Shown here in pieces: positions 1-64,000 of a stretch of 64,000 nt of DNA. The DNA comes from Psychromonas sp. Urea-02u-13. Its GTDB lineage: Bacteria > Pseudomonadota > Gammaproteobacteria > Enterobacterales > Psychromonadaceae. The first letter of the stretch is position 1, and every line of letters begins with the position of its first letter. Below the pieces are notes generated by a model. That model did not search any database. It was not told where the DNA came from and saw only the letters and a program-made list of their open reading frames with translations. The stretch lies in the NCBI RefSeq assembly GCF_002835995.1, contig NZ_PJBZ01000067.1, positions 1 through 64,000 of the forward strand, written 5' to 3'. Made by a program: the position numbers and the translations under genes.

Positions 1-2265
1 TGGCGTAGGTGTCACTACTGGTGTAGGAGTAACTACTGGTGTAGGAGTAACTACTGGTGTAGGAGTCACTACTGGACCACCTTCACAAGGCACTTCATTC
101 CAGAACCATGATACAGCAGAAGGTGTTTCCCAAGTACCAGGATTGTTTTGAGCTACAAAACAAGAACCACCGTAAGAAACAACATCGCCGTTAGTTACTT
201 TAGTTGTACCTGGAACAAATGGTGTAACACCTGGAACTGGCGTAGGTGTCACTACTGGAGTAGGTGTCACTACTGGCGTAGGTGTCACTACTGGCGTAGG
301 TGTTACTACTGGAGTAGGTGTCACTACTGGCGTAGGTGTTACTACTGGCGTAGGTGTCACTACTGGAGTAGGCGTTACTACTGGAGTAGGCGTTACTACT
401 GGAGTAGGTGTTACTACTGGAGTCGGTGTTACTGGACCAGTCCAATCAGTTGTACCTTGTGGGTTAAGTACAGCTTGGTTCATTGCGTTTAAGATCTCGC
501 CGTTACCGTCGCCATCAATTTCCCATGAGAAGATACCACCAAGGCCTAAACCACGTAGGTAGTCACCTTTAGCAAGTACTGATTGTGGTGTGTCGTATGT
601 TAACAATGTACGACTAATATCATCCCAAATGTAAGAGGCTTTAGCCACGTCATCCCAACCAACGATTGCATTTTGGTTTGCTTCTAAGAATTTAAGTGCA
701 CCACGGTAATCCATGATACCAGCTTCCCATGCCCAAGCGGCTTCGTTTACATCAGTACCACTTCCGCCTAAAGAGCCGTTAAATGGGCTACCTTCAGCTG
801 AATCGATATGAGAACCGATAGAACCGAGTGGGTTACCATCTTCAGCAACAACATCTTGCCATCCACGAGCGTACATTGCAGCACCAACGACTAATTTCTT
901 AGCGGGAACGCCCTGTGCAAGTAATAGTTTTGTTGCGTTATCAAGTGTGTATTCAGGTTTGCCAGCAAATTCACCCGTACCGTCACACTTGTCTGCAGAA
1001 ACGTGTGCGCCACAGTAAATTGCAGTTTGGTGACCTGTATTTGGACCCCAAGCACCGTAGAAATCGTAAGACATCATGAAGATATTGTCCATGTATTGAA
1101 CAGCTTCGCCGTAATCAACATCTTGGATTTTATCGTAACCAACACCGATTGCTGATGTTAGTTCATATTTACGGTTATATTTAACTTCTAGATCATCAAG
1201 CATAACGCGAAGTTCTTGCATCAACGCTACATAAGCTGGACCGTCATTGATTGGGTCACCAAGATCTGCGTTTGGACCGCCACCACCTGGAAATTCCCAG
1301 TCAATATCGATACCGTCGTAGAATTTCCAAGTTTGTAAGAATTCTTTAGTAGAGGCGACAAATACGTCACGATTGGCTTTATCAACAAAACCGTGGAATG
1401 GGTCTGATAATGTCCAACCACCGATTGATGGAAGAATTTTAAGATGTGGATAAGCATTTTTAAGTGCCATTAGGTTACCGTAGTTACCTTTACCAATCTC
1501 TAAAGAACCGACTGCTTTACCATCTAAACGTTTAGCTGGCGCGCCGTATGTAGAGTTAAGTGCCGCCCATGAATCGTGGATAACAACTTCGTAATCCTGT
1601 GAGTCAGAACAGACTGTTTTAAGTAATGCGTGACCTTTAGGGTTTGGCTCTAATAATGATTTGTTATCACCTGTACCGCCACAAATTGGAATGAAGCCGT
1701 AGATGATGTGCGTTAGGTTGTTAGCAGGGATATCGTTAACTTCGAATTTACGACCGTATACACCCCATTCAACAAAGTAAGTACCAACGATTTGGTCTGG
1801 AGATTGTGCATAAGGCGTATTCACTGCGTCAGTTGTCATTTGCAAGTTGCCTAAATGAGAACCGTCAGTATCAGAGATAAGTAGTTGTGTTGTTGCACCA
1901 TCAGTACAACCATCCGCGTTACATAAACGCACAACCATTTCTTTTAAGCCACCCGTTGTGAAAGGGATAACTGCGCTGCCACCTTGGCCAGCACCTTCAA
2001 TAGCCACATCGCCATTGATAAGAACTTGCCAAGAAGTAGCTTTATCGCCAGCCCAAACATTCCAAGCAACAGGTACTTCAACTAGGTCTACACGTGTGTA
2101 AGAAGATTTGTAACCAACCGTTGCGTCAGTGTTGATTGTAACGAAACCAAGATTAGAGTAATCAGCCCAAGCTAATGCGGGTGCTGCAGGTGTTGCAAGA
2201 GCGGATGCACTGATTGATGCTGAAATAGCAAGTGCAAGTGTACTTTTTAATAACATGTTTTTCAT
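1..2265 (-). CDS. chiA: Secreted modular chitinase, GH18 (ChiA type), 3' end outside window
   Basis: Secreted endo-acting chitinase of glycoside hydrolase family 18. The reading frame is open from the ATG at 2265 to base 1 (755 codons), so the C-terminus is missing. Residues 1-24 form a signal peptide ending ASALA. About residues 30-160 match the N-terminal Ig/FnIII-like chitin-binding domain of Serratia ChiA. The catalytic barrel spans about 160-600 and holds the DxxDxDxE motif as D317-G-I-D-I-D-W-E324, with E324 the expected proton donor. Residues about 609-675 are a PVVTPT-repeat linker. Residues about 680-730 resemble a CBM5/12-type chitin-binding module with one Cys pair and the aromatic motif SWFW. 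A second PVVTPT linker follows, so at least one more module probably lies past the edge. GGAG lies upstream of the start. No chitin-uptake gene is visible beside it. Confidence 0.95.
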   Translation of the reverse strand, partial: MKNMLLKSTLALAISASISASALATPAAPALAWADYSNLGFVTINTDATVGYKSSYTRVDLVEVPVAWNVWAGDKATSWQVLINGDVAIEGAGQGGSAVIPFTTGGLKEMVVRLCNADGCTDGATTQLLISDTDGSHLGNLQMTTDAVNTPYAQSPDQIVGTYFVEWGVYGRKFEVNDIPANNLTHIIYGFIPICGGTGDNKSLLEPNPKGHALLKTVCSDSQDYEVVIHDSWAALNSTYGAPAKRLDGKAVGSLEIGKGNYGNLMALKNAYPHLKILPSIGGWTLSDPFHGFVDKANRDVFVASTKEFLQTWKFYDGIDIDWEFPGGGGPNADLGDPINDGPAYVALMQELRVMLDDLEVKYNRKYELTSAIGVGYDKIQDVDYGEAVQYMDNIFMMSYDFYGAWGPNTGHQTAIYCGAHVSADKCDGTGEFAGKPEYTLDNATKLLLAQGVPAKKLVVGAAMYARGWQDVVAEDGNPLGSIGSHIDSAEGSPFNGSLGGSGTDVNEAAWAWEAGIMDYRGALKFLEANQNAIVGWDDVAKASYIWDDISRTLLTYDTPQSVLAKGDYLRGLGLGGIFSWEIDGDGNGEILNAMNQAVLNPQGTTDWTGPVTPTPVVTPTPVVTPTPVVTPTPVVTPTPVVTPTPVVTPTPVVTPTPVVTPTPVVTPTPVVTPTPVPGVTPFVPGTTKVTNGDVVSYGGSCFVAQNNPGTWETPSAVSWFWNEVPCEGGPVVTPTPVVTPTPVVTPTPVVTPTP
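4..75. repeat. 18-bp tandem repeat (second chitinase linker)
   Basis: Four consecutive 18-bp units (4-21, 22-39, 40-57, 58-75), each coding on the minus strand for a six-residue PVVTPT-type unit. They form the linker after the chitin-binding module and may continue beyond base 1. Confidence 0.9.
241..438. repeat. 18-bp tandem repeat (first chitinase linker)
   Basis: Ten near-identical 18-bp units from 241 to 420 plus a degenerate one to 438, coding on the minus strand for a Pro/Thr/Val linker between the catalytic domain and the chitin-binding module. The only variation is at a few bases per unit, so copy number is likely to vary between strains by slippage. Confidence 0.92.
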
Positions 2266-2577
2266 AAAAAACTCCATGATAAATTATTAAAGAGTCCAAT
2301 AAAAACGGGTCGTTTACCCTTCACTAGGTTTTTTATATCACTAGCTAGGGTTTATTTAACAGTTCATTTTTATTAGATATCTTCCGTGATATCGGTGTAC
2401 AGAAACAGATGTACGGATTAAGGCTACTTTTTAAAAGTGCTTGTTGCAACGTAAATAGGTAAGTTTTTTAGATAAGAGAGAGCTTGATCTCATTAATCTG
2501 AGGGTGAATCGAAGAAAACGAAAAGGTGTGCTGTAAGCTAATGTTTATAGGGGTTGACGCGTTTTTTGGGAAAGATA
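2266..2577 (-). promoter_or_regulatory. Non-coding region upstream of the chitinase gene
   Basis: AT-rich stretch of 312 bases between the chitinase start and the aap terminator. It must hold the chitinase promoter. I see a good ribosome-binding site (GGAG, 7 bases before the ATG) and two GATATC hexamers near 2378 and 2390, but no convincing -35/-10 pair and no recognisable operator. Confidence 0.4.
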
Positions 2578-2608
2578 AAGGGTTGGCATTTTAATGCTAA
2601 CCCTTAAA
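2578..2608 (-). terminator. Hairpin terminator of the aap operon
   Basis: Near-perfect 12-bp inverted repeat (AAGGGTTGGCAT / ATGCTAACCCTT) with a 4-base loop, just after the aapP stop. The T-rich tract on the minus strand is weak, so termination efficiency is uncertain. Confidence 0.6.
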
Positions 2609-2621
2609 TTTTGAGTGGCCT

Positions 2622-3368
2622 TTAATGTGACAAAATTTGTTCTAAAAATAGTTTCAAGCGATCCGATTGTGGATTATCAAAAAATTCATTAGGTTCATTT
2701 TCTTCAATCACTTGTCCTGCATCCATAAAGATAACTCGATCCGCCACCTTTTTAGCAAAGCCCATTTCATGGGTTACACAGATCATGGTGATACCTTCAT
2801 CGGCAAGCTCAACCATTACATCTAATACTTCTGATACCATTTCAGGATCAAGCGCTGAGGTGGGTTCATCAAATAACATAATTTCAGGGTTAATACATAA
2901 ACAACGTGCAATCGCGACACGTTGTTGTTGTCCGCCTGAAAGTTGATTTGGGTACTTGTCTGCTTGATCGGAAATTTTCACTCGTTCAAGGTAATACATC
3001 GCTTTTTTGATTGCTTCTTTACGTGGCACTTTATGCACCCAAGTAGGCGCAAGCACTAAGTTTTCTAATACCGATAAATGCGGAAAAAGATTAAAGTGCT
3101 GAAATACCATGCCGACCTGCGCACGAATATGGCGTACAACTTTAACGTCATCAATCAGCTCAGTACCATTAATATTAATACTGCCTTGTTGGAATTTCTC
3201 AAGGTGATTTAGACAACGAATTGTCGTTGATTTACCTGAGCCAGAAGGGCCACAGATAACCACTTTTTCGCCTTTTTTAATATCTAAGTTAACGTCTTTA
3301 AGTACATGGAAATCGCCATACCATTTATTAACGTCTTTCATTGAGATCATAATTTCTTGTTCAGACAT
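2622..3368 (-). CDS. aapP: General L-amino acid ABC transporter, ATP-binding subunit
   Basis: ATPase that drives uptake of polar L-amino acids through the AapQ/AapM channel on the inner face of the cytoplasmic membrane. 248 residues, normal for the family. Visible motifs: Walker [10 protein letters not shown] near residue 40, Q-loop region [10 protein letters not shown], signature LSGGQQQR, Walker B IMLFDEP and switch histidine in VTHEMGFA. It is the last gene of aapJQMP, 12 bases after aapM, and a hairpin terminator follows. PAAT-family ATPases are very alike, so the name rests on its place behind the long AapQ/AapM permeases. Confidence 0.93.
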
Positions 3369-3380
3369 AAGATTTCCTAT

Positions 3381-4460
3381 TTAGTGTTCAGTGTTGAATT
3401 TACGTTCAACAGCTTTTGAATATTGCGACATGCTAAAGCAGATAACCCAGTAGATTAAGGTTACAAATACATAACCTTCAATCTCATAACCTAGCCAGCT
3501 AGTATCACTATTGGTGAGTGTTACCATGGCTAAAATATCAAAGAGGCCAATGATTAGTACTAGGGTTGTGTCTTTGAAAAGTGAGATAAACGACCCCACT
3601 AAGTTAGGAATAGATATTTTTAATGCCTGCGGCAAAATAATTAATATCATGCCTTGCCAATAACCTAATCCTAATGATTTTGCAGCTTCATATTGTCCTT
3701 TCGGGATAGCTTGTAAACCACCACGAACCACTTCTGCAATGTAAGCTGCTTGGAAGAGCGTGATACCGATTAATGCACGTAAAAGTTTATCAAAGTCGAT
3801 GCCATCGCTAAAAAAGAGCGGCAATACAACTGAGGCCATAAATAAGATAGTAATTAATGGCACACCACGAATAAATTCAATAAAACCAACACACAATGTT
3901 TTCACAATAGGCATGTCAGACTGACGGCCTAGTGCTAAAACGATACCCAATGGAAAAGAAGCAATAATACCCACTGCTGCGACCACTAAGGTCAGCATCA
4001 ATCCTCCCCATTTTTCAGTTTCTACTGTTTCAAGGCCAAACCAACCGCCACTAATGAGCAAAAAACAAACCACAGGGTAAAGCAGCATGAAGGCTATTTT
4101 TACTTTAAGGTTGCTTACTAGCTTAAACGAAGCAAGAAAAGCAAAGGTAATAAATAACACCAGATTAGGGCGCCAATGTAATGCTTCTGGATAAAATCCA
4201 TACATAAATTGGTCGAATTTTTCAATAATGAAAATCCATCTTGCCCCTTCTTTGACTATTTCAGCTTGCGTGCCACTCCAAGTTGCATCAAAGATCATCC
4301 AGTTAAGTAAAGGTGGAATAGTGAGGTAAACAAAGTACATACCCACTAATGTTAATAAACTATTTTTAACATCAGGAAATAGGTTTTCTTTTAACCAGAA
4401 AAAAATCCCTTTACTGCTGGACGGGGCTGCTTTTGCTTCTTTAATCGAATAAGTCGCCAT
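3381..4460 (-). CDS. aapM: General L-amino acid ABC transporter, permease AapM
   Basis: Inner-membrane permease subunit of the polar amino-acid uptake system. 359 residues. The first ~30 residues are cytoplasmic, then several N-terminal membrane segments unique to the AapQ/AapM type precede the standard C-terminal BPD_transp_1 domain. The EAA loop that docks the ATPase is visible as EAAKSLGLGYWQGMILIILPQA. Only two bases separate it from aapQ, which implies translational coupling. Confidence 0.92.
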   Translation of the reverse strand: MATYSIKEAKAAPSSSKGIFFWLKENLFPDVKNSLLTLVGMYFVYLTIPPLLNWMIFDATWSGTQAEIVKEGARWIFIIEKFDQFMYGFYPEALHWRPNLVLFITFAFLASFKLVSNLKVKIAFMLLYPVVCFLLISGGWFGLETVETEKWGGLMLTLVVAAVGIIASFPLGIVLALGRQSDMPIVKTLCVGFIEFIRGVPLITILFMASVVLPLFFSDGIDFDKLLRALIGITLFQAAYIAEVVRGGLQAIPKGQYEAAKSLGLGYWQGMILIILPQALKISIPNLVGSFISLFKDTTLVLIIGLFDILAMVTLTNSDTSWLGYEIEGYVFVTLIYWVICFSMSQYSKAVERKFNTEH

Positions 4461-4462
4461 AA

Positions 4463-5650
4463 TTATCTTCCTTTAATTTCCATTTTTGCATTTACCCAAT
4501 TCAATACGAGTGAAATAACAATGCTGATGGTGAGGTAAACTGCCATGGTCATTAAAATAATCTCTATTGCTTGGCCAACTTGATTTAGCGTTGTGCCAGA
4601 AAAGAGCGTCACTACCTCGGGATAACCGATTGCGGTGGCGAGTGATGAGTTTTTAACAAGGTTTAAATACTGGTTAATTACCGGCGGAATAATGACGCGT
4701 AATGCTTGTGGCAAAACCACTTTACGTAGAATAACGTGATCTTTTAAGCCTAACGCTTTAGCCGCTTCTTTTTGCCCAGAAGGTACTGCTTCGATACCCG
4801 CACGAACCGCTTCAGCAATATAAGTGGCTGTATAGATACTCAAGGCAAAAATAAGCGCTAATAGCTCAGGAATGATCGCTAGGCCACCTTTAAAGTTAAA
4901 GCCTTTTAATACCGGGTATTCAGCACTGACGGGTTGGCCACTGATGAAGTAAACCAATAAAGGCGCCGCGATTAAAATAGCAATCGAGACTTTAAAAAGA
5001 GGGAACTCCTCACCAATTAGATCATGACGTTTTTTAGCCCAACGTGCCAAAAAGAACACACCAGCAACGGCAAGAATAAATGCGATTAAAATAAAACCAC
5101 TGCCAGATTCAAAAATAGGCTCAGGGGTTAATAGACCGCGATTGTTTAAAAAGAAGCTATCAAAGTAGGTAAAGCTTTGTCGGGGGCTGGGCAGTGCTGC
5201 CAGAACCACGTTATACCAAAATAGGATTTGTAGCAGAATAGGGATGTTACGAAACGTTTCGATGTAAACCAATGAAAGTTTAGACACTAAAAAGTTTTGT
5301 GATAAACGACCAATACCGATCAGTAGTCCAAGTACTGATGCGACAAACACACCAATCACAGACACTAAAAGTGTATTTAATAGCCCAACGATAAATACAT
5401 CGTAATAGGTTGAACCGCCATCATCGTAATCGATCAATGTTTGGCTAATACCAAAACCAGCCACATCATCTAAAAAAGAAAAACCCGTTGTAATGCCACG
5501 TTTCTCTACATTATCAAACATATTATTAGTGAAATAATAGGCAAGAAAAAGAACAAATAACAATGCACAAACTTGATAAATAATCGCTCGATTTTGTGGA
5601 TTATTTAAAAAGCCATTACTTGAGGGGGCTGGGAGTTGAGTTTTATTCAT
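4463..5650 (-). CDS. aapQ: General L-amino acid ABC transporter, permease AapQ
   Basis: Second membrane subunit of the Aap transporter, 395 residues. It has an N-terminal membrane anchor near residues 27-45 and a large loop or extra membrane segments (about 150-240) that distinguish AapQ from short HisQ/GlnP permeases. The C-terminal ATPase-docking loop reads [22 protein letters not shown]. It forms the channel with AapM. An 8-bp hairpin lies between it and the upstream binding-protein gene, so its transcript level may be lower than that of aapJ. Confidence 0.92.
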   Translation of the reverse strand: MNKTQLPAPSSNGFLNNPQNRAIIYQVCALLFVLFLAYYFTNNMFDNVEKRGITTGFSFLDDVAGFGISQTLIDYDDGGSTYYDVFIVGLLNTLLVSVIGVFVASVLGLLIGIGRLSQNFLVSKLSLVYIETFRNIPILLQILFWYNVVLAALPSPRQSFTYFDSFFLNNRGLLTPEPIFESGSGFILIAFILAVAGVFFLARWAKKRHDLIGEEFPLFKVSIAILIAAPLLVYFISGQPVSAEYPVLKGFNFKGGLAIIPELLALIFALSIYTATYIAEAVRAGIEAVPSGQKEAAKALGLKDHVILRKVVLPQALRVIIPPVINQYLNLVKNSSLATAIGYPEVVTLFSGTTLNQVGQAIEIILMTMAVYLTISIVISLVLNWVNAKMEIKGR

Positions 5651-5679
5651 AATCAGGCCTAGAGAGGGGAGGTGCTTAA

Positions 5680-5698
5680 AAGGGGGCTAGGCCCCCTT
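5680..5698 (-). terminator. Intercistronic hairpin between aapJ and aapQ
   Basis: GC-rich 8-bp stem (AAGGGGGC / GCCCCCTT) with a 3-base loop in the 85-base gap after aapJ. On the minus strand it is followed by TTTTAAG, so it may partly terminate transcription or protect the aapJ 3' end, as is known after binding-protein genes of other ABC operons. Confidence 0.6.
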
Positions 5699-5735
5699 AG
5701 TTCAAAATTTAATTATTCGAAGTTGAATAAGCGAT

Positions 5736-6749
5736 TTATCGAACTGGCATTGAGTACATTAACCCGCCGTTATTCCATAAGTTATTTAGACCACGACTGA
5801 TATTAAGTGGAGAATCTTTACCTACATGTTTGTCAAATGACTCACCGTAGTTACCTACGTTTTTAACAATTTGGTAAGCCCAATCAGCATTAAGTCCTAG
5901 ATTTTCGCCAGCTTTACCTGATACACCTAACAGGCGTTTTACGCTTGGATTGTCAGACTTAAGCATTTTGTCAACATTAGCAGCATTAACGCCTAACTCT
6001 TCAGCTTCAAGTGTTGCATACATGGTCCATTTTACGATGTTAAACCAAGTATCATCACCTTGACGAACAACAGGTCCAAGGGGTTCTTTAGAGATGATTT
6101 CTGGTAATACCATTACCGATTTTGGATCATCCATTTTTAGTTTTAGACCATACAATTGAGATGCATCAGAGGTAACCGCATCACAGCGTCCTTTTTTGAA
6201 ACCATCGATCGTTTGACCTGATGTATCATAAGTAACGGCTTTGTATTCCATTTTATTGGCTTTGAAGTAATCCGTTAAATTAAGTTCAGAGGTTGTACCT
6301 GCTTGAATACAGAACGTTGCGCCATCTAATTCTTTTGCAGAGCTAACACCGAGCTTTTTACTAATTAAGAAACCTTGACCATCGTAATAATTTACGCCAG
6401 CAAAGTTTAAACCAAGTGATGTATCACGTGTTGCAGTCCAAGTTGATGAACGAGCAAGTACATCAATTTCACCACTTTGTAGTGCAGTAAAACGCTCTTT
6501 TGCTGTCAGTGGAATATATTTAACTTTAGAGCCATCGCCTAAAACAGCGCTTGCTACTGCACGACAAAAGTCGACATCAATACCTTTCCAAACACCTTTA
6601 GAATCGGTTGCTGAGAAACCGGGAATACCAGTCGAAACACCACAATTTAGCGTGCCTTTCTTTATTACTTCTGACAAAGTATCTGCGTTTGCAAGGTTTG
6701 GCACTAACGCCGCTAGCCCACATAACAGTGCAATTTTTGTTAGTTTCAT
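5736..6749 (-). CDS. aapJ: General L-amino acid ABC transporter, periplasmic binding protein
   Basis: Periplasmic solute-binding protein that captures L-amino acids and delivers them to AapQ/AapM. 337 residues with a signal peptide (about 1-22, cleavage after NLANA). The family-3 bacterial solute-binding fold follows, with the typical opening LNCGVSTGIPGFS and the motif GVWKGIDVDFCRAVASAVLGD. It is the first gene of the operon and has AAGGA upstream of its ATG. Confidence 0.94.
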   Translation of the reverse strand: MKLTKIALLCGLAALVPNLANADTLSEVIKKGTLNCGVSTGIPGFSATDSKGVWKGIDVDFCRAVASAVLGDGSKVKYIPLTAKERFTALQSGEIDVLARSSTWTATRDTSLGLNFAGVNYYDGQGFLISKKLGVSSAKELDGATFCIQAGTTSELNLTDYFKANKMEYKAVTYDTSGQTIDGFKKGRCDAVTSDASQLYGLKLKMDDPKSVMVLPEIISKEPLGPVVRQGDDTWFNIVKWTMYATLEAEELGVNAANVDKMLKSDNPSVKRLLGVSGKAGENLGLNADWAYQIVKNVGNYGESFDKHVGKDSPLNISRGLNNLWNNGGLMYSMPVR

Positions 6750-7058
6750 CTAAATATTCCTTATCTATAGTTATGTACATGGATTATGCACATGATTCAC
6801 TAGGTCATTTATAGTGTTAAACATATTCGGTTATGAACGACCTAAATAATAGGTAAGCGTGGATAGAATGCGAGGTTGTTATCAAGTTGTTAATGGGATT
6901 CTCGATCCCACTCACAGAATTGTTTGCTAAAACATCGGGTTGTCTGTTTTTTGAGCGCGATTGTTGCGTAAAGTACTCAGTATGTTAACAGGAGGGGATA
7001 TGTCCTATGAGGCTAAAAATCTTTGTTTACTCTATTGCAGGCTGTGGGGGTATCAAAG
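6750..7058. promoter_or_regulatory. Upstream region of aapJ
   Basis: Non-coding. On the minus strand a possible aapJ promoter is TTCATA with TATAAA 18 bases on (about 6807-6836), which is only a fair match. I saw no sigma-54 type GG...GC element. The rest (6850-7058) shows no gene and no clear structure beyond a short GGGAT/ATCCC hairpin near 6897. Confidence 0.3.
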
Positions 7059-7095
7059 AAGTGTTACTCAGGCAGGGGGGATCTGAGTAACACTT
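7059..7095 (-). terminator. 13-bp perfect hairpin, probable terminator of the bat operon
   Basis: Perfect 13-bp inverted repeat (AAGTGTTACTCAG / CTGAGTAACACTT) with an 11-base loop. On the minus strand it is followed by CTTTGATA. It abuts the left end of the repeat element at 7096. It is likely the original terminator of the operon ending in batD, now about 350 bases away because of the insertion. This is an inference. Confidence 0.5.
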
Positions 7096-7443
7096 ATACC
7101 CGTTACTATTCAAGTTGCAAAGTTCAGCAAGTGATGAGGTGAACATATTTTAGGCAGGAAGTTGAAGGTATAACTGGTTCAATCAATACTTCCTAACAAC
7201 GAAGGTGTTTGCCTCATCGCTTGCCCTACGGGTCGCTAGCTCGCTTATTTATGTAACCATGGCAATTCTGCGTTGCAACATTTGATAAGGGCTAGCCATT
7301 AAAGAATGAAAGTATTTTATTTCATTCTTCCGATAGAGAATTAACGCAGTTAATTGCTCGAAAGGTCATCATGCTGCGTCTTGCCTTGCCATAGTTCGAT
7401 AAGAAGCGAGTTATGGCAAGGCACCTTGATTAGTAACGGGTAT
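7096..7443 (+). mobile_element. Non-autonomous repeat element, subfamily 1, copy A
   Basis: 348-bp element with terminal inverted repeats: left ATACCCGTTACTATTCAAGT, right ending TTGATTAGTAACGGGTAT. It carries the core CTTGCCCTACGGG in forward orientation. It codes for nothing convincing. The copy at 33767-34186 is the same element in reverse orientation with about 70 extra internal bases. It lies directly after the batD stop codon. Confidence 0.85.
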
Positions 7444-7448
7444 TTTTA

Positions 7449-9134
7449 TTATTGCGGGTTTATATCCATCGGATTAACGCTAGGTGCTGATTCTTTTATG
7501 GATTCATGTGTTTTTATTAATTCAGCGAGCTTAGTGGCTGTCCACTCACTATTTGCTTTACTGCAGCATTGTTGTAGATGTTGAATCTCATCTTTTAAAT
7601 GTTGTTTATCTGTTTCATTTAATGCTGTTTTATCAGCAAATTGACTGAGACTTTTCACATTTGGATATTGCGTTTGAGCGTAATATAACAAAGCGCTATA
7701 ACAGTGACTGGCGTTGTTGTTAGCAAAGCTATTTTTTAATGTCAGATAATGCTGATTTAACGGAGCAACCTTGGTTTTATGCTGTGTTTTATTATTACTG
7801 GTCAAGCGACGGTATGAAAGATGATAAAAAATCATCAATACGATTATCGCTATTAATAATGCAACGGCAATCTGCCAATAAATAAGTGCACTGTTATCAA
7901 CAATGATGGTTGGCTGTGGTTGCGCTATTTTAGGTTGAATAGTGGGTACGCTACTAACCTGTTGTTTATCTGCCGCTAAAATAGTTAATTCTTGAGCGGG
8001 TAAGATGGCTGTTTCTTGTTGGTTGGTTTGGCTATTAAACCAATTCAGCTTTATTTCTGGCAGCGTTAAAGTACCTACTTGGTCGGCAATGATCGCATGG
8101 CGAATAACACGGATTCCGTAATTCAAACCATTAGATTTAGCTTCCCCTAGCTGGTCTTGATCAGGATAAACACGCAGTGATTTAGGGTAGTTAAGTTTGA
8201 TGTTAGGTAGCTTATCTTTATCAACGGATGCTATTTGTAGGGTAATGCTACGTATGATTGCTTCGCCGACTTTATAGCTTTTTGCTGTTAATAGATTATC
8301 TTCAATTAAACGTAAATCATCACTGACAATCCAGGTGCCTTTGTAATCGTCTGGAATAGCTTGCACGTTAATACTTAAACGCTCTCCACGCACGTTAATG
8401 GGGTCGGAAACGACTCTATTTTGCCACTCACTAACGGCAATCACTTTACGCAGAGAACCGCTTAATAGTGGAGAGTCTATTTCAAATTTACCCGCTTGTG
8501 TGGCGGTCATTTTGTATTGACGGGTAATGGTATTGTAACGAATGCCATTACGCACGGTTTGGCTATTTTTATCTTGTCCAAATACTGCGTTTTCTGCACC
8601 TTCAAAATATGGCGCTTCTAAATCAAGATCATTACTGTTTTTTGAAATGTATAATTTAGTGGTAAAAATAAAAGATTGACCAATATAGACACTGTCTTTA
8701 TCAACATGATTCTCAATGAAAACCACGCTATCTTGATCCTGTGCATTTTGTGTTTTTTGAACCACTTCAGTGACGTTAATCTGAATGGCTTCGGTTGAGA
8801 GGTCGCCAATTTTAAATGCGGGAATGGTTAGTAGGCCGGTTTTATTTGCTTGAAGCCTAACTTGCCATTGTGTATTTTGACTAAAAACCCCATTCACATA
8901 TTCATTACTTTGGCTTTGTGATGGTCGAAATACCGTAAAGTCTTGTTCAAGTGGACGAGTATCAAGTTGGTAGTCATCGTCATTATCATTGACGCTTACG
9001 GTTAAAATAAAGCGATCACCTAATACAACATTCGTATCACTCACCGTTGCAGAGACTTGAACTGCTGAAAAGGCAGGGGAGCTGGTTAATAATGCCACTA
9101 AAAAAAGGCTCAAAAAAGAAAATGTGTTTTTCAT
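7449..9134 (-). CDS. batD: BatD family protein
   Basis: BatD-family protein of the moxR-bat operon, thought to act in the cell envelope together with the VWA proteins BatA and BatB. The biochemical role is not established. 561 residues: signal peptide (about 1-23, ending AFSA), a long stretch of beta-rich Ig-like repeats, one membrane segment at about 420-445 (IYWQIAVALLIAIIVLMIFY), then a ~110-residue cytoplasmic tail. Its ATG overlaps the batBC stop by one base. It is the last gene of the operon and a repeat element follows five bases after its stop. Confidence 0.88.
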   Translation of the reverse strand: MKNTFSFLSLFLVALLTSSPAFSAVQVSATVSDTNVVLGDRFILTVSVNDNDDDYQLDTRPLEQDFTVFRPSQSQSNEYVNGVFSQNTQWQVRLQANKTGLLTIPAFKIGDLSTEAIQINVTEVVQKTQNAQDQDSVVFIENHVDKDSVYIGQSFIFTTKLYISKNSNDLDLEAPYFEGAENAVFGQDKNSQTVRNGIRYNTITRQYKMTATQAGKFEIDSPLLSGSLRKVIAVSEWQNRVVSDPINVRGERLSINVQAIPDDYKGTWIVSDDLRLIEDNLLTAKSYKVGEAIIRSITLQIASVDKDKLPNIKLNYPKSLRVYPDQDQLGEAKSNGLNYGIRVIRHAIIADQVGTLTLPEIKLNWFNSQTNQQETAILPAQELTILAADKQQVSSVPTIQPKIAQPQPTIIVDNSALIYWQIAVALLIAIIVLMIFYHLSYRRLTSNNKTQHKTKVAPLNQHYLTLKNSFANNNASHCYSALLYYAQTQYPNVKSLSQFADKTALNETDKQHLKDEIQHLQQCCSKANSEWTATKLAELIKTHESIKESAPSVNPMDINPQ

Positions 9135-11065
9135 TACCAGATAACTCCGTTGTTTGTTTTTTGCTTAACAGGTTGAGATTGATTGCGTTTTTGATACTCA
9201 ATTTGCATTTTTCGACGTAATAAAATAGAAGGATCATCGGGCATATTTTTAAGCCAGTTAGGTAACGCTTCTAATTCTTGATTACTTTCTTCGTCGCTTT
9301 CGCTCAGTGGTTGTGCCGGCTGTTCATCCTGCTTATTTTCTTGTTGCTGCTTATCTTGCTCTGCTTGCTGTTGTTTTTGTTGCTGCTCTTTTTCTTCTTG
9401 TGCTTGTTGTTCTTTTTCATTTTGAGACTGTTGCTCTGCTTGTTTTTTATCTTGCTCAGACTGTTTTTGTGACTCTTGTTTCTCACTGTCTTTTTGCTGT
9501 TTATCTTGTTCTGAATCCTGCTGCTCTTGCTCTTTTTGTTGCTTATCTTGATCTGAATCTTGTTGCTGATCCTGTTGATTCTGATCATCCTTTTTCTGTT
9601 GTTTATCCTGTTTCTTATCTTTGTTTTGTTGCTGTTTCTGTTGATCTTTTTGCTGTTCTTGGATCTGTTTAATTACACCTTTGTTTTCTGCTGCCTGTTT
9701 CATAGCGGGATCAATAGCTAACGCGTTATCGTATGCTTCAATGGCTTTATCTAACTGTTGCAGTTGTGCGAAGTTATTACCTTGATTATAAAAGGTATCT
9801 GCATTATCTGGCTGTTGTTTGATTGCTTGATCAAATTTCTCAAGTGCCTGGTCATATTGTTTGTTTTTATATAACGCATTCGCTTGTTCTAATGGTGTTT
9901 CGTAAAGCTCACTGGCCCTTTGGTAGTCTTCATCTTGATAAGCATCATAGGCATTTTGTTGGTCGTTTTTCCAGATGGAGTCCTCTGTCTTTTCAACTAA
10001 CGTATTTTCTGCTGCTTCAAGTGGCGGACTACTTAAAGGTAAATATACGGCCAGTAAAAGGGCAAAGAAAACACCTTTTCGAAACAATAATAAAAACAGG
10101 GGTAATAATAAAAAACTTAACCAGTAACCATCATCAATAGAGAACTGATCTGACGCGGCTTGCTCTGATTCGTTTTTACGTGTTTGTTTTATATTATCGT
10201 AATAACTGCCGAGCTGGTTGATATCGCTGCTGTCATTACGACTGGTGAGATACAAACCATTGCTTGCCTGTGCAATATCATAAAGTGGTTGTCCTGATAA
10301 TTTAGGCACTATAATTTCGCCACTGTCACTTTTAAGTAACGAACCATTAGGTAATGTAATGGGCGCCCCTTGTTCTGTGGCGACGGCTAAAATAGACACT
10401 ATCCAGTCTTCACCTTTTAGAATTTCTTGCATCTCTTGTGATTGTTGCTCTGTTATATCATCACTAATAAAAACAATATGCCCTTGTGTATAACCGGCAT
10501 TTTTTAACAGTTCAATGGCTTTCTTTAAGGCTAGATCTGCACGCGAGCCTCTAACCGGCATAATGTCAGGGCTAAGATGGGGAATATGATTGATGATGGC
10601 ATTGCCATCCCGTGTTAATGGCGCAACGGTAAACGCATCGCCTGCATAGGCTATCATTGCTTTTTCGCCTTCGCTCCACTGTTTAATCAGATCAATGGCT
10701 TTGAATTTTGCTTGCGATAAACGGTTCGGTTTAATATCGGTAGCAAACATCGAATAACTCAAATCAAATACGATGACCTGTGCTTTTTCCATCTCATAAA
10801 CAGGCATCTCAATACTACGCCATGTCGGGCCTGCTAAGGCGATACAAGCAATCACAGCTAAACTATTAAACGCCCAAAAATGCGTCTTTGAATGACCTGC
10901 TTTGCTCACGATATTGGCACTGAGGTGAGGGGCTATTAAACCTTGGTGCTCTGCCTTGCTACTATTTTTAAAACGCAGTAGCGAAAAAACAAAGATGACA
11001 ATTAGGCCTAATAACCAAAGTGGACGTAAAAAATCCATTGGCATAGCGCTCATTTCAGGCAACAT
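9134..11065 (-). CDS. BatB/BatC fusion: VWA domain plus TPR and Gln-rich tail
   Basis: 643 residues. N-terminal membrane segments flank a von Willebrand A domain with the metal site DLSYS (about residues 98-102). A second pair of membrane segments comes near 310-345. Then come TPR repeats (about 380-465; YDQALEKFDQAI and LDKAIEAYDNAL are typical TPR helices). A highly charged low-complexity tail rich in Gln, Lys, Asp and Glu runs from about 468 to 600. In many bacteria BatB and BatC are separate, so this is a fusion. It overlaps batA by 11 bases. Confidence 0.88.
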   Translation of the reverse strand: MLPEMSAMPMDFLRPLWLLGLIVIFVFSLLRFKNSSKAEHQGLIAPHLSANIVSKAGHSKTHFWAFNSLAVIACIALAGPTWRSIEMPVYEMEKAQVIVFDLSYSMFATDIKPNRLSQAKFKAIDLIKQWSEGEKAMIAYAGDAFTVAPLTRDGNAIINHIPHLSPDIMPVRGSRADLALKKAIELLKNAGYTQGHIVFISDDITEQQSQEMQEILKGEDWIVSILAVATEQGAPITLPNGSLLKSDSGEIIVPKLSGQPLYDIAQASNGLYLTSRNDSSDINQLGSYYDNIKQTRKNESEQAASDQFSIDDGYWLSFLLLPLFLLLFRKGVFFALLLAVYLPLSSPPLEAAENTLVEKTEDSIWKNDQQNAYDAYQDEDYQRASELYETPLEQANALYKNKQYDQALEKFDQAIKQQPDNADTFYNQGNNFAQLQQLDKAIEAYDNALAIDPAMKQAAENKGVIKQIQEQQKDQQKQQQNKDKKQDKQQKKDDQNQQDQQQDSDQDKQQKEQEQQDSEQDKQQKDSEKQESQKQSEQDKKQAEQQSQNEKEQQAQEEKEQQQKQQQAEQDKQQQENKQDEQPAQPLSESDEESNQELEALPNWLKNMPDDPSILLRRKMQIEYQKRNQSQPVKQKTNNGVIW

Positions 11066-12038
11066 GGCGGCCCCTTAATTTTAAATAAAGCGTAAAGAGA
11101 AATAGAATTAATATCGCTAATGAAAGTGGCCAATAGAAAAGGTCTTTTTCAGGTCTAAATTCTAAAAAGTCACTTTCAATCGGCTCTAATAAATTCAATT
11201 GCTGGTAGATATCCTGTAATTCGTCTTGGTTACGAGCACGGAAGTATTGACCACCGGTTAATTTTGCAATTTTGGTTAATGTTTTTTCATCTAAGTCTGC
11301 AGAAGGGTTAACACGTTGCTTGCCCCAAAAACCTTTGCGTGTCATCTCATCGGCGCCAATACCAATGGTGTAAATGGTAATGTTGTTTTTGGCCGCTTGT
11401 TTAGCCGCTTGAAGCGGTTCGATAATACCCGATGTATTCGCACCATCAGTTAATAAAATAAGTACTCGTTGCTCATTTTTATTCTCCACAAAGCGTTTGA
11501 TTGCCAGTGCAATTGATTCACCAATAGCCGTTTTTTGCCCTACTAAGCCGAGTTCGGTTTCTGAGAGCATCTGTTTAATGGTTTTTAAATCAAAGGTGAG
11601 CGGGGTTTGTAAATAGGCGTGATCAGCAAACAGTATTAACCCTAATCGGTCACCGTTGCGCAAATCAATAAAGTCATTTAATAGGTCTTTTACTAAGGTT
11701 AAACGGTCCACGGTTTTGCCATTTAACTGCATATCCACCTCTTGCATACTGCCAGAGAGATCTAGCGAGACAATCATATCGCGGCTTTCTTGCTGTAGAC
11801 GAATCGGCTCACCAAACCAAATCGGTTTGGCTAATGCACAAAGTAGCAATAGCCATACTAACCAAGGAATAAAGACGTTTAAATTATTCTTTTGCGCGTC
11901 GGATTGTTGCTCCGTAATGCCCTGTGCCAGTGGTATCCACACTTGGGTATAACTGCGTTTCTGTGAGGCTAAGAAGTAACGGGCTAAAAGGGGCAAAGGT
12001 AATACAATAAAGACCCAAAGATAGGTGAACTCAAACAT
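11055..12038 (-). CDS. batA: BatA-like membrane VWA protein
   Basis: 327 residues: two N-terminal membrane segments (near 5-20 and 55-75), a von Willebrand A domain with the MIDAS motif DLSGS near residue 93, and a C-terminal membrane segment at about 303-322 (LSLAILILFLFTLYL). It is probably a partner of the BatB/C fusion at the inner membrane, assisted by the MoxR ATPase. Eight bases overlap the upstream DUF4381 gene, so translation is coupled. The metal ion or ligand it binds cannot be read from sequence. Confidence 0.88.
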   Translation of the reverse strand: MFEFTYLWVFIVLPLPLLARYFLASQKRSYTQVWIPLAQGITEQQSDAQKNNLNVFIPWLVWLLLLCALAKPIWFGEPIRLQQESRDMIVSLDLSGSMQEVDMQLNGKTVDRLTLVKDLLNDFIDLRNGDRLGLILFADHAYLQTPLTFDLKTIKQMLSETELGLVGQKTAIGESIALAIKRFVENKNEQRVLILLTDGANTSGIIEPLQAAKQAAKNNITIYTIGIGADEMTRKGFWGKQRVNPSADLDEKTLTKIAKLTGGQYFRARNQDELQDIYQQLNLLEPIESDFLEFRPEKDLFYWPLSLAILILFLFTLYLKLRGRHVA

Positions 12039-12531
12039 CTTTTCTTTCCTGTTTATTACTGTGTTTTTTAATCTGTTTTGGTAATTCGATTATCCAGCGT
12101 TTAGCATCGGAAAAGTCTTTGTCATCAATGCTATGGATATCTGTTTGGTACAAGCGTTGTAGAAATTCTTGTTTATTTTTGAACATCGGGGCTGTTGCGT
12201 ATTTTTGCAGAAATTCAAACCAAGACTCACCGTGTAATGAAGCGACCTCATCACGCGAGAAATAGCTTAAAGCACAACCTTTTAGTAACTGATTAAGCGC
12301 CACAAAGTTTGCTTTTTGTTGTTTCAACTGTGCAAGTTTAGCCAATTGCGCCTTTTGCATTTTTTGTTGAATTTTAATCTTTTTGAGAAAATAATAAACA
12401 CTACAAATGACTGCAATTATCAGGATTAATAACGCCCAGTAAATCGGTGCTGGCGGAAACCAATTCGGTGCTGTTGGGGCGATAATGTCGTTGAGTTGTG
12501 CCAGCGGATCTTGATTAGCGAGCGGGGACAT
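12031..12531 (-). CDS. DUF4381 family membrane protein
   Basis: 166 residues with one N-terminal membrane segment (about 29-48, IYWALLILIIAVICSVYYFL), then a basic helical cytoplasmic domain. It matches the DUF4381 family, regularly found between DUF58 and batA genes in gammaproteobacterial moxR operons. It has no known catalytic motif. It overlaps both neighbours (17 bases with the DUF58 gene, 8 with batA). Confidence 0.85.
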   Translation of the reverse strand: MSPLANQDPLAQLNDIIAPTAPNWFPPAPIYWALLILIIAVICSVYYFLKKIKIQQKMQKAQLAKLAQLKQQKANFVALNQLLKGCALSYFSRDEVASLHGESWFEFLQKYATAPMFKNKQEFLQRLYQTDIHSIDDKDFSDAKRWIIELPKQIKKHSNKQERKDV

Positions 12532-13471
12532 GAAATTGTTCCATTAATGGCGATGATGCACAAATATTATAAAGCGGGATTCCCTGCTTAATAAAAGTAT
12601 TTTCTATTTTTTGTTGGCGTAACGTGGCTGCATCTTGGTAGTCTTTTGACGCATTTTTTTTAAAGAAACCACTGCCATTTAAGCTATTAATTTGCAGTTG
12701 TGTTTTGAGTGCTTTTTTAGGTAATAATTGCTCTAAAGGATCACTGATTTGCCAAGCATTTATCTGGTTATGACGATTAATCAGCGTTAATAGTTTCTGG
12801 CAACTTTCATCAAGTTGCGAAAAGTCACTGATCAAATGTATTTGGCTACCCGTTTGTACTAAGCGTGATAAACGTTTCAGCTGTAATAATAACGATTGCG
12901 GATGATCATTGTTTTTAAAGGGTTGAGGCACACACAATTGTTGGCTTTGATGTATAAATCGCATCAGGCCTTTACTGCGACCAGTTGGTTTTAGTTCGGC
13001 AACCTGTTGTTGATTAAATACAATGCCACCTAAGCGATCACCACGTTGTTTTGCTTGCCAGCTTAGCAGTGAAGCAAGATGACAGGCTTGTACCGATTTA
13101 AAGACAAACTGACTACCAAAAATCATGCTGTCGGAAAGGTCCAAAAGAATAAATACTGGACGTTCTTTCTCTTCGTGAAATAGTTTGGTATGTGCTTTAC
13201 CGGTGCGCGCGGTGACAGACCAGTCAATAGTGCGCACATCATCACCTGATTGATAATGACGGACTTCGGCAAACTCCATGCCACGGCCTTTAATTTTGGC
13301 TAAATAGTTACCGGCTAATTGCTGGTAAGCGGCGGTCGCACGTGGTTGAAGTTGCAGCTTCTCTTGCTGTTTATAACTGAGCAATTCATTCAGCTGCACA
13401 TCTACCCCGGTTTGATAGGGGGTATTGTCAAACAGGGCGATCGTTTTTTGTTTGTTTTTCAAAGAAGTCAT
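12515..13471 (-). CDS. DUF58 domain protein of the moxR operon
   Basis: 318 residues, no signal peptide or membrane segment. It carries the DUF58 signature block REVRHYQSGDDVRTIDWSVTARTGK-like as AEVRHYQSGDDVRTIDW (about residues 68-84), followed by a VWA-like half with LLDLSDSM. The MoxR-DUF58 pair is widespread and thought to act as a chaperone-like unit for metal loading or complex assembly. Its ATG overlaps the moxR stop (TAATG). Confidence 0.9.
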   Translation of the reverse strand: MTSLKNKQKTIALFDNTPYQTGVDVQLNELLSYKQQEKLQLQPRATAAYQQLAGNYLAKIKGRGMEFAEVRHYQSGDDVRTIDWSVTARTGKAHTKLFHEEKERPVFILLDLSDSMIFGSQFVFKSVQACHLASLLSWQAKQRGDRLGGIVFNQQQVAELKPTGRSKGLMRFIHQSQQLCVPQPFKNNDHPQSLLLQLKRLSRLVQTGSQIHLISDFSQLDESCQKLLTLINRHNQINAWQISDPLEQLLPKKALKTQLQINSLNGSGFFKKNASKDYQDAATLRQQKIENTFIKQGIPLYNICASSPLMEQFHVPAR

Positions 13472-14430
13472 TATGCAGGCAGCGCAACTTGGTTGATGAT
13501 TTCTTTAATTACGCGGTTAGCATTAATGCCTTGTGCTTCAGCTTCATAACTTAAAATAAGGCGATGACGTAATACCGGATATAGATTTTGGATAATATCG
13601 TCTGGCATCACATAATCACGGTTATCAAGCCATGCGCGTGCTTTTGCAGTACGCATCAATGCCAGTGTTGCACGAGGGCTTGCGCCGTAGCTTATCCACT
13701 CTTTAAGCTGACTGCCGTAACGCTCTGGCTGACGTGTTGCGATAATAAGGTCAATCAAGTATTGCTCTAGGTGCGGTGCAATATTGATGTTCATAATTTC
13801 TTTGCGAATGGCAAATATTTGCTCGTTCAGCAAAGGAGTTACTTCGGCGACTTTCTCTTTTAAAATCTCTTTATGATTAAGCGCTAAAATCTCTTTTTCG
13901 GTAGCTGCATCAGGGTAATCAAGCTCTAAATGCATAATGAAGCGGTCTAATTGTGCTTCAGGCAACGGGTAAGTTCCCTCTTGTTCAAGCGGGTTTTGTG
14001 TCGCCATTACTAAAAACAGTTCTGGAAGTTTATAGGTTGTTTTACCGACGGTGATTTGATGCTCTGCCATGGCTTCTAATAAGGCTGATTGCACTTTTGC
14101 TGGCGCACGGTTTATCTCATCGGCCAAAATCAAATTATGGAAAAGCGGGCCTTTTTCAAAGATAAACTCACCGGTTTCTTGGCGGAAAATATCGGTGCCG
14201 GTTAAATCAGAAGGTAATAGGTCTGGAGTAAACTGAATGCGGTGGAAGTCTCCCTCAATGCCATCTGAAAGTGCATTAATCGCACGTGTTTTAGCAAGTC
14301 CGGGGGGGCTTTCTACTAAAATGTGTCCATCGGCTAATAAAGCAATTAATAAACCATCAACCAAGTCACTTTGGCCTAAGATCATTTTATTAAGGTACAC
14401 ACGAAGTGCATCAAGTTGTTGTTTTGCCAT
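13471..14430 (-). CDS. moxR: MoxR family AAA+ ATPase
   Basis: AAA+ ATPase, first gene of the moxR-bat operon. 319 residues from the ATG at 14430, preceded by AAGAAG at good spacing. The Walker A region is ESPPGLAKT, Walker B LILADEINRAP, sensor-1 MATQNPLEQEGTYPLPEAQLDRF contains the family-typical QNP motif. A longer frame opens at 14484, but its first 2-3 codons lie inside the repeat element ending at 14477 and it lacks a ribosome site, so I rejected that start. MoxR proteins act with VWA partners in maturation of complexes. The target here is unknown. Confidence 0.93.
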   Translation of the reverse strand: MAKQQLDALRVYLNKMILGQSDLVDGLLIALLADGHILVESPPGLAKTRAINALSDGIEGDFHRIQFTPDLLPSDLTGTDIFRQETGEFIFEKGPLFHNLILADEINRAPAKVQSALLEAMAEHQITVGKTTYKLPELFLVMATQNPLEQEGTYPLPEAQLDRFIMHLELDYPDAATEKEILALNHKEILKEKVAEVTPLLNEQIFAIRKEIMNINIAPHLEQYLIDLIIATRQPERYGSQLKEWISYGASPRATLALMRTAKARAWLDNRDYVMPDDIIQNLYPVLRHRLILSYEAEAQGINANRVIKEIINQVALPA

Positions 14431-14476
14431 ATTAATATTCTTCTTAAATTTTAGTTCTGGAGAGTTATTGAATAAT

Positions 14477-14737
14477 ATACCCATGCTACCTCAAGATGCA
14501 AAGTCAGCAAGGCAAATTGTGCTGAGATACTAGGCATAAAATTGAAGCCTAGTCATTCTAAGTCGAAATTTTATAACGACGTAGATCGGTACAAGTTGCC
14601 TTGCCCTACGGGGCGCAAGCTCGAAAACCAGTTCGGCGTTACAACAATCAAAAAGTGAATAACAATTACCTCATATTGTGCCTTGCTCTGGTTATCGAGC
14701 TTGTGCCTGACAAAGCATCTTGAGGTAACATGGGTAT
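14477..14737 (+). mobile_element. Non-autonomous repeat element, subfamily 2, copy C
   Basis: 261-bp element with terminal inverted repeats: left ATACCCATGCTACCTCAAGA, right TCTTGAGGTAACATGGGTAT. The core CCTTGCCCTACGGGGCGC is in forward orientation. Internal inverted arms CTGGTTATCGAGCTTG-type allow folding. It is the reverse-orientation counterpart of the element at 15854-16178. It lies between the moxR start and the 46-aa gene. The flanks AAT (14474-14476 and 14738-14740) could be a target duplication. Confidence 0.85.
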
Positions 14738-14876
14738 AATAGTCACTTGTCTGTCAAGAAAGTTCCCTTATTTCCTCCCAGATATAAGCTTTTATGATTT
14801 CAAACATGTTTTTTTTCTATTCTTTACGTATTATTAACAAATTATCATTTATTTTAACGACTGAAGGGAGTTAAAC

Positions 14877-15017
14877 ATGAGCGCATTAGAATCGTTTATT
14901 TGGCACACGTTAGGTTATGCGGCTATGCCTGTGATATTTTTTGGCGGGTTTATTGGTGTTTTTTTTGTTGCTTGCGCAATTTTGAAGATGACAGGTAATA
15001 CGCCTGTCGAAGATTAA
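14877..15017 (+). CDS. Small single-span membrane protein (46 aa)
   Basis: 46-residue peptide (starts MSALESFIWH, ends NTPVED) with one hydrophobic segment at about 15-38. A strong ribosome site (GGGAG) sits six bases before the ATG, and a terminator with a long T tract follows, so it looks like a monocistronic gene. It resembles the short-protein family TIGR02808 known from Vibrio and relatives. That match is from memory. No function is known. Confidence 0.75.
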   Translation: MSALESFIWHTLGYAAMPVIFFGGFIGVFFVACAILKMTGNTPVED

Positions 15018-15052
15018 GATAAAAACGCTACAGCTACGAAGTAAATATTGAT

Positions 15053-15088
15053 AAGCTTTCTGATTAATTTTAGAAAGCTTTTTTTTTG
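15053..15088 (+). terminator. Rho-independent terminator after the 46-aa gene
   Basis: 9-bp stem AAGCTTTCT / AGAAAGCTT with a 10-base loop, followed by eight or more T. 36 bases after the stop codon. Confidence 0.85.
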
Positions 15089-15099
15089 TCTTTTTTAGG

Positions 15100-15132
15100 G
15101 AGTTTAGTTGCGTAACTAAACTCTGTTATAAT
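15100..15132 (+). promoter_or_regulatory. Promoter with perfect palindrome upstream of sixA
   Basis: A perfect -10 hexamer TATAAT at 15127-15132. The expected -35 region is covered by a perfect 10-bp inverted repeat (GAGTTTAGTT / AACTAAACTC, spacer GCGT, 15100-15123), with only a poor -35 match (TTTAGT, 18-base spacer). The layout suggests a repressor or activator operator. I do not recognise the regulator. Confidence 0.5.
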
Positions 15133-15206
15133 TGGATTAGGCAATTTACTTCAATAACTTATCAATATAACTACTCACCGATTGAGTGCTTATCAGGAGA
15201 ATATAG

Positions 15207-15674
15207 ATGCAAATATATATTATGCGTCACGGGCAAGCTGAGATGATGGCAAATTCTGATTCTGAACGCGCATTAACTAATATCGGTCGCAGTGAGTCTG
15301 AAAAAATGGCCAGTAGTTTAGCCAAGCAAGATATTACCTTTGATGCGGTGCTCGTTAGCCCTTATTTACGTGCGCAGCAAACCTGGGAATCAGTACGTCC
15401 ATTTTTCCCTGAACTGTCTAATGTGCAAACGATTAAATCATTAACACCTAGTGGCAGTGCAAGAAAGTCAGTGAACGAAATACTGGCGTTACAAGCAATG
15501 GATATTAAATCATTATTGATTGTTTCTCACTTACCTTTGGTGGGTTACATTGTTGGTGAGCTTGCACCCGCTGCCGGCGTACCGGCCTTTGCGACTTCTT
15601 CGGTTGGATATGTAGAATTAGATGATAATGGTTTTGGTTATTTGCATAGCTTAACCAGAGTCTCGCAGTTGTAG
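15207..15674 (+). CDS. sixA: Phosphohistidine phosphatase SixA
   Basis: Cytoplasmic histidine phosphatase that removes phosphate from His-containing phosphotransfer domains (ArcB-type) and in E. coli also acts on the nitrogen PTS protein NPr. 155 residues. The catalytic RHG motif is at the N-terminus (IMRHGQAE) and the second catalytic His lies in IVSHLPLVG. The ribosome site CAGGAG is ideally spaced. It stands alone, downstream of a palindromic promoter. Confidence 0.92.
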   Translation: MQIYIMRHGQAEMMANSDSERALTNIGRSESEKMASSLAKQDITFDAVLVSPYLRAQQTWESVRPFFPELSNVQTIKSLTPSGSARKSVNEILALQAMDIKSLLIVSHLPLVGYIVGELAPAAGVPAFATSSVGYVELDDNGFGYLHSLTRVSQL

Positions 15675-15734
15675 ATTGAAAATCATTATTTTGGGCATTA
15701 GTGAGCACCTTTTCTATTTAGCTGGGCATCTCAT

Positions 15735-16429
15735 ATGAATCACTTCAAACTGGCTGTTGCTCAAGTTGCGTCGATTAAAGGGGATATCGACGCGAATATA
15801 AAGACGCACTTGAAAGCACTAATAAAGGCCAGTGAGTTAAATGTTAACTACTTATACCCATGCCACCTCAAGATGCGTTGTCAGGCACAAGCTCGATAAC
15901 CAGAGCAAGGCACAACATGAGGTAACCTATCGAACGTTAACTACGTGAACCTTCTAACGGTAGGATTAAAAAAAGACGTTAATCTATTATTGTTATTCAC
16001 TTTTCGATTGTTGTAACGCTGGGCTGGTTTTCGAGCTTGCGCCCCGTAGGGCAAGGTAACTTGCACCCATCTACGTCGTTATAAAATTTCGACTTAGAAT
16101 GACTAGGCTTCAATTTTATGCCTGGTATATCGGCACAATTTGTCTTGCTGACTTTGCATCTTGAGGTAGCATGGGTATTTGCCAGTGTGTTGATTAGTGA
16201 GGCGGGTTACAGTGAAGATACTGCTGTGCTTAAAGGTTATGCCAAAAAATTCAACATACTGGTTGCAATGGCAAACCATAATCGGGCAACCGGTGGGTGG
16301 AAACCGATTGGAAAAAATGCAATTTGGTCAAACACTGGATTACTTGCACAAGCAAATGAAACACAAGATGCCTTGATTGTCGCAGAAAAACGAGAGGCCG
16401 GCTGGATTGCTCAAGTGTTTGAAATATAA
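15735..16429 (+). pseudogene. Nitrilase-family hydrolase remnant, split by a repeat element
   Basis: The first 40 codons (15735-15854; MNHFKLAVAQVASIKGDI) are the N-terminal strand and helix of a carbon-nitrogen hydrolase. The frame then enters the repeat element and stops at 15899. After the element, 16179-16429 restores the C-terminal ~83 residues (GYAKKFNILVAMANHNR ... GKNAIWSNTGLLAQ). The normal family length is about 250-280, so about 120-140 residues including the catalytic Glu, Lys and Cys are missing, not just interrupted. A frame from 16118 joins element sequence to this remnant and is not a real gene. Confidence 0.85.
15854..16178 (-). mobile_element. Non-autonomous repeat element, subfamily 2, copy D
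   Basis: 325-bp element with ends ATACCCATGCCACCTCAAGA and TCTTGAGGTAGCATGGGTAT. It is reverse-oriented relative to copy C (core reads GCGCCCCGTAGGGCAAGG on the plus strand). It has about 65 internal bases (15932-15998) that C lacks. Internal inverted arms at 15885-15903 and 16024-16042 can pair. It is inserted inside a nitrilase-family gene. Confidence 0.85.
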
Positions 16430-16492
16430 ATAGCATTATTCATCGGACATATTATTAGCCATGTTATTAGTCATGTTATCAGTAAGGTTTGT

Positions 16493-16993
16493 ATGAGTAT
16501 TATTACCTATTATTTACAGATGAACTCAGTTGATGAGCTTATCGGGAAAGAAGCGTCGTTAGGTTTAGTGATTAACGAAGCTAAGATTAATGAGTTTCGA
16601 GTGAATAAATTTCTTTATCAATTAGTGGGTGAGCAGTGGCAATGGCAGGATAAACTCTCTGAATCAGATGCGCAGTGGGAGGCATACGTCAGTGATCCTA
16701 ATTTACGTACTTGGATTGCTTATTATCAAGGCAGTATTGCCGGTTACTTTGAATTACAAAGTGATGGACAAGGAACAACTGAAATTATGTATTTTGGCTT
16801 AGCGCCACATTTCATTGGTAAAGGATTTGGTGGCTATCTACTGTCGCAGGCTATTTTAAATGCTTGGTCAATGACGGGGACAAACAGAGTGTTTGTGCAT
16901 ACTTGCTCATTAGATCATGCCTCAGCGTTAGCCAATTATAAAGCCAGAGGTTTCAAGTTATACCAAAGTGAGTCCACAGAGGCTGTTTGTTAA
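16493..16993 (+). CDS. GNAT family N-acetyltransferase
   Basis: 166 residues with the GNAT fold: the acetyl-CoA binding motif A is visible as FGLAPHFIGKGFGGYLLSQAI (Q/RxxGxG/A as HFIGKGFGG) at about 104-124, and the C-terminal HTCSLDHASALANYKARGF block is typical. The family moves an acetyl group from acetyl-CoA to an amine, but the substrate cannot be told. GTTTGT precedes the ATG with no strong ribosome site. It lies 63 bases after the nitrilase remnant and may once have been in its operon. Confidence 0.85.
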   Translation: MSIITYYLQMNSVDELIGKEASLGLVINEAKINEFRVNKFLYQLVGEQWQWQDKLSESDAQWEAYVSDPNLRTWIAYYQGSIAGYFELQSDGQGTTEIMYFGLAPHFIGKGFGGYLLSQAILNAWSMTGTNRVFVHTCSLDHASALANYKARGFKLYQSESTEAVC

Positions 16994-17062
16994 CTTAGAG
17001 AGTTGTATTAATTATGCTGATTATTTATCGACTATTTATTGAATGTAGAGATAAGGGACGCT

Positions 17063-17437
17063 ATGAACTATCAACAGTTTAATCAATTTTGTAAATCCTT
17101 GCCGGCAACTACTTATGTCATGCAGTGGGGAGATTCTCACGTATGGAAGGTCGGCGGAAAAGTGTTTTCTGTGGGTGGTTGGGGGCCTGATAAATTGCCT
17201 GCTTTTACCTTTAAAACCTCAGATAATAACTTTCAATTTTTAAAAAAGAGTGAAGGGTATCGACCGGCACCTTATTTTGCATCGCGGGGCATGAAGTGGA
17301 TACAGCATGTTGCAGGTGATGATAGCTTAGATGAAGAGCTTCATTATTATTTATTAGAGTCTTATCGATTAGTGTCGTTAGGTTTAACCAAGATAAAGCA
17401 AAAAGAGTTAGGGCTTAATCAGCCGGCAGAAGAGTAG
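17063..17437 (+). CDS. MmcQ/YjbR family protein
   Basis: 124 residues from the ATG at 17063, chosen because AAGGGA lies eight bases upstream. A TTG 24 bases earlier gives a longer frame without a ribosome site. It matches the MmcQ/YjbR family (motifs WGDSHVWKVGGKVFSVGGW and PAPYFASRGMKWIQ), small double-wing DNA-binding-like proteins of unknown role. A hairpin terminator follows. Confidence 0.88.
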   Translation: MNYQQFNQFCKSLPATTYVMQWGDSHVWKVGGKVFSVGGWGPDKLPAFTFKTSDNNFQFLKKSEGYRPAPYFASRGMKWIQHVAGDDSLDEELHYYLLESYRLVSLGLTKIKQKELGLNQPAEE

Positions 17438-17465
17438 TTAGCAAGAGGATTTTTACATTGAATAA

Positions 17466-17506
17466 AAAGCAGTGAATGACAATAGATAAACGTCATCACT
17501 GCTTTA
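17466..17506. terminator. Hairpin between convergent yjbR-like gene and trpA
   Basis: Inverted repeat AAAGCAGTGAATGAC / GTCATCACTGCTTT (one mismatch) with an 11-base loop. A and T tracts flank the stem on both sides, so it can serve both converging genes. Confidence 0.75.
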
Positions 17507-17517
17507 TAAATAAAAGC

Positions 17518-18327
17518 CTAAAGGTGAGTCGCCGCCTTCATTTTAGAAATAAATTTATCCATTTCCTTTAATAACTTCTCTGGGTTATCTAAGTTTGCTT
17601 CAATCACTTTAACCACGGCAGAGCCTGAAATTGCACCGGCAGCACCAGATTTAATCGCTTCTTTTACCTGTGCTGGTTTGGAAATACCAAAACCTAGTAG
17701 CGAAGGTGGCGCATTATATTTGTTTAATGTTTCCAGCATATGCTCAACAGGCATGCCCGCTTTAGCATCTGCGCCAGTTACACCCGCACGACTTAATAAA
17801 TAAGTATAACCTTCACCGTATTCAGCCACTTGTTGTAGTGTTTCTACGTCACCATTTGGCGGTGCGATAAAAATCTGTTGTAAACCGAATTTTTCAGCAG
17901 CTGCGCGGTAAGGCGCACTCTCTTCTAACGGCACATCGGCGATTAAAATCGAGTCAACACCAGCCTCTACGCAACGTTCATAAAAATTTTCGATACCATT
18001 TCTATAAACAAGATTTACGTATAACAGCAGGCCAATTGGTACCGTTGGGTGTAATTGTCGGACTTCTTTGATGATTGATAAACAGCCATCAGGCGTTGCG
18101 CCAGCGTCAAGTGCACGTGTTGATGCATCTTGAATAACCGTACCATCGGCAACCGGGTCAGAAAAAGGAATACCTAGTTCAAGTGCATCAGCACCTGCGG
18201 TTACTAAGGTATCAATAATTTTTAGTGATAGTTCACGATTAGGATCGCCAATGGTCACAAAAGGGACAAATGCACCTTGGTTTTCAGTCTTCAGGCGTGC
18301 AAACAGAGCTTGATAACGTTTAGTCAT
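17518..18327 (-). CDS. trpA: Tryptophan synthase alpha chain
   Basis: Cleaves indole-3-glycerol phosphate to indole and glyceraldehyde 3-phosphate, and channels indole to TrpB. 269 residues, as in E. coli (268). Catalytic Glu and Asp lie in [15 protein letters not shown], and the phosphate-binding loop is [14 protein letters not shown] near the end. Last gene of the trp operon. Its ATG overlaps the trpB stop by one base. Confidence 0.97.
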
Positions 18328-19514
18328 TACATCATTCCTCTTTCTTCAAAAATTTCAGCAACAGTAAAGATATCTTTATCGCCACGGCCCGATAAGTTAA
18401 CAATAATGATCTGATCTTTATCATCGGTTTCGATTATTTTAAGTGCATGAGCCAGTGCATGAGAAGATTCTAACGCAGGGATAATACCTTCTTGTTGTGC
18501 TAATGCTTTAAAGGCTAATAGTGCTTCATCATCGGTTGCATTCACGTATTGTGCGCGACCTGTTTCTGCTAAATGCGCATGTTGAGGGCCTACAGATGGG
18601 AAATCAAGTCCCGCTGAAATTGAGTAAGACTCTTTTACTTGGCCGTGCTTGTCTTGCATCATTAACGAATGCATTCCAAAGAAGATACCTTTTGAACCGT
18701 AAGAGATAGGGCAACCATGTTTACCCGTACCCACACCGTGTCCACCAGGCTCAACGCCAATTAGCTCAACAGATTCATCACCGATAAAGTCGTTAAACAT
18801 ACCAATCGCATTTGAACCACCACCCACACAAGCAATCACTTTGTTCGGTAAAATACCTTCTTTTTTAAGGCATTGTTGTTTTGCTTCTTCGCCAATCATT
18901 TTTTGGAATTCACGTACAATAATTGGGAAAGGGTGAGGGCCGGCTGCTGTGCCTAATAGGTAATGTGTTTCTTCGTAACTACCTGCCCAATCACGTAATG
19001 CTTCGTTACAGGCATCTTTAAGTGTTGATGCGCCAGAATGTACAGCGATGACTTCTGCACCCATTAAACGCATACGGAATACGTTAGGCTCTTGGCGTTC
19101 CATGTCTACCGCGCCCATGTAAACTTTACATTCAAGACCCAATAGCGCACAGGCAATAGCGGTTGCAACACCGTGTTGACCCGCGCCTGTTTCTGCAATT
19201 ATTTTCTTTTTACCCATGCGTTTAGCCAATAATGCTTGTCCTAACACTTGGTTTGTTTTGTGTGCGCCACCGTGTAATAGATCTTCACGTTTAAGGTAAA
19301 GTTTGGTTTTTTTACCTTTAGTTAAGTTACGACACAATGTGAGTGGCGTTGGACGGCCAGCATATTCGGTTAATAATTCTGAAAACTCAGCAAGAAAGTC
19401 TGGGCAGGTTTGTGATTTTACAAATTCAGCCTCTAGTTGCTTTAATGCCGGTACTAAAATTTGTGGTACGTACATACCGCCAAACTGTCCAAAATAAGGA
19501 TTTAATTTTTCCAT
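18327..19514 (-). CDS. trpB: Tryptophan synthase beta chain
   Basis: PLP enzyme that condenses indole with L-serine. 395 residues from the ATG at 19514 (E. coli 397). AAGGTGA lies eight bases upstream. A GTG at 19526 overlaps that ribosome site and was rejected. The PLP lysine is in GGAHKTNQ and the glycine-rich phosphate loop is [12 protein letters not shown]. Forms the alpha2-beta2 complex with TrpA. Confidence 0.97.
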
Positions 19515-19588
19515 CTTTTTTATCACCTTTTAAATGCTTTGAATGCTTCAAGCTAGCGAGACAGTGCCTCGCTAGCTTTTTATGCGTT

Positions 19589-21016
19589 TTACGCACGTAA
19601 CATAGTTTTTTTAATCGCTTTAAATGCGTTCATCATTTTTTCTGGATCTTTTTTACCCGGTGCACTTTCAAGACCTGAGTTAAAGTCCAAACCAGCAACA
19701 CCAATAAGGGCCGCTTCTTGTGCATTTTCTGGTGTTAATCCACCTGCTAATATAATCGACGTTTTATCAACATTGCTATTTTTAAGTAATGACCAATCAA
19801 ATACTTGGCCTGTACCGCCTGTTTTATTGCCAATACGTGTATCAAGTACATGTTTTTCAACATTGAATTTCTCAAAGTCAGGCAGTGTTTCGCTAACGCC
19901 GTGTGCTTTCCAAATTTGACATGTTTTAGCTAAAAGGCCACGTAATGTTTTTACGTCTTTTGGTGTTTCGTTACCGTGTAATTGAACGACTGAAAGCCCA
20001 AGTTGTTTAACGGTGTAAGCAATAAGCTCTGGGTCTTCATTTTGGAAAACGCCAACATATTTCAGTAGGGGTGCGCCTAACATTACTAAACGTGCTTCTT
20101 CGGTATCAACAAAACGTGCTGATGTATCAACAAAAATAAGACCGCCATAAACCGCGCCCACTTTATAAGCATTAGCAGCTTGATGTGAATGGGTTAATCC
20201 ACAGATTTTATTTTCGCCTAATATCAGTTTGCGACATGCTGACTCAATATCATCTTCACTCATAATCGAGCTACCCACTAAGAAACCATTCGCATGTTTG
20301 CTTAGATCAATCACTTGACTGTGGTTGTAGATACCCGATTCACTGATCACAATTCTGTCTGCAGGAATGTTTTCTGCTAATACTTTAGTACGATTAAGAT
20401 CAATGCTCATATCACGTAGATTACGGTTATTAATACCAATAACCTTCGCGCCTAAGGCAACGGCACGTACTCGCTCTTCTTCATTACTGATTTCAGTTAA
20501 TACGCCCATATTTAAACTATGTGCCGTATCACGGTAAGCTTGGTAAGCGTCGTCATCTAATACTGAAAGCATCAGTAAAATAGCATCTGCTTTATAGTGA
20601 CGTGCTAAATAAATTTGGTATGTATCAACAATAAAGTCTTTGCAGATAACCGGTTGTGTCACGATGTCACGCACTTGTGTGATGTAATCAAAGCTACCTT
20701 GAAAATATTTTTCATCGGATAATACAGAGATTGCACTGGCATGATTTTTGTAAACATTAGCAATTAAGTCTAAATCAAACTCTGGGCGAATTAGGCCCTT
20801 TGAAGGTGATGCTTTTTTACACTCTAAAATGAAAACACTTTCTTCTTGATCAAGCGCTTCATAGAAGTGTCGGTCACTGTCTACGAGTTGGTCTTTAAAT
20901 TGGATCAGCGGTTGTGCTAATTGACGATTTTTAACCCATTCGATTTTATCATCTATGATCTTGCCTAAAATTGTATCTTGTAAACTTGTGTTGTTTAAAA
21001 AGTTATGATTTAACAC
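19589..21016 (-). CDS. trpCF: Bifunctional indole-3-glycerol-phosphate synthase / phosphoribosylanthranilate isomerase
   Basis: 475 residues, two TIM barrels fused as in E. coli TrpC(F). Residues 1-255 are the synthase, with catalytic Lys and Glu in ECKKASPSKG and SESGIYN. Residues about 258-475 are the isomerase, with Cys in KICGLTH, the Asp-containing loop FDWSLL and the phosphate loop ILAGGLTPEN. It catalyses two consecutive steps of Trp synthesis. It overlaps trpD by seven bases. Confidence 0.97.
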   Translation of the reverse strand: MLNHNFLNNTSLQDTILGKIIDDKIEWVKNRQLAQPLIQFKDQLVDSDRHFYEALDQEESVFILECKKASPSKGLIRPEFDLDLIANVYKNHASAISVLSDEKYFQGSFDYITQVRDIVTQPVICKDFIVDTYQIYLARHYKADAILLMLSVLDDDAYQAYRDTAHSLNMGVLTEISNEEERVRAVALGAKVIGINNRNLRDMSIDLNRTKVLAENIPADRIVISESGIYNHSQVIDLSKHANGFLVGSSIMSEDDIESACRKLILGENKICGLTHSHQAANAYKVGAVYGGLIFVDTSARFVDTEEARLVMLGAPLLKYVGVFQNEDPELIAYTVKQLGLSVVQLHGNETPKDVKTLRGLLAKTCQIWKAHGVSETLPDFEKFNVEKHVLDTRIGNKTGGTGQVFDWSLLKNSNVDKTSIILAGGLTPENAQEAALIGVAGLDFNSGLESAPGKKDPEKMMNAFKAIKKTMLRA

Positions 21017-22014
21017 TGGCTCATCTCCGCTAATTTTTTCACTAATTGTAATGGTTTACCGCTATTCATAGCTTCAAGTGCCATTGTTGCGCCGCTCTTA
21101 AAATCATCGGCAAAACCGTTGATCACTAATAATGCGGCTGTATTGACTGCCACAGCTGCTTGCTGTGCATCGGTGCCTTTACCTTGCAATATTTGCTCGA
21201 TAATCACTTTGTTTTCTTCTGGAGTACCACCAAAAATTGCTTCTATCGGATAGCTCTCTACACCAAAATCACTTGGGCTTAATGTGTATTCTTTGATTTC
21301 ACCATCCACCAACTCTGCCACTTGTGTTTCGCCGTGCAGTGCGATTTCATCTAGACCACTACCAAATACCACCATCACACGTTGCATACCCAATTTCTGG
21401 TGTACTTGCGCGATAGGTAGTAGTAATTCGGGAGCATAAACGCCCATCAATTCAAATTTAGGACGTGCCGGATTAATCAACGGACCTAATACGTTAAAGA
21501 TTGAACGCGTTTTTAGTGCCGCACGAACAGGGGCTGCAAAGCGCATTCCTGCGTGGTATGCCGGCGCAAAGATAAAACAGATATTGAGTTCATCTAAACA
21601 TTGACGGGCAACGTCAGGGCTCATTTCTAAGTTAACACCAAAAGCGGCTAATAAGTCAGATGAACCTGATTTACTAGAAACACTGCGACTACCATGTTTA
21701 CAGACTTTTAATCCACAGCTTGCGGCAACAATTGCGCTGGCTGTTGATATATTAATGGTACCCAGTCCATCACCACCGGTACCGACTATGTCGGTAAAAG
21801 GGTAATCAGGACGAGGAAAAGGTTTTGCTTGAGCAAGTAGGGCATTAGCGGCACCTGTGATCTCATCGATTGTCTCGCCTCGCATTTTTAACGCAGTCAG
21901 TGCTGACGATAATACAATGGGGTCAACGTCACCTTGCACTACTTTTTCAAAAAAGGTTTGGCTTTGTTCAACACTCAAGGCACGGCCTTGGTATAACTGC
22001 TCTAAAATATCCAT
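21010..22014 (-). CDS. trpD: Anthranilate phosphoribosyltransferase
   Basis: 334 residues. Transfers the phosphoribosyl group of PRPP to anthranilate. PRPP-binding motif GTGGDGLGTINIST near residue 79 and the KHGSRSVSSKSGSSD loop are intact. Unlike in E. coli it is not fused to trpG, which directly precedes it with no intergenic base. Confidence 0.97.
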   Translation of the reverse strand: MDILEQLYQGRALSVEQSQTFFEKVVQGDVDPIVLSSALTALKMRGETIDEITGAANALLAQAKPFPRPDYPFTDIVGTGGDGLGTINISTASAIVAASCGLKVCKHGSRSVSSKSGSSDLLAAFGVNLEMSPDVARQCLDELNICFIFAPAYHAGMRFAAPVRAALKTRSIFNVLGPLINPARPKFELMGVYAPELLLPIAQVHQKLGMQRVMVVFGSGLDEIALHGETQVAELVDGEIKEYTLSPSDFGVESYPIEAIFGGTPEENKVIIEQILQGKGTDAQQAAVAVNTAALLVINGFADDFKSGATMALEAMNSGKPLQLVKKLAEMSQC

Positions 22015-22665
22015 TTAGTTTATTTCCTTAGTTGATTGCGATTGCAAATGGGTGACAAAATTTAAGCTGTTTTCGAGTAGCTCAGCGCCTTCACAGGTCA
22101 AGATTGATTCAGGGTGAAATTGAAACCCGATCACCCGATCTGCTTGGTTATAAACGGCCATACACATACCCTCAAAGTCGGCGACCACTTCAAGTGACTC
22201 AGGTACTGTCGTGCCGACTAATGAATGATAACGTGCGACTGAAAGTGGTTGGTTTAAACCACTAAACATACGGTCGCCACAATGGTTAATCAGCGATGAT
22301 TTACCATGCATGATTTCATCGGCAGTGCCGACAGTGCCACCATACTGTTCTATTAACGCTTGGTGACCTAAACAGATACCAATCATTGGGATTTTTCCAC
22401 GGCAAAGGCCAATCAGCTCAATTAAGCAACCGGCAGCACTTGGCGTGCCTGGGCCTGGTGACAAAATAAGCACCACATTACTTTCTGGCGAACTGTTTTC
22501 ACAGGCATCAATATGTTCTTTTACTTGTGCTGCACTTTGGCTATTACGGTAAATTTTAACCGGGTAACCGAGCGCTTTAAATTGATCCACTAAGTTGTAA
22601 GTAAATGAATCAAAGTTATCCAAGAAAAATAGCGTTGTTTTTTTAGTATTAGTCGAAGTGCTCAT
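22015..22665 (-). CDS. trpG: Anthranilate synthase component II (glutamine amidotransferase)
   Basis: Releases ammonia from glutamine for TrpE. 216 residues from the ATG at 22665, preceded by AAGGAG. A start 42 bases upstream lies inside trpE and lacks a ribosome site. Class I amidotransferase triad: Cys in IGICLGHQ, His and Glu in GFQFHPESI. The start is one base from the trpE stop, so the pair is translationally coupled. Confidence 0.95.
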   Translation of the reverse strand: MSTSTNTKKTTLFFLDNFDSFTYNLVDQFKALGYPVKIYRNSQSAAQVKEHIDACENSSPESNVVLILSPGPGTPSAAGCLIELIGLCRGKIPMIGICLGHQALIEQYGGTVGTADEIMHGKSSLINHCGDRMFSGLNQPLSVARYHSLVGTTVPESLEVVADFEGMCMAVYNQADRVIGFQFHPESILTCEGAELLENSLNFVTHLQSQSTKEIN

Positions 22666-22666
22666 T

Positions 22667-24274
22667 TTATTCTCCTTGAACGTTTGATGTTGATTGAACA
22701 TCCGCAAGTGTTGTTCCGTGCGCTAATGCAATGGCGTTTAACACGGCAGCTGCTTTTTGGCGTGTTTCATTCGCTTCTAATTGAGGTACTGAGTCAAATA
22801 CCACACCAGCACCAGCTTGGGCATGAGCCACATCATTTTTAACAAAGGCACTGCGGATAACAATACAGGTATCCATATCACCTTCGCCGTTAATGTAACC
22901 AACTGCGCCACCGTAACTGCCACGACGTTTTTTCTCTACATCACGCACTAGCTGCGATGCGCGGATTTTGGGTGCGCCTACTAAGGTGCCCATATTCATA
23001 CACGCTTGGTAAGCATGTAACGCATCTAAGTCTTCACGTAATTGCCCAACAACACGTGAAACAAGGTGCATAACATGGCTGTAACGGTCAACTTGTAATA
23101 AGTCTGCGACGTGGCGTGTGCCTGGTTCGCTGATACGTGCGACATCGTTACGTGCTAAATCAACGAGCATTAAATGCTCTGAAGTTTCTTTTTTATCTAA
23201 ACGTAATTCAAGCTCTAATCGACTGTCTAAGTCACGGCTGATGCTGCCGTCTTTGCTAAAACCACGGGTACGTGTGCCTGCAATGGGGTAGATCTCAACT
23301 TCATTGCTTTCTTTGGTATATTTGAGCGCACTTTCAGGCGAAGCACCAAAGAGAATAAAGTCACTATCTTTAAGATAAAACATGTACGGGCTTGGGTTTG
23401 TTTCTTTTAATTTTGCGTAAGCCGCTAACGGGTTCGGGCAATGTAAAGAGAAACTACGGGATGGCACAACTTGAAAAATATCGCCTTTAACGATGTTTTC
23501 TTTTAATTGATTCACAATATCGCAGTATTCTGTGTCGCTTACATCTACCGAAATCTTGCCTTCAAGCGGCACTAATTTATTTGCACAAGGGCTGAAGTTA
23601 CTGCATAGATTTTGAATTTCAGCAAGACGTGTTGAGATACGCACATGGTTTTCATCACTGTATAAACCACCAAATACACTGCCTATAATTTCACTTTTTT
23701 GTGTTTGATGATCATGAATCATCAGTGTTTCAGCAACATAAAAAAGGTAATCAGGGCAGCAGTTCTCGCTCTCTGGCACATCACCAATTTGTTCAAAACT
23801 AGCGATAAAGTCATAGGCAAAAATACCGCCTAAGAATAACGCTTGTGGATGTTCTGATTGTTTCTTTATTTGGTCAACGATGAATCGAATGGCATCCATT
23901 GGAGAAGCTGATTTTAATCGGCTGTCTTCGTCTCCACTGCGGTCTGATTCTGGAAAGTGTAAAACTAATTGGCTAGGTGTTTGCTGTTTGATAAGTTCGA
24001 TTGAAAATTTTGGCGTGATAAAGGTAATTAAATCTTTACCGTTATCGGTCATCGCATCAAGTGTCACCGTTAATCCATTGCAGGTGATTTTTAAACAGGC
24101 ATCAACCAACATTAAACTTTTAAGATGGGCCTTAGAGTCAATTTCTGCAGAATCAAATAAAAGATGATTGGCGCTATTAGCACTCATCTTTTTAAACAAG
24201 CCTAATGAATCTTGAATATATTGGCATTCTGTTAGTAGGGTACGTAAAACCCCGATTGGGTGGTGTGTGTTCAT
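22667..24274 (-). CDS. trpE: Anthranilate synthase component I
   Basis: Makes anthranilate from chorismate and ammonia. 535 residues. The N-terminal Trp-feedback motif is present as LLFDSAEIDSK (LLES-type), and the chorismate-binding domain shows QVVPSRSF, PIAGTRTRG and GGAVGYINGEGDMD. First structural gene of the trp operon, behind a leader peptide and attenuator. AAAAGGATAACAAG precedes the ATG. Confidence 0.97.
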   Translation of the reverse strand: MNTHHPIGVLRTLLTECQYIQDSLGLFKKMSANSANHLLFDSAEIDSKAHLKSLMLVDACLKITCNGLTVTLDAMTDNGKDLITFITPKFSIELIKQQTPSQLVLHFPESDRSGDEDSRLKSASPMDAIRFIVDQIKKQSEHPQALFLGGIFAYDFIASFEQIGDVPESENCCPDYLFYVAETLMIHDHQTQKSEIIGSVFGGLYSDENHVRISTRLAEIQNLCSNFSPCANKLVPLEGKISVDVSDTEYCDIVNQLKENIVKGDIFQVVPSRSFSLHCPNPLAAYAKLKETNPSPYMFYLKDSDFILFGASPESALKYTKESNEVEIYPIAGTRTRGFSKDGSISRDLDSRLELELRLDKKETSEHLMLVDLARNDVARISEPGTRHVADLLQVDRYSHVMHLVSRVVGQLREDLDALHAYQACMNMGTLVGAPKIRASQLVRDVEKKRRGSYGGAVGYINGEGDMDTCIVIRSAFVKNDVAHAQAGAGVVFDSVPQLEANETRQKAAAVLNAIALAHGTTLADVQSTSNVQGE

Positions 24275-24404
24275 CTTGTTATCCTTTTTAAATTTGGCGT
24301 ATTAATGGTCTTTTTCTATTGGGCTATTTTTGCCATCGCCAACGCTTTTTAAGGATAATGTCTAATATTTTCATGTTATTTCCACTCTATTTTCTAAACG
24401 CCAA

Positions 24405-24437
24405 AAACAAAAAAAGCCCGCAATTTGCGAGCTTTAA
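24405..24437 (-). terminator. trp operon attenuator
   Basis: On the minus strand the stem AAAGCTCGC / GCGGGCTTT with a 5-base loop is followed by a run of seven T and then GTTTTT. It lies 47 bases after the leader peptide stop and 131 bases before trpE. This is the expected 3:4 terminator of transcription attenuation. Confidence 0.85.
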
Positions 24438-24483
24438 AATTTGGTTTTGGGAAAATCTTATATACAAAAACCTCATTGCTCGC

Positions 24484-24537
24484 TTAAGAGAATGAGTGCC
24501 ACCAAGAATCAGTAAGAGTAATTGTATTAAAAATCAT
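24484..24537 (-). CDS. trpL: trp operon leader peptide
   Basis: 17-residue peptide MIFNTITLTDSWWHSFS with tandem Trp codons (TGGTGG). AAGGGA lies ten bases before the ATG. Ribosome stalling at the two Trp codons when charged tRNA-Trp is scarce would favour the antiterminator and let transcription pass the hairpin at 24405-24437. An ATG nine bases upstream opens only a 5-codon frame and has poor spacing. Confidence 0.85.
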   Translation of the reverse strand: MIFNTITLTDSWWHSFS

Positions 24538-24567
24538 ATATCATGCGTCCCTTAAATTATGGCTACC

Positions 24568-24596
24568 ATTTTTTGCGATTCAGCCGTTAATGTCAA
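24568..24596 (-). promoter_or_regulatory. Probable trp promoter
   Basis: On the minus strand a perfect -35 TTGACA (24591-24596), 17-base spacer, then a weak -10 AAAAAT (24568-24573), 30 bases before the leader peptide. I could not see a palindrome like the E. coli TrpR operator, so regulation may rely on attenuation alone. Confidence 0.45.
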
Positions 24597-24636
24597 GATG
24601 ATTCTTAAGCTAAATAGCTTTTCAGGTAATTAAATT

Positions 24637-25500
24637 ATGTTAATTGATCTCCACTCACATACTACGGCCTCAGATGGTCAATTAACACCCACTGAGTTAG
24701 TAAACCGTGCGGCCAACCGCCAGGTTAATATCTTAGCAATCACTGACCATGATACCGTTGATGGCTTACAAGAAGCGCAAGATGCTATTGATGAGAAAGG
24801 CTTAAAGTTAACGCTTATTAAAGGTATCGAAGTAACAACCAACTGGCTGAATCATGAGATTCATGTGGTCGGTGTTAATATCGACCCTGATAATGTCCAG
24901 TTAGCTGCATTAATTGAACTACAAAAAGAAAAACGTGAAGCGCGTGCTATTGAGATGGGCAATCGTCTTGCCAAGGCAAATATTGAAGGCGTTTATGAAG
25001 GCGCCAAAGCGCTGGCGGGTAAAGGGGCGATCACACGTGCTCATTTTGCACGTTATATGGTTGAACAAGGCATTGCTCCGACATTTCAAAAAGTATTCGA
25101 TAAATACTTAAGTCGTGGTAATACCGGTTATGTACCCCATAACTGGGTTGATATTGACCAAGCGATTGAAGCGATTCATCAAGCTGGCGGACAAGCAATT
25201 TTAGCGCATCCAAATCATTATGATTTGTCTAATAAATGGATGCGTCGACTGTTTACTGAATTTAAAGAAGCGGGTGGCGATGCAATGGAAGTTGCAATGG
25301 GCCAACAATCTCCGCAGGTGCGCCTACAATTAGCCATGTGGAGCGAAGAGTATGATTTATTAGCTTCACAGGGCAGTGATTTCCATTTTGTTGGACGCTG
25401 GCGTGATTTAGGCAAAGCATTGCATTTACCTGCGATGGCTAAACCACTGTGGCTAGATTGGCCTATTTATAACAATTTATTAGAAGCGGAAAATACCTAA
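24637..25500 (+). CDS. rnm: PHP-domain exonuclease RNase AM (YciV/TrpH family)
   Basis: 287 residues, a PHP-type metal phosphoesterase; metal ligands in DLHSHTTASDG, AITDHDTVDG, HVVGVNID and ASQGSDFHFVG. In E. coli this protein is a 5'-3' exoribonuclease that trims 5' ends of rRNAs and was earlier called TrpH because it lies divergent to trp. The same arrangement is kept here. Overlaps nothing; yciO follows after one base. Confidence 0.92.
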   Translation: MLIDLHSHTTASDGQLTPTELVNRAANRQVNILAITDHDTVDGLQEAQDAIDEKGLKLTLIKGIEVTTNWLNHEIHVVGVNIDPDNVQLAALIELQKEKREARAIEMGNRLAKANIEGVYEGAKALAGKGAITRAHFARYMVEQGIAPTFQKVFDKYLSRGNTGYVPHNWVDIDQAIEAIHQAGGQAILAHPNHYDLSNKWMRRLFTEFKEAGGDAMEVAMGQQSPQVRLQLAMWSEEYDLLASQGSDFHFVGRWRDLGKALHLPAMAKPLWLDWPIYNNLLEAENT

Positions 25501-25501
25501 G

Positions 25502-26122
25502 ATGAGTCAATTCTTTTACGTGCACCCAGAAACACCACAAGTACGCTTAATGAAGCAAGCGGTAGAGATAATCAAAAAAGGCGGGGTAATTATTTACCCA
25601 ACTGATTCTGGTTATGCACTCGGTTGTTTGATGGATAATAAGCGTGGTCTTGAGCGTATTTACCAAATTAGATCTTTAGATAAAAAGCACAATTTTACCT
25701 TGGTTTGCCGTGATCTCTCTGAAATAGCGAATTTTGCACGTGTTGATAACCAAGCGTATCGCGCATTAAAAAGTAATACGCCGGGTGCTTATACGTTTAT
25801 TTTTAAATCAACAAAAGAGTTACCAAAGCGTTTAATGAACCCAACAAAACGCACGATCGGAATTCGTATTCCTGATAATGCGATCGCGTTAGCGTTGCTT
25901 GAAGAGTTAGGTGAGCCATTAATGACCACTAGCTTAATTTTACCGGGCAAAGACAGTACAGAATTTGATCCTGAAGAGATTCGCGATCAGTTAGAGAATC
26001 AAGTTGACTTGATTTTAAACGGGGGGTATTTAGGTGAAGCACCGACCACCGTTATCGATTTTTCCGATGATGAAGTTGTCATTGCAAGAGAGGGAGCGGG
26101 GGATTTAACCCCATTCCAATAA
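25502..26122 (+). CDS. yciO: YciO, Sua5/YrdC family protein
   Basis: 206 residues, one YrdC/Sua5 domain with the nucleotide-binding KxR/SxN elements (GGVIIYPTDSGYALGC; KHNFTLVCRD; TIGIRIPDN). Related to TsaC, which makes threonylcarbamoyl-AMP for tRNA t6A, but YciO is a separate branch whose physiological role is unclear. It is one base behind rnm, an operon conserved with E. coli. Confidence 0.92.
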   Translation: MSQFFYVHPETPQVRLMKQAVEIIKKGGVIIYPTDSGYALGCLMDNKRGLERIYQIRSLDKKHNFTLVCRDLSEIANFARVDNQAYRALKSNTPGAYTFIFKSTKELPKRLMNPTKRTIGIRIPDNAIALALLEELGEPLMTTSLILPGKDSTEFDPEEIRDQLENQVDLILNGGYLGEAPTTVIDFSDDEVVIAREGAGDLTPFQ

Positions 26123-26241
26123 ATAGAGACTTGAAGGCCATAGGGCTGGAAAGTTAAGTATTAAGCTAACAGCTATCGGCTAAAAGCTGACAGCTTTGGT
26201 TTATTGGCATAATGAGAATTACCCAAAGTAAGGAATTTAAA

Positions 26242-27129
26242 ATGAGTGAAAAATTACAAAAAGTATTAGCGCGAGCTGGTAAAGGATCCCGTCGTAAGAT
26301 GGAAACTATTATTGCTGAAGGACGCGTAAGTGTTGACGGTAAAGTAGTGGGGCTTGGCGAGCGTGTTACTGATAACCAAGTGATTCGTTTAGATGGCTTT
26401 GTAGTGAAGTACATTACTGAAGCAGACACGGTTTGTCGTGTTTTAGCGTACAACAAACCAGAAGGTGAGGTTTGTACACGTAGTGATGAAGAAGGCCGTA
26501 AAACTGTTTTCGAACGTCTTCCTCACTTAAATGGCGGTCGTTGGATCTCTATTGGTCGTTTAGATATCAATACATCAGGTTTATTATTATTTACCACTGA
26601 TGGTGAATTTGCTAACCGCATGATGCACCCGAGCCGTGAAGTAGAGCGTGAATACGCAGTGCGTATCTTCGGTGAAGTGGATGATGCAATGCTTAACCGT
26701 TTACGTATGGGTGTAAAACTTGACGATGGTGAAGCTAAATTCTTATCGATCAAAGAATCGGGTAAAGAAGCTGGCGGTGAAGGTATTAACCGTTGGTACC
26801 ATGTTGTATTAACAGAAGGACGTACACGTGAAGTACGTCGTTTATGGGAAAGCCAAGGCGTACAAGTGAGTCGTTTAATGCGTGTGCGTTACGGTCAATT
26901 ACATCTTGATAAACAACTACCTCAAGGTGGTTGGGTTGAGCTTGGCCTTAAAGAAGTGAATCACTTCCGTAAATTGGTTGAGTTACCTAAAGAAACAGAA
27001 AGTAAAGTACGTATTGATGAAAAGAAAACAACCAATACACAAGCACGTATTCGTCGTGCAGTGAAAAAACATACGCAGCATCGTAAATCGACAGAACGTC
27101 GTCGTAATACATCACGTACACGTAACTAA
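26242..27129 (+). CDS. rluB: 23S rRNA pseudouridine(2605) synthase RluB
   Basis: 295 residues from the ATG at 26242, preceded by AAGGA; a start 30 bases earlier lacks a ribosome site. S4 RNA-binding domain (residues about 1-60; [16 protein letters not shown]), then the RsuA/RluB pseudouridine synthase domain with the catalytic Asp in [17 protein letters not shown]. The C-terminal 50 residues are a basic Arg/Lys/Thr tail. Modifies a uridine in helix 89 region of 23S rRNA in known homologues. Confidence 0.93.
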
Positions 27130-27181
27130 ACATTAGCTTCGAGCTTGTTAGTTCGGGACTTTTAGTTATTAGCGAAAAAAG

Positions 27182-27218
27182 AAAAGGGCTCACTTGTATT
27201 AACAAGTGAGCCCTTTTT
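27182..27218 (+). terminator. Rho-independent terminator of the rnm-yciO-rluB operon
   Basis: Perfect 15-bp stem AAAGGGCTCACTTGT / ACAAGTGAGCCCTTT with an ATTA loop and a T tract, 52 bases after the rluB stop. Confidence 0.92.
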
Positions 27219-27238
27219 ATTTATAGCTGTTAGTTCGC

Positions 27239-27360
27239 AACTCGAAGCTAGTTGTTCGTGGCTAGAATCTCGCAACTCGAAGCTAGTTGTTCGTGGCCAG
27301 AATCTCGTAACTCGAAGCTAGTTGTTCGTGGCCAGAATCTCGTAACTCTAAGCTTGTAGC
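27239..27360. repeat. 35-bp tandem repeat between rluB and the cyclophilin gene
   Basis: Three units of 35 bp (27239-27273, 27274-27308, 27309-27343), each beginning AACTCGAAGCTAGTTGTTCG, and a partial fourth to 27360. The second and third are identical. The motif AACTCGAAGCTA is also present in inverted form near 27131-27150 (TAGCTTCGAGCTTGTTAG), on the other side of the terminator. Confidence 0.85.
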
Positions 27361-27914
27361 TACTTCATCTCTCTATCTAACAGCTTAATACTGTTAATAA
27401 TGACTGGTTGAACGGGTTTATCTGCGCTTGCTGTTTTGACTTTTGCAATAGCATCAACCACGTCCATACCTAGTGTGACTTCACCAAATACTGCATAACC
27501 CCAATTACCACCGTTAGCATCTAAAAACGCGTTATCTTTATGGTTAATAAAGAATTGGCGTGCTGCTGAGTGTGGGTTACCTGTACGTGCCATCGAGATA
27601 GTGCCACGCTCATTGCTTAAACCGTTACGAGATTCATTTTGAATAGGCGGTAGGGTATCTACTTTATTACCTGTTTTCGCTGAAAAACCACCGCCTTGAA
27701 TCATAAAACCATTAATCACACGGTGAAATGTTGTTTTTTTGTAACCGTCTTTTTGCACATAAGCTAAAAAATTAGCCACTGTTTTAGGGGCTTCATCGGG
27801 GAATAACTCGATGATGATCTGCCCCTTTGATGTTTCCATGACCACAGCTGGATTTTCTGCTGCTAGCGCACTGTGACTCATTGCTAATATAAATAGGGAT
27901 AAAAGTAGTTTCAT
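27360..27914 (-). CDS. ppiA: Periplasmic peptidyl-prolyl cis-trans isomerase, cyclophilin type
   Basis: 184 residues with a signal peptide (1-18, cleavage after SALA), so it acts in the periplasm and catalyses proline isomerisation in folding proteins. Cyclophilin core motifs: FHRVINGFMIQGGG (catalytic Arg and Phe), MARTGNPHSAARQFFIN and GYAVFGEV. Its stop overlaps the last base of the 35-bp repeat array. Named by analogy with E. coli PpiA. Confidence 0.9.
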   Translation of the reverse strand: MKLLLSLFILAMSHSALAAENPAVVMETSKGQIIIELFPDEAPKTVANFLAYVQKDGYKKTTFHRVINGFMIQGGGFSAKTGNKVDTLPPIQNESRNGLSNERGTISMARTGNPHSAARQFFINHKDNAFLDANGGNWGYAVFGEVTLGMDVVDAIAKVKTASADKPVQPVIINSIKLLDREMK

Positions 27915-27976
27915 GGTGTTGTCCTGTTGTTATTCTATATAAGTGTTGTGCTATTTAAGCGTTGTTATATAAGTAT

Positions 27977-28567
27977 TTAAAGTTGCAGTAGTTTATCGTT
28001 AAGTTCTGGATCTTGAACGATTTGATCTAATAATTGTGATAACTGCGTATTTAATTGTGTTGCTAAGACTTCTACATCAGCGCTAAAAGCTGCTTTCTCT
28101 TCGTAATGCGAACGAAAGGTTTTACTAAAGGTGCTTTTATCGGAATTAAGTTGAATCTTAATAATGACGTTAATATCTGTTTCATGGCTTAGCGTGCCCT
28201 GTTCGACTTCGGCTAATAACTTAATCAGTTGCACCTCTATTTGGTGACTATTACCTTGGTTATCGGTAAAGCGGTAACCTTGTTTAGTCCAGTGGTTTTG
28301 TAATAATTTTTCCACGCTGATACGTGTACTGATTGATTCATTAACCAGTGTCGCAACATCATCTCCTGCGCTAATCGCAATCAAATAACGCGCAGTGCGA
28401 AAGTCTTTACTGTCTAAAAGCCATTTCTGATTTTTTTCTACCTTATTAATAGTGATATTGTCATTTAAATTCGGTGTTAATTTTAAGCTCGTAGGGGTAC
28501 TTGAACAGGCGGATAAAAATAGCGTTGATAATAATATTACCGGTAATGTTAAAGAAATAGTGCGCAC
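27977..28567 (-). CDS. yajG: YajG-like lipoprotein
   Basis: 196 residues with a lipoprotein signal: hydrophobic segment then LSAC, with lipidated Cys21 followed by SS. It resembles E. coli YajG (192 residues), an outer-membrane lipoprotein of unknown function. No catalytic motif is visible. It is 62 bases upstream of the cyclophilin gene on the same strand and could share its transcript. Confidence 0.75.
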   Translation of the reverse strand: MRTISLTLPVILLSTLFLSACSSTPTSLKLTPNLNDNITINKVEKNQKWLLDSKDFRTARYLIAISAGDDVATLVNESISTRISVEKLLQNHWTKQGYRFTDNQGNSHQIEVQLIKLLAEVEQGTLSHETDINVIIKIQLNSDKSTFSKTFRSHYEEKAAFSADVEVLATQLNTQLSQLLDQIVQDPELNDKLLQL

Positions 28568-28865
28568 AATGATCTTCCTATATAACGTTGATGAGAGGCT
28601 AGCATAACAAATTTATCGGGGAAGTTTTACAAACGGGCTATTTTTAGCCATTACAAATATTAACTTTTTAAAAATAGCTTATAAATGCATTGTATTTGTA
28701 GTCTTTCATTATCTATTGTTTATCGTGCGTGAGTGTTGCTTGTTTATGGCATTTATCTGTTTTTTGTACAAAACATGATCAAACAGTGTTATTTAATGAG
28801 GGGGGAGATCTTCGAATAAATGATCTCACTTTGCTGTAGAGCTGATGTACGCTAGGCTAGCAGAG

Positions 28866-28890
28866 GTTATCCACTTTTCCTGTGGATAAC
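28866..28890. promoter_or_regulatory. Inverted DnaA-box pair (hairpin)
   Basis: GTTATCCAC and GTGGATAAC form a perfect 9-bp inverted repeat with a 7-base spacer. TGTGGATAA at 28881-28889 is the exact complement of the DnaA consensus TTATCCACA, and TTATCCACT differs by one base. A role of DnaA upstream of E. coli uvrB has been described in the literature, as I recall. Confidence 0.55.
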
Positions 28891-29154
28891 TCTGTGGGGC
28901 GTTATCTGAAAAGGTGCTGAAAGGCTGATGGTTACTTGCTTTGCTTTACATTGGCGCAAAAACGAACATAAAATTTATTCGTTTAAAAACAGTGTGTTAT
29001 ATATGTCAAGAGTGCTTTTTTATTTTTTGTTTGATGTTTTTTTTTGATAATTCTGAAAACTTAATGTCAAACTTTTTCTGTGAATTATTGTTAATTTAAG
29101 TGAAAAATAATAATTGACAAGTGTATTGAATTGTATGTTTTTATTGTTTGTTTT

Positions 29155-29200
29155 ATAAACATCGATAAACATCGATAAACATCGATAAACATCGATAAAC
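29155..29200. repeat. 10-bp tandem repeat ATCGATAAAC
   Basis: Four exact copies of ATCGATAAAC (29161-29200) preceded by a partial one (ATAAAC). The 10-bp period places each unit on the same face of the helix, which suits a protein-binding or bent-DNA site. About 210 bases before the uvrB start. Confidence 0.85.
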
Positions 29201-29408
29201 AATTATTTATTCATAAAAGCGTGTAAGATCATTTTCATTTCAGTAGTGCATTAATGATCACTTTACTATTTAGTCGCTGTGATTAGCCTTGTTAATGAAT
29301 TGTTAATATGTGTAAATGAAGCTCTCGTCCAATTATTGTCTCTAAAGTTATAATTGTGTGATATTTTTATGTTTAGTGGTTATTGTTCCGTTTAATTTTG
29401 AGGCGCTT

Positions 29409-31421
29409 ATGGAAAAATTATTTCAATTAACATCTCCTTTTTCTCCTGCTGGAGATCAACCAGAAGCGATCAAACAGCTTATTGATGGGATTGAATCTGG
29501 GCTTGCTTTTCAAACGCTGCTTGGTGTAACGGGATCGGGTAAAACCTTTACCCTGGCTAACACCATAGCTGCCTTAAATCGACCGACGTTAATTTTAGCG
29601 CCCAATAAAACATTAGCAGCCCAATTATATGGAGAGATGAAAGAGTTCTTTCCTAATAATGCCGTTGAATATTTTGTTTCTTATTATGATTATTATCAGC
29701 CAGAAGCTTATGTGCCAAGTTCTGATTCATTTATCGAGAAAGATGCCGCTGTTAATGCGCATATCGAGCAGATGCGCCTTTCTGCGACGAAAGCATTGCT
29801 TGAACGTAAAGATGTCGTGTTAATTGCCTCTGTGTCTGCTATTTATGGTTTAGGCGATCCTACTGCCTATTTAAAGATGATGTTACATCTTACCGTGGGA
29901 GAGATAATTTCAAGTCGCGAGATCTTACAACGTTTAGTCGACCTGCAATATAACCGCAACGAAACAGAGCTGAGTCGCGGTACTTTCCGCGTTCGTGGTG
30001 AAGTGGTTGATATATTCCCTGCCGATTCTGAAATTGATGCGTTACGTATTGAGTTGTTTGATGATGAGGTTGAAAAAATCACTATATTTGACCCATTAAC
30101 AGGTCAAACCTTAGATAACCTGACACGTGTAACGGTTTATCCTAAAACGCATTATGTCACCCCTCGCGAACAAATCCTCAAAGCCATAGATAACATCAAA
30201 GAGGAACTTAATGAGCGTAAAAAAGAGTTTTTGGCAGAAAATAAATTAATCGAAGAACAACGAATCTCGCAACGTACGCTCTATGATATTGAGATGATGA
30301 ATGAGCTCGGTTACTGCTCAGGCATTGAAAACTATTCTCGTTACCTCTCTGGTCGAGAGCAAGGCGCTGCACCGCCAACACTCTTTGATTATTTGCCAAA
30401 TGATGGATTGTTAATTATCGATGAAAGCCATGTTACCGTACCTCAAATTGGCGCTATGTATAAAGGGGATCGTAGTCGTAAAGAAAACTTAGTGAATTAT
30501 GGTTTCCGTTTACCGTCGGCTTTAGATAATCGTCCAATGATGTTTGAGGAGTTTGAAAAAATAGCGCCGCAAACTATCTATGTATCAGCAACACCCAGTG
30601 ATTATGAGATTGAAAAGTCGCAAGGGGATATCGTCCGTCAGGTCATTCGCCCGACTGGTTTATTAGACCCTGTGATTGAAGTACGCCCTGTTGATACACA
30701 AGTGGATGATCTGCTTTCTGAAATCAACCTACGCGTCCCATTAAGAGAACGCGTATTGGTAACTACGTTAACCAAACGTATGGCCGAAGATCTCACTGAT
30801 TACCTTAATGAGCATGGCATTAAAGTGCGTTACCTACACTCGGATGTGGATACCGTTGAGCGTGTCGAGATTATTCGTGATCTGCGCTTAGGCGTATTTG
30901 ATGTGTTGATTGGTATTAACTTATTACGTGAAGGGTTAGATATTCCAGAGGTTTCGCTGGTTGCGATATTAGATGCGGATAAAGAAGGTTTTTTACGTTC
31001 AGAGCGTTCACTGATTCAGACCATGGGCCGAGCAGCCCGTAATCTGAAAGGCAAAGCTATTTTGTATGCGGGCAGAGTTACTGGCTCGATGCAAAAAGCC
31101 ATTAAAGTGACCGAAGATAGGCGAGCATTACAACATCAATTTAATATTGATAACGGTATTACACCGCAAGGGTTAACTAAAGCGGTTAATGATGTGATGC
31201 AGTTAGGACAACGTAATATTAAAAAAGGTAATTCTAAACAAGCTAAGGTTGCTGAATATAAAGCAACTTATGAAGTCCATAGTGAGCAATACATTCTTAA
31301 GCAGATAGCAAAACTTGAAAAGCAGATGTTTGCTTTTGCTAAAGACTTAGAGTTTGAAAAAGCCGCACAACTTCGTGATGAGGTAAGTAAGTTACATGAG
31401 CAACTGCTAAGCATCGGATAA
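29409..31421 (+). CDS. uvrB: Excinuclease ABC subunit B
   Basis: Damage-verifying helicase-like subunit of nucleotide excision repair; works with UvrA and UvrC. 670 residues from the ATG at 29409 (E. coli 673), with GAGG upstream; a start 51 bases earlier adds an unrelated N-terminus. Walker A GVTGSGKT, beta-hairpin region [15 protein letters not shown], helicase motifs DESHVT and QTMGRAARN, and the C-terminal UVR motif ([13 protein letters not shown]) that binds UvrC. Confidence 0.97.
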
Positions 31422-31434
31422 TAGTGCTCTGTGG

Positions 31435-31462
31435 ATAAAGTGTGTTAAATAACACACTTTAT
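31435..31462 (+). terminator. Perfect palindrome after uvrB
   Basis: 13-bp perfect inverted repeat ATAAAGTGTGTTA / TAACACACTTTAT with a 2-base centre, 13 bases after the uvrB stop. The following T tract is weak (GATTTTGC), so it may end transcripts or only stabilise them. Confidence 0.6.
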
Positions 31463-31579
31463 GATTTTGCTGTGATGCCGGTTTATAATCCCTTGATTTT
31501 ATTTGTTAGACTCCCTTCTTGATACCTGTATAAGTGCCTGCTATGGGGCATACATCATTCAAGGAAGATGGTCGCTACT

Positions 31580-33022
31580 ATGAATAAACAAGTCTCTTCA
31601 TTATCTTTTGTTTCAATAAACCTACTTTTATTACCTTCCACCAGTTTTGCTTCATCAGTTGAAACGCTTGATCTGACCAGTTCATTTACTGGTTATTTTG
31701 CCTTGTTGGTATTTTTTATTGCCTATCTTGCGGTGATGGCAGAAGAATATCTGCATATGAGAAAATCAAAGCCGGTACTGGTTGCGGCTGGGATTATTTG
31801 GGGCAGTATTGCGTGGGTGTATGCGCAACATGGTTTGTCTGAATCAGCAGAGCAGATGTTCCGACATAATCTTTTGGAATACTCCGAATTGTTGCTGTTT
31901 TTATTAGTTGCGATGACTTATATCAATGCGATGGAAGAGCGTCGGTTATTTGATGCACTACGTGCTTGGATGATCAACAAAGGCCTGTCTTTAAAATCTA
32001 TTTTTTGGTTAACAGGTTGTTTAGCCTTTTTTATCTCTCCGGTTGCAGATAACCTGACGACGGCACTATTAATGTGCACCGTGGTGATGAAAGTTGGGGG
32101 GGATAATAAACGTTTTATTGCCATTTCATGTGTCAATATCGTTGTTTGTGCAAATGCGGGCGGTGCATTTAGTCCCTTTGGAGATATAACTACACTGATG
32201 GTTTGGCAAAGTGGAGATATTGAATTCTCGCAGTTCTTTGTATTATTTATCCCCGCCGTTGTGAATGCTATCATTCCAGCTACTATCATGAGTTTGTTTA
32301 TCGAAAAACGTTTTCCTGATGCGGTAAATGAAAAAGTAGAACTTAAGCGTGGTGCTTTTCGTATATTGACACTATTTTTAGTGACTATTAGCTTAGCAGT
32401 ATTATCACATTCAATATTACATATGCCACCCGTATTAGGCATGATGACAGGGTTAGGCTTACTGCAATTCTTTGGTTACTTTTTGCGTAAAACTTTACCC
32501 CGTTCACTTGCAAAAAAGCGCGCGGTTGCTGAACAACACCACGATTCGCAGCGCCTAAAACACCTCGGTGGAATCGTACCCTTTGACGTTTTTAATCGTG
32601 TGGCAAAATCCGAGTGGGATACTTTGTTGTTCTTTTATGGGGTGGTGCTATGTGTTGGGGGATTAGGATTTATTGGTTATCTTAGTTTAGTCTCAGAGGT
32701 GATGTATACACAATGGGACATCACTTACGCCAATATTACGGTCGGTGTGCTCTCTGCTATAGTGGATAATATCCCGGTAATGTTTGCGGTGCTGAGTATG
32801 AGCCCTGAGATGTCGACTGGACAATGGTTATTAGTGACCTTAACTGCTGGGGTAGGTGGTTCATTGCTGTCGATTGGTTCGGCTGCGGGTGTGGCAATAA
32901 TGGGGCAAGCGCGTGGTATTTATACTTTTGGTGCGCATTTAAAATGGACGCCTGTTATTGCACTTGGTTATGTCGCCAGCATATTGATGCATTTATGGTT
33001 GAATGAAGCATTATTTACTTAA
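31580..33022 (+). CDS. nhaD: Na+/H+ antiporter NhaD
   Basis: Inner-membrane sodium/proton antiporter of the NhaD type, common in marine bacteria, exporting Na+ at alkaline pH. About 480 residues with 11-12 membrane segments and the family blocks SPVADNLTTALLM, NAGGAFSPFGDITTLM and DNIPVMFAVLSM. The N-terminus (to about residue 25) looks like a signal peptide. Start uncertain: the ATG at 31568 is only two bases after AAGGA and the ATG at 31580 fourteen bases after. A hairpin follows the stop. Confidence 0.9.
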   Translation: MNKQVSSLSFVSINLLLLPSTSFASSVETLDLTSSFTGYFALLVFFIAYLAVMAEEYLHMRKSKPVLVAAGIIWGSIAWVYAQHGLSESAEQMFRHNLLEYSELLLFLLVAMTYINAMEERRLFDALRAWMINKGLSLKSIFWLTGCLAFFISPVADNLTTALLMCTVVMKVGGDNKRFIAISCVNIVVCANAGGAFSPFGDITTLMVWQSGDIEFSQFFVLFIPAVVNAIIPATIMSLFIEKRFPDAVNEKVELKRGAFRILTLFLVTISLAVLSHSILHMPPVLGMMTGLGLLQFFGYFLRKTLPRSLAKKRAVAEQHHDSQRLKHLGGIVPFDVFNRVAKSEWDTLLFFYGVVLCVGGLGFIGYLSLVSEVMYTQWDITYANITVGVLSAIVDNIPVMFAVLSMSPEMSTGQWLLVTLTAGVGGSLLSIGSAAGVAIMGQARGIYTFGAHLKWTPVIALGYVASILMHLWLNEALFT

Positions 33023-33029
33023 TGAAACC

Positions 33030-33114
33030 AAGCTATCGGCATTCAGCTATCAGCCTTCAGTAAGTTCTTGATTTGTTATTTTGAACTTAACTGATAGCTG
33101 ACAGCTGATGGCTT
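33030..33114. terminator. Long imperfect hairpin between convergent nhaD and maf
   Basis: Left arm 33030-33067 and right arm 33083-33114 pair over about 30 bases with mismatches (AAGCTATCGG...TAAGTTC against GAACTTAACTGATAGC...GGCTT). It fills the gap between the two stop codons and probably works in both directions. The AGCTATCAGC/AGCTGACAGC motif also occurs near 26163-26195. Confidence 0.65.
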
Positions 33115-33117
33115 CTT

Positions 33118-33711
33118 TTAAACTACTTTCATACCTTCATTTTCTAGCATCTTAATTAACGAGATCAACGGTAAGCCAATAAGGCTGTTTGGGTCTTTAC
33201 CCTCAAAGGCATCAAACAGTGCAATGCCATAACCTTCACTTTTAAAGCTGCCAGCACAATTATAAGGTTCCTCCTTATTAAGGTAGTTAGTAATCATTTC
33301 ATCGCTTAATACTCGAAACTTAACCACAAAAGGTTCAACTAATGATTGTACCTTGCCTGTTTTACTATTAATAAGCGCGAGACCGGTATAAAAGGTAATG
33401 CTTTTTCCGCTGGCCGCTTTTAGCTGTTTAAAAGCATTTTCAAAATTGTGTGGTTTACCTAATATTTCCCCGTCGTTGACACACACTTGGTCTGAACCAA
33501 TGACCAGGGCATTATCAAAATTCGGGACAATAGCCTGTGCCTTTTTAATGGCTAAACGCTCCACCAATTGCAATGCAGTTTCATCTTGTAAAGCAGTTTC
33601 GTCTACATTAGGTTTCTCGGTTAAAAAACGCAGGTGTAATTTCTCTAATAATTGTTTTCTAAAAGGAGAAGTAGAGGCTAAAACAAGTGTTTGTGGCATA
33701 AATGAACTCAT
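33118..33711 (-). CDS. yceF: Maf/YceF family nucleotide pyrophosphatase
   Basis: House-cleaning enzyme that hydrolyses modified nucleoside triphosphates; the YceF subgroup prefers m7GTP. 197 residues. Family motif near the start: LASTSPFRKQLLEKL, then ETA-type Glu in DETALQLVERLAIKKA and the Asp in VIGSDQVC. Divergent from yceD here as the first member of the E. coli-like yceF-yceD-rpmF-plsX-fab neighbourhood, but it reads the other way and a repeat element separates them. No strong ribosome site is visible. Confidence 0.92.
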   Translation of the reverse strand: MSSFMPQTLVLASTSPFRKQLLEKLHLRFLTEKPNVDETALQDETALQLVERLAIKKAQAIVPNFDNALVIGSDQVCVNDGEILGKPHNFENAFKQLKAASGKSITFYTGLALINSKTGKVQSLVEPFVVKFRVLSDEMITNYLNKEEPYNCAGSFKSEGYGIALFDAFEGKDPNSLIGLPLISLIKMLENEGMKVV

Positions 33712-33766
33712 TGGTTAAAAAGGAATTTGACTATATTAAGGCGAGAAAAGGATTAAAGCGAGTAAT

Positions 33767-34186
33767 ATACCCGTTACCAATCAAGGTGCTTTGTTCAGTC
33801 GCTAGCTCGCTTCTTATCGAACGATGGCAAGGCAAGGCGCAACATGATGACCTTTCGAGCAATTAACTGCGTTAATTCTCTATCGGTAGAATGAAATAGA
33901 ATACTTTCATTCTTTAATGGCTAGTCCTTATCGAATGTTGCAACGCTGAATTGCCATGGTTACTAAATAAGCGAGCTAGCGATCCGTAGGGCAAGTTGTG
34001 AGATAAACATCTTCGTTGTCTTTCGATCAATTGACTTCGCCAATTCTCTGCCGACGTTTAGCAAATGCGAGTATTTAATAAATAGTTAGGGAGCATCGAT
34101 TGAACCAGTTAGACCTTCAACTCCCTGCCTAGAATCTGTTCACCTCACCACTTGCTAAACTTTGCATCTTGAAGGGTAACGGGTAT
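33767..34186 (-). mobile_element. Non-autonomous repeat element, subfamily 1, copy B
   Basis: 420-bp element with ends ATACCCGTTACCAATCAAGG and ATCTTGAAGGGTAACGGGTAT-type (last 20 bases TCTTGAAGGGTAACGGGTAT). Reverse complement of copy A (7096-7443) over nearly its whole length with scattered differences and an extra internal stretch at about 34014-34090. Internal arms CGCTAGCTCGCTT and AAGCGAGCTAGCG can pair. It lies between divergent yceF and yceD. Confidence 0.85.
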
Positions 34187-34323
34187 TGACACTAAGGATG
34201 AAAAATTAACGGTTGTACACATATTATACACATGTTGTTATCGGCCTGACTGGCAAAGAGAATAAAGTCTCTTGAGTGAAAATAGGCATGAAATTAAAAG
34301 ATGCAAAAAATGGCTATTTTTCT

Positions 34324-34352
34324 TTGACTATCCTGCTGCCAATCTATATCAT
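34324..34352 (+). promoter_or_regulatory. Promoter of the yceD-rpmF-plsX-fab cluster
   Basis: -35 TTGACT (34324-34329), 17-base spacer, -10 TATCAT (34347-34352). The -10 ends only eight bases before the yceD ATG, so the transcript is expected to start at or within about three bases of the start codon. Confidence 0.65.
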
Positions 34353-34360
34353 TCGCGCCC

Positions 34361-34885
34361 ATGCAAAAGGTTAAATTACCGATTAACGTTGATCCGGTAC
34401 GCGCTGCTTCATCAGGCACAGAATTAGAAGCTTTAATTCCGAAAGCCATAATGAGAAGACTAGCGGAATCAACAATCAGTATTCAATCTGATATCAGCAC
34501 GAGTTTTGCTTTTGAAATCGATCGACAAAAGTTGAGAATATTTCATGGTAAAGCGAGTGTTGCAGTAGAACTCATCTGTCAACGGTGCAATGAGCCTATG
34601 ATTTATCAGTGCGAAGCTGAATTTACGTATTGTCCTGTTCATAATCAAGAACAGGAAAATAATTGTCCAGACGTATATGAACCCATTTATTATGATGAAA
34701 ATGGGGAGGTTAATCTTCACGAAATCGTTGAAGATGAACTGATATTGACTCTGCCTCAGATATCGAAACACGCAATCAATGATTGTGTCGAAAGTAAGTT
34801 TGAACTTACTTTTGGTGAGATTGAAGAAGAAGAGGAACAACGTCCAAACCCATTTGAAGCTTTAGCTCAACTAAAGCGCAAATAA
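34361..34885 (+). CDS. yceD: YceD (DUF177) family protein
   Basis: 174 residues; the start MQKVKLPINVDPVR matches E. coli YceD. It belongs to DUF177, required for 23S rRNA accumulation in bacteria and plants. It has a Cys pair (LICQRCNEP) and an acidic C-terminal half ending in KRK. There is no ribosome site before the ATG and the promoter abuts it, which suggests a leaderless message. It is 18 bases upstream of rpmF, the usual partner. Confidence 0.92.
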   Translation: MQKVKLPINVDPVRAASSGTELEALIPKAIMRRLAESTISIQSDISTSFAFEIDRQKLRIFHGKASVAVELICQRCNEPMIYQCEAEFTYCPVHNQEQENNCPDVYEPIYYDENGEVNLHEIVEDELILTLPQISKHAINDCVESKFELTFGEIEEEEEQRPNPFEALAQLKRK

Positions 34886-34903
34886 CAAGTAGGAATTTTT
34901 ACA

Positions 34904-35077
34904 ATGGCAGTACAAAAAAGTCGTAAGACTCGTTCAAAGCGCGGCATGCGTCGTTCACATGATGCACTAAGTGCTCCAGCTCAACTTACAGTTGACGTTA
35001 CTTCTGGTGAAACTCATCGTCGTCATCACATGACTGCAGATGGTTTCTACAAAGGCAAAAAAGTAATCGAACTATAA
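34904..35077 (+). CDS. rpmF: 50S ribosomal protein L32
   Basis: 57 residues beginning [20 protein letters not shown], the conserved basic N-terminus of L32, near-identical in length to E. coli L32 (57). TAGGAA precedes the ATG. The gene encodes a small protein of the large ribosomal subunit located at the peptide exit side and is co-transcribed with lipid genes, linking translation and fatty acid synthesis. Confidence 0.97.
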
Positions 35078-35084
35078 GATTACC

Positions 35085-36125
35085 TTGCGTAAATATACAA
35101 TTGCGCTTGATGCCATGGGGGGCGATCTCGGTCCCCATATTTCGCTCCTAGCAGCGAAAAAAACTCTCCAAGAATATCCTACGTTATCGCTAATTATTGT
35201 CGGTACACGTGAAAAAATAATCCCCCTATTAAAACAATACACGCTTCTAGATCATTCTCGGCTGTCATTTATTCATGCTGATAATATTATTTCTATGGAA
35301 GATAATCCTGTTTATGTATTACGCCATGTTTCTAACTCATCCATGCATGTTGCCCTCAAAATAGTGGCAGATGGCAAGGCAGATGCCTGTGTCAGCGCGG
35401 GTAATACAGGCGCATTGATGTTGCTTGCTAAACAAGCATTAAAAACTATTCCAGGCATTTCCAGACCTGCTTTAGTATCTGGCCTTCCCAACAATTGCGC
35501 GGGTTATACGTACTTACTTGATTTAGGCGCTAATTTACAGTGCGACAGTGATACGTTATTTAACTTTGCTGTGATGGGTAGTGTATTGTGTGAAAACGTT
35601 GAACAATTAGAAAAACCTAAAGTTGCGCTACTTAACGTAGGCAAAGAAAACAATAAGGGCAGCGATATTATTAAGCGCTCAGCGTCCTTACTCAATGAGA
35701 GTAAACATATTAATTATGTTGGTTTTATTGAGGCGAATGAATTATTTTCATCTAAAGCTGATGTGGTTGTTACCGATGGCTTTAGTGGCAACATCGCACT
35801 TAAGAGTTACGAAGGAATGGGCCGCGTTTTTTTACAACAGCTAGATAAAGCGGTAAACTCTAATTTTTACAGTAAGTTATTGGGCAAGTTGTTAAGTCCG
35901 ATCTTAAAAAAGCAGTTTAAACATTTACATCCAGATATGTATAATGGTGCCAGTTTAATTGGCCTACGAGGTATCGTAGTCAAAAGTCATGGATCGGCGA
36001 ATCAAGTTGCATTTGGTTATGCCATTGAGCAAGCGATTAAAGAGATCCAGTGGCAGATTCCAAATAGCATTTCAAATCGGTTAGAAGCCGTTTTATTAGA
36101 GCGAGATTGTTTATCACATGAATAG
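35085..36125 (+). CDS. plsX: Phosphate acyltransferase PlsX
   Basis: Makes acyl-phosphate from acyl-ACP for phospholipid synthesis; a peripheral membrane enzyme. 346 residues. It begins with a TTG codon seven bases after the rpmF stop; no ATG upstream exists, and homology starts at once ([12 protein letters not shown]). Other motifs: [21 protein letters not shown]. It ends eight bases inside fabH. Confidence 0.95.
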
Positions 36126-37077
36126 CAAAATTATAGGTACTGGTAGCTATCTACCAACAGCAGTGCGCAGTAATGATGACCTAGAAAAAATGGTCGACAC
36201 AAGTGATGAATGGATCACCGTACGCACTGGTATTAAAGAACGTCGCATTGCTAATGCTGAAGAAACTATCGCCTTTATGGGTAAAGAAGCGGGCGTAAAT
36301 GCATTACAAGCTGCGAATTTAACAGCACAAGATTTAGATCTTATTATTGTTGCAACAACCAGTAATCATAATGCTTTTCCATCAGCGGCTTGTGAAGTGC
36401 AGAATTTATTAGGCATTTACGATATTCCGGCTTTTGACGTTTCAGCCGCTTGTGCAGGTTTTACCTACGCACTGAGTATTGCTGATAACTTTATCAAAGG
36501 CGGTGGTGCTAAAAATATTTTGGTTATCGGCGCTGATGCGTTAGCGGGCACCTGTGATCCAACGGATCGCGGTACTATCATCTTGTTTGGTGATGGTGCG
36601 GGTGCGGTTATCGTGACTGCAAGTGAAGATGAAGGTATTTTATCAACACATATTAATGCAGATGGCCGTTTTGGTGAGTTATTAAAATTGCCTAATGTAC
36701 AACGTGGCAATGCAGATTCAGTTAATGACGCTTACCTGTCAATGGCGGGTAATGATGTATTTAAAGTCGCTGTTAAAAAATTAAGCCAAATTGTCGTTGA
36801 TACACTAGCCGCTAATAATGTTGAGAAAGAACAGCTAGATTGGTTAGTGCCACATCAAGCCAATAAGCGCATTATTAGCGCAACCGCTAAAAAATTAGGC
36901 ATGTCGATGGATCAAGTGATACTAACACTTGAAGGACACGGTAATACGTCAGCCGCTTCTGTGCCACTTGCCTTTGATGCAGGTGTACGCTCAGGAAAAA
37001 TAAAACCAGGACACCTTGTATTATTAGAAGCATTTGGTGGTGGATTTACCTGGGGTAGTGCACTCGTACGCATGTAA
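36118..37077 (+). CDS. fabH: 3-oxoacyl-ACP synthase III
   Basis: Condenses acetyl-CoA with malonyl-ACP to start type II fatty acid synthesis. 319 residues. Catalytic triad visible: Cys112 ([11 protein letters not shown]), His in [11 protein letters not shown] and Asn in [10 protein letters not shown]. The start overlaps plsX by eight bases. Two hairpins follow before fabD. Confidence 0.97.
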
Positions 37078-37130
37078 CATGTAACATGTAATGATGCAGG
37101 TCGTCGTCATTTAGACGAATCTTTGCGTTA

Positions 37131-37168
37131 AAAGTGCTCACTTGGTAAACCAAGCTCCGCGCTTTTTT
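37131..37168 (+). repeat. Hairpin repeat unit after fabH
   Basis: AAAGTGCTCACTTGG-TAAA-CCAAGCTCCGCGCTTT: an inner CTTGG/CCAAG stem and an outer AAAGTGC/GCGCTTT stem. The same 35-base unit recurs at 38995-39030 between fabG and acpP. A T tract follows, so it may act as a terminator. Confidence 0.6.
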
Positions 37169-37220
37169 CTTGAACTTCAACTAAATAGCTTAGATCTGAA
37201 CATCACATAAATTAAATATT

Positions 37221-37247
37221 AAACAGGAGTCTGCTCCTGTTTTTTCT
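37221..37247 (+). terminator. Terminator between fabH and fabD
   Basis: 9-bp stem AAACAGGAG / CTCCTGTTT with a TCTG loop, followed by TTTTCTTTT. A strong intrinsic terminator or attenuator inside the fab cluster, 32 bases before the fabD start. Confidence 0.8.
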
Positions 37248-37278
37248 TTTTAACCATTTAAAGTTTTTAGGAATAAAT

Positions 37279-38220
37279 ATGACAAACTTTACTTTTGCTT
37301 TTCCAGGACAAGGCTCTCAAAGCGTTGCAATGTTAGCTGATCTTGCTGAGCAGTTTCCTATTGTTGTAGGCACTTATAAAGAAGCAAGTGATGCATTGGG
37401 TTATGACTTGTGGGCATTAGTTCAACAAGGCCCAGCTGAAGCACTTAATCAAACTGATAAAACACAACCTGCATTACTAGCTGCTTCTGTTGCTATTTGG
37501 CGTGTTTGGGCAGAACAAGGCGGTGAATTACCTTCTGTTATTGCGGGTCATAGTTTAGGTGAGTATTCTGCATTAGTCTGTGCGGGTGTTATCGACTTTA
37601 CCGACGCCATTAAATTAGTAGAGCTTCGTGGTCAACTAATGCAGCAAGCAGTACCTGCTGGTGTTGGCGCAATGACGGCGATTATTGGTTTAGCAGATGA
37701 TAAAATTGCTCAAGCATGTGAAGCGGCTGCTCAAGGTGAAGTTGTTTCTCCAGTCAATTATAACTCGCCTGGCCAAGTTGTTATTGCCGGTAATAAAGAT
37801 GCCGTTGAGCGTGCGGGTGTTCTCTGTAAAGAAGCGGGCGCAAAACGTGCATTGCCGTTACCTGTATCAGTACCTTCACATTGTGCATTAATGAAACCAG
37901 CTGCTGAAAAGTTAGCGATTGCACTACAAGATGTTGAATTTAAAACACCACAAATTTCGGTGATTAATAACGTCGATGTGATTGCAGAAACAGATACTGA
38001 TAAAATTAAAGATGCATTAGTACGTCAACTGTATTGTCCTGTTCGTTGGACTGGCATTATTGAAAAAATGGCTAAACAAGGTATCAACCTGCAAGTAGAA
38101 GCAGGCCCAGGTAAAGTATTAAGTGGTTTAGTTCGTCGTATTGATAAAAGTTTTACGGCACAAGTAATTAATGATGTAGCGTCGCTTGAAAGCACTCTTA
38201 CTGCACTCAAAGGAGAATAA
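37279..38220 (+). CDS. fabD: Malonyl-CoA:ACP transacylase
   Basis: Transfers malonyl from CoA to ACP. 313 residues. Nucleophile Ser in AGHSLGEYSAL, catalytic His in SVPSHCALM, active-site Gln near the start (FPGQGSQ). TTTTTAGGAAT precedes the ATG. It sits one base before fabG, and AAGGAG at its 3' end serves as the fabG ribosome site. Confidence 0.97.
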   Translation: MTNFTFAFPGQGSQSVAMLADLAEQFPIVVGTYKEASDALGYDLWALVQQGPAEALNQTDKTQPALLAASVAIWRVWAEQGGELPSVIAGHSLGEYSALVCAGVIDFTDAIKLVELRGQLMQQAVPAGVGAMTAIIGLADDKIAQACEAAAQGEVVSPVNYNSPGQVVIAGNKDAVERAGVLCKEAGAKRALPLPVSVPSHCALMKPAAEKLAIALQDVEFKTPQISVINNVDVIAETDTDKIKDALVRQLYCPVRWTGIIEKMAKQGINLQVEAGPGKVLSGLVRRIDKSFTAQVINDVASLESTLTALKGE

Positions 38221-38221
38221 A

Positions 38222-38950
38222 ATGAAAGACCAAGTTGTATTAATAACAGGCGCAAGCCGTGGTATTGGCCGTGCAATTGCAGAAAAATTTGTCGCTTTAG
38301 GCGCAACTGTTTTAGGTACTGCAACTAGTGAAGGTGGCGCTGCTGCAATCACTGAATATTTAGGTGATGCTGGTAAAGGTTTTGTATTAAACGTAACAGA
38401 TAACGATTCAATCGCTGCGCTTTTTAATGACATTAAAAAAGACTTTGGTAGCGTTGATGTATTGGTAAACAATGCAGGTATCACACGTGATAACTTATTA
38501 ATGCGCATGAAGGATGATGAGTGGAACGATATTATCGAAACCAACTTAACACCTATTTTCAAAATGAGTAAAGCGGCAATGCGCCCGATGATGAAAAAGC
38601 GTGCTGGTCGTATTATCAACGTAGGCTCTGTAGTGGGTACTATGGGTAATGCTGGTCAAACTAACTATGCAGCTGCAAAAGCAGGCGTAATTGGTTTTAC
38701 TAAGTCACTGGCTCGCGAAATTGCAAGCCGTGGGATTACTGTAAATACAGTAGCACCTGGTTTTATCGAAACAGATATGACTAAAGCGCTTAATGATGAA
38801 CAGCGTGCTGCAACACTAGCAAACGTACCTGCTGGCCGTTTAGGCGACCCAAGCGAAATCGCTGCAACTGTTGTGTTTTTAGCGTCAGAAGGTGCTGCTT
38901 ACATCACCGGTGAAACAATCCATGTAAACGGCGGTATGTACATGGTCTAA
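38222..38950 (+). CDS. fabG: 3-oxoacyl-ACP reductase
   Basis: NADPH-dependent short-chain dehydrogenase that reduces 3-oxoacyl-ACP. 242 residues from the ATG at 38222, preceded by AAAGGAG; a start 36 bases upstream lies in fabD. Cofactor motif TGASRGIGRA, NNAG, catalytic Ser, Tyr and Lys (NVGSVVGTMG, NYAAAKAG), and the C-terminal NGGMYMV. Confidence 0.96.
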   Translation: MKDQVVLITGASRGIGRAIAEKFVALGATVLGTATSEGGAAAITEYLGDAGKGFVLNVTDNDSIAALFNDIKKDFGSVDVLVNNAGITRDNLLMRMKDDEWNDIIETNLTPIFKMSKAAMRPMMKKRAGRIINVGSVVGTMGNAGQTNYAAAKAGVIGFTKSLAREIASRGITVNTVAPGFIETDMTKALNDEQRAATLANVPAGRLGDPSEIAATVVFLASEGAAYITGETIHVNGGMYMV

Positions 38951-39016
38951 GCTGTGATAATTCAGCCGTCGTGAATAGTACTAATTACTGCGTTGAAAGT
39001 GCTCACTTGGTAAACC

Positions 39017-39194
39017 AAGCTCCGCGCTTTCGCCTTGTTCTTAGTTCAATTCACCTAGTCTGAATCATCACTTGAGCACTGGAATGATATCTAAGCTCCG
39101 TGCTTTTGCCTTGTTCTTAGTTTAATTCACTTAGTCTGAATCATCACTTGAGCACTGGAATGCTATCTAAGCTCCGTGCTTTCGCCTTGAACTA
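39017..39194. repeat. 76-bp tandem repeat between fabG and acpP
   Basis: Two full units (39017-39092 and 39093-39168) and a partial third to about 39194, each beginning AAGCTCCGYGCTTT and containing CTGAATCATCACTTGAGCAC. The copies differ at about five positions. The array is preceded by the same hairpin unit seen after fabH (37131-37168), so the repeat seems to have grown from that terminator-like element. Confidence 0.85.
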
Positions 39195-39604
39195 AAAGCA
39201 ACTGACTTAACGTAAACTGCTTATGGTGGGCTTAAGTTGAAAGGGATAGTAAATAATCTATTTTCTTTCTGCTGCTCATAAGTGATTTTATTAATATAAA
39301 TCGCTTATGATGAAACGAAATTAAGATGATGAGTAAACTAAGTTTATTTTTTGTTGTCTGTTATTGGGACAATTATTTTGACTATAATCATCATCGACAA
39401 TACAGGGAAGCCATTCATTTAGTGCCTTTGTATTGAGCTTAAAGTTAAAAATTGAAAATGTGGATAGGTGCGACTATATTTTAATCGCCTAATTAAGCAA
39501 CAATAAACATAATTTGTTGATTATGTCACCAAAAAAAGTTTGAACTTTGAGCTGTAAAAATAAAAGCTTGGTTTTAATCAATTTATTGATTAAAATCCAA
39601 AAAT
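39195..39604. other. Non-coding AT-rich stretch upstream of acpP
   Basis: No convincing gene. A 36-codon frame at 39326 has no ribosome site. Several inverted repeats are visible: ATAAGTGATTTTATTAATA with AAATCGCTTAT (39279-39309) and ATTAAAATCC-type self-complementary runs (TTTTAATCAATTTATTGATTAAAA at 39573-39596 in two halves). Confidence 0.4.
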
Positions 39605-39621
39605 AAGTGGTCTAACCAGTG
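39605..39621 (+). promoter_or_regulatory. FadR-like palindrome upstream of acpP
   Basis: AAGTGGTCTAACCAGTG resembles the FadR consensus AACTGGTCNGACCNGTT with three mismatches. TAGAAT (39623-39628) just downstream may be the acpP -10, so the site would overlap the promoter spacer. FadR activates fatty acid synthesis genes in E. coli and Vibrio; that it acts here is inference. Confidence 0.4.
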
Positions 39622-39701
39622 ATAGAATACTTGAAAATTAAATGCGATAGCATAAACTACCGCCATTAACGCATAAAGCGTATTACCCAAGGAAAATAAA
39701 A

Positions 39702-39935
39702 ATGAGCAATCTCGAAGAACGCGTAAAAAACATCATCGTTGAGCAATTAGGTGTACAACTAAACGAAGTTGTAAACACAGCTTCTTTTGTAGACGACTTA
39801 GGTGCTGATTCACTAGATACAGTTGAATTAGTTATGGCACTTGAAGAAGAATTCGATACAGAGATTCCTGACGAAGAAGCAGAAAAAATTACTACTGTTC
39901 AATCAGCAATCGATTACGTTGAAAACAACGGTTAA
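39702..39935 (+). CDS. acpP: Acyl carrier protein
   Basis: 77-residue acidic carrier of growing acyl chains. The 4'-phosphopantetheine site is Ser37 in [21 protein letters not shown] precedes the ATG. A terminator follows directly, so a short abundant transcript is likely, as in E. coli. High use of preferred codons fits strong expression. Confidence 0.98.
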
Positions 39936-39965
39936 TTATTAATTCTTTATTGAGTTAATAAATAA

Positions 39966-39990
39966 AAAGGCGGTCTCTGACCGCCTTTTG
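39966..39990 (+). terminator. Terminator after acpP
   Basis: 9-bp stem AAGGCGGTC / GACCGCCTT with a TCT loop, followed by TTGTGTTTC. 31 bases after the acpP stop. Confidence 0.82.
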
Positions 39991-40088
39991 TGTTTCTCTA
40001 TATAATGATTTTTAAATGAAATTTATTACATAGATAAATAATTTAAAGAAACAGTACTAGTTAATTAATATGCTTAGGAGAAATTAAA

Positions 40089-41330
40089 TTGTCGAAACGT
40101 AGAGTTGTGATCACAGGTTTAGGTCTATTAACGCCTGTTGGTAATTCAGTGGAAGCTTCGTGGGAAGCTATTCAAGCAGGCAAAAGCGGTATCTCAAATA
40201 TCGAACATTTCGATACAGAAAAATTTGCATGTAAATTTGCGGGTACGATTAAAGATTTTAATGTTGAAGATTACATGTCTAAAAAAGACTCTCGTAAAAT
40301 GGATACATTTATTCAATACGGCGTTGCAGCTGCTGAACAAGCGCTGAAAGACTGTGGTATTGAAGTGACTGAAGAAAATGCTGAGCGTATCGGTGTAGCA
40401 ATCGGTTCAGGCATTGGTGGTATTTCTACTATTGAAACAAATGTACGTAACATTGATAAAAGTGGACCGCGTAAAATTAGCCCATTTTTCATCCCAGCTA
40501 CGATCATCAATATGATTTCTGGTCATGTTTCAATTAACCATGGTCTTAAAGGCCCTAATATTGCAGTAACAACAGCATGTACAACAGGTACGCATAGTAT
40601 TGGTTTAGGTGCACGTATGATCCAATATGGTGATGCGGATATGATGGTTGTTGGTGGCGCAGAAAAAGCATCAAGTGAATTAGGTATGGGTGGCTTTGCT
40701 GCTGCTCGTGCACTTTCAACGCGTAATGATTCACCAGAAACAGCAAGCCGTCCTTGGGATGAGTCTCGCGATGGTTTCGTATTAGGTGACGGTGCGGGTG
40801 TATTAGTACTTGAAGAATATGAACATGCTGTTGCACGTGGCGCAAAAATTTACGCTGAATTTGTTGGTTTTGGTATGAGTGGCGATGCATTCCACATGAC
40901 GTCACCACCAGATAACGGCGCAGGCGCTGCATTATCAATGAAGAATGCAATCAAAGATGCAAAGATAACACCAACTGACATTCAGTACATCAATGCGCAT
41001 GGTACATCAACACCTACTGGCGATATCGCTGAAACACAAGCGGTAAAAGGCATTTGGGGCGACGCAGCTAAAGATGTCATGATGAGTTCAACAAAATCAA
41101 TGACAGGCCATTTATTAGGTGCTGCTGGTGCAATTGAAGCGGTATTCAGTGTATTAGCACTGCGTGATCAAGTGGCTCCACCAACAATTAACCTAGTAAA
41201 CCCAAGTGAAGGTTGTGATTTAGATTACGTAACAGACGGTAAAGCACGTCCAGCACATATCGAATACGCACTTTCAAACTCATTTGGTTTTGGTGGAACA
41301 AACGGTACGCTTATCTTTAAACGCATTTAG
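40089..41330 (+). CDS. fabF: 3-oxoacyl-ACP synthase II
   Basis: Elongating beta-ketoacyl-ACP synthase; in E. coli it also controls temperature-dependent unsaturation. 413 residues, the same as E. coli. It starts with TTG at 40089 behind TAGGAG. Catalytic Cys in [12 protein letters not shown], two His in [11 protein letters not shown] and [12 protein letters not shown] terminator follows. Confidence 0.97.
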
Positions 41331-41355
41331 TTTTTAGACAAACCTCGTTATAATA

Positions 41356-41385
41356 AAAACCCGATTTTATAGTCGGGTTTTTTTA
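41356..41385 (+). terminator. Terminator after fabF
   Basis: 8-bp stem AAACCCGA / TCGGGTTT with an 8-base loop and a run of seven T, just 20 bases before the pabC start. Confidence 0.88.
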
Positions 41386-41404
41386 TGCCTAAAGAAAAGA
41401 GTTT

Positions 41405-42226
41405 ATGTTAATTAATGGAATAAAATCGAATCAGATTAATGCGTTGGACCGAGGTTTAGCTTATGGTGATGGTCTATTTACCACCATCAATGTTGAATTT
41501 GGTGTTGCACAATTATGGGACTTTCATCTGCAACGCTTAACACTCGGTGCGCAGAAGTTGTTTTTTCCAGACATTGATTGGCAACAACTCTCTACTGAGG
41601 TGATACAAACAGCCGCTTTGTTTGCCGCTGAGCCTAACCACGTTCTGAAAGTGATACTCACACGGGGCAGTGGCGGGCGTGGTTACAGTGCAAAAGGCTG
41701 TGATTCGGTGATGCGTATTATTTCAAATGGCACTTACCCTGAATTCTATTTTGATTGGCAAAAAAAGGGCATTGATGTGATCCTTTGCGAGTCCACTTTA
41801 TCAAGCAATAAACAGCTTGCTGGGCTCAAGACGTTGAATCGGTTGGATCAAGTACTCATTAAAAATGAATTAGAAAGCAAACAAGCCGTTGAAGGGCTTG
41901 TCTGTGATGATAATGGTTATGTTATTGAAGCTTGTACGGCAAATATCTTTATTTATCTCGATGGTATATGGCAAACGCCAATACTTGATAAAAGTGGTGT
42001 TGCCGGAGTACAACGTAGAAATATAATGAGCAGGGCAAAAGCCACTGGCATAGATATTATCGAAAGTTATATTCACCAAGATAAGCTGAGTGAGGCCACT
42101 GCGATTTGCTTAACAAACGCACTGATGGGCGTTGTGCCAGTGAAAAGATACCAAGATAAAGTACTTAACTTGGAACGTAGCCGGATGCTGCAATTATTAA
42201 TTAATATAGGGAGTAACAAAAAGTGA
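41405..42226 (+). CDS. pabC: Aminodeoxychorismate lyase
   Basis: PLP enzyme that makes p-aminobenzoate from aminodeoxychorismate for folate synthesis. 273 residues, class IV aminotransferase fold. The PLP lysine is in LAGLKTLNRLDQVL; other blocks are DRGLAYGDGLFTT and EACTANIFIY. AAAGAAAAGAG precedes the ATG. The stop overlaps the GTG start of mltG. Confidence 0.94.
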   Translation: MLINGIKSNQINALDRGLAYGDGLFTTINVEFGVAQLWDFHLQRLTLGAQKLFFPDIDWQQLSTEVIQTAALFAAEPNHVLKVILTRGSGGRGYSAKGCDSVMRIISNGTYPEFYFDWQKKGIDVILCESTLSSNKQLAGLKTLNRLDQVLIKNELESKQAVEGLVCDDNGYVIEACTANIFIYLDGIWQTPILDKSGVAGVQRRNIMSRAKATGIDIIESYIHQDKLSEATAICLTNALMGVVPVKRYQDKVLNLERSRMLQLLINIGSNKK

Positions 42227-43221
42227 ATTTAAAGAAAATATCGGGTGTTATTTCGTTTTTATTTGTCTTAGCAATCGTTGCACTATTTTTTGCAAAGCAG
42301 CAAATAGACGATTATTTAACCCAACCTCGCCTGGATAAAACACAACTTATCATTGTCCAAGATGGCAGTAACTTTTCGCGTTTAGGTGAACAGTTACTCG
42401 AAGAGTCGATTGTCACTGATCTGCGTTGGTGGAAGGTCATTGGAAAATTGCGTCCTGAACTAACACGTATTCGCTCAGGTACTTACCAAATTAAAGAAGG
42501 TTATAATTTAGAAGATATATTATCTGAAATTAATACCGGTAAAGAGTACCAGTTTAAAGTGACCTTTGTTGAAGGCAGTACTTTTAAAGAATGGTTGATT
42601 AGTATTAACAACGCCGAACTGCTGAAACCATTACAGAAAACAGAAGCTGAAATTATTGACGCGTTAAATATCCCACATAAAAAATTAGAAGGGTTATTAT
42701 TTCCGGAGACCTATCATTATCGTGCGGATATGAGCGCCTTTGCACTGATTAAAAAGGCATATGTGCATCAAAATAGTGTGCTTGAAAAACTCTGGGCAGA
42801 GCGTGAAAAAGGCTTACCTTACAAAACCCCTTATGAAGCATTAATCATGGCTTCGATTATTGAAAAAGAGAGTGGTTTGTCCAATGATCGCGATAAAATA
42901 TCGTCGGTATTTGTCAACCGTTTAAGAATGGGCATGCGTTTACAGACGGATCCCACGGTTATTTATGGCATGGGTGAACGCTATAAAGGGCGTATTCGTA
43001 GTAAAGATCTGCGCGAAAAAACGGCTTACAATACTTATACTATGTATGGTTTACCGCCAACGCCCATTGCAATGCCTAGCGAAGCCGCACTCTACGCAAC
43101 CTTACATCCAGCAAAAACCAAATATCTCTATTTTGTCAGTAAAGGGGATGGTACCTCATACTTTTCAAAAAGTTTAAGAGAACATAATAATGCTGTTAAT
43201 AAATATATCCGAGGAAAGTAA
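42223..43221 (+). CDS. mltG: Endolytic murein transglycosylase MltG
   Basis: Inner-membrane lytic transglycosylase that cuts nascent glycan strands and so sets their length. 332 residues from a GTG start preceded by GGGAG. Membrane segment at about 8-27, a LysM-like stretch, then the YceG domain with the catalytic Glu in MASIIEKESGL and the conserved QTDPTVIYGMGERYKG and YNTYTMYGLPPTPI blocks. Confidence 0.95.
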   Translation: MNLKKISGVISFLFVLAIVALFFAKQQIDDYLTQPRLDKTQLIIVQDGSNFSRLGEQLLEESIVTDLRWWKVIGKLRPELTRIRSGTYQIKEGYNLEDILSEINTGKEYQFKVTFVEGSTFKEWLISINNAELLKPLQKTEAEIIDALNIPHKKLEGLLFPETYHYRADMSAFALIKKAYVHQNSVLEKLWAEREKGLPYKTPYEALIMASIIEKESGLSNDRDKISSVFVNRLRMGMRLQTDPTVIYGMGERYKGRIRSKDLREKTAYNTYTMYGLPPTPIAMPSEAALYATLHPAKTKYLYFVSKGDGTSYFSKSLREHNNAVNKYIRGK

Positions 43222-43222
43222 C

Positions 43223-43876
43223 ATGTCTGCATCAGAAAAATTAGCGGGTAAATTTATCGTTATAGAAGGCCTAGAAGGCGCGGGTAAATCAACGGCAATT
43301 GCTTACATTGGTAAATGGCTCGCCTTGCAGAATATGCCTGCTGAAAATATCACTTATACAAGAGAGCCTGGTGGTACTGAGCTTGCTGAGCGTATGCGTG
43401 ATATTGTAAAAATGGATATTAAAGGCGAAGAACTTGAAGATAAAGCTGAGCTATTATTGATGTATGCCGCCCGTGTGCAGTTAGTTGAACATGTTATTAA
43501 ACCTGCGTTACGTAATAACCACATTGTGGTGGGTGATCGTCACAATTGGAGTTCATTGGCTTATCAGGGCGGTGGCCGTGGTATAAATAGTCAATTGATT
43601 GAAGATATTAAACAGGTTTCTCTGGGGAATTTTAACGCCGATTTTACCCTTTATTTAGATATTGATCCTGAGTTGGGTTTAAGCCGTGCTCGAGAACGTG
43701 GAGAGCTCGATAGAATTGAGCGTCTTGCTATTGATTTTTTTGAACGCACACGACAAGTTTTTTTACAGTTGGTGAAGGGTAACAAAAGCGCTGTCACGAT
43801 TGATGCCAGCCAAACACCTGAATTAGTTGAAAAAGCCATTTTCATCCAGCTTGATAACTGGTTAGCGAGTTTGTAA
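43223..43876 (+). CDS. tmk: Thymidylate kinase
   Basis: Phosphorylates dTMP to dTDP. 217 residues from the ATG at 43223, preceded by GAGGAAAG; an upstream start at 43190 lies in mltG. P-loop GLEGAGKST, DRY-like motif GDRHNWSSLAYQGGGR and TREPGGTELAE. Lid region RARERGELDRIE. One base separates the mltG stop from this ATG. Confidence 0.96.
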   Translation: MSASEKLAGKFIVIEGLEGAGKSTAIAYIGKWLALQNMPAENITYTREPGGTELAERMRDIVKMDIKGEELEDKAELLLMYAARVQLVEHVIKPALRNNHIVVGDRHNWSSLAYQGGGRGINSQLIEDIKQVSLGNFNADFTLYLDIDPELGLSRARERGELDRIERLAIDFFERTRQVFLQLVKGNKSAVTIDASQTPELVEKAIFIQLDNWLASL

Positions 43877-43879
43877 ATA

Positions 43880-44956
43880 ATGACACAAACAGATGTTTCT
43901 ACCCCTTGGCTGACGCCTATTTTTGATAAACATGTACAGAGTTATCAAAATAGTCGTTTTGCACATGGTCTGCTTTTTACTGGCAGTGCGGGTTTAGGTA
44001 AATTTAAGCTCGCTTCAAGATTGGCTAAATATCTTTTATGCACCGCTAAACTAAGTAACGATGCCTGTGGGAAATGCCATTCATGCAACCTTTTCGATGC
44101 AAATAATCACCTTGATTTTCATCTATTGCAAAGTGAAGCGAATAAAGCGATTGGTATCGATCAGGTACGAAGCTTAATTGATGTATTAAACGAACGCCCT
44201 CATTTAGGTGATAACAAAGTGGTTGTGATTAAAGATGCACAACTACTCAGCACCGCAGCCGCTAACGCACTGTTAAAAACGCTTGAAGAACCGCAGGGTA
44301 ACAGCTATCTCATTCTGTTAGCCCGTACGCATCATCAGTTAATGCCTACCTTATTCAGTCGCGTACAACATTCACATGTTCATAGCCCGAGTGATGAAGC
44401 ATTAGTTGAGTGGTTAAGCCTGCAAGGCACCAGTGTGAGTGATAAAGGCGTATTGCGTCAGTTTCAAAATTGCCCTTTAGCCTTGTTAAATTATCTCAAC
44501 GCATTAAAAGCGGGTGAGGCAACAGACGAACGCAGGCATTGTGTTGAGGGTTTATTTGCCTTATTAAACAGACCCGAGTCTCTGTTCGACTTTAGCCAAT
44601 TTCTGGCTAAAGATGTTGAATCACGTTTAATGTTATTGTTTTTCATGTTGCATGAATTACATAAAATAAAGCTGACGGGCTTAGTGTGCAACAATCAGGT
44701 GTTAAACAATCAGGTGTTAAACAATCAGGCGCTAAATAGCCAAGTGCTGAATGATGATGCTGTTTATGCTTTTGCTTTGCCACAGTTACAAATATGGAGT
44801 GAGCAGATTACGTTGAAAGCGCTGCGTATTGTTAATGATGAACTGCTACAAACGCGTGCATCATTAATGGAACATTCTGGATTAAAAAAAGAGTTATTAA
44901 TTTCAGCGCTATTAATAAAAATAAAAAATAGATTTAAGGAAACTACCCCATGTTAG
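43880..44956 (+). CDS. holB: DNA polymerase III subunit delta'
   Basis: Clamp-loader subunit. 358 residues, somewhat longer than E. coli HolB (334). The N-terminal AAA+ fold has a degenerate P-loop (GSAGLGKFKLA) as expected for delta'; the zinc site is CGKCHSCNLF, and sensor region ALLKTLEEPQG is clear. Residues about 271-290 are a Asn/Gln/Val/Leu repeat coded by a 15-bp tandem repeat, which explains the extra length. It overlaps tatD by seven bases. Confidence 0.94.
   Translation: MTQTDVSTPWLTPIFDKHVQSYQNSRFAHGLLFTGSAGLGKFKLASRLAKYLLCTAKLSNDACGKCHSCNLFDANNHLDFHLLQSEANKAIGIDQVRSLIDVLNERPHLGDNKVVVIKDAQLLSTAAANALLKTLEEPQGNSYLILLARTHHQLMPTLFSRVQHSHVHSPSDEALVEWLSLQGTSVSDKGVLRQFQNCPLALLNYLNALKAGEATDERRHCVEGLFALLNRPESLFDFSQFLAKDVESRLMLLFFMLHELHKIKLTGLVCNNQVLNNQVLNNQALNSQVLNDDAVYAFALPQLQIWSEQITLKALRIVNDELLQTRASLMEHSGLKKELLISALLIKIKNRFKETTPC
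44690..44749. repeat. 15-bp tandem repeat inside holB
   Basis: Four in-frame 15-bp units (44690, 44705, 44720, 44735), the first two identical (AACAATCAGGTGTTA), coding for five-residue NNQVL-type units in the C-terminal part of delta'. Confidence 0.9.
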
Positions 44957-45744
44957 TCGATTCTCATTGCCATTTAGACCGTTTAGATTATACCAAAAAA
45001 CATACCGACCTTGATGATGTGGTGAATAAAGCCAAATCAGCCGGCATTGATTATATGATGAGTGTTTGCGTCACACTGAAAGATTACCCTGCCATGGCTG
45101 AACTTATTAAAGGTTACGATCAAGTCTTTAGTAGCTGCGGTGTGCATCCTTTGTACTATGATGAAAAAATCGCCGGTGATCAAAGCATCGATGAAGCGCT
45201 GTTATTGGAATACGCAAGCGACGACAAAGTGGTGGCGATTGGTGAAACGGGACTGGATTTTTTCTATGCGCCAGAAACAAAAGAATGGCAGATTGAGTGC
45301 TTTCGTAAACAAATTCGTATTGCTAAACAACTTAATAAACCGCTGATCATTCATACCCGCAATGCGCGCCAAGAAACGTTAGACATTATGCGTGAAGAAG
45401 GTGCAGATCAAGTCGGTGGGGTATTACATTGTTTCACCGAGTCGATTGAAATGGCCGAGGAAGCGATGAAGATGGGCTTTTACATTTCTGTTTCAGGTAT
45501 TGTTACCTTTAAAAATGCAAAAGAGCTACAAGCTGTTATTAAAGAAATTCCATTAGACAGGTTGCTGGTCGAAACAGATTCGCCTTATTTAGCGCCTATT
45601 CCACACCGAGGCCAAGAAAATGAACCTGCGTTTACCGCCGATGTAGCAATGTTTGTGGCTAATTTGAAAGGCGTTAGTATTGAAGAGTTAGCGAGAGTCA
45701 CAACAGATAACTTCTTCACGCTGTTCTCACAAGCAAAACAATAA
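44950..45744 (+). CDS. ycfH: TatD family metal-dependent hydrolase (YcfH type)
   Basis: 264 residues, TIM-barrel metallohydrolase. Metal ligands: DSHCHLDRLD at the N-terminus, GETGLDFFY, IIHTRNA, LHCFTES and ETDSPYLAP. In E. coli ycfH lies in the same position after holB. TatD-family members act as DNases or D-aminoacyl-tRNA deacylase-like enzymes; which applies to YcfH is not settled. Confidence 0.94.
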   Translation: MLVDSHCHLDRLDYTKKHTDLDDVVNKAKSAGIDYMMSVCVTLKDYPAMAELIKGYDQVFSSCGVHPLYYDEKIAGDQSIDEALLLEYASDDKVVAIGETGLDFFYAPETKEWQIECFRKQIRIAKQLNKPLIIHTRNARQETLDIMREEGADQVGGVLHCFTESIEMAEEAMKMGFYISVSGIVTFKNAKELQAVIKEIPLDRLLVETDSPYLAPIPHRGQENEPAFTADVAMFVANLKGVSIEELARVTTDNFFTLFSQAKQ

Positions 45745-45751
45745 CTCATAG

Positions 45752-45787
45752 AAATGGAAGAGTATGTTTAACATTCTTCCATTTTTA
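45752..45787. terminator. Bidirectional terminator between tatD-like gene and pilin gene
   Basis: 10-bp stem AAATGGAAGA / TCTTCCATTT with a 13-base loop and T tract on the plus strand. The stop codon of the pilin gene lies in the loop, so the hairpin also ends the converging transcript. Confidence 0.75.
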
Positions 45788-46322
45788 TTAGGACTGTAGC
45801 AGTATCAACACCATTATTAAGATAATTGATTTGGCACTTTAATTTACCCCGATTCATTCGGGAATAGTCTTCACTGAAGAAGATAGCTATCATGCTACCA
45901 TTATTTGGCCTCGTATATTTGTCGGTATAGAAGGTAGTTGTTGGTGAGTCGCCTTCTTTTTTTCTAGTGCCACTATCCACTGCATCAATGTATAACCAAG
46001 CTTTCAACTGCCTATTAATTTCTTTTTGAGACGTTCCTCTAGCTACCACTGTAGGGTATCCGTTAAGAACAGGGAGAGTTGTGCCATTAAAATCAATCTC
46101 TTGTAGTCCTTTGTCTTTCCCTTGAATTGCCGCCTTACTGTGTACTAGCGTTAATCCACTACGCATTGCTCCCGCCACGGTTTCTAACGTTGTGACTTTT
46201 GATTCGGTGGATAAATCAACAAATTTAGGAATGGCCACAGCAGCCAAAACAGCTAAAATAATGATGACAATAACCAGCTCAATTAATGTAAAACCAGATT
46301 CCACTAGTTTATGTTTTTTCAT
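45768..46322 (-). CDS. Type IV pilin-like protein (MSHA pilin type)
   Basis: 184 residues from the ATG at 46322. Class III signal: a short basic leader KKHKLVESG followed by FTLIELVIVIIILAVLAAVAIPKF, with cleavage by prepilin peptidase expected after Gly9 and Glu5 of the mature protein present. The first ~60 mature residues resemble MSHA pilins (KFVDLSTESK, LVHSKAAIQG). The C-terminal part has two Cys (CQINYL and the last residue), likely a D-loop disulfide. No other pilus gene is nearby. Confidence 0.85.
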   Translation of the reverse strand: MKKHKLVESGFTLIELVIVIIILAVLAAVAIPKFVDLSTESKVTTLETVAGAMRSGLTLVHSKAAIQGKDKGLQEIDFNGTTLPVLNGYPTVVARGTSQKEINRQLKAWLYIDAVDSGTRKKEGDSPTTTFYTDKYTRPNNGSMIAIFFSEDYSRMNRGKLKCQINYLNNGVDTATVLIKMEEC

Positions 46323-46503
46323 GTTTTTATTCGCAATCACCCTAAAAGTGCAATTAGCATAGCACAACTGGAATAATATAGAGTGTTGCGTATCTTAATT
46401 GTAATCACAAAATAATGGCCGGTGATGGCATTTTCTGTAGGGGAGTGTAAAGATCAATAAAGAAGCAGGAGTAGCCTCCTTATTAATCTTGGTCTATTTA
46501 TCT

Positions 46504-47961
46504 TTAATCAATCGCTTTTAATGTCGCCTTTAGCAGCGCCCAATATTTATCAACACTAGCTATTTCGATTTTCTCGTCCGGACTGTGCGGGAAATTAATA
46601 GTAGGTCCAAAAGAAATCATATCCCAATCAGGGTATTGGTCGCTAAACAGCCCACATTCAAGACCTGCATGAATTACCATGGTTTTTGGCTTTTCAGAAA
46701 ACAGTTCAATGTATTGTTTTTCCATCACTTGGTAGATGTCTGAGTTTGAATTAGGTGTCCAGCCAGGGTAGTTACCATCTTTACGTACCATTGCGCCGTA
46801 GCCTTCAAAATGTGCTTGTATACTCTCGGCTTCATTTTGTTTGTCTTGCTCAATCTGTGAACGTACCAGTACTTGCATCTTAAAAGATAACTTTCCGCTT
46901 TTATTTTGCGTGATAACACCCAAGTTACTCGAGGTTTCTACTACGTTTGAAAACTGGCTATCCATTGCAAAAACACCATTATTACAATGATGTAAACTTT
47001 CAAATAAAGCGCTTTGACTGGCCATGGTTAAAATAGCACTTGGTAGTTCACATTGTTCAACGGATAACTGTAAAGACCCTTCAATACCTTGGTATTTAGC
47101 CAACAGTGTTACCTGTAATGTATTGATCAATAGTTCTAAGCTGTTTTTGTATTGTGTATCGCAAACAATTACAGCATTGGCTTCACGGGGAATCGCATTG
47201 CGTAAACTGCCGCCTTCTAAACTGGCTATATGGAAGGGAAACCCGTCAAAATTATTCAGCACAGTGGCTAATTCTTTAATCGCATTCGCACGGCCGAGGT
47301 TAATATCACAACCTGAATGACCGCCTTTAAGGCCTGTTAAGCTTATTTTATAAGCGCCATTGTCAACTTCGGGCTCCATTTTTTCATAAGGTAGCTCGAT
47401 GTTCACATTGATACCGCCAGCACAGCCTACGTAAAGTTCGCCTTCTTGCTCAGAATCGGTATTAATTAATATCTTACCCTTTAATGAACCGGCCTTTAAA
47501 CCAAATGCACCGGTCATGCCGGTTTCTTCATCGGTGGTTAATAAGACTTCAAGCGGGCCATGTTGCAAGCTATTATCCGCAAGTACTGCCAAACTACTTG
47601 CCATACCCACACCGTTATCAGCCCCTAACGTGGTGTTATCAGCTGTTAGCCATTCTCCATCAATAACCATTTTGATCGGATCAGTGACGAAGTCATGCTC
47701 ACTGTCAGTATTTTTTTGTGGCACCATATCAAGGTGTGCTTGCAAAATAACCGGTGTTTTTGCTTCATAACCTTTTGACGCTGGTTTACTTAGAATCAGG
47801 TTACCCACTTCGTCTTGCACACAGTCGATATTGATTTCTGAGGCCCAGTTTTTTATCCAATCAACTAATTGCTGTTCATGTTTTGATGGATGCGGAATAG
47901 AACAAATTGTTGAGAAGTACGACCAGATTGGACTTGCTGAGCTTGCTTGTAAACGTTGCAT
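46504..47961 (-). CDS. pepD: Aminoacyl-histidine dipeptidase (peptidase D)
   Basis: Cytoplasmic M20-family zinc dipeptidase with broad specificity. 485 residues from the ATG at 47961, exactly the E. coli length; a start 78 bases upstream lacks a ribosome site. Metal ligands: VILQAHLDMVPQ, LGADNGVGMA, LLTTDEETGMTGA and IHAGLECGLF near the C-terminus. Single gene, not coupled to its neighbours. Confidence 0.95.
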   Translation of the reverse strand: MQRLQASSASPIWSYFSTICSIPHPSKHEQQLVDWIKNWASEINIDCVQDEVGNLILSKPASKGYEAKTPVILQAHLDMVPQKNTDSEHDFVTDPIKMVIDGEWLTADNTTLGADNGVGMASSLAVLADNSLQHGPLEVLLTTDEETGMTGAFGLKAGSLKGKILINTDSEQEGELYVGCAGGINVNIELPYEKMEPEVDNGAYKISLTGLKGGHSGCDINLGRANAIKELATVLNNFDGFPFHIASLEGGSLRNAIPREANAVIVCDTQYKNSLELLINTLQVTLLAKYQGIEGSLQLSVEQCELPSAILTMASQSALFESLHHCNNGVFAMDSQFSNVVETSSNLGVITQNKSGKLSFKMQVLVRSQIEQDKQNEAESIQAHFEGYGAMVRKDGNYPGWTPNSNSDIYQVMEKQYIELFSEKPKTMVIHAGLECGLFSDQYPDWDMISFGPTINFPHSPDEKIEIASVDKYWALLKATLKAID

Positions 47962-48104
47962 AGAGAGCCTTATAAGGAAAAGAGATAACCACAGTTTTAA
48001 TCGGTGTTTAGCTGACTTTACTTGCTGTATGATTTGCAAAATTGATTTACATCAATAAATGTTTTTATGTTTGCTACATTTTTTGCTACTTAAAGGAATC
48101 TACC

Positions 48105-48221
48105 GTGTCAGAAGAAAATTTTAAAGACCCATATTCAATTCGTTATTTTTTAGGCATGGTGGTTGTGATGCTTATCCCAACTTTGCCAGCAACATTAAGT
48201 CTTTTGAAGGTATTCTCTTAA
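48105..48221 (+). CDS. Small membrane protein (38 aa)
   Basis: GTG-initiated frame of 38 residues (MSEENFKDPYSI ... LLKVFS) with one hydrophobic segment at about 14-34 (FLGMVVVMLIPTLPATL). AAAGGA lies seven bases before the GTG and a terminator follows 39 bases after the stop, so it looks like a short independent transcript. I do not recognise a family. Confidence 0.6.
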   Translation: MSEENFKDPYSIRYFLGMVVVMLIPTLPATLSLLKVFS

Positions 48222-48259
48222 CTTAAGCGCACTAAAATTTACAATCATAGAACACTCCA

Positions 48260-48288
48260 AATGGCTAATTAAATTAGCCATTTTTTGC
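48260..48288 (+). terminator. Terminator after the 38-aa gene
   Basis: Perfect 10-bp stem AATGGCTAAT / ATTAGCCATT with a 3-base loop and six T. Confidence 0.85.
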
Positions 48289-48491
48289 TTTTACTCTTCT
48301 TTTTTATTATTTCACACTTTATTTCCCCTAAAACAGAGATTTGATTGGTTAATTGTGCGGAAGATCTATAAACTATCGCGAATTTGCCAAAATTTATGAT
48401 TATTTGGCGGGAAAATAGAGTGTTCTTCCGTTAATAAATCGTAAAAATTGCATCACGAAATCTATTTTTATTGTTTTTTACGGAGGTTATC

Positions 48492-49640
48492 TTGAGTCAT
48501 TCGGCCATACTGGTATTGGAAGATGGAACTATTTTTGAGGGTGTCTCAATCGGCGCTGATGGAAGTTCTGTTGGTGAAGTTGTATTTAACACGTCAATGA
48601 CGGGTTACCAAGAAATTCTTACTGACCCTTCTTACGCACGCCAAATTGTTACACTTACTTACCCTCACATCGGCAACACAGGTACTAATGATGAAGATGA
48701 AGAATCTGCATCAATTCATGCTTGTGGTTTAGTCATCCGCGATTTACCGCTTCTTGCAAGCAACTTCCGTAACCAAGCGTCATTAAGTGATTACTTAAAA
48801 GCACGTAACGTGGTTGGTATTGCTGAGATTGACACGCGTAAACTAACACGTGTTTTACGTGAGAAAGGCGCACAAGCAGGTTGTATTGTTGCAGTAAAAG
48901 ATGCTGGCGAAAACCTTGACGTAGAAAGCGCACTTGCACAAGCTAAAGCATTCCCTGGCCTTAAAGGCATGGATTTAGCGAAAGAAGTGACAACGAAAGA
49001 ATCTTTCGAATGGTCACAAGGTAGCTGGACATTAACGGGCGGTTTACCAGAGCACACTGGTGAAGGTAAATACCACGTTGTCGCTTATGACTTCGGTGTT
49101 AAACGTAACATCTTACGCATGCTTGCTGACCGTGACTGTAAATTAACAGTGGTACCAGCACAAACAACCGCTGCTGAAGTACTTGCATTAAATCCAGATG
49201 GTATCTTCCTGTCTAATGGCCCTGGTGATCCAGAACCATGTACTTATGCAATCACTGCAATTCAAGAAATTCTAAAAACTGATATTCCAGTATTTGGTAT
49301 CTGTTTAGGTCACCAGTTACTTGCATTAGCAAGTGGTGCAAAAACAGTGAAAATGAAATTTGGTCATCATGGTGCTAACCACCCGGTTAAAGACTTAGAC
49401 CGTAACGTAGTGATGATTACTGCACAGAATCACGGTTTTGCTGCTGATGAAAAGAGCTTACCAAAGAATCTACGTGCAACTCACGTTTCATTGTTTGATG
49501 GTTCTCTACAAGGTATTCATCGTACTGATAAAGCCGCATTTAGTTTCCAAGGTCACCCAGAAGCAAGCCCGGGTCCACATGATGCAGCACCATTATTTAA
49601 TCACTTCATTGATTTGATTGAACAGTATAAAAACGCTTAG
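48492..49640 (+). CDS. carA: Carbamoyl-phosphate synthase small chain
   Basis: Glutaminase subunit supplying ammonia for carbamoyl phosphate (arginine and pyrimidine synthesis). 382 residues, as in E. coli, from a TTG start at 48492 directly behind ACGGAGGT; E. coli carA also starts with UUG. Amidotransferase triad: Cys in [11 protein letters not shown], His and Glu in [10 protein letters not shown]. The upstream 200 bases should hold the promoters, but I saw no clear ArgR box. Confidence 0.97.
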
Positions 49641-49779
49641 TTAAAGATTGGCTTCAACATCACTTGCGCTTTTGTTTTTAAAATAGCCAGTCATTTTAGG
49701 CTTTTTGGAAACAATTTATCGCAAGTTGTTTTGTAACGATTCCTAAGCAAAGAACAAAAAATAGAAAGGTAAATTTCAG

Positions 49780-52700
49780 ATGCCAAAACGTAATGACATA
49801 AAAACTATCCTAATTATTGGTGCGGGTCCGATTGTTATCGGACAAGCCTGTGAGTTTGACTACTCAGGCGCCCAAGCTTGTAAAGCATTAAAAGAAGAAG
49901 GTTACCGTGTTGTACTGGTTAACTCTAACCCAGCAACTATTATGACCGATCCAGAAATGGCTGATGCAACATACATCGAGCCAATTCACGTTGATGTTGT
50001 AGAAAAAATTATCGCGAAAGAGCGCCCTTGTGCAGTATTACCAACAATGGGTGGCCAAACAGCGCTTAACTGTGCGCTAGAGCTTGAATCAAAAGGTATT
50101 TTAGCTAAATACAACGTTGAAATGATTGGCGCAACTGCTGACGCAATTGATAAAGCAGAAGACCGTAGCCGCTTTGATGCTGCAATGAAAAACATTGGAC
50201 TTGAATGTCCACGTGCTGGTTTTGCACACAACATGGAAGAAGCTTACGTTGTTTTAGACATGGTTGGTTTTCCTTGTATTATCCGTCCTTCATTCACTAT
50301 GGGTGGAACTGGCGGTGGTATCGCGTACAACAAAGAAGAATTTGATGATATCTGTTCAAACGGTATTGATCTTTCTCCAACAAGCGAAATCTTAATCGAT
50401 GAATCATTAATCGGTTGGAAAGAATACGAAATGGAAGTGGTTCGCGACAAAAATGATAACTGTATCATTGTTTGTGCGATTGAAAACTTTGACCCAATGG
50501 GTATTCATACCGGTGACTCAATTACCGTTGCACCAGCACAAACATTAACGGACAAAGAATACCAATTAATGCGTAACGCATCGATTGCAGTATTACGTGA
50601 GATTGGTGTTGAAACAGGTGGTTCTAACGTGCAGTTTGGTATTAACCCAGCTGACGGCCGTATGGTTCTCATTGAAATGAACCCACGTGTATCACGTTCA
50701 TCTGCATTAGCCTCTAAAGCAACGGGTTTCCCAATTGCTAAAATCGCTGCTAAATTAGCAATCGGTTACACATTAGATGAATTGCAAAATGATATCACTG
50801 GGGGTAAAACACCAGCATCATTTGAGCCTACTATCGATTACGTTGTTACTAAGATTCCTCGTTTTAACTTCGAGAAATTTGCTAACTCAAACAGCCGCTT
50901 AACGACACAGATGAAATCTGTTGGTGAAGTAATGGCGATTGGCCGTAACCAACAAGAATCACTTCAAAAAGCACTTCGTGGCTTAGAAGTTGGCGCTGAT
51001 GGTTTTAGCCCAATGGTTGATCTTGCCGATCCTATTGCTGCTAAAGAAAAAGTATTATACGAATTACGTGAAGCCGGTGCAGAACGTATTTGGTACATCG
51101 GTGATGCATTCCGTTTAGGTATGACCATGGATGAAATTCATGACATCACGATGATCGATAACTGGTTCTTAGTGCAAATTGAAGATCTCATCTTAGAAGA
51201 GAAAAAATTAGCAGAAGGCGGTTTACGCTCATTAGATCACGCTTGCCTTAAACGTCTTAAGCGTAAAGGTTTTGCTGATAGCCGTATCGCAACGGTAGTA
51301 GGTATTTCTGAAACTGAAGTACGTAAACTACGTGAAAAATTCAAGTTACACCCAGTATACAAACGTGTTGATACATGTGCTGCTGAGTTCTCGTCTGATA
51401 CTGCTTACATGTACTCTACTTACGATGAAGAGTGTGAGTCTAACCCAACTGATAATGAAAAAATCATGATTATCGGTGGTGGTCCTAACCGTATCGGTCA
51501 AGGTATTGAATTCGATTACTGTTGTGTACATGCAGCTCAAGCAATGCGCGAAGATGGTTACGAAACAATCATGGTTAACTGTAACCCTGAAACTGTTTCT
51601 ACAGATTACGATACGTCTGACCGTTTATACTTCGAATCAATTACATTAGAAGATGTACTTGAAATCGTACGTCTTGAAAAACCCAAAGGCGTGATCGTGC
51701 AATACGGTGGTCAAACACCACTTAAATTAGCACGTGCTCTTGAAGCTGCTGGTGTACCAATCATTGGTACTTCACCAGAAGCGATTGACCGCGCAGAAGA
51801 CCGTGAACGTTTCCAACAAGTGGTTGAGCGTTTAGGTCTTAAACAACCAGAAAATGACACAGTAACAACGACTGAGCAAGCGGTTGAATCTGCTAAGCGT
51901 ATCGGTTACCCGTTAGTAGTACGTCCTTCGTACGTGCTCGGTGGTCGTGCAATGGAAATCGTATATGACGAAACTGATTTACGTCGTTACTTTAAAGAAG
52001 CGGTCAGTGTTTCTAACGAATCACCTGTTCTTCTTGACCGTTTCTTAGATGATGCAATCGAAGTTGATATCGATGCAATCTGTGACGGTACTGATGTTGT
52101 TATCGGCGCAATCATGGAGCATATCGAGCAAGCGGGGGTTCACTCGGGTGACTCTGCATGTTCATTACCTGCTTACACATTAAGCGCTGAAATCCAAGAC
52201 GAAATGCGTGGATACATCAAAGCACTAGCACTAGAATTAGGTGTTGTTGGTCTGATGAATACACAGCTTGCTGTTAAAGATAACGAAGTTTACATGATTG
52301 AAGTAAACCCTCGTGCTGCACGTACTGTACCGTTTGTATCTAAAGCGACGGGCGTACCAATTGCTAAAATTGGTGCAAGTGTGATGGCGGGTAAAACGCT
52401 GAAAGAGTTAGGCGTGACTAAAGAAGTTATCCCACCATACTACAGCGTTAAAGAAGTAGTTTTACCGTTTAACAAATTCCCTGGCTCTGACCCAATCTTA
52501 GGTCCGGAAATGCGTTCAACTGGCGAAGTAATGGGCGTTGGTAATACTTTTGCTGAAGCTTACGCAAAAGCAGAGCTTGGTTCGACTAAAGAAGTGCCTG
52601 AAATTGGCCGTGTATTAATCTCTGTGCGTAACAGCGATAAAAAACGTGTTGCTAAACTGGCTAAAAACTTAATCGACCTGGGTTACACTATTGATGCAAC

Positions 52701-53013
52701 AGATGGCACGTTAGCTGTTTTACAAGAAGCGGGCATTACTGCGCGCCACGTAAACAAAGTAGCGGCTGGCCGTCCACACACACTAGACCGTATTAAAAAC
52801 TCTGAGTACAAATACATTGTTAATACTACGGAAGGTCGTGTTGCCATTGAAGATTCTCGTCAATTACGTCGTGCCGCATTACGTTACAAAGTAAACTACA
52901 CAACGACGTTAAACGGTGCATTAGCAACGTGTCAGGCACATACTGCTGATCCGACTGCACCTGAAGCAACGGTTAACTCTGTGCAAGAATTACATAGTCG
53001 TATTGTAAACTAG
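49780..53013 (+). CDS. carB: Carbamoyl-phosphate synthase large chain
   Basis: 1077 residues (E. coli 1073): two homologous ATP-grasp halves (residues about 1-550 and 551-935) and the C-terminal allosteric MGS-like domain. ATP-site blocks [16 protein letters not shown] and [16 protein letters not shown], and the twin [18 protein letters not shown] / [18 protein letters not shown] motifs are intact. AGAAAGG precedes the ATG. 139 bases separate it from carA, with no terminator. Confidence 0.97.
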
Positions 53014-53041
53014 TCAATTAGTTTATATTTATAATCTATGC

Positions 53042-53076
53042 AAAGGCTACCTAAGTAATTAGGTAGCCTTTTTTGT
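53042..53076 (+). terminator. Terminator of carAB
   Basis: Perfect 11-bp stem AAAGGCTACCT / AGGTAGCCTTT with an 8-base loop and T tract, 28 bases after the carB stop. Confidence 0.92.
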
Positions 53077-53144
53077 TTGTTTTATTTACCTTGCTTTAAA
53101 TTGGAAAAATGTTTTAGGCTAGGTTCTATTTTTTAAGGAAAATA

Positions 53145-53651
53145 ATGCTAATTATTGAGATTGATAAAACCCGTTATCGTCGTCACTTTAATATTGTCAT
53201 CGTTATTTGTATAAGTGTTCTGGCTTTAGGTAGCTTAGGCATTGCGCAGTTACTGATTGCTTTGTTTCCAGCGCAAGAAGGTACACACTTTCATTGGAAT
53301 CTACTCGGTGTGGTGGTCAGTGTTGCAATCATCGCTATTATGTTCAAAGTTAAAAAAGACGACCCTTTTTTATACGAAGTGTTGTATGTTTGGCGATTAA
53401 AACAAGCGCTTAACTTGATTGGACGTAAAATAAGAAAATTAAAGCAAGCTGCAAAAATGGGCGATACTAACGCTATGCTCGCTTTGCAGTTTAGTTACAC
53501 AGGGTCTCGCCAATTGTGGACGTTAGATGATAATACCATTACCTTGAATAGTTTAGATAAGAGCCAACGCGAGCTGGATGAACTATTAGTTAAGTACGAT
53601 GTGAGCTTAGATATAACGCAATACAAGCGCACTTTATTAAACGCTTTTTAA
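53145..53651 (+). CDS. DUF3087 family membrane protein
   Basis: 168 residues. Two membrane segments (about 17-42 and 50-70) followed by a basic helical domain with VWRLKQALNLIGRKIRK. It matches, from memory, the DUF3087 family of marine gammaproteobacteria. No function known. TTAAGGAAAA precedes the ATG. Lone gene after the carAB terminator. Confidence 0.75.
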   Translation: MLIIEIDKTRYRRHFNIVIVICISVLALGSLGIAQLLIALFPAQEGTHFHWNLLGVVVSVAIIAIMFKVKKDDPFLYEVLYVWRLKQALNLIGRKIRKLKQAAKMGDTNAMLALQFSYTGSRQLWTLDDNTITLNSLDKSQRELDELLVKYDVSLDITQYKRTLLNAF

Positions 53652-53693
53652 GCCGTTGACGTTAACCCTTGGGTATAGATTAATATCGTTAAT

Positions 53694-54014
53694 ATGAATA
53701 AATTAATTACACTTTTGTCACTGTTTCTGTTTGTAATAGCGCCGGCTATTTCTGCGCCAAATAATGACAATCTAACATTAACGACTGATTCATCTCATAT
53801 CAGTGAATACTGCTCAGATGTAATGAGTTGCACTGAGTCTGCTCACCAATGTTGTGTAAGCCATACTTTTACTTCTTTTTATTTTGAAGAGGTTAGCAAT
53901 ATAACCGCTGTTGGTATTTCTCATCGGACTGCTTACCTTCAACATGAACAACCTGTTTTACTGGGTGTACAAAGCGTATTTTATCGACCTCCTATTTTGT
54001 TACTTTTTAAATAA
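53694..54014 (+). CDS. Small secreted Cys-rich protein of unknown function
   Basis: 106 residues with a signal peptide (about 1-20, cleavage after AISA). The mature part has a cluster of Cys and His (YCSDVMSCTESAHQCCVSH) that looks able to bind a metal. 49 bases upstream of the DUF411 gene and probably in one operon with it. I do not recognise a family; a copper-related role is only suggested by the neighbour. Confidence 0.7.
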   Translation: MNKLITLLSLFLFVIAPAISAPNNDNLTLTTDSSHISEYCSDVMSCTESAHQCCVSHTFTSFYFEEVSNITAVGISHRTAYLQHEQPVLLGVQSVFYRPPILLLFK

Positions 54015-54063
54015 CCATTGACAGAAAATTACATTTAATAAAACCTAAAATAGGAAAACTCCA

Positions 54064-54501
54064 ATGAAAAAATTAAAATTATTAATATTAAGCCTCTCTT
54101 TTTTTACAACAGCAGCGTTCGCCACTAACCTGACCATTTATAAGTCTCCTTACTGCGGTTGTTGTACCGCATGGGCAGAGCAAGTTGAGGAAGCGGGCTT
54201 TAACGTCACAGTCGTTGAACAAGCGAATAATAATCAACTGCGCAAAGAGCATAGTATTACGCCTGAGCTAACTTCTTGCCATACGGCTATTGTAGATGGT
54301 TACGCAATTGAAGGGCATGTGCCAGTTAAAGATATTAAGCGTTTATTACGTGAGAAACCTGCTGTTGCAGGGCTTGCAGTACCAGGTATGCCAGCTTCTT
54401 CACCGGGTATGGATGTACCAGGAAATAGTGACCCTTACCAAGTGATTGCATTTCGTGAAGATGGAAAAAAATCGGTTTATAGCGAATATAATATGAAATA
54501 A
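54064..54501 (+). CDS. DUF411 periplasmic metal-binding protein
   Basis: 145 residues, signal peptide about 1-20 (ending AAFA), then the DUF411 domain beginning LTIYKSPYCGCCTAWAEQ with a CxCC motif, a second conserved Cys in ELTSCHTAIVDGY and the typical EGHVPVKDIKRLL and GLAVPGMPASSPGM stretches. Family members (CopG type) are linked to copper resistance or handling. A hairpin terminator follows. Confidence 0.88.
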   Translation: MKKLKLLILSLSFFTTAAFATNLTIYKSPYCGCCTAWAEQVEEAGFNVTVVEQANNNQLRKEHSITPELTSCHTAIVDGYAIEGHVPVKDIKRLLREKPAVAGLAVPGMPASSPGMDVPGNSDPYQVIAFREDGKKSVYSEYNMK

Positions 54502-54507
54502 TAAATA

Positions 54508-54533
54508 AAGGCGCTCACTATTAGCGCCCTTAT
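54508..54533. terminator. Bidirectional hairpin between DUF411 gene and hybrid kinase
   Basis: Stem AAGGCGCT / AGCGCCCTT with a 7-base loop (one bulge), A-rich before and T-rich after; serves the plus-strand operon and perhaps the converging kinase transcript. Confidence 0.65.
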
Positions 54534-54559
54534 TCGTAGATTTATTAGCACACTTATTT

Positions 54560-57500
54560 TTAAGCAAATAGCCAAATCCGCATAATAGACACTAGGTTAT
54601 CAAAGTCTACGGGTTTGGTTATATATTCAGACGCTCCGGCTTGCAGGCATTTTTCTTTGTCTTCTGGCATCGTTTTAGCAGTAAGGGCAATAATAGGAAT
54701 ATTTTTGTAATGGTCCATCTGCCTAATAAGTGCAGTGGCCTTATTACCATCCATTACGGGCATCATGGTATCCATCAATATTAATTCAAAGTCTTTAGAT
54801 TGCTCCAATAGTGTAATCGCTTCTTTACCATTCTCTGCAAGCTCAACAACAATTCCGATCTCCATTAACATTTTTGAAAGGGCGTAACAGTTACGCATAT
54901 CATCATCAACGAGTAATACCTTTCTCTCTTTCAACAGGGCGACTTCATCGTGTACGAGGTTAACCTCCTGTTTAATTTTTTTATCTGCTTGGTGTAAAAA
55001 GAGAGATAAATCATCCTCTAAACGCTCAGCAGAGCCGACACCTTTAATAACAATAGAAGCCGAGTATTGATCTAACTCTTTTTGTTCTTTTTCACTAATT
55101 TCTCGTCCCGTATAGATAATAATAGGCGGGATGTTTTTCAATTCACTGTCATCAACGGCTTTTAATAATTCAAAACCACTCATATCAGGTAAACCAAGAT
55201 CAAGGATGATCGCGTCATATTGTTCGCTGATAATTTCTTCTAACCCTGCTTTGCCTGTTGCAACACTTTTGATTTTAATATTGTCGTTCTCAAGTAATTG
55301 CGCGGTGGCTTTTTGGTTACCTACATCGTCTTCAACTAATAATATATGGCGTGTTTCACTCTCGGTTAATTTCTTTATCTTTTTAAACACCGCTTGTAAT
55401 TGTTGTTCTTCTACTGGTTTACTTAAAAATCCAATCGCGCCTAATGACAGTATTTTAGGTTTTTCTTGCGTATGTCCTGATATGACTTGAACTGGAATGT
55501 GGCGTGTTTCGCTATGGCTATTAAGTTGGTTGATGACTTGGAAACCATCAAGTCCAGGCAAGCCTATATCTAAAATAATACCGTCTGGTTGATATTGCTG
55601 AGCAAGTTGAATCGCGCTACTACCTTCGTTCGCTAATAAACATTTATAACCATGTTGCTGTGCAAGATTACGTACTATTTTGATAAACAGTGGATCGTCT
55701 TCGATAATCAGCAAAGTGCTGTCATTTGAGGTGAGGTTATTTCTATCATCATTGATGGTTTCTTCTGCGAACTCTGTTGCTTTTGTTGGGGGCTCTGGAA
55801 TTGCATCTATTTGCACAAAAGAAGGGGGTTCTTTTTGTAATAATTCAGCTGAAAGGTAAAGCGTAAATTGGCTACCTTCTCCGAGTGTACTGGCGAGGTG
55901 AATTTCTCCTCCTAATAAACGGCTTAGCTCTCTTGCAATAGTAAGGCCTAAACCAGTGCCTCCATATTTTCGACTGGTCGTGCCGTCTTCCTGTTGAAAT
56001 GCTTCAAAGATGGCACGTTGTTTATCTTCAGGAATACCAATGCCTGTATCAATGACTGCAAATGCAATGCAATTAAGCGCATCAAGTTCACTATGGCTAA
56101 AACTCAGTTCTGCATTAGGTTTTTCAATGGATAGGATAACGTCGCCCTGAGGAGTGAATTTCATCGCGTTAGACAGCAAGTTACGCAATATTTGTTCAAC
56201 ACGTAAACTGTCACTGCTGAAACTGCTTTTAATATCGTCGGCTATTTTGATTAAAAAGTTTAATCCTCTATCATCGGCAATAGGGTTAAACATTTTTGTT
56301 AGGTTGCGTGTTAATAGCTCTAAAGAGACTGGCTCATTATGGATAGTCAGTTTGCCCGCTTCTACTTTCGAAAGGTCCATGATGTCATTAATGAGCGTTA
56401 ATAGGCTATTACCTCCATCATAAATCACTCTTGCATCTTCAACCTGTACAGGGGTTAAATTGCCTTTCTTATTACCTGCAAGCCCTTTGGCAAGCAATAG
56501 CAGGCTGTTCAGTGGGGTACGTAATTCATGAGACATATTGGCTAAAAACTCAGATTTATATTTACTCGCAATGGTGAGTTCTTGTGCTTTTTCTTCTATC
56601 TGTTGGTTTTTAAGTTCAATATCTCGCTGTTTCGTTTCAAGCGCGTCTTTTTTGTCTTCTAGATCTTTATTGGCAGATTGCAGAGCATTGGATTGCAGAT
56701 TCAACTTATTCGCTTTTTGTTCTAACTCTTCGTTGGTAGCACGTAACTCTTCAGATTGACTTTGTAGTTCTTCGGTTTGGCTTTGTGATTGTTGCAATAG
56801 CTCGACAATACGTTTTCGTCCAATCAAGCTGTTCATGGTGATGCCCAAATTGACAATGGATTGATTTAGAAACTCCATTTGGTTTTCAGTAAAGTGTTGG
56901 AAGCTTGCTATTTCTATCACTGCAATACAGTTATTTTCAAATAAAATAGGCATAACCATAATATTAAACGGTTTTTTCTCACCCAGACCAGAACTGATCT
57001 GGATATAATCATCGGGTACATTGGTGAGTAATATCGTGTGTTTTTCTAATGCACACTGGCCTATTAATCCTTCACCTTCTGCATAACGATTAGAGATGTT
57101 TTTACGTTCGACATAAGCGTAACTGGCTAATAACTTATAATAATCAGTGTCACTATCCTTATCTTGTTCTTCTAGCAGGTAAAAAGCGACGTGTCCTGCT
57201 TGTAAAATATTCGCTAATTCACTGATAAGTTGCTGTGCCATTTTTTGTATGTCATCAACGCCCTGGGAAAGCTTACCAATTTTGACAACTTGTGTTTTTA
57301 ACCAACTCTGTGCTTCAACTTGGCTATTCCTATCTGTTACTTGTTGCATCATGTGTGAAAGCGCAATACCAAATTCATCCTGCTGAGATCGTGGGGAAAT
57401 TTGGCTTTTATAATCACCGGTAGCAAAGGCATTCGCTTGTTCCACCATCTCTTTAAAATTTAGCTGCATTCTATTCAACGCAATGCCTAAGCTATCTTGT

Positions 57501-58741
57501 TTAGAGGCGAGCTTTATATCTGAACTGAGATCACCCTGTGCAATTTTTTCCGTCATCTCGACTTTAAATCGTAACGCTTCGATCATCGATTGTAAGGCCG
57601 CATAGATACCCGTTTGATCGTGCTTGTTGGTACTATATTCTTGGTTAATGTTACCTTTTGCCACTTCGTTGGCCATCTCTTCAATCACAGTAGGCTCGCC
57701 ACCGACAGCGCGAAGTATGGTATTAGTTATCCAGTAGCTTATTACTGCACCAATCAGCAGTGACATCAACGTAAGAAAAATAATCACAGCATTAACAGTG
57801 TTTAACGTTTCTGATAACTTGTGCAGCGCACTCTCTGCATCATTTTTTTCTTCTAAAGAGGAGCTATCAAGGATTTTTTCTAGCTCATTAATAACATTGT
57901 GTTCAAGTTTATCAATGATGTTTAAAGCGTTAGTACGGCTATCGGGATCATAACGACGAAAAACAGCACCGGCTGTGCGTATTATATCGTTATAGAGGCG
58001 GTTGATAGTGATAAGGTCACGGATTTCAGTAGGCTTTTTTTCTAAGGGCTCAAGTAAATTAAAGTAGCGAGCGAAATCTTCTGCATTACCTCTAAACTCT
58101 TCTTCTTCATCACTTTCACCCCCGACATATTCGCTTAATGAAGCGAGCATATCACCGGATTCATCAACCAATTCAAGGTAATAACGGACACCAGGCAGAT
58201 CATCTTGTACTGCTTCTTCAATGCTCGTTGCGGTTAATGCTTCAGCAAATTCTTGATCTTTTAATGAGTCTAATAATTGTTCTAATTCAGCGCCTTGCTT
58301 ATGTTCAAGCTCATCAACAATCTTTTTTGCCCAGCTCTCGTCCAGTGGGTCATATTTTTCAAATACTTGCTCAGTAATATCCTTTACATAACTATCGACG
58401 AGCAGCTCTATCCGATCCATTTTATCAATTTCAGATTGAGAGTTTGATTCTAAAGGTTTTAATTGCAAAAAATAATTCTTGAACTCTTCATAATTCTGAT
58501 AAAAATCGTCAACTTCATCAATTTCCCCGGTGCTATATTCGACGACATTACTGTGTAAATCGCCTATTTCATCAAGGATTTGCAAATATAGAATTACGCC
58601 AGGTACATCATCGTTGCCAATTTCCTCAGAGGAGAGTTGGATACTTGAGTTTAAAGTATAAACGGTGATACCCATGGTAATAATTAAAAGCAAAATTGCC
58701 GAGAAAGCAAGGCTGATTTTTTTACCTATCGTTAAAGTCAT
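54560..58741 (-). CDS. Hybrid sensor histidine kinase with duplicated sensor, three HAMP-like repeats, GAF-like domain and three receivers
   Basis: 1393 residues. Order: membrane segment (about 9-30); two homologous sensor halves, about 42-165 and 178-300 (VPGVILYLQILDEIGDL against LPGVRYYLELVDESGDM); membrane segment (about 318-340); three HAMP-like units (ANEVAKGNIN, TEKIAQGDLS, ANAFATGDYK; about 345-480); GAF-like domain (about 500-640); coiled coil (about 645-725); HisKA with His738 (NMSHELRTPLN); HATPase with DTGIGI and GGTGLGL; receivers with Asp1058, Asp1181 and Asp1324. The second receiver and its DxxK region are less canonical. Last gene of the cheR-cheB-kinase cluster. Confidence 0.93.
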   Translation of the reverse strand: MTLTIGKKISLAFSAILLLIITMGITVYTLNSSIQLSSEEIGNDDVPGVILYLQILDEIGDLHSNVVEYSTGEIDEVDDFYQNYEEFKNYFLQLKPLESNSQSEIDKMDRIELLVDSYVKDITEQVFEKYDPLDESWAKKIVDELEHKQGAELEQLLDSLKDQEFAEALTATSIEEAVQDDLPGVRYYLELVDESGDMLASLSEYVGGESDEEEEFRGNAEDFARYFNLLEPLEKKPTEIRDLITINRLYNDIIRTAGAVFRRYDPDSRTNALNIIDKLEHNVINELEKILDSSSLEEKNDAESALHKLSETLNTVNAVIIFLTLMSLLIGAVISYWITNTILRAVGGEPTVIEEMANEVAKGNINQEYSTNKHDQTGIYAALQSMIEALRFKVEMTEKIAQGDLSSDIKLASKQDSLGIALNRMQLNFKEMVEQANAFATGDYKSQISPRSQQDEFGIALSHMMQQVTDRNSQVEAQSWLKTQVVKIGKLSQGVDDIQKMAQQLISELANILQAGHVAFYLLEEQDKDSDTDYYKLLASYAYVERKNISNRYAEGEGLIGQCALEKHTILLTNVPDDYIQISSGLGEKKPFNIMVMPILFENNCIAVIEIASFQHFTENQMEFLNQSIVNLGITMNSLIGRKRIVELLQQSQSQTEELQSQSEELRATNEELEQKANKLNLQSNALQSANKDLEDKKDALETKQRDIELKNQQIEEKAQELTIASKYKSEFLANMSHELRTPLNSLLLLAKGLAGNKKGNLTPVQVEDARVIYDGGNSLLTLINDIMDLSKVEAGKLTIHNEPVSLELLTRNLTKMFNPIADDRGLNFLIKIADDIKSSFSSDSLRVEQILRNLLSNAMKFTPQGDVILSIEKPNAELSFSHSELDALNCIAFAVIDTGIGIPEDKQRAIFEAFQQEDGTTSRKYGGTGLGLTIARELSRLLGGEIHLASTLGEGSQFTLYLSAELLQKEPPSFVQIDAIPEPPTKATEFAEETINDDRNNLTSNDSTLLIIEDDPLFIKIVRNLAQQHGYKCLLANEGSSAIQLAQQYQPDGIILDIGLPGLDGFQVINQLNSHSETRHIPVQVISGHTQEKPKILSLGAIGFLSKPVEEQQLQAVFKKIKKLTESETRHILLVEDDVGNQKATAQLLENDNIKIKSVATGKAGLEEIISEQYDAIILDLGLPDMSGFELLKAVDDSELKNIPPIIIYTGREISEKEQKELDQYSASIVIKGVGSAERLEDDLSLFLHQADKKIKQEVNLVHDEVALLKERKVLLVDDDMRNCYALSKMLMEIGIVVELAENGKEAITLLEQSKDFELILMDTMMPVMDGNKATALIRQMDHYKNIPIIALTAKTMPEDKEKCLQAGASEYITKPVDFDNLVSIMRIWLFA

Positions 58742-58775
58742 GTCTATAATTCCTTTAAAATATCAGTAAGTTGAA

Positions 58776-60086
58776 TTATTCATTATCGGGTAAAGTAAGC
58801 GCTGTTACTTGCATCGAAGAAGGGAATGATATTTGAAAGGTGGTACCTTCACCTATCTCGCTCTCACAGTTGATTTCCCCACCCAGATTTTGACTAATAA
58901 GGTTATAAACAATAGAAAGGCCGAGTCCACTGCCTCCTGTGGCGCGCTTAGTAGTAAAAAAAGGTTCAAAAATAAGGGCTTTAACTTCCTCGCTCATACC
59001 CACACCATCGTCTTTATAGGTGATCAGTATTTTTTCATTTCCCAGAGATAGGTGAATGCTTATTTCACCACTTAAGCCATCATCAAAAGCATGTAATAGT
59101 GAGTTCATGACAAAATTGGTAATAATTTGTGAAATGCTACCAGGACAAGCTTTAATTTCTAATGTTTTGTCACCGCTTAAGGAAATTTTTATTTGTGTGT
59201 GTTTAAGGGCGGGTTGCAAGCTATCCACTGTACTTTCAAGGTATTCAAATAAATTGAAATCACGAATCATATCGCTACTGATATCCACCGCAATGAGTTT
59301 AAAGTTGCCAATAAGTGCCGCCGCTCGCTCAAGGTTATTGAGTAACAGGGCTGATGCCTGAATTGCAGAGTTTAAGAATTCATCTAATTTACTTTTTCTA
59401 ATTGTGCCGTCTTTAATGGTGTTTTGAAGCTCTTGCGCATCGTTTTCGAGATAAGATGCTGCGGTGACACAAATACCGATTGGTGTATTAAGTTCGTGAG
59501 CGATACCTGCAACGAGTCGGCCTAGAGAGGCCATTTTTTCTGTTTCAACTAATTTGTTTTGTGTATCAATTAATTCTGTTAATGAACTTTGTAATTCTTT
59601 GGTGCGTTCTTTGACGATGATTTCTAGATTGTTTTTATGTGTTCGTAATTCATTTTCTGCTTTTTGACGTGTTTCGCAGGCCTGTTCAAGTTTTTTTCTT
59701 TCGAGAAAAAGTTCTAAAAAAACGTTTACTTTACTATTAAGAATATCGTCGTTAATCGGTTTGACTAAATAATCGACGGCGCCACTGGCATAACCTTTAA
59801 ATTCAAAGCTTTCGTCTCTATCAAATGCGGTAATAAATATAATAGGGATATGAGAGGTTTTAGGATGATCGAGTAATAATGATGCCGTTTCAAAGCCATC
59901 CATTTCAGGCATCTGCACATCCATTAAAATAAGGAAAAAGTCGTGACGATGTGCAACAGCGAGTGCTTGTTGTCCTGATAATACTTTTACAAACTCTAAA
60001 TTTAATGATTCTAACGTGCGCTCGTAAACGCGATGGTTATTGGGTTCATCATCAACAATAAGAATTTTACTGAATATTTTTTCCAT
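58776..60086 (-). CDS. Response regulator-histidine kinase fusion
   Basis: 436 residues: N-terminal receiver (about 6-125; acidic pair in VDDEPNN, phospho-acceptor Asp56 in LILMDVQMP, Lys in YLVKPIND), a coiled coil (about 128-185), then HisKA with His197 (GIAHELNTPIG) and a HATPase domain (YKDDGVGM, GGSGLGLSIVYNL). No membrane segment, so cytoplasmic; its own receiver may control the kinase. It starts one base after the cheB stop. Downstream partner is unknown; the hybrid kinase next door is an obvious candidate. Confidence 0.92.
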   Translation of the reverse strand: MEKIFSKILIVDDEPNNHRVYERTLESLNLEFVKVLSGQQALAVAHRHDFFLILMDVQMPEMDGFETASLLLDHPKTSHIPIIFITAFDRDESFEFKGYASGAVDYLVKPINDDILNSKVNVFLELFLERKKLEQACETRQKAENELRTHKNNLEIIVKERTKELQSSLTELIDTQNKLVETEKMASLGRLVAGIAHELNTPIGICVTAASYLENDAQELQNTIKDGTIRKSKLDEFLNSAIQASALLLNNLERAAALIGNFKLIAVDISSDMIRDFNLFEYLESTVDSLQPALKHTQIKISLSGDKTLEIKACPGSISQIITNFVMNSLLHAFDDGLSGEISIHLSLGNEKILITYKDDGVGMSEEVKALIFEPFFTTKRATGGSGLGLSIVYNLISQNLGGEINCESEIGEGTTFQISFPSSMQVTALTLPDNE

Positions 60087-60087
60087 T

Positions 60088-60714
60088 TTACCTACTCATA
60101 ACTAACGTGGTGAGAAAATTAGCAATATCGTTTAAAGGGATAATATGGTCTATTTGAGATGCTTCAATCGCCGCTAGTGGCATGGCTGCGTACTCTGCTG
60201 TCGCTGGTTGTTGCACTAATGATAGCCCACGATATAAATTTATGTTTTTTAATCCGAGACTGCCATCGTGATTTGCTCCAGTCAGAATTAGACCAATTAA
60301 TTGTTCTTGATAACAGATAGCGGCTGAGTCAAATAAGACATCGATGGAAGGGATTGAATAGTTAACCCGAGTATCAATACTGAGACTAAAGGTACAATCA
60401 CGCTCAACGAGCAAGTGGTATCCTGAGGGAGCAATATAGACAAAACCTGCGACTAACGGGGCGCCTATTGTTGCCGCTGTGACGCTCATTTCGCTTAAGT
60501 CGTTTAAATAGGGTACAAGATAGTCGTCTGTTTCGTGTTTTCTATGTTGTACGATAATAATCGCGAGTGGGAAATCTTTAGGCAGAGCAGGAATAAGCGC
60601 CGTTAATGCTTTAAGCCCACCCGCTGATACCCCAATCACTAGGGCTTTATAGATTGGCTTTGTGTTGATAAATCCGCTCTTTTTTGGCAATGTTTTCAAA
60701 GGATTCTTTTTCAT
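60088..60714 (-). CDS. cheB: Stand-alone CheB-type methylesterase
   Basis: 208 residues from the ATG at 60714, seven bases after GGAG; a start 27 bases upstream lacks spacing. It is a single CheB catalytic domain with no receiver: catalytic Ser in VIGVSAGGLKAL, His in IIVQHRKHETD and Asp in TGANHDGSLG. Known CheB removes methyl groups from chemoreceptor glutamates. The first 68 bases overlap cheR, so they are co-translated. No chemoreceptor or CheA/CheW is in the window. Confidence 0.92.
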   Translation of the reverse strand: MKKNPLKTLPKKSGFINTKPIYKALVIGVSAGGLKALTALIPALPKDFPLAIIIVQHRKHETDDYLVPYLNDLSEMSVTAATIGAPLVAGFVYIAPSGYHLLVERDCTFSLSIDTRVNYSIPSIDVLFDSAAICYQEQLIGLILTGANHDGSLGLKNINLYRGLSLVQQPATAEYAAMPLAAIEASQIDHIIPLNDIANFLTTLVMSR

Positions 60715-61480
60715 TATTAAACTCCAAGCTCTCTTTATCACCCAAGACTAAAAAACCACGGTGCACTAAGCTTTCTGTGAATAATTTTAATACTCTATTT
60801 TGTAACGTCGCGTTAAAGTAGATCAGGACATTACGGCATAAAATCAAATGCATTTGCGCAAAAACCTGATCTTTCATTAAGTTATGATTAGCAAATGTTA
60901 TATGTTCTTTTAAAGATGGGTTAAAAGTGACAAATTGATCCTGCACAGTGTAATAATCACTCAGTTTAGATTTTCCCCCTGCATGAATATAATTCTGACT
61001 ATACTCAGCTATTTTATCTTGGTGATAGATGCCTTTTTTGGCAATATCTAAAGAGTGGTTATTGTAGTCTGTGGCATAAATTCGAGTGTGTTTGAGTAAA
61101 TCGTTTTCATGTAACAGTATGGCCATTGAATAGGCTTCTTCACCTGTTGCACAGCCTACATGCCAGATGTTAACGCGAGAATAGGTTTTTAATTGTAGGA
61201 AAACGGTCTTTTCTAATTTTTTGAATACATAGGGGTCACGAAACATTTCGGTCACAGTGACTGACATATCTTTTAAAAAGAGATTAAAAAAACTGGGATC
61301 ATGCAATATTTTTTGACTCATCTCTGAGATGTTTTGCAGTTTAGAGAGGTTAACGCGATGCAAAATTTTTCGCTCTAAAGACGCCCTTGCATAATCGCGA
61401 AAGTCGTAACCATAACGAAAATAAATAGCGTCTAGTAGTTGGTTTATCTCAAAGTGTTGTAGATCAAGTTGCTTTATCAA
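60647..61480 (-). CDS. cheR: CheR-type methyltransferase
   Basis: 277 residues: N-terminal all-alpha CheR domain (about 1-70), then the SAM-binding domain with WHVGCATGEEAYSMAILL, the IYATDYNNHSLDIA block and LILCRNVLIYF. Known CheR methylates receptor glutamates. It opens the signalling cluster cheR-cheB-receiver/kinase-hybrid kinase. No receptor lies nearby, so the substrate may be elsewhere, or the hybrid kinase itself. Confidence 0.93.
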   Translation of the reverse strand: MIKQLDLQHFEINQLLDAIYFRYGYDFRDYARASLERKILHRVNLSKLQNISEMSQKILHDPSFFNLFLKDMSVTVTEMFRDPYVFKKLEKTVFLQLKTYSRVNIWHVGCATGEEAYSMAILLHENDLLKHTRIYATDYNNHSLDIAKKGIYHQDKIAEYSQNYIHAGGKSKLSDYYTVQDQFVTFNPSLKEHITFANHNLMKDQVFAQMHLILCRNVLIYFNATLQNRVLKLFTESLVHRGFLVLGDKESLEFNNEKESFENIAKKERIYQHKANL

Positions 61481-61669
61481 TCTGTTCTCCCTAAATAGCC
61501 TTTATTACTATAGTTAAACGTTTATTTTTATGAGGGTTTTTTATACATTTTTTATCATAATTTTGATATGTCTCGTATTTGTCATGGTAAATTGCTATAA
61601 ACGCGCTGGTGTTCTATAAGTTTGATAGTAAATAACTAATATTAAACATTAATATTTAAAACTAAGGAA

Positions 61670-62356
61670 AAGTTAGGTGCTGAATTTATCGGTACATTTT
61701 GGTTAGTCTTAGTCTTAGGCGGTTGTGGTAGTGCTGTTTTGGCTGCTGGTTACCCTGAGCTAGGTATTGGTTTTGTTGGTGTTTCACTGGCATTTGGTTT
61801 AACTGTATTAACCATGGCATATGCAATTGGGCATATTTCTGGCTGTCACCTTAACCCTGCGGTTTCAGTGGGTCTGTTTATTGGTGGACGATTCCCGAAA
61901 GCTGAATTGGTACCTTATATCTTTGCTCAAGTATTAGGTGGTATTGCAGGCGCGGCTGTTTTATATCTGATCGCGAGTGGTAAAGTCGGTTTTGACGCAA
62001 CAGCAGGCTTTGCATCGAATGGTTTTGGTGCACACTCTCCAGATGGTTATGGACTAGTGGCTGCATTAACGACTGAAATTGTAATGACCTTTATGTTTTT
62101 AATCATTATTTTAGGTGCTACGGATAAACGTGCTCCTGCAGGTTTTGCGCCTATCGCTATTGGTTTAGGCTTAACGCTTATTCACTTGATTAGTATTCCT
62201 GTTACTAATACCTCAGTAAATCCTGCGCGTAGTACTGCTGTTGCAATATTCCAAGGTGACTGGGCTGTTTCTCAGCTGTGGTTATTTTGGGTTGCACCGA
62301 TCGTAGGCGCGATATTAGCCGGATTGGTTTACAAATGGTTTGAAGCTGAAGAATAA
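61670..62356 (+). CDS. aqpZ: Aquaporin Z, without a recognisable start codon
   Basis: Six-helix water channel; both NPA motifs present (HLNPAVSVG and [13 protein letters not shown]) with the selectivity-filter Arg and the Phe/His/Thr positions expected of AqpZ. Homology begins at 61670 ([13 protein letters not shown]), but no ATG, GTG or TTG occurs in frame between the in-frame stop TAA (61643-61645) and a TTG at 61739, which would remove most of helix 1. AAGGA at 61664-61668 sits just where a start codon should follow about 7 bases on. A 6-base duplication (TTAGTC twice, about 61703-61714) adds two residues to helix 1. It may be a start-less pseudogene, a rare start codon, or an assembly error. 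Confidence 0.85.
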
Positions 62357-62372
62357 ATGAAATTTTGACACA

Positions 62373-62403
62373 AAAAAACAGCGCTTTATGCGCTGTTTTT
62401 TTT
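62373..62403. terminator. Bidirectional terminator between aqpZ and the outer-membrane protein gene
   Basis: 11-bp stem AAAAACAGCGC / GCGCTGTTTTT with a 5-base loop, A tract before and T tract after. Confidence 0.9.
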
Positions 62404-62425
62404 ACGTTTAGATTCGTACTAGCTA

Positions 62426-63064
62426 TTAGAATTTATATTCTACACCGGCCATTAAGTCTGTTTGAACGTATACCTCGCCATCTAACTTAACAAGACACTC
62501 ATTATCCCCACAGAACAGTGAACTGTCGTTTTTTAATACCGTACCGTATACACGTAAATCTGCTTTTAACGCCCATTGGTCGTTTAACTCATAGCGTACA
62601 CCACCAGTAATGCTGCCTGATAAAGCGACATCATTATCGTATTGGTTATCATCAGGAACAAAGAAGGTTGCACCAATGCCTAAACCAATACTCGTTGAGA
62701 AAGGTGTTTCATTAACGAAATTAACGCGACCACCAAAATGCAGGTAACTTATATAGATATCTGTTGATACATTTTTATCGCTGGGGTTTGAGCCTGACAT
62801 GCTGAAGTCATGCTTTGAATTACTATAGAAGAGTTCACCTTCCGTATTACTTCCGTAATACCAAGAAAGTGCGAGTGCCTGTGCGAAGTTATTATCTATG
62901 TCTGCTTTTTGTCCCGTTTCTGTATCTTTTAAATCGTCACTAAAACGTTCGCCTAAATAAGCACTAATAGCAATGAAATCATCAACAGGTACTGGTGTTG
63001 CAAAACTAGATAAGGGCAGTGTGGCAAGTGAAATTACGCTGATGACTTGTTTGATGTTTTTCAT
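62426..63064 (-). CDS. Outer-membrane beta-barrel protein
   Basis: 212 residues with a signal peptide (about 1-22, ending SSFA) and alternating hydrophobic strands typical of an 8-stranded barrel; it ends in Phe (VEYKF), as outer-membrane proteins do. Two Cys lie in a predicted loop (LFCGDNECL). The closest type is the Ail/OmpW-like OMP beta-barrel group. Function unknown. ATTAATGGAC precedes the start. Confidence 0.75.
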   Translation of the reverse strand: MKNIKQVISVISLATLPLSSFATPVPVDDFIAISAYLGERFSDDLKDTETGQKADIDNNFAQALALSWYYGSNTEGELFYSNSKHDFSMSGSNPSDKNVSTDIYISYLHFGGRVNFVNETPFSTSIGLGIGATFFVPDDNQYDNDVALSGSITGGVRYELNDQWALKADLRVYGTVLKNDSSLFCGDNECLVKLDGEVYVQTDLMAGVEYKF

Positions 63065-63162
63065 TGATTAGTCCATTAATTAAGTTCAATTGCTTAGATC
63101 GTAACTGAAAAAATAACCAATGACGATCAATAAGCAATGAATATTAGAAGGACTTAACAAAT

Positions 63163-63672
63163 CTAGCGTTTATTACGACGTCGCCATTTTTTTGCAATAT
63201 TAAAGCGCCAGAAAACACGTAATAAAAAATAACCACAAGTAGCACTAATCACGCCTAATATAAAGCTACCTAGTAATAACGCGGGAGCAATAGTTTCAAA
63301 CATATTCGCCAGCCAATGAAAAGACAGCTCAAAATTAAATTCAACTAAAGGTTCATCTAAGATATAAGCGCCTAAACGATAAGCGCCATAAAAAAGTGGT
63401 GGCATAGTAATAGGGTTAGATAACCACACTAAGGCAACGGAAAGCGGTAAGTTTACACAAAAGATCATCGCTAATGCGGAGGCCAGTAACATTTGAAAGG
63501 GGATTGGCATCCACGCACAAAAAAATCCAACAGCCACTGCGCCGGCAGCACTTCGTCGGTTAAGGTGCCATAAGTTAGGGTTCTGAAGCGCCTGACCTAA
63601 ATGTTTTAGGTGTGGGTGATTTTTTAAGGTTTCTGGTTTTGGAGAGAAACGTTGAATAAATTTTTTAGGCAT
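63163..63672 (-). CDS. DUF2062 family membrane protein
   Basis: 169 residues from the ATG at 63672; a longer frame from 63834 adds sequence that overlaps the divergent comEC-like gene and has no homology. DUF2062 pattern: RRSAAGAVAVGFFCAWMPIPFQM, then NPITMPPLFYGAYRLG, with three or four membrane segments and a basic C-terminal tail. In Vibrio and relatives this gene is commonly next to comEC. No function known. Confidence 0.88.
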   Translation of the reverse strand: MPKKFIQRFSPKPETLKNHPHLKHLGQALQNPNLWHLNRRSAAGAVAVGFFCAWMPIPFQMLLASALAMIFCVNLPLSVALVWLSNPITMPPLFYGAYRLGAYILDEPLVEFNFELSFHWLANMFETIAPALLLGSFILGVISATCGYFLLRVFWRFNIAKKWRRRNKR

Positions 63673-63712
63673 ATAATTAGGTGGCTCTTGTAAATTGCAA
63701 AAGGGTAAATGA

Positions 63713-64000
63713 ATGTGGATGATAACTTTCGAGAAACCTATGCGTATTGCTTTATTGCTATCAATTTTTGTTTTTAGTTCAACACTTTTCTGGTCACAGT
63801 TGTTGGAAAGTCCGTTGTTACTGATAGCCACCATTATAACACTGGTTTTACTATTAGTACCTCAACTACGTATTCTCGCCGTCATTCCTGTCACCGCGGT
63901 CTATTTTACTGTTTATGCGAATTTAACATTAACAGGTCAGCCATTTCCTTCAACACAAATAGTGAATAAAAATGCTTTACAGGCCGTTGTTGATGGCCAA
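63713..64000 (+). CDS. N-terminus of a ComEC/Rec2-like DNA uptake protein (3' end outside window)
   Basis: The frame from the ATG at 63713, behind AAGGG, is open to the window edge (96 codons). Further ATGs at 63719 and 63740 are possible. Two to three hydrophobic segments (ALLLSIFVFSSTLFW, LLIATIITLVLLLV, VIPVTAVYFTVY) match the N-terminal membrane part of ComEC, and a divergent DUF2062 gene at 41 bases is its usual neighbour. ComEC is the inner-membrane channel for single-stranded DNA in natural transformation. The call is based mainly on context, as the catalytic part is not in the window. Confidence 0.6.
   Translation, partial: MWMITFEKPMRIALLLSIFVFSSTLFWSQLLESPLLLIATIITLVLLLVPQLRILAVIPVTAVYFTVYANLTLTGQPFPSTQIVNKNALQAVVDGQ

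What the first reader, a model, noticed from the sequence alone, without database searches (positions are those of the whole stretch)
7096..34186. Superfamily of mobile repeat elements in two subfamilies, four copies in 64 kb
Four elements (7096-7443, 14477-14737, 15854-16178, 33767-34186) share ends ATACCC/GGGTAT, a core TTGCCCTACGGGKCGC and internal inverted arms, but their terminal 20 bases fall into two groups (CGTTAC.. and CATGCYACCTCAAG..). Within each subfamily one copy is longer by a 65-70 base internal module, and the two copies are in opposite orientation. No coding capacity. They look like non-autonomous elements (MITE-like) moved by an unseen transposase, with strong folding potential.
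Basis: seen in the sequence. Interest (0 to 1): 0.75.

Follow-up and report, generated by a model that had tools for sequence, protein, structure and literature searches.

The report
IS630-type miniature mobile elements, Psychromonas
The four repeats are short, non-coding mobile DNA elements scattered through a marine bacterium's genome, probably moved by a common family of insertion sequences that shares their ends, and unusual mainly for a strongly conserved folded shape that can carry extra hairpin cassettes.

Summary
The four elements belong to a family of 68 BLAST clusters, fragments included, in this draft Psychromonas genome. It has at least three subfamilies (A: E1, E4; B: E2, E3; C elsewhere) and relatives in other Psychromonas and three other families of the order. 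Each element is TACCC...GGGTA at a TA: 33 of 53 copies with both ends have TA on both sides. Empty sites in relatives fit duplication of TA, cleanest where a copy splits a PhnA/YjdM gene. IS630-family insertion sequences with an intact 341-aa transposase and similar ends (18-22 of 25 bases) occur in sister species; the own genome shows only two transposase fragments. An E. coli ERIC has the same end layout. So these are IS630-type MITEs of the ERIC/RUP kind. Beyond a plain MITE: the roughly 260-nt body keeps a four-way-junction fold with heavy covariation (50 of 75 pairs), and a 64-70-nt double-hairpin cassette in either arm largely explains the length classes. Movement was not observed, and the role of the fold is unknown.

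The parts
7097..7442 (+). E1, subfamily A, 346 bp, one cassette (site X); core on + strand
7221..7236 (+). core TTGCCCTACGGGTCGC of E1 (contains the tiny CCC-TAC-GGG hairpin of the consensus fold)
7301..7364 (+). cassette X of E1 (64 nt, right arm)
14478..14736 (+). E2, subfamily B, 259 bp, no cassette; core on + strand (14601-14616)
   Evidence: empty site in three relatives
15855..16177 (-). E3, subfamily B, 323 bp, one cassette (site X); core on - strand (16039-16054); lies in a broken carbon-nitrogen hydrolase gene
15925..15988 (-). cassette X of E3 (64 nt)
15735..15851 (+). N-terminal 39 codons of the broken hydrolase gene
16178..16426 (+). C-terminal 83 codons of the broken hydrolase gene
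33768..34185 (-). E4, subfamily A, 418 bp, two cassettes (sites X and Y); core on - strand (33979-33994, one mismatch)
33852..33915 (-). cassette X of E4 (64 nt, right arm)
34020..34086 (-). cassette Y of E4 (67 nt, left arm)

Best explanation
[quoted passage not shown] An IS630-family transposase is thought to recognise the roughly 25-bp ends (TACCC, about 8 variable bases, TCAAG-N-TGC), mobilise the element and insert it at a TA, which is duplicated. Shown here: a multicopy family, exact ends, TA duplication at empty sites, insertion into genes, and IS630 elements with similar ends in sister species. Inferred: that this transposase moves them and that a working one was or is present in this genome, where only two fragments are assembled. 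The body is not a deleted copy of those IS; it is an old non-coding sequence of its own that keeps a four-way-junction fold, which I infer matters for mobility or persistence. Length classes come largely from a 64-70-nt double-hairpin cassette in one or both arms.
For: 37 exact cores vs 0 control; 71 and 63 BLAST pieces, 68 clusters; two C copies at unrelated sites identical over 266 bp; 33 of 53 copies with TA on both sides at a TA dinucleotide frequency of 0.080; empty sites with the PhnA/YjdM gene split so that the two pieces match profile positions 1-27 and 29-69; E4 absent in 21 relatives with both flanks; IS630 elements L128-L131 with TA flanks and 18-22 of 25 end matches on both sides, transposases in NF033545 at 221-231 bits, cut-off 100.
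Against: No complete IS630 in the assembled own genome. End similarity is 18-22 of 25, not identity; 18 is also reached by loci without such ends (L133, L143) and by a shuffle, so the weakest ends count only by position and TA. 20 of 53 copies lack TA on one or both sides. C272, C90, C255 and C266 copies gave no exact empty site; C179 only with gaps. Movement itself not observed.
Confidence: 0.85

Rival explanations
1. They are mainly structured RNA or single-strand DNA elements with a cellular job, such as mRNA stabilisers or attenuators, that spread as MITEs and are now kept for the fold.
For: Covariation in both arms: 50 of 75 pairs changed on both sides, score 0.430 vs 0.155 in shuffles; consensus energy lower on the core-forward strand, -80.7 vs -64.2; more G-U than A-C cells in the left arm, 83 vs 18. 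Enterobacterial ERIC is reported to affect mRNA (passages of PMC2229807 and PMC10969869).
Against: No orientation bias relative to genes in rough gene calls: same direction 12, opposite 19, divergent 18, convergent 6, edge 1 of 56; single-sequence folds no better on one strand, 21 of 36; E4 and E2 sites are empty in relatives, so positions are not conserved.
Confidence: 0.2
2. They are recombining repeats that spread by homologous recombination or gene conversion between copies, without a transposase.
For: E3 sits at a deletion junction; cassettes and a short stem variant are mixed among copies and subfamilies.
Against: Exact ends, TA duplication, clean empty sites, near-identical young copies at unrelated sites, ends shared with an IS.
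Confidence: 0.03
3. They are REP/BIME-like palindromes moved by a REP-associated tyrosine (Y1) transposase.
For: Intergenic, palindromic and many copies.
Against: Far longer than REPs, with long terminal inverted repeats and TA duplication, which fit IS630. The Y1 transposase family was not searched for.
Confidence: 0.02

Closest known systems
ERIC / IRU / RU-1 (MITEEc1; related MITEPlu5 of Photorhabdus)
   Same: End layout: 19 of 25 bases shared between the right end of one E. coli ERIC (L233) and the A-type end, counted by hand; TA duplication and inverted ends reported (passages of PMC2759123, PMC6267812); strong folding; similarity of MITEPlu5 ends to CCC-type IS630 reported there. ERIC variants with inserts of about 70 bp are recalled, not from a call.
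   Different: ERIC is 123-127 bp and folds as one long hairpin; this family is about 260 bp with a four-way junction. A C element finds nothing in E. coli at E 1, although 5375 of 5426 E. coli genomes hold ERIC cores, so the bodies are not detectably alike. The second ERIC locus (L234) has less well matched ends.
RUP of Streptococcus pneumoniae with IS630-Spn1
   Same: Non-autonomous, ends resemble an IS630, TA target (passages of PMC2229807).
   Different: 107 bp and another lineage; no sequence comparison was made here.
CCC-type IS630 elements (ISPlu3, ISPlu8, ISPlu19; here L128-L131)
   Same: Ends with CCC close to the TA; the Psychromonas IS share 18-22 of 25 end bases with the MITEs.
   Different: About 1.1 kb with a transposase gene; alike only in the outer 21-28 bp, plus one B-end-like stretch inside the start of L128. 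The ISPlu sequences themselves were not compared.

Membership tests
IS630-type MITE | Short, non-coding, multicopy, terminal inverted repeats | tested here: met
   53 of 56 curated copies with both ends; 177-418 bp
IS630-type MITE | TA target duplicated on insertion | tested here: met
   33 of 53 with TA on both sides; empty sites
IS630-type MITE | Ends shared with an IS630 that encodes a transposase | tested here: met
   L128-L131, 18-22 of 25 on both sides; L131 has one in-frame stop; in sister species, not complete in the own genome
IS630-type MITE | Moved in trans by that transposase | not testable with these tools
   needs an experiment
ERIC | ERIC-type ends | tested here: met
   19 of 25 bases with one ERIC end, counted by hand
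ERIC | ERIC body of about 127 bp | tested here: not met
   body about 260 bp; C element without match in E. coli
Rfam RNA families | Match above a family's gathering score | tested here: not met
   0 matches in the window
RUP | RUP sequence | not tested
   only passages of PMC2229807 were seen

The most novel reading that the evidence does not exclude
The element is more than a pair of transposase ends. Its roughly 260-nt four-way-junction fold is itself selected, as RNA or as extruded single-stranded DNA, across at least four families of the order, and it serves as a platform into which a 64-70-nt double-hairpin cassette is placed at three sites and in two orientations: a nested modular system in which the fold, not only the ends, decides mobility or survival.
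Probability: 0.3. Interest if true: 0.6.

Novelty: new variant of a known kind. Interest (0 to 1): 0.4.

Why it matters
It extends the ERIC/RUP type of IS630-linked MITE to a larger family in cold-sea gammaproteobacteria that I did not find described in the papers searched, with a candidate transposase in sister species. A review seen in passages says that movement of such elements by transposases had no experimental support at its date (PMC2229807); here an intact IS630 with similar ends makes a trans-mobilisation test direct. The covariation of the arms poses a testable question: why would a passive passenger of a transposase keep a four-way-junction fold?

Tried and rejected
Rejected: Rfam families (0 matches in the window at gathering score); spread by phages or plasmids (E2 no match in phages or plasmids, C no match in plasmids; B-end pattern 0 in viral contigs, core 16-mer in 15 viral loci but none with an element by BLAST; A was not tried there); strand-specific RNA role by gene orientation (no bias); cassette as a free-standing repeat (48 hits in the loci held, 45 beside a recognisable core, and one of the other 3 at a contig end; loci fetched twice are counted twice).

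Papers: passages of PMC10969869, PMC6267812, PMC2759123 and PMC2229807 were seen, others only as listings. The search for Psychromonas with MITE gave 0 papers. ERIC inserts of about 70 bp are recalled.

Full report
Observation. The genome is a draft of 4.75 Mb in 320 contigs; the window is contig C288:1-64000. By one window protein (318 aa) the nearest named relatives are Psychromonas hadalis and P. marina, 89% identical (records very near the window's genome may be left out there).

Copies and subfamilies. BLAST with E4 and E3 against the own genome gives 71 and 63 matching pieces. With surroundings fetched these form 68 clusters, fragments included. A third subfamily, C, has seven copies, 93.7-100% identical to one of them; two at different places are identical over 266 bp. 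I curated 56 copies: 12 clusters with truncated or diverged ends left out, one split copy merged, one joined pair parted. 53 of 56 have both ends. TA lies on the left in 40, on the right in 42 and on both sides in 33 of 53; TA makes up 0.080 of dinucleotides in the stretches held.

Exact ends and target. At E2, own flanks minus element and minus one TA span 19 nt between aligned anchors; P. marina, P. hadalis and G011 also have 19 nt there (read by eye, since the program placed gaps differently). The cleanest case is the A copy at C270:5595-5855: two relatives (G013, G021) align without a gap over 35 bases on each side when one TA is kept, the reading frame of 113 codons is broken by the element and continuous without it, and the two pieces match Pfam PF03831 (YjdM/PhnA) at positions 1-27 and 29-69. 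So the element is TACCC...GGGTA with TA duplicated. At C179 the junction aligns with gaps; C266, C272, C90 and C255 were too diverged to decide. E4 is absent between maf and yceD in all 21 loci where both genes were found, of 22 examined. P. marina also shows no element at the E1 site, but the junction cannot be resolved.

E3 and its gene. E3 separates 39 N-terminal from 83 C-terminal codons of a gene that is whole (about 246 codons) in L278, L279, L281 and L282; codons 40 to about 164 are missing. The relative's protein is a carbon-nitrogen hydrolase, PF00795, 73 bits. The C-terminal piece matches in 8 of 24 genomes, own included. In P. hadalis (L280) the frame is also short (112), and L283 and L284 do not carry the N-terminal piece in order. 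E3's right side lacks TA. I read this as a deletion beside E3, perhaps by recombination between elements.

The likely mover. The own genome has two IS630 transposase fragments, both at contig ends, 72% identical to the L130 protein. In the genus 19 of 24 genomes have the DDE_3 domain. I inspected the 30 loci kept out of the longer list of places. L128, L129, L130 and L131 are bounded by TA and by ends matching a MITE end at 18-22 of 25 bases on both sides; L132, L136 and L139 reach 19-22 on one side only; the own fragment L081 reaches 18 at its one remaining end. One mononucleotide shuffle per locus gave at best 17 and 18, and the non-matching loci L133 and L143 also reach 18, so ends at 18 count only by position and TA. 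About ten other IS630 loci have quite different, CCAA/CCAT-type ends and serve as a natural contrast. L128, L129 and L130 carry intact 341-aa ORFs in NF033545 at 231, 225 and 221 bits (cut-off 100); L131 has one stop. The IS in L129 lies between two ORF pieces with integrase-like domains (PF12167; PF13102 below its cut-off). IS and MITE are alike only in the outer 21-28 bp, plus one B-end-like stretch inside L128, so the MITEs are not plain internal deletions of these IS.

Outside the genus. Of 295 genomes of the order (a sample of a larger group), 46 match E2, in 12 of 99 genera; 21 of the 23 Psychromonas genomes in that sample match. Nine genomes of one other family (f2) have full-length matches of 67-73%; others are partial, several of them ends only. 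E2 had no match in phages or plasmids, C none in plasmids or E. coli.

Fold. From 52 short-form candidates (one, in L086, evidently chance) I aligned 36: 7 A, 6 B, 4 C, 7 from other Psychromonas, 9 from f2 and 3 from two more families; mean column identity 78%. RNAalifold gives a four-way junction: end stem, left arm, tiny CCC-UAC-GGG hairpin at the core, right arm. Of 2,696 cells 94.7% pair (79.3% in shuffles, 35-40% when slid); 50 of 75 pairs have changes on both sides, against 33.6 in shuffles and 20-28 when slid; the covariation score is 0.430 against 0.155, reached by 0 of 500 shuffles. The structure was derived from this alignment and the sequences are related, so both controls flatter it; still the margin is large and includes the arms, not just the ends. 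Which strand matters is open: the consensus is more stable core-forward (-80.7 vs -64.2) but single sequences are not (21 of 36); G-U cells exceed A-C cells in the left arm (83 vs 18, 21 of them from one pair) and in the right arm (61 vs 26, 36 of them from one invariant pair); copies show no orientation bias to genes (rough gene calls).

Cassettes. Length classes come largely from a 64-70-nt piece of two small hairpins. It lies at one place in the right arm in A and B (site X), at one place in the left arm in A (site Y), and at another in the left arm of B, inverted; the inverted form is seen at C112:151060 and, cut by the contig end, in P. hadalis (start of L083). Against 500 shuffles each, X of A is like X of B (22.5, best shuffle 9.0), Y of A (15.5, 11.0) and inverted Y of B (27.5, 10.0); X of B is barely above for Y of B (16.5, 15.5); X of B with Y of A, and Y of A with Y of B, are not above. 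Of 48 cassette hits, 45 lie beside a recognisable core.

Verdict. These are IS630-type MITEs of the ERIC/RUP kind; the ends are ERIC-like (19 of 25 with one E. coli ERIC end, counted by hand), the body is not. New are the size, the conserved junction fold and the cassette scheme; unproven are movement and any role of the fold.

Noticed in passing
own genome C157:7300-7876 (L066): A C element and a B element lie head to tail with one shared TA between them, as if one inserted at the TA beside the other.
   Followed up: partly
own genome C283:12778-12842 (L061 2079-2143): A 65-bp minimal copy that is little more than the two A-type ends, with TA on both sides.
   Followed up: no
own genome C270:5595-5855 (L014): A subfamily A copy splits a PhnA/YjdM gene.
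   Followed up: yes
window 15735-16426: Carbon-nitrogen hydrolase gene broken at E3, with about 125 middle codons missing.
   Followed up: yes
A and B copies, e.g. C179:14107-14445 and C288:75078-75414: A short stem variant (CCATGGTT...AATAAG type) is shared by subfamilies A and B and sometimes present on one side of the stem only, which suggests exchange between copies.
   Followed up: no
L129 1383-2498: IS630 element lying between two ORF pieces with integrase-like domains (the second match is below its cut-off).
   Followed up: partly
L128 997-1015: Just inside its left end, this IS630 has a second stretch like the inner part of the B-type end (CATGCTACCTCA).
   Followed up: no
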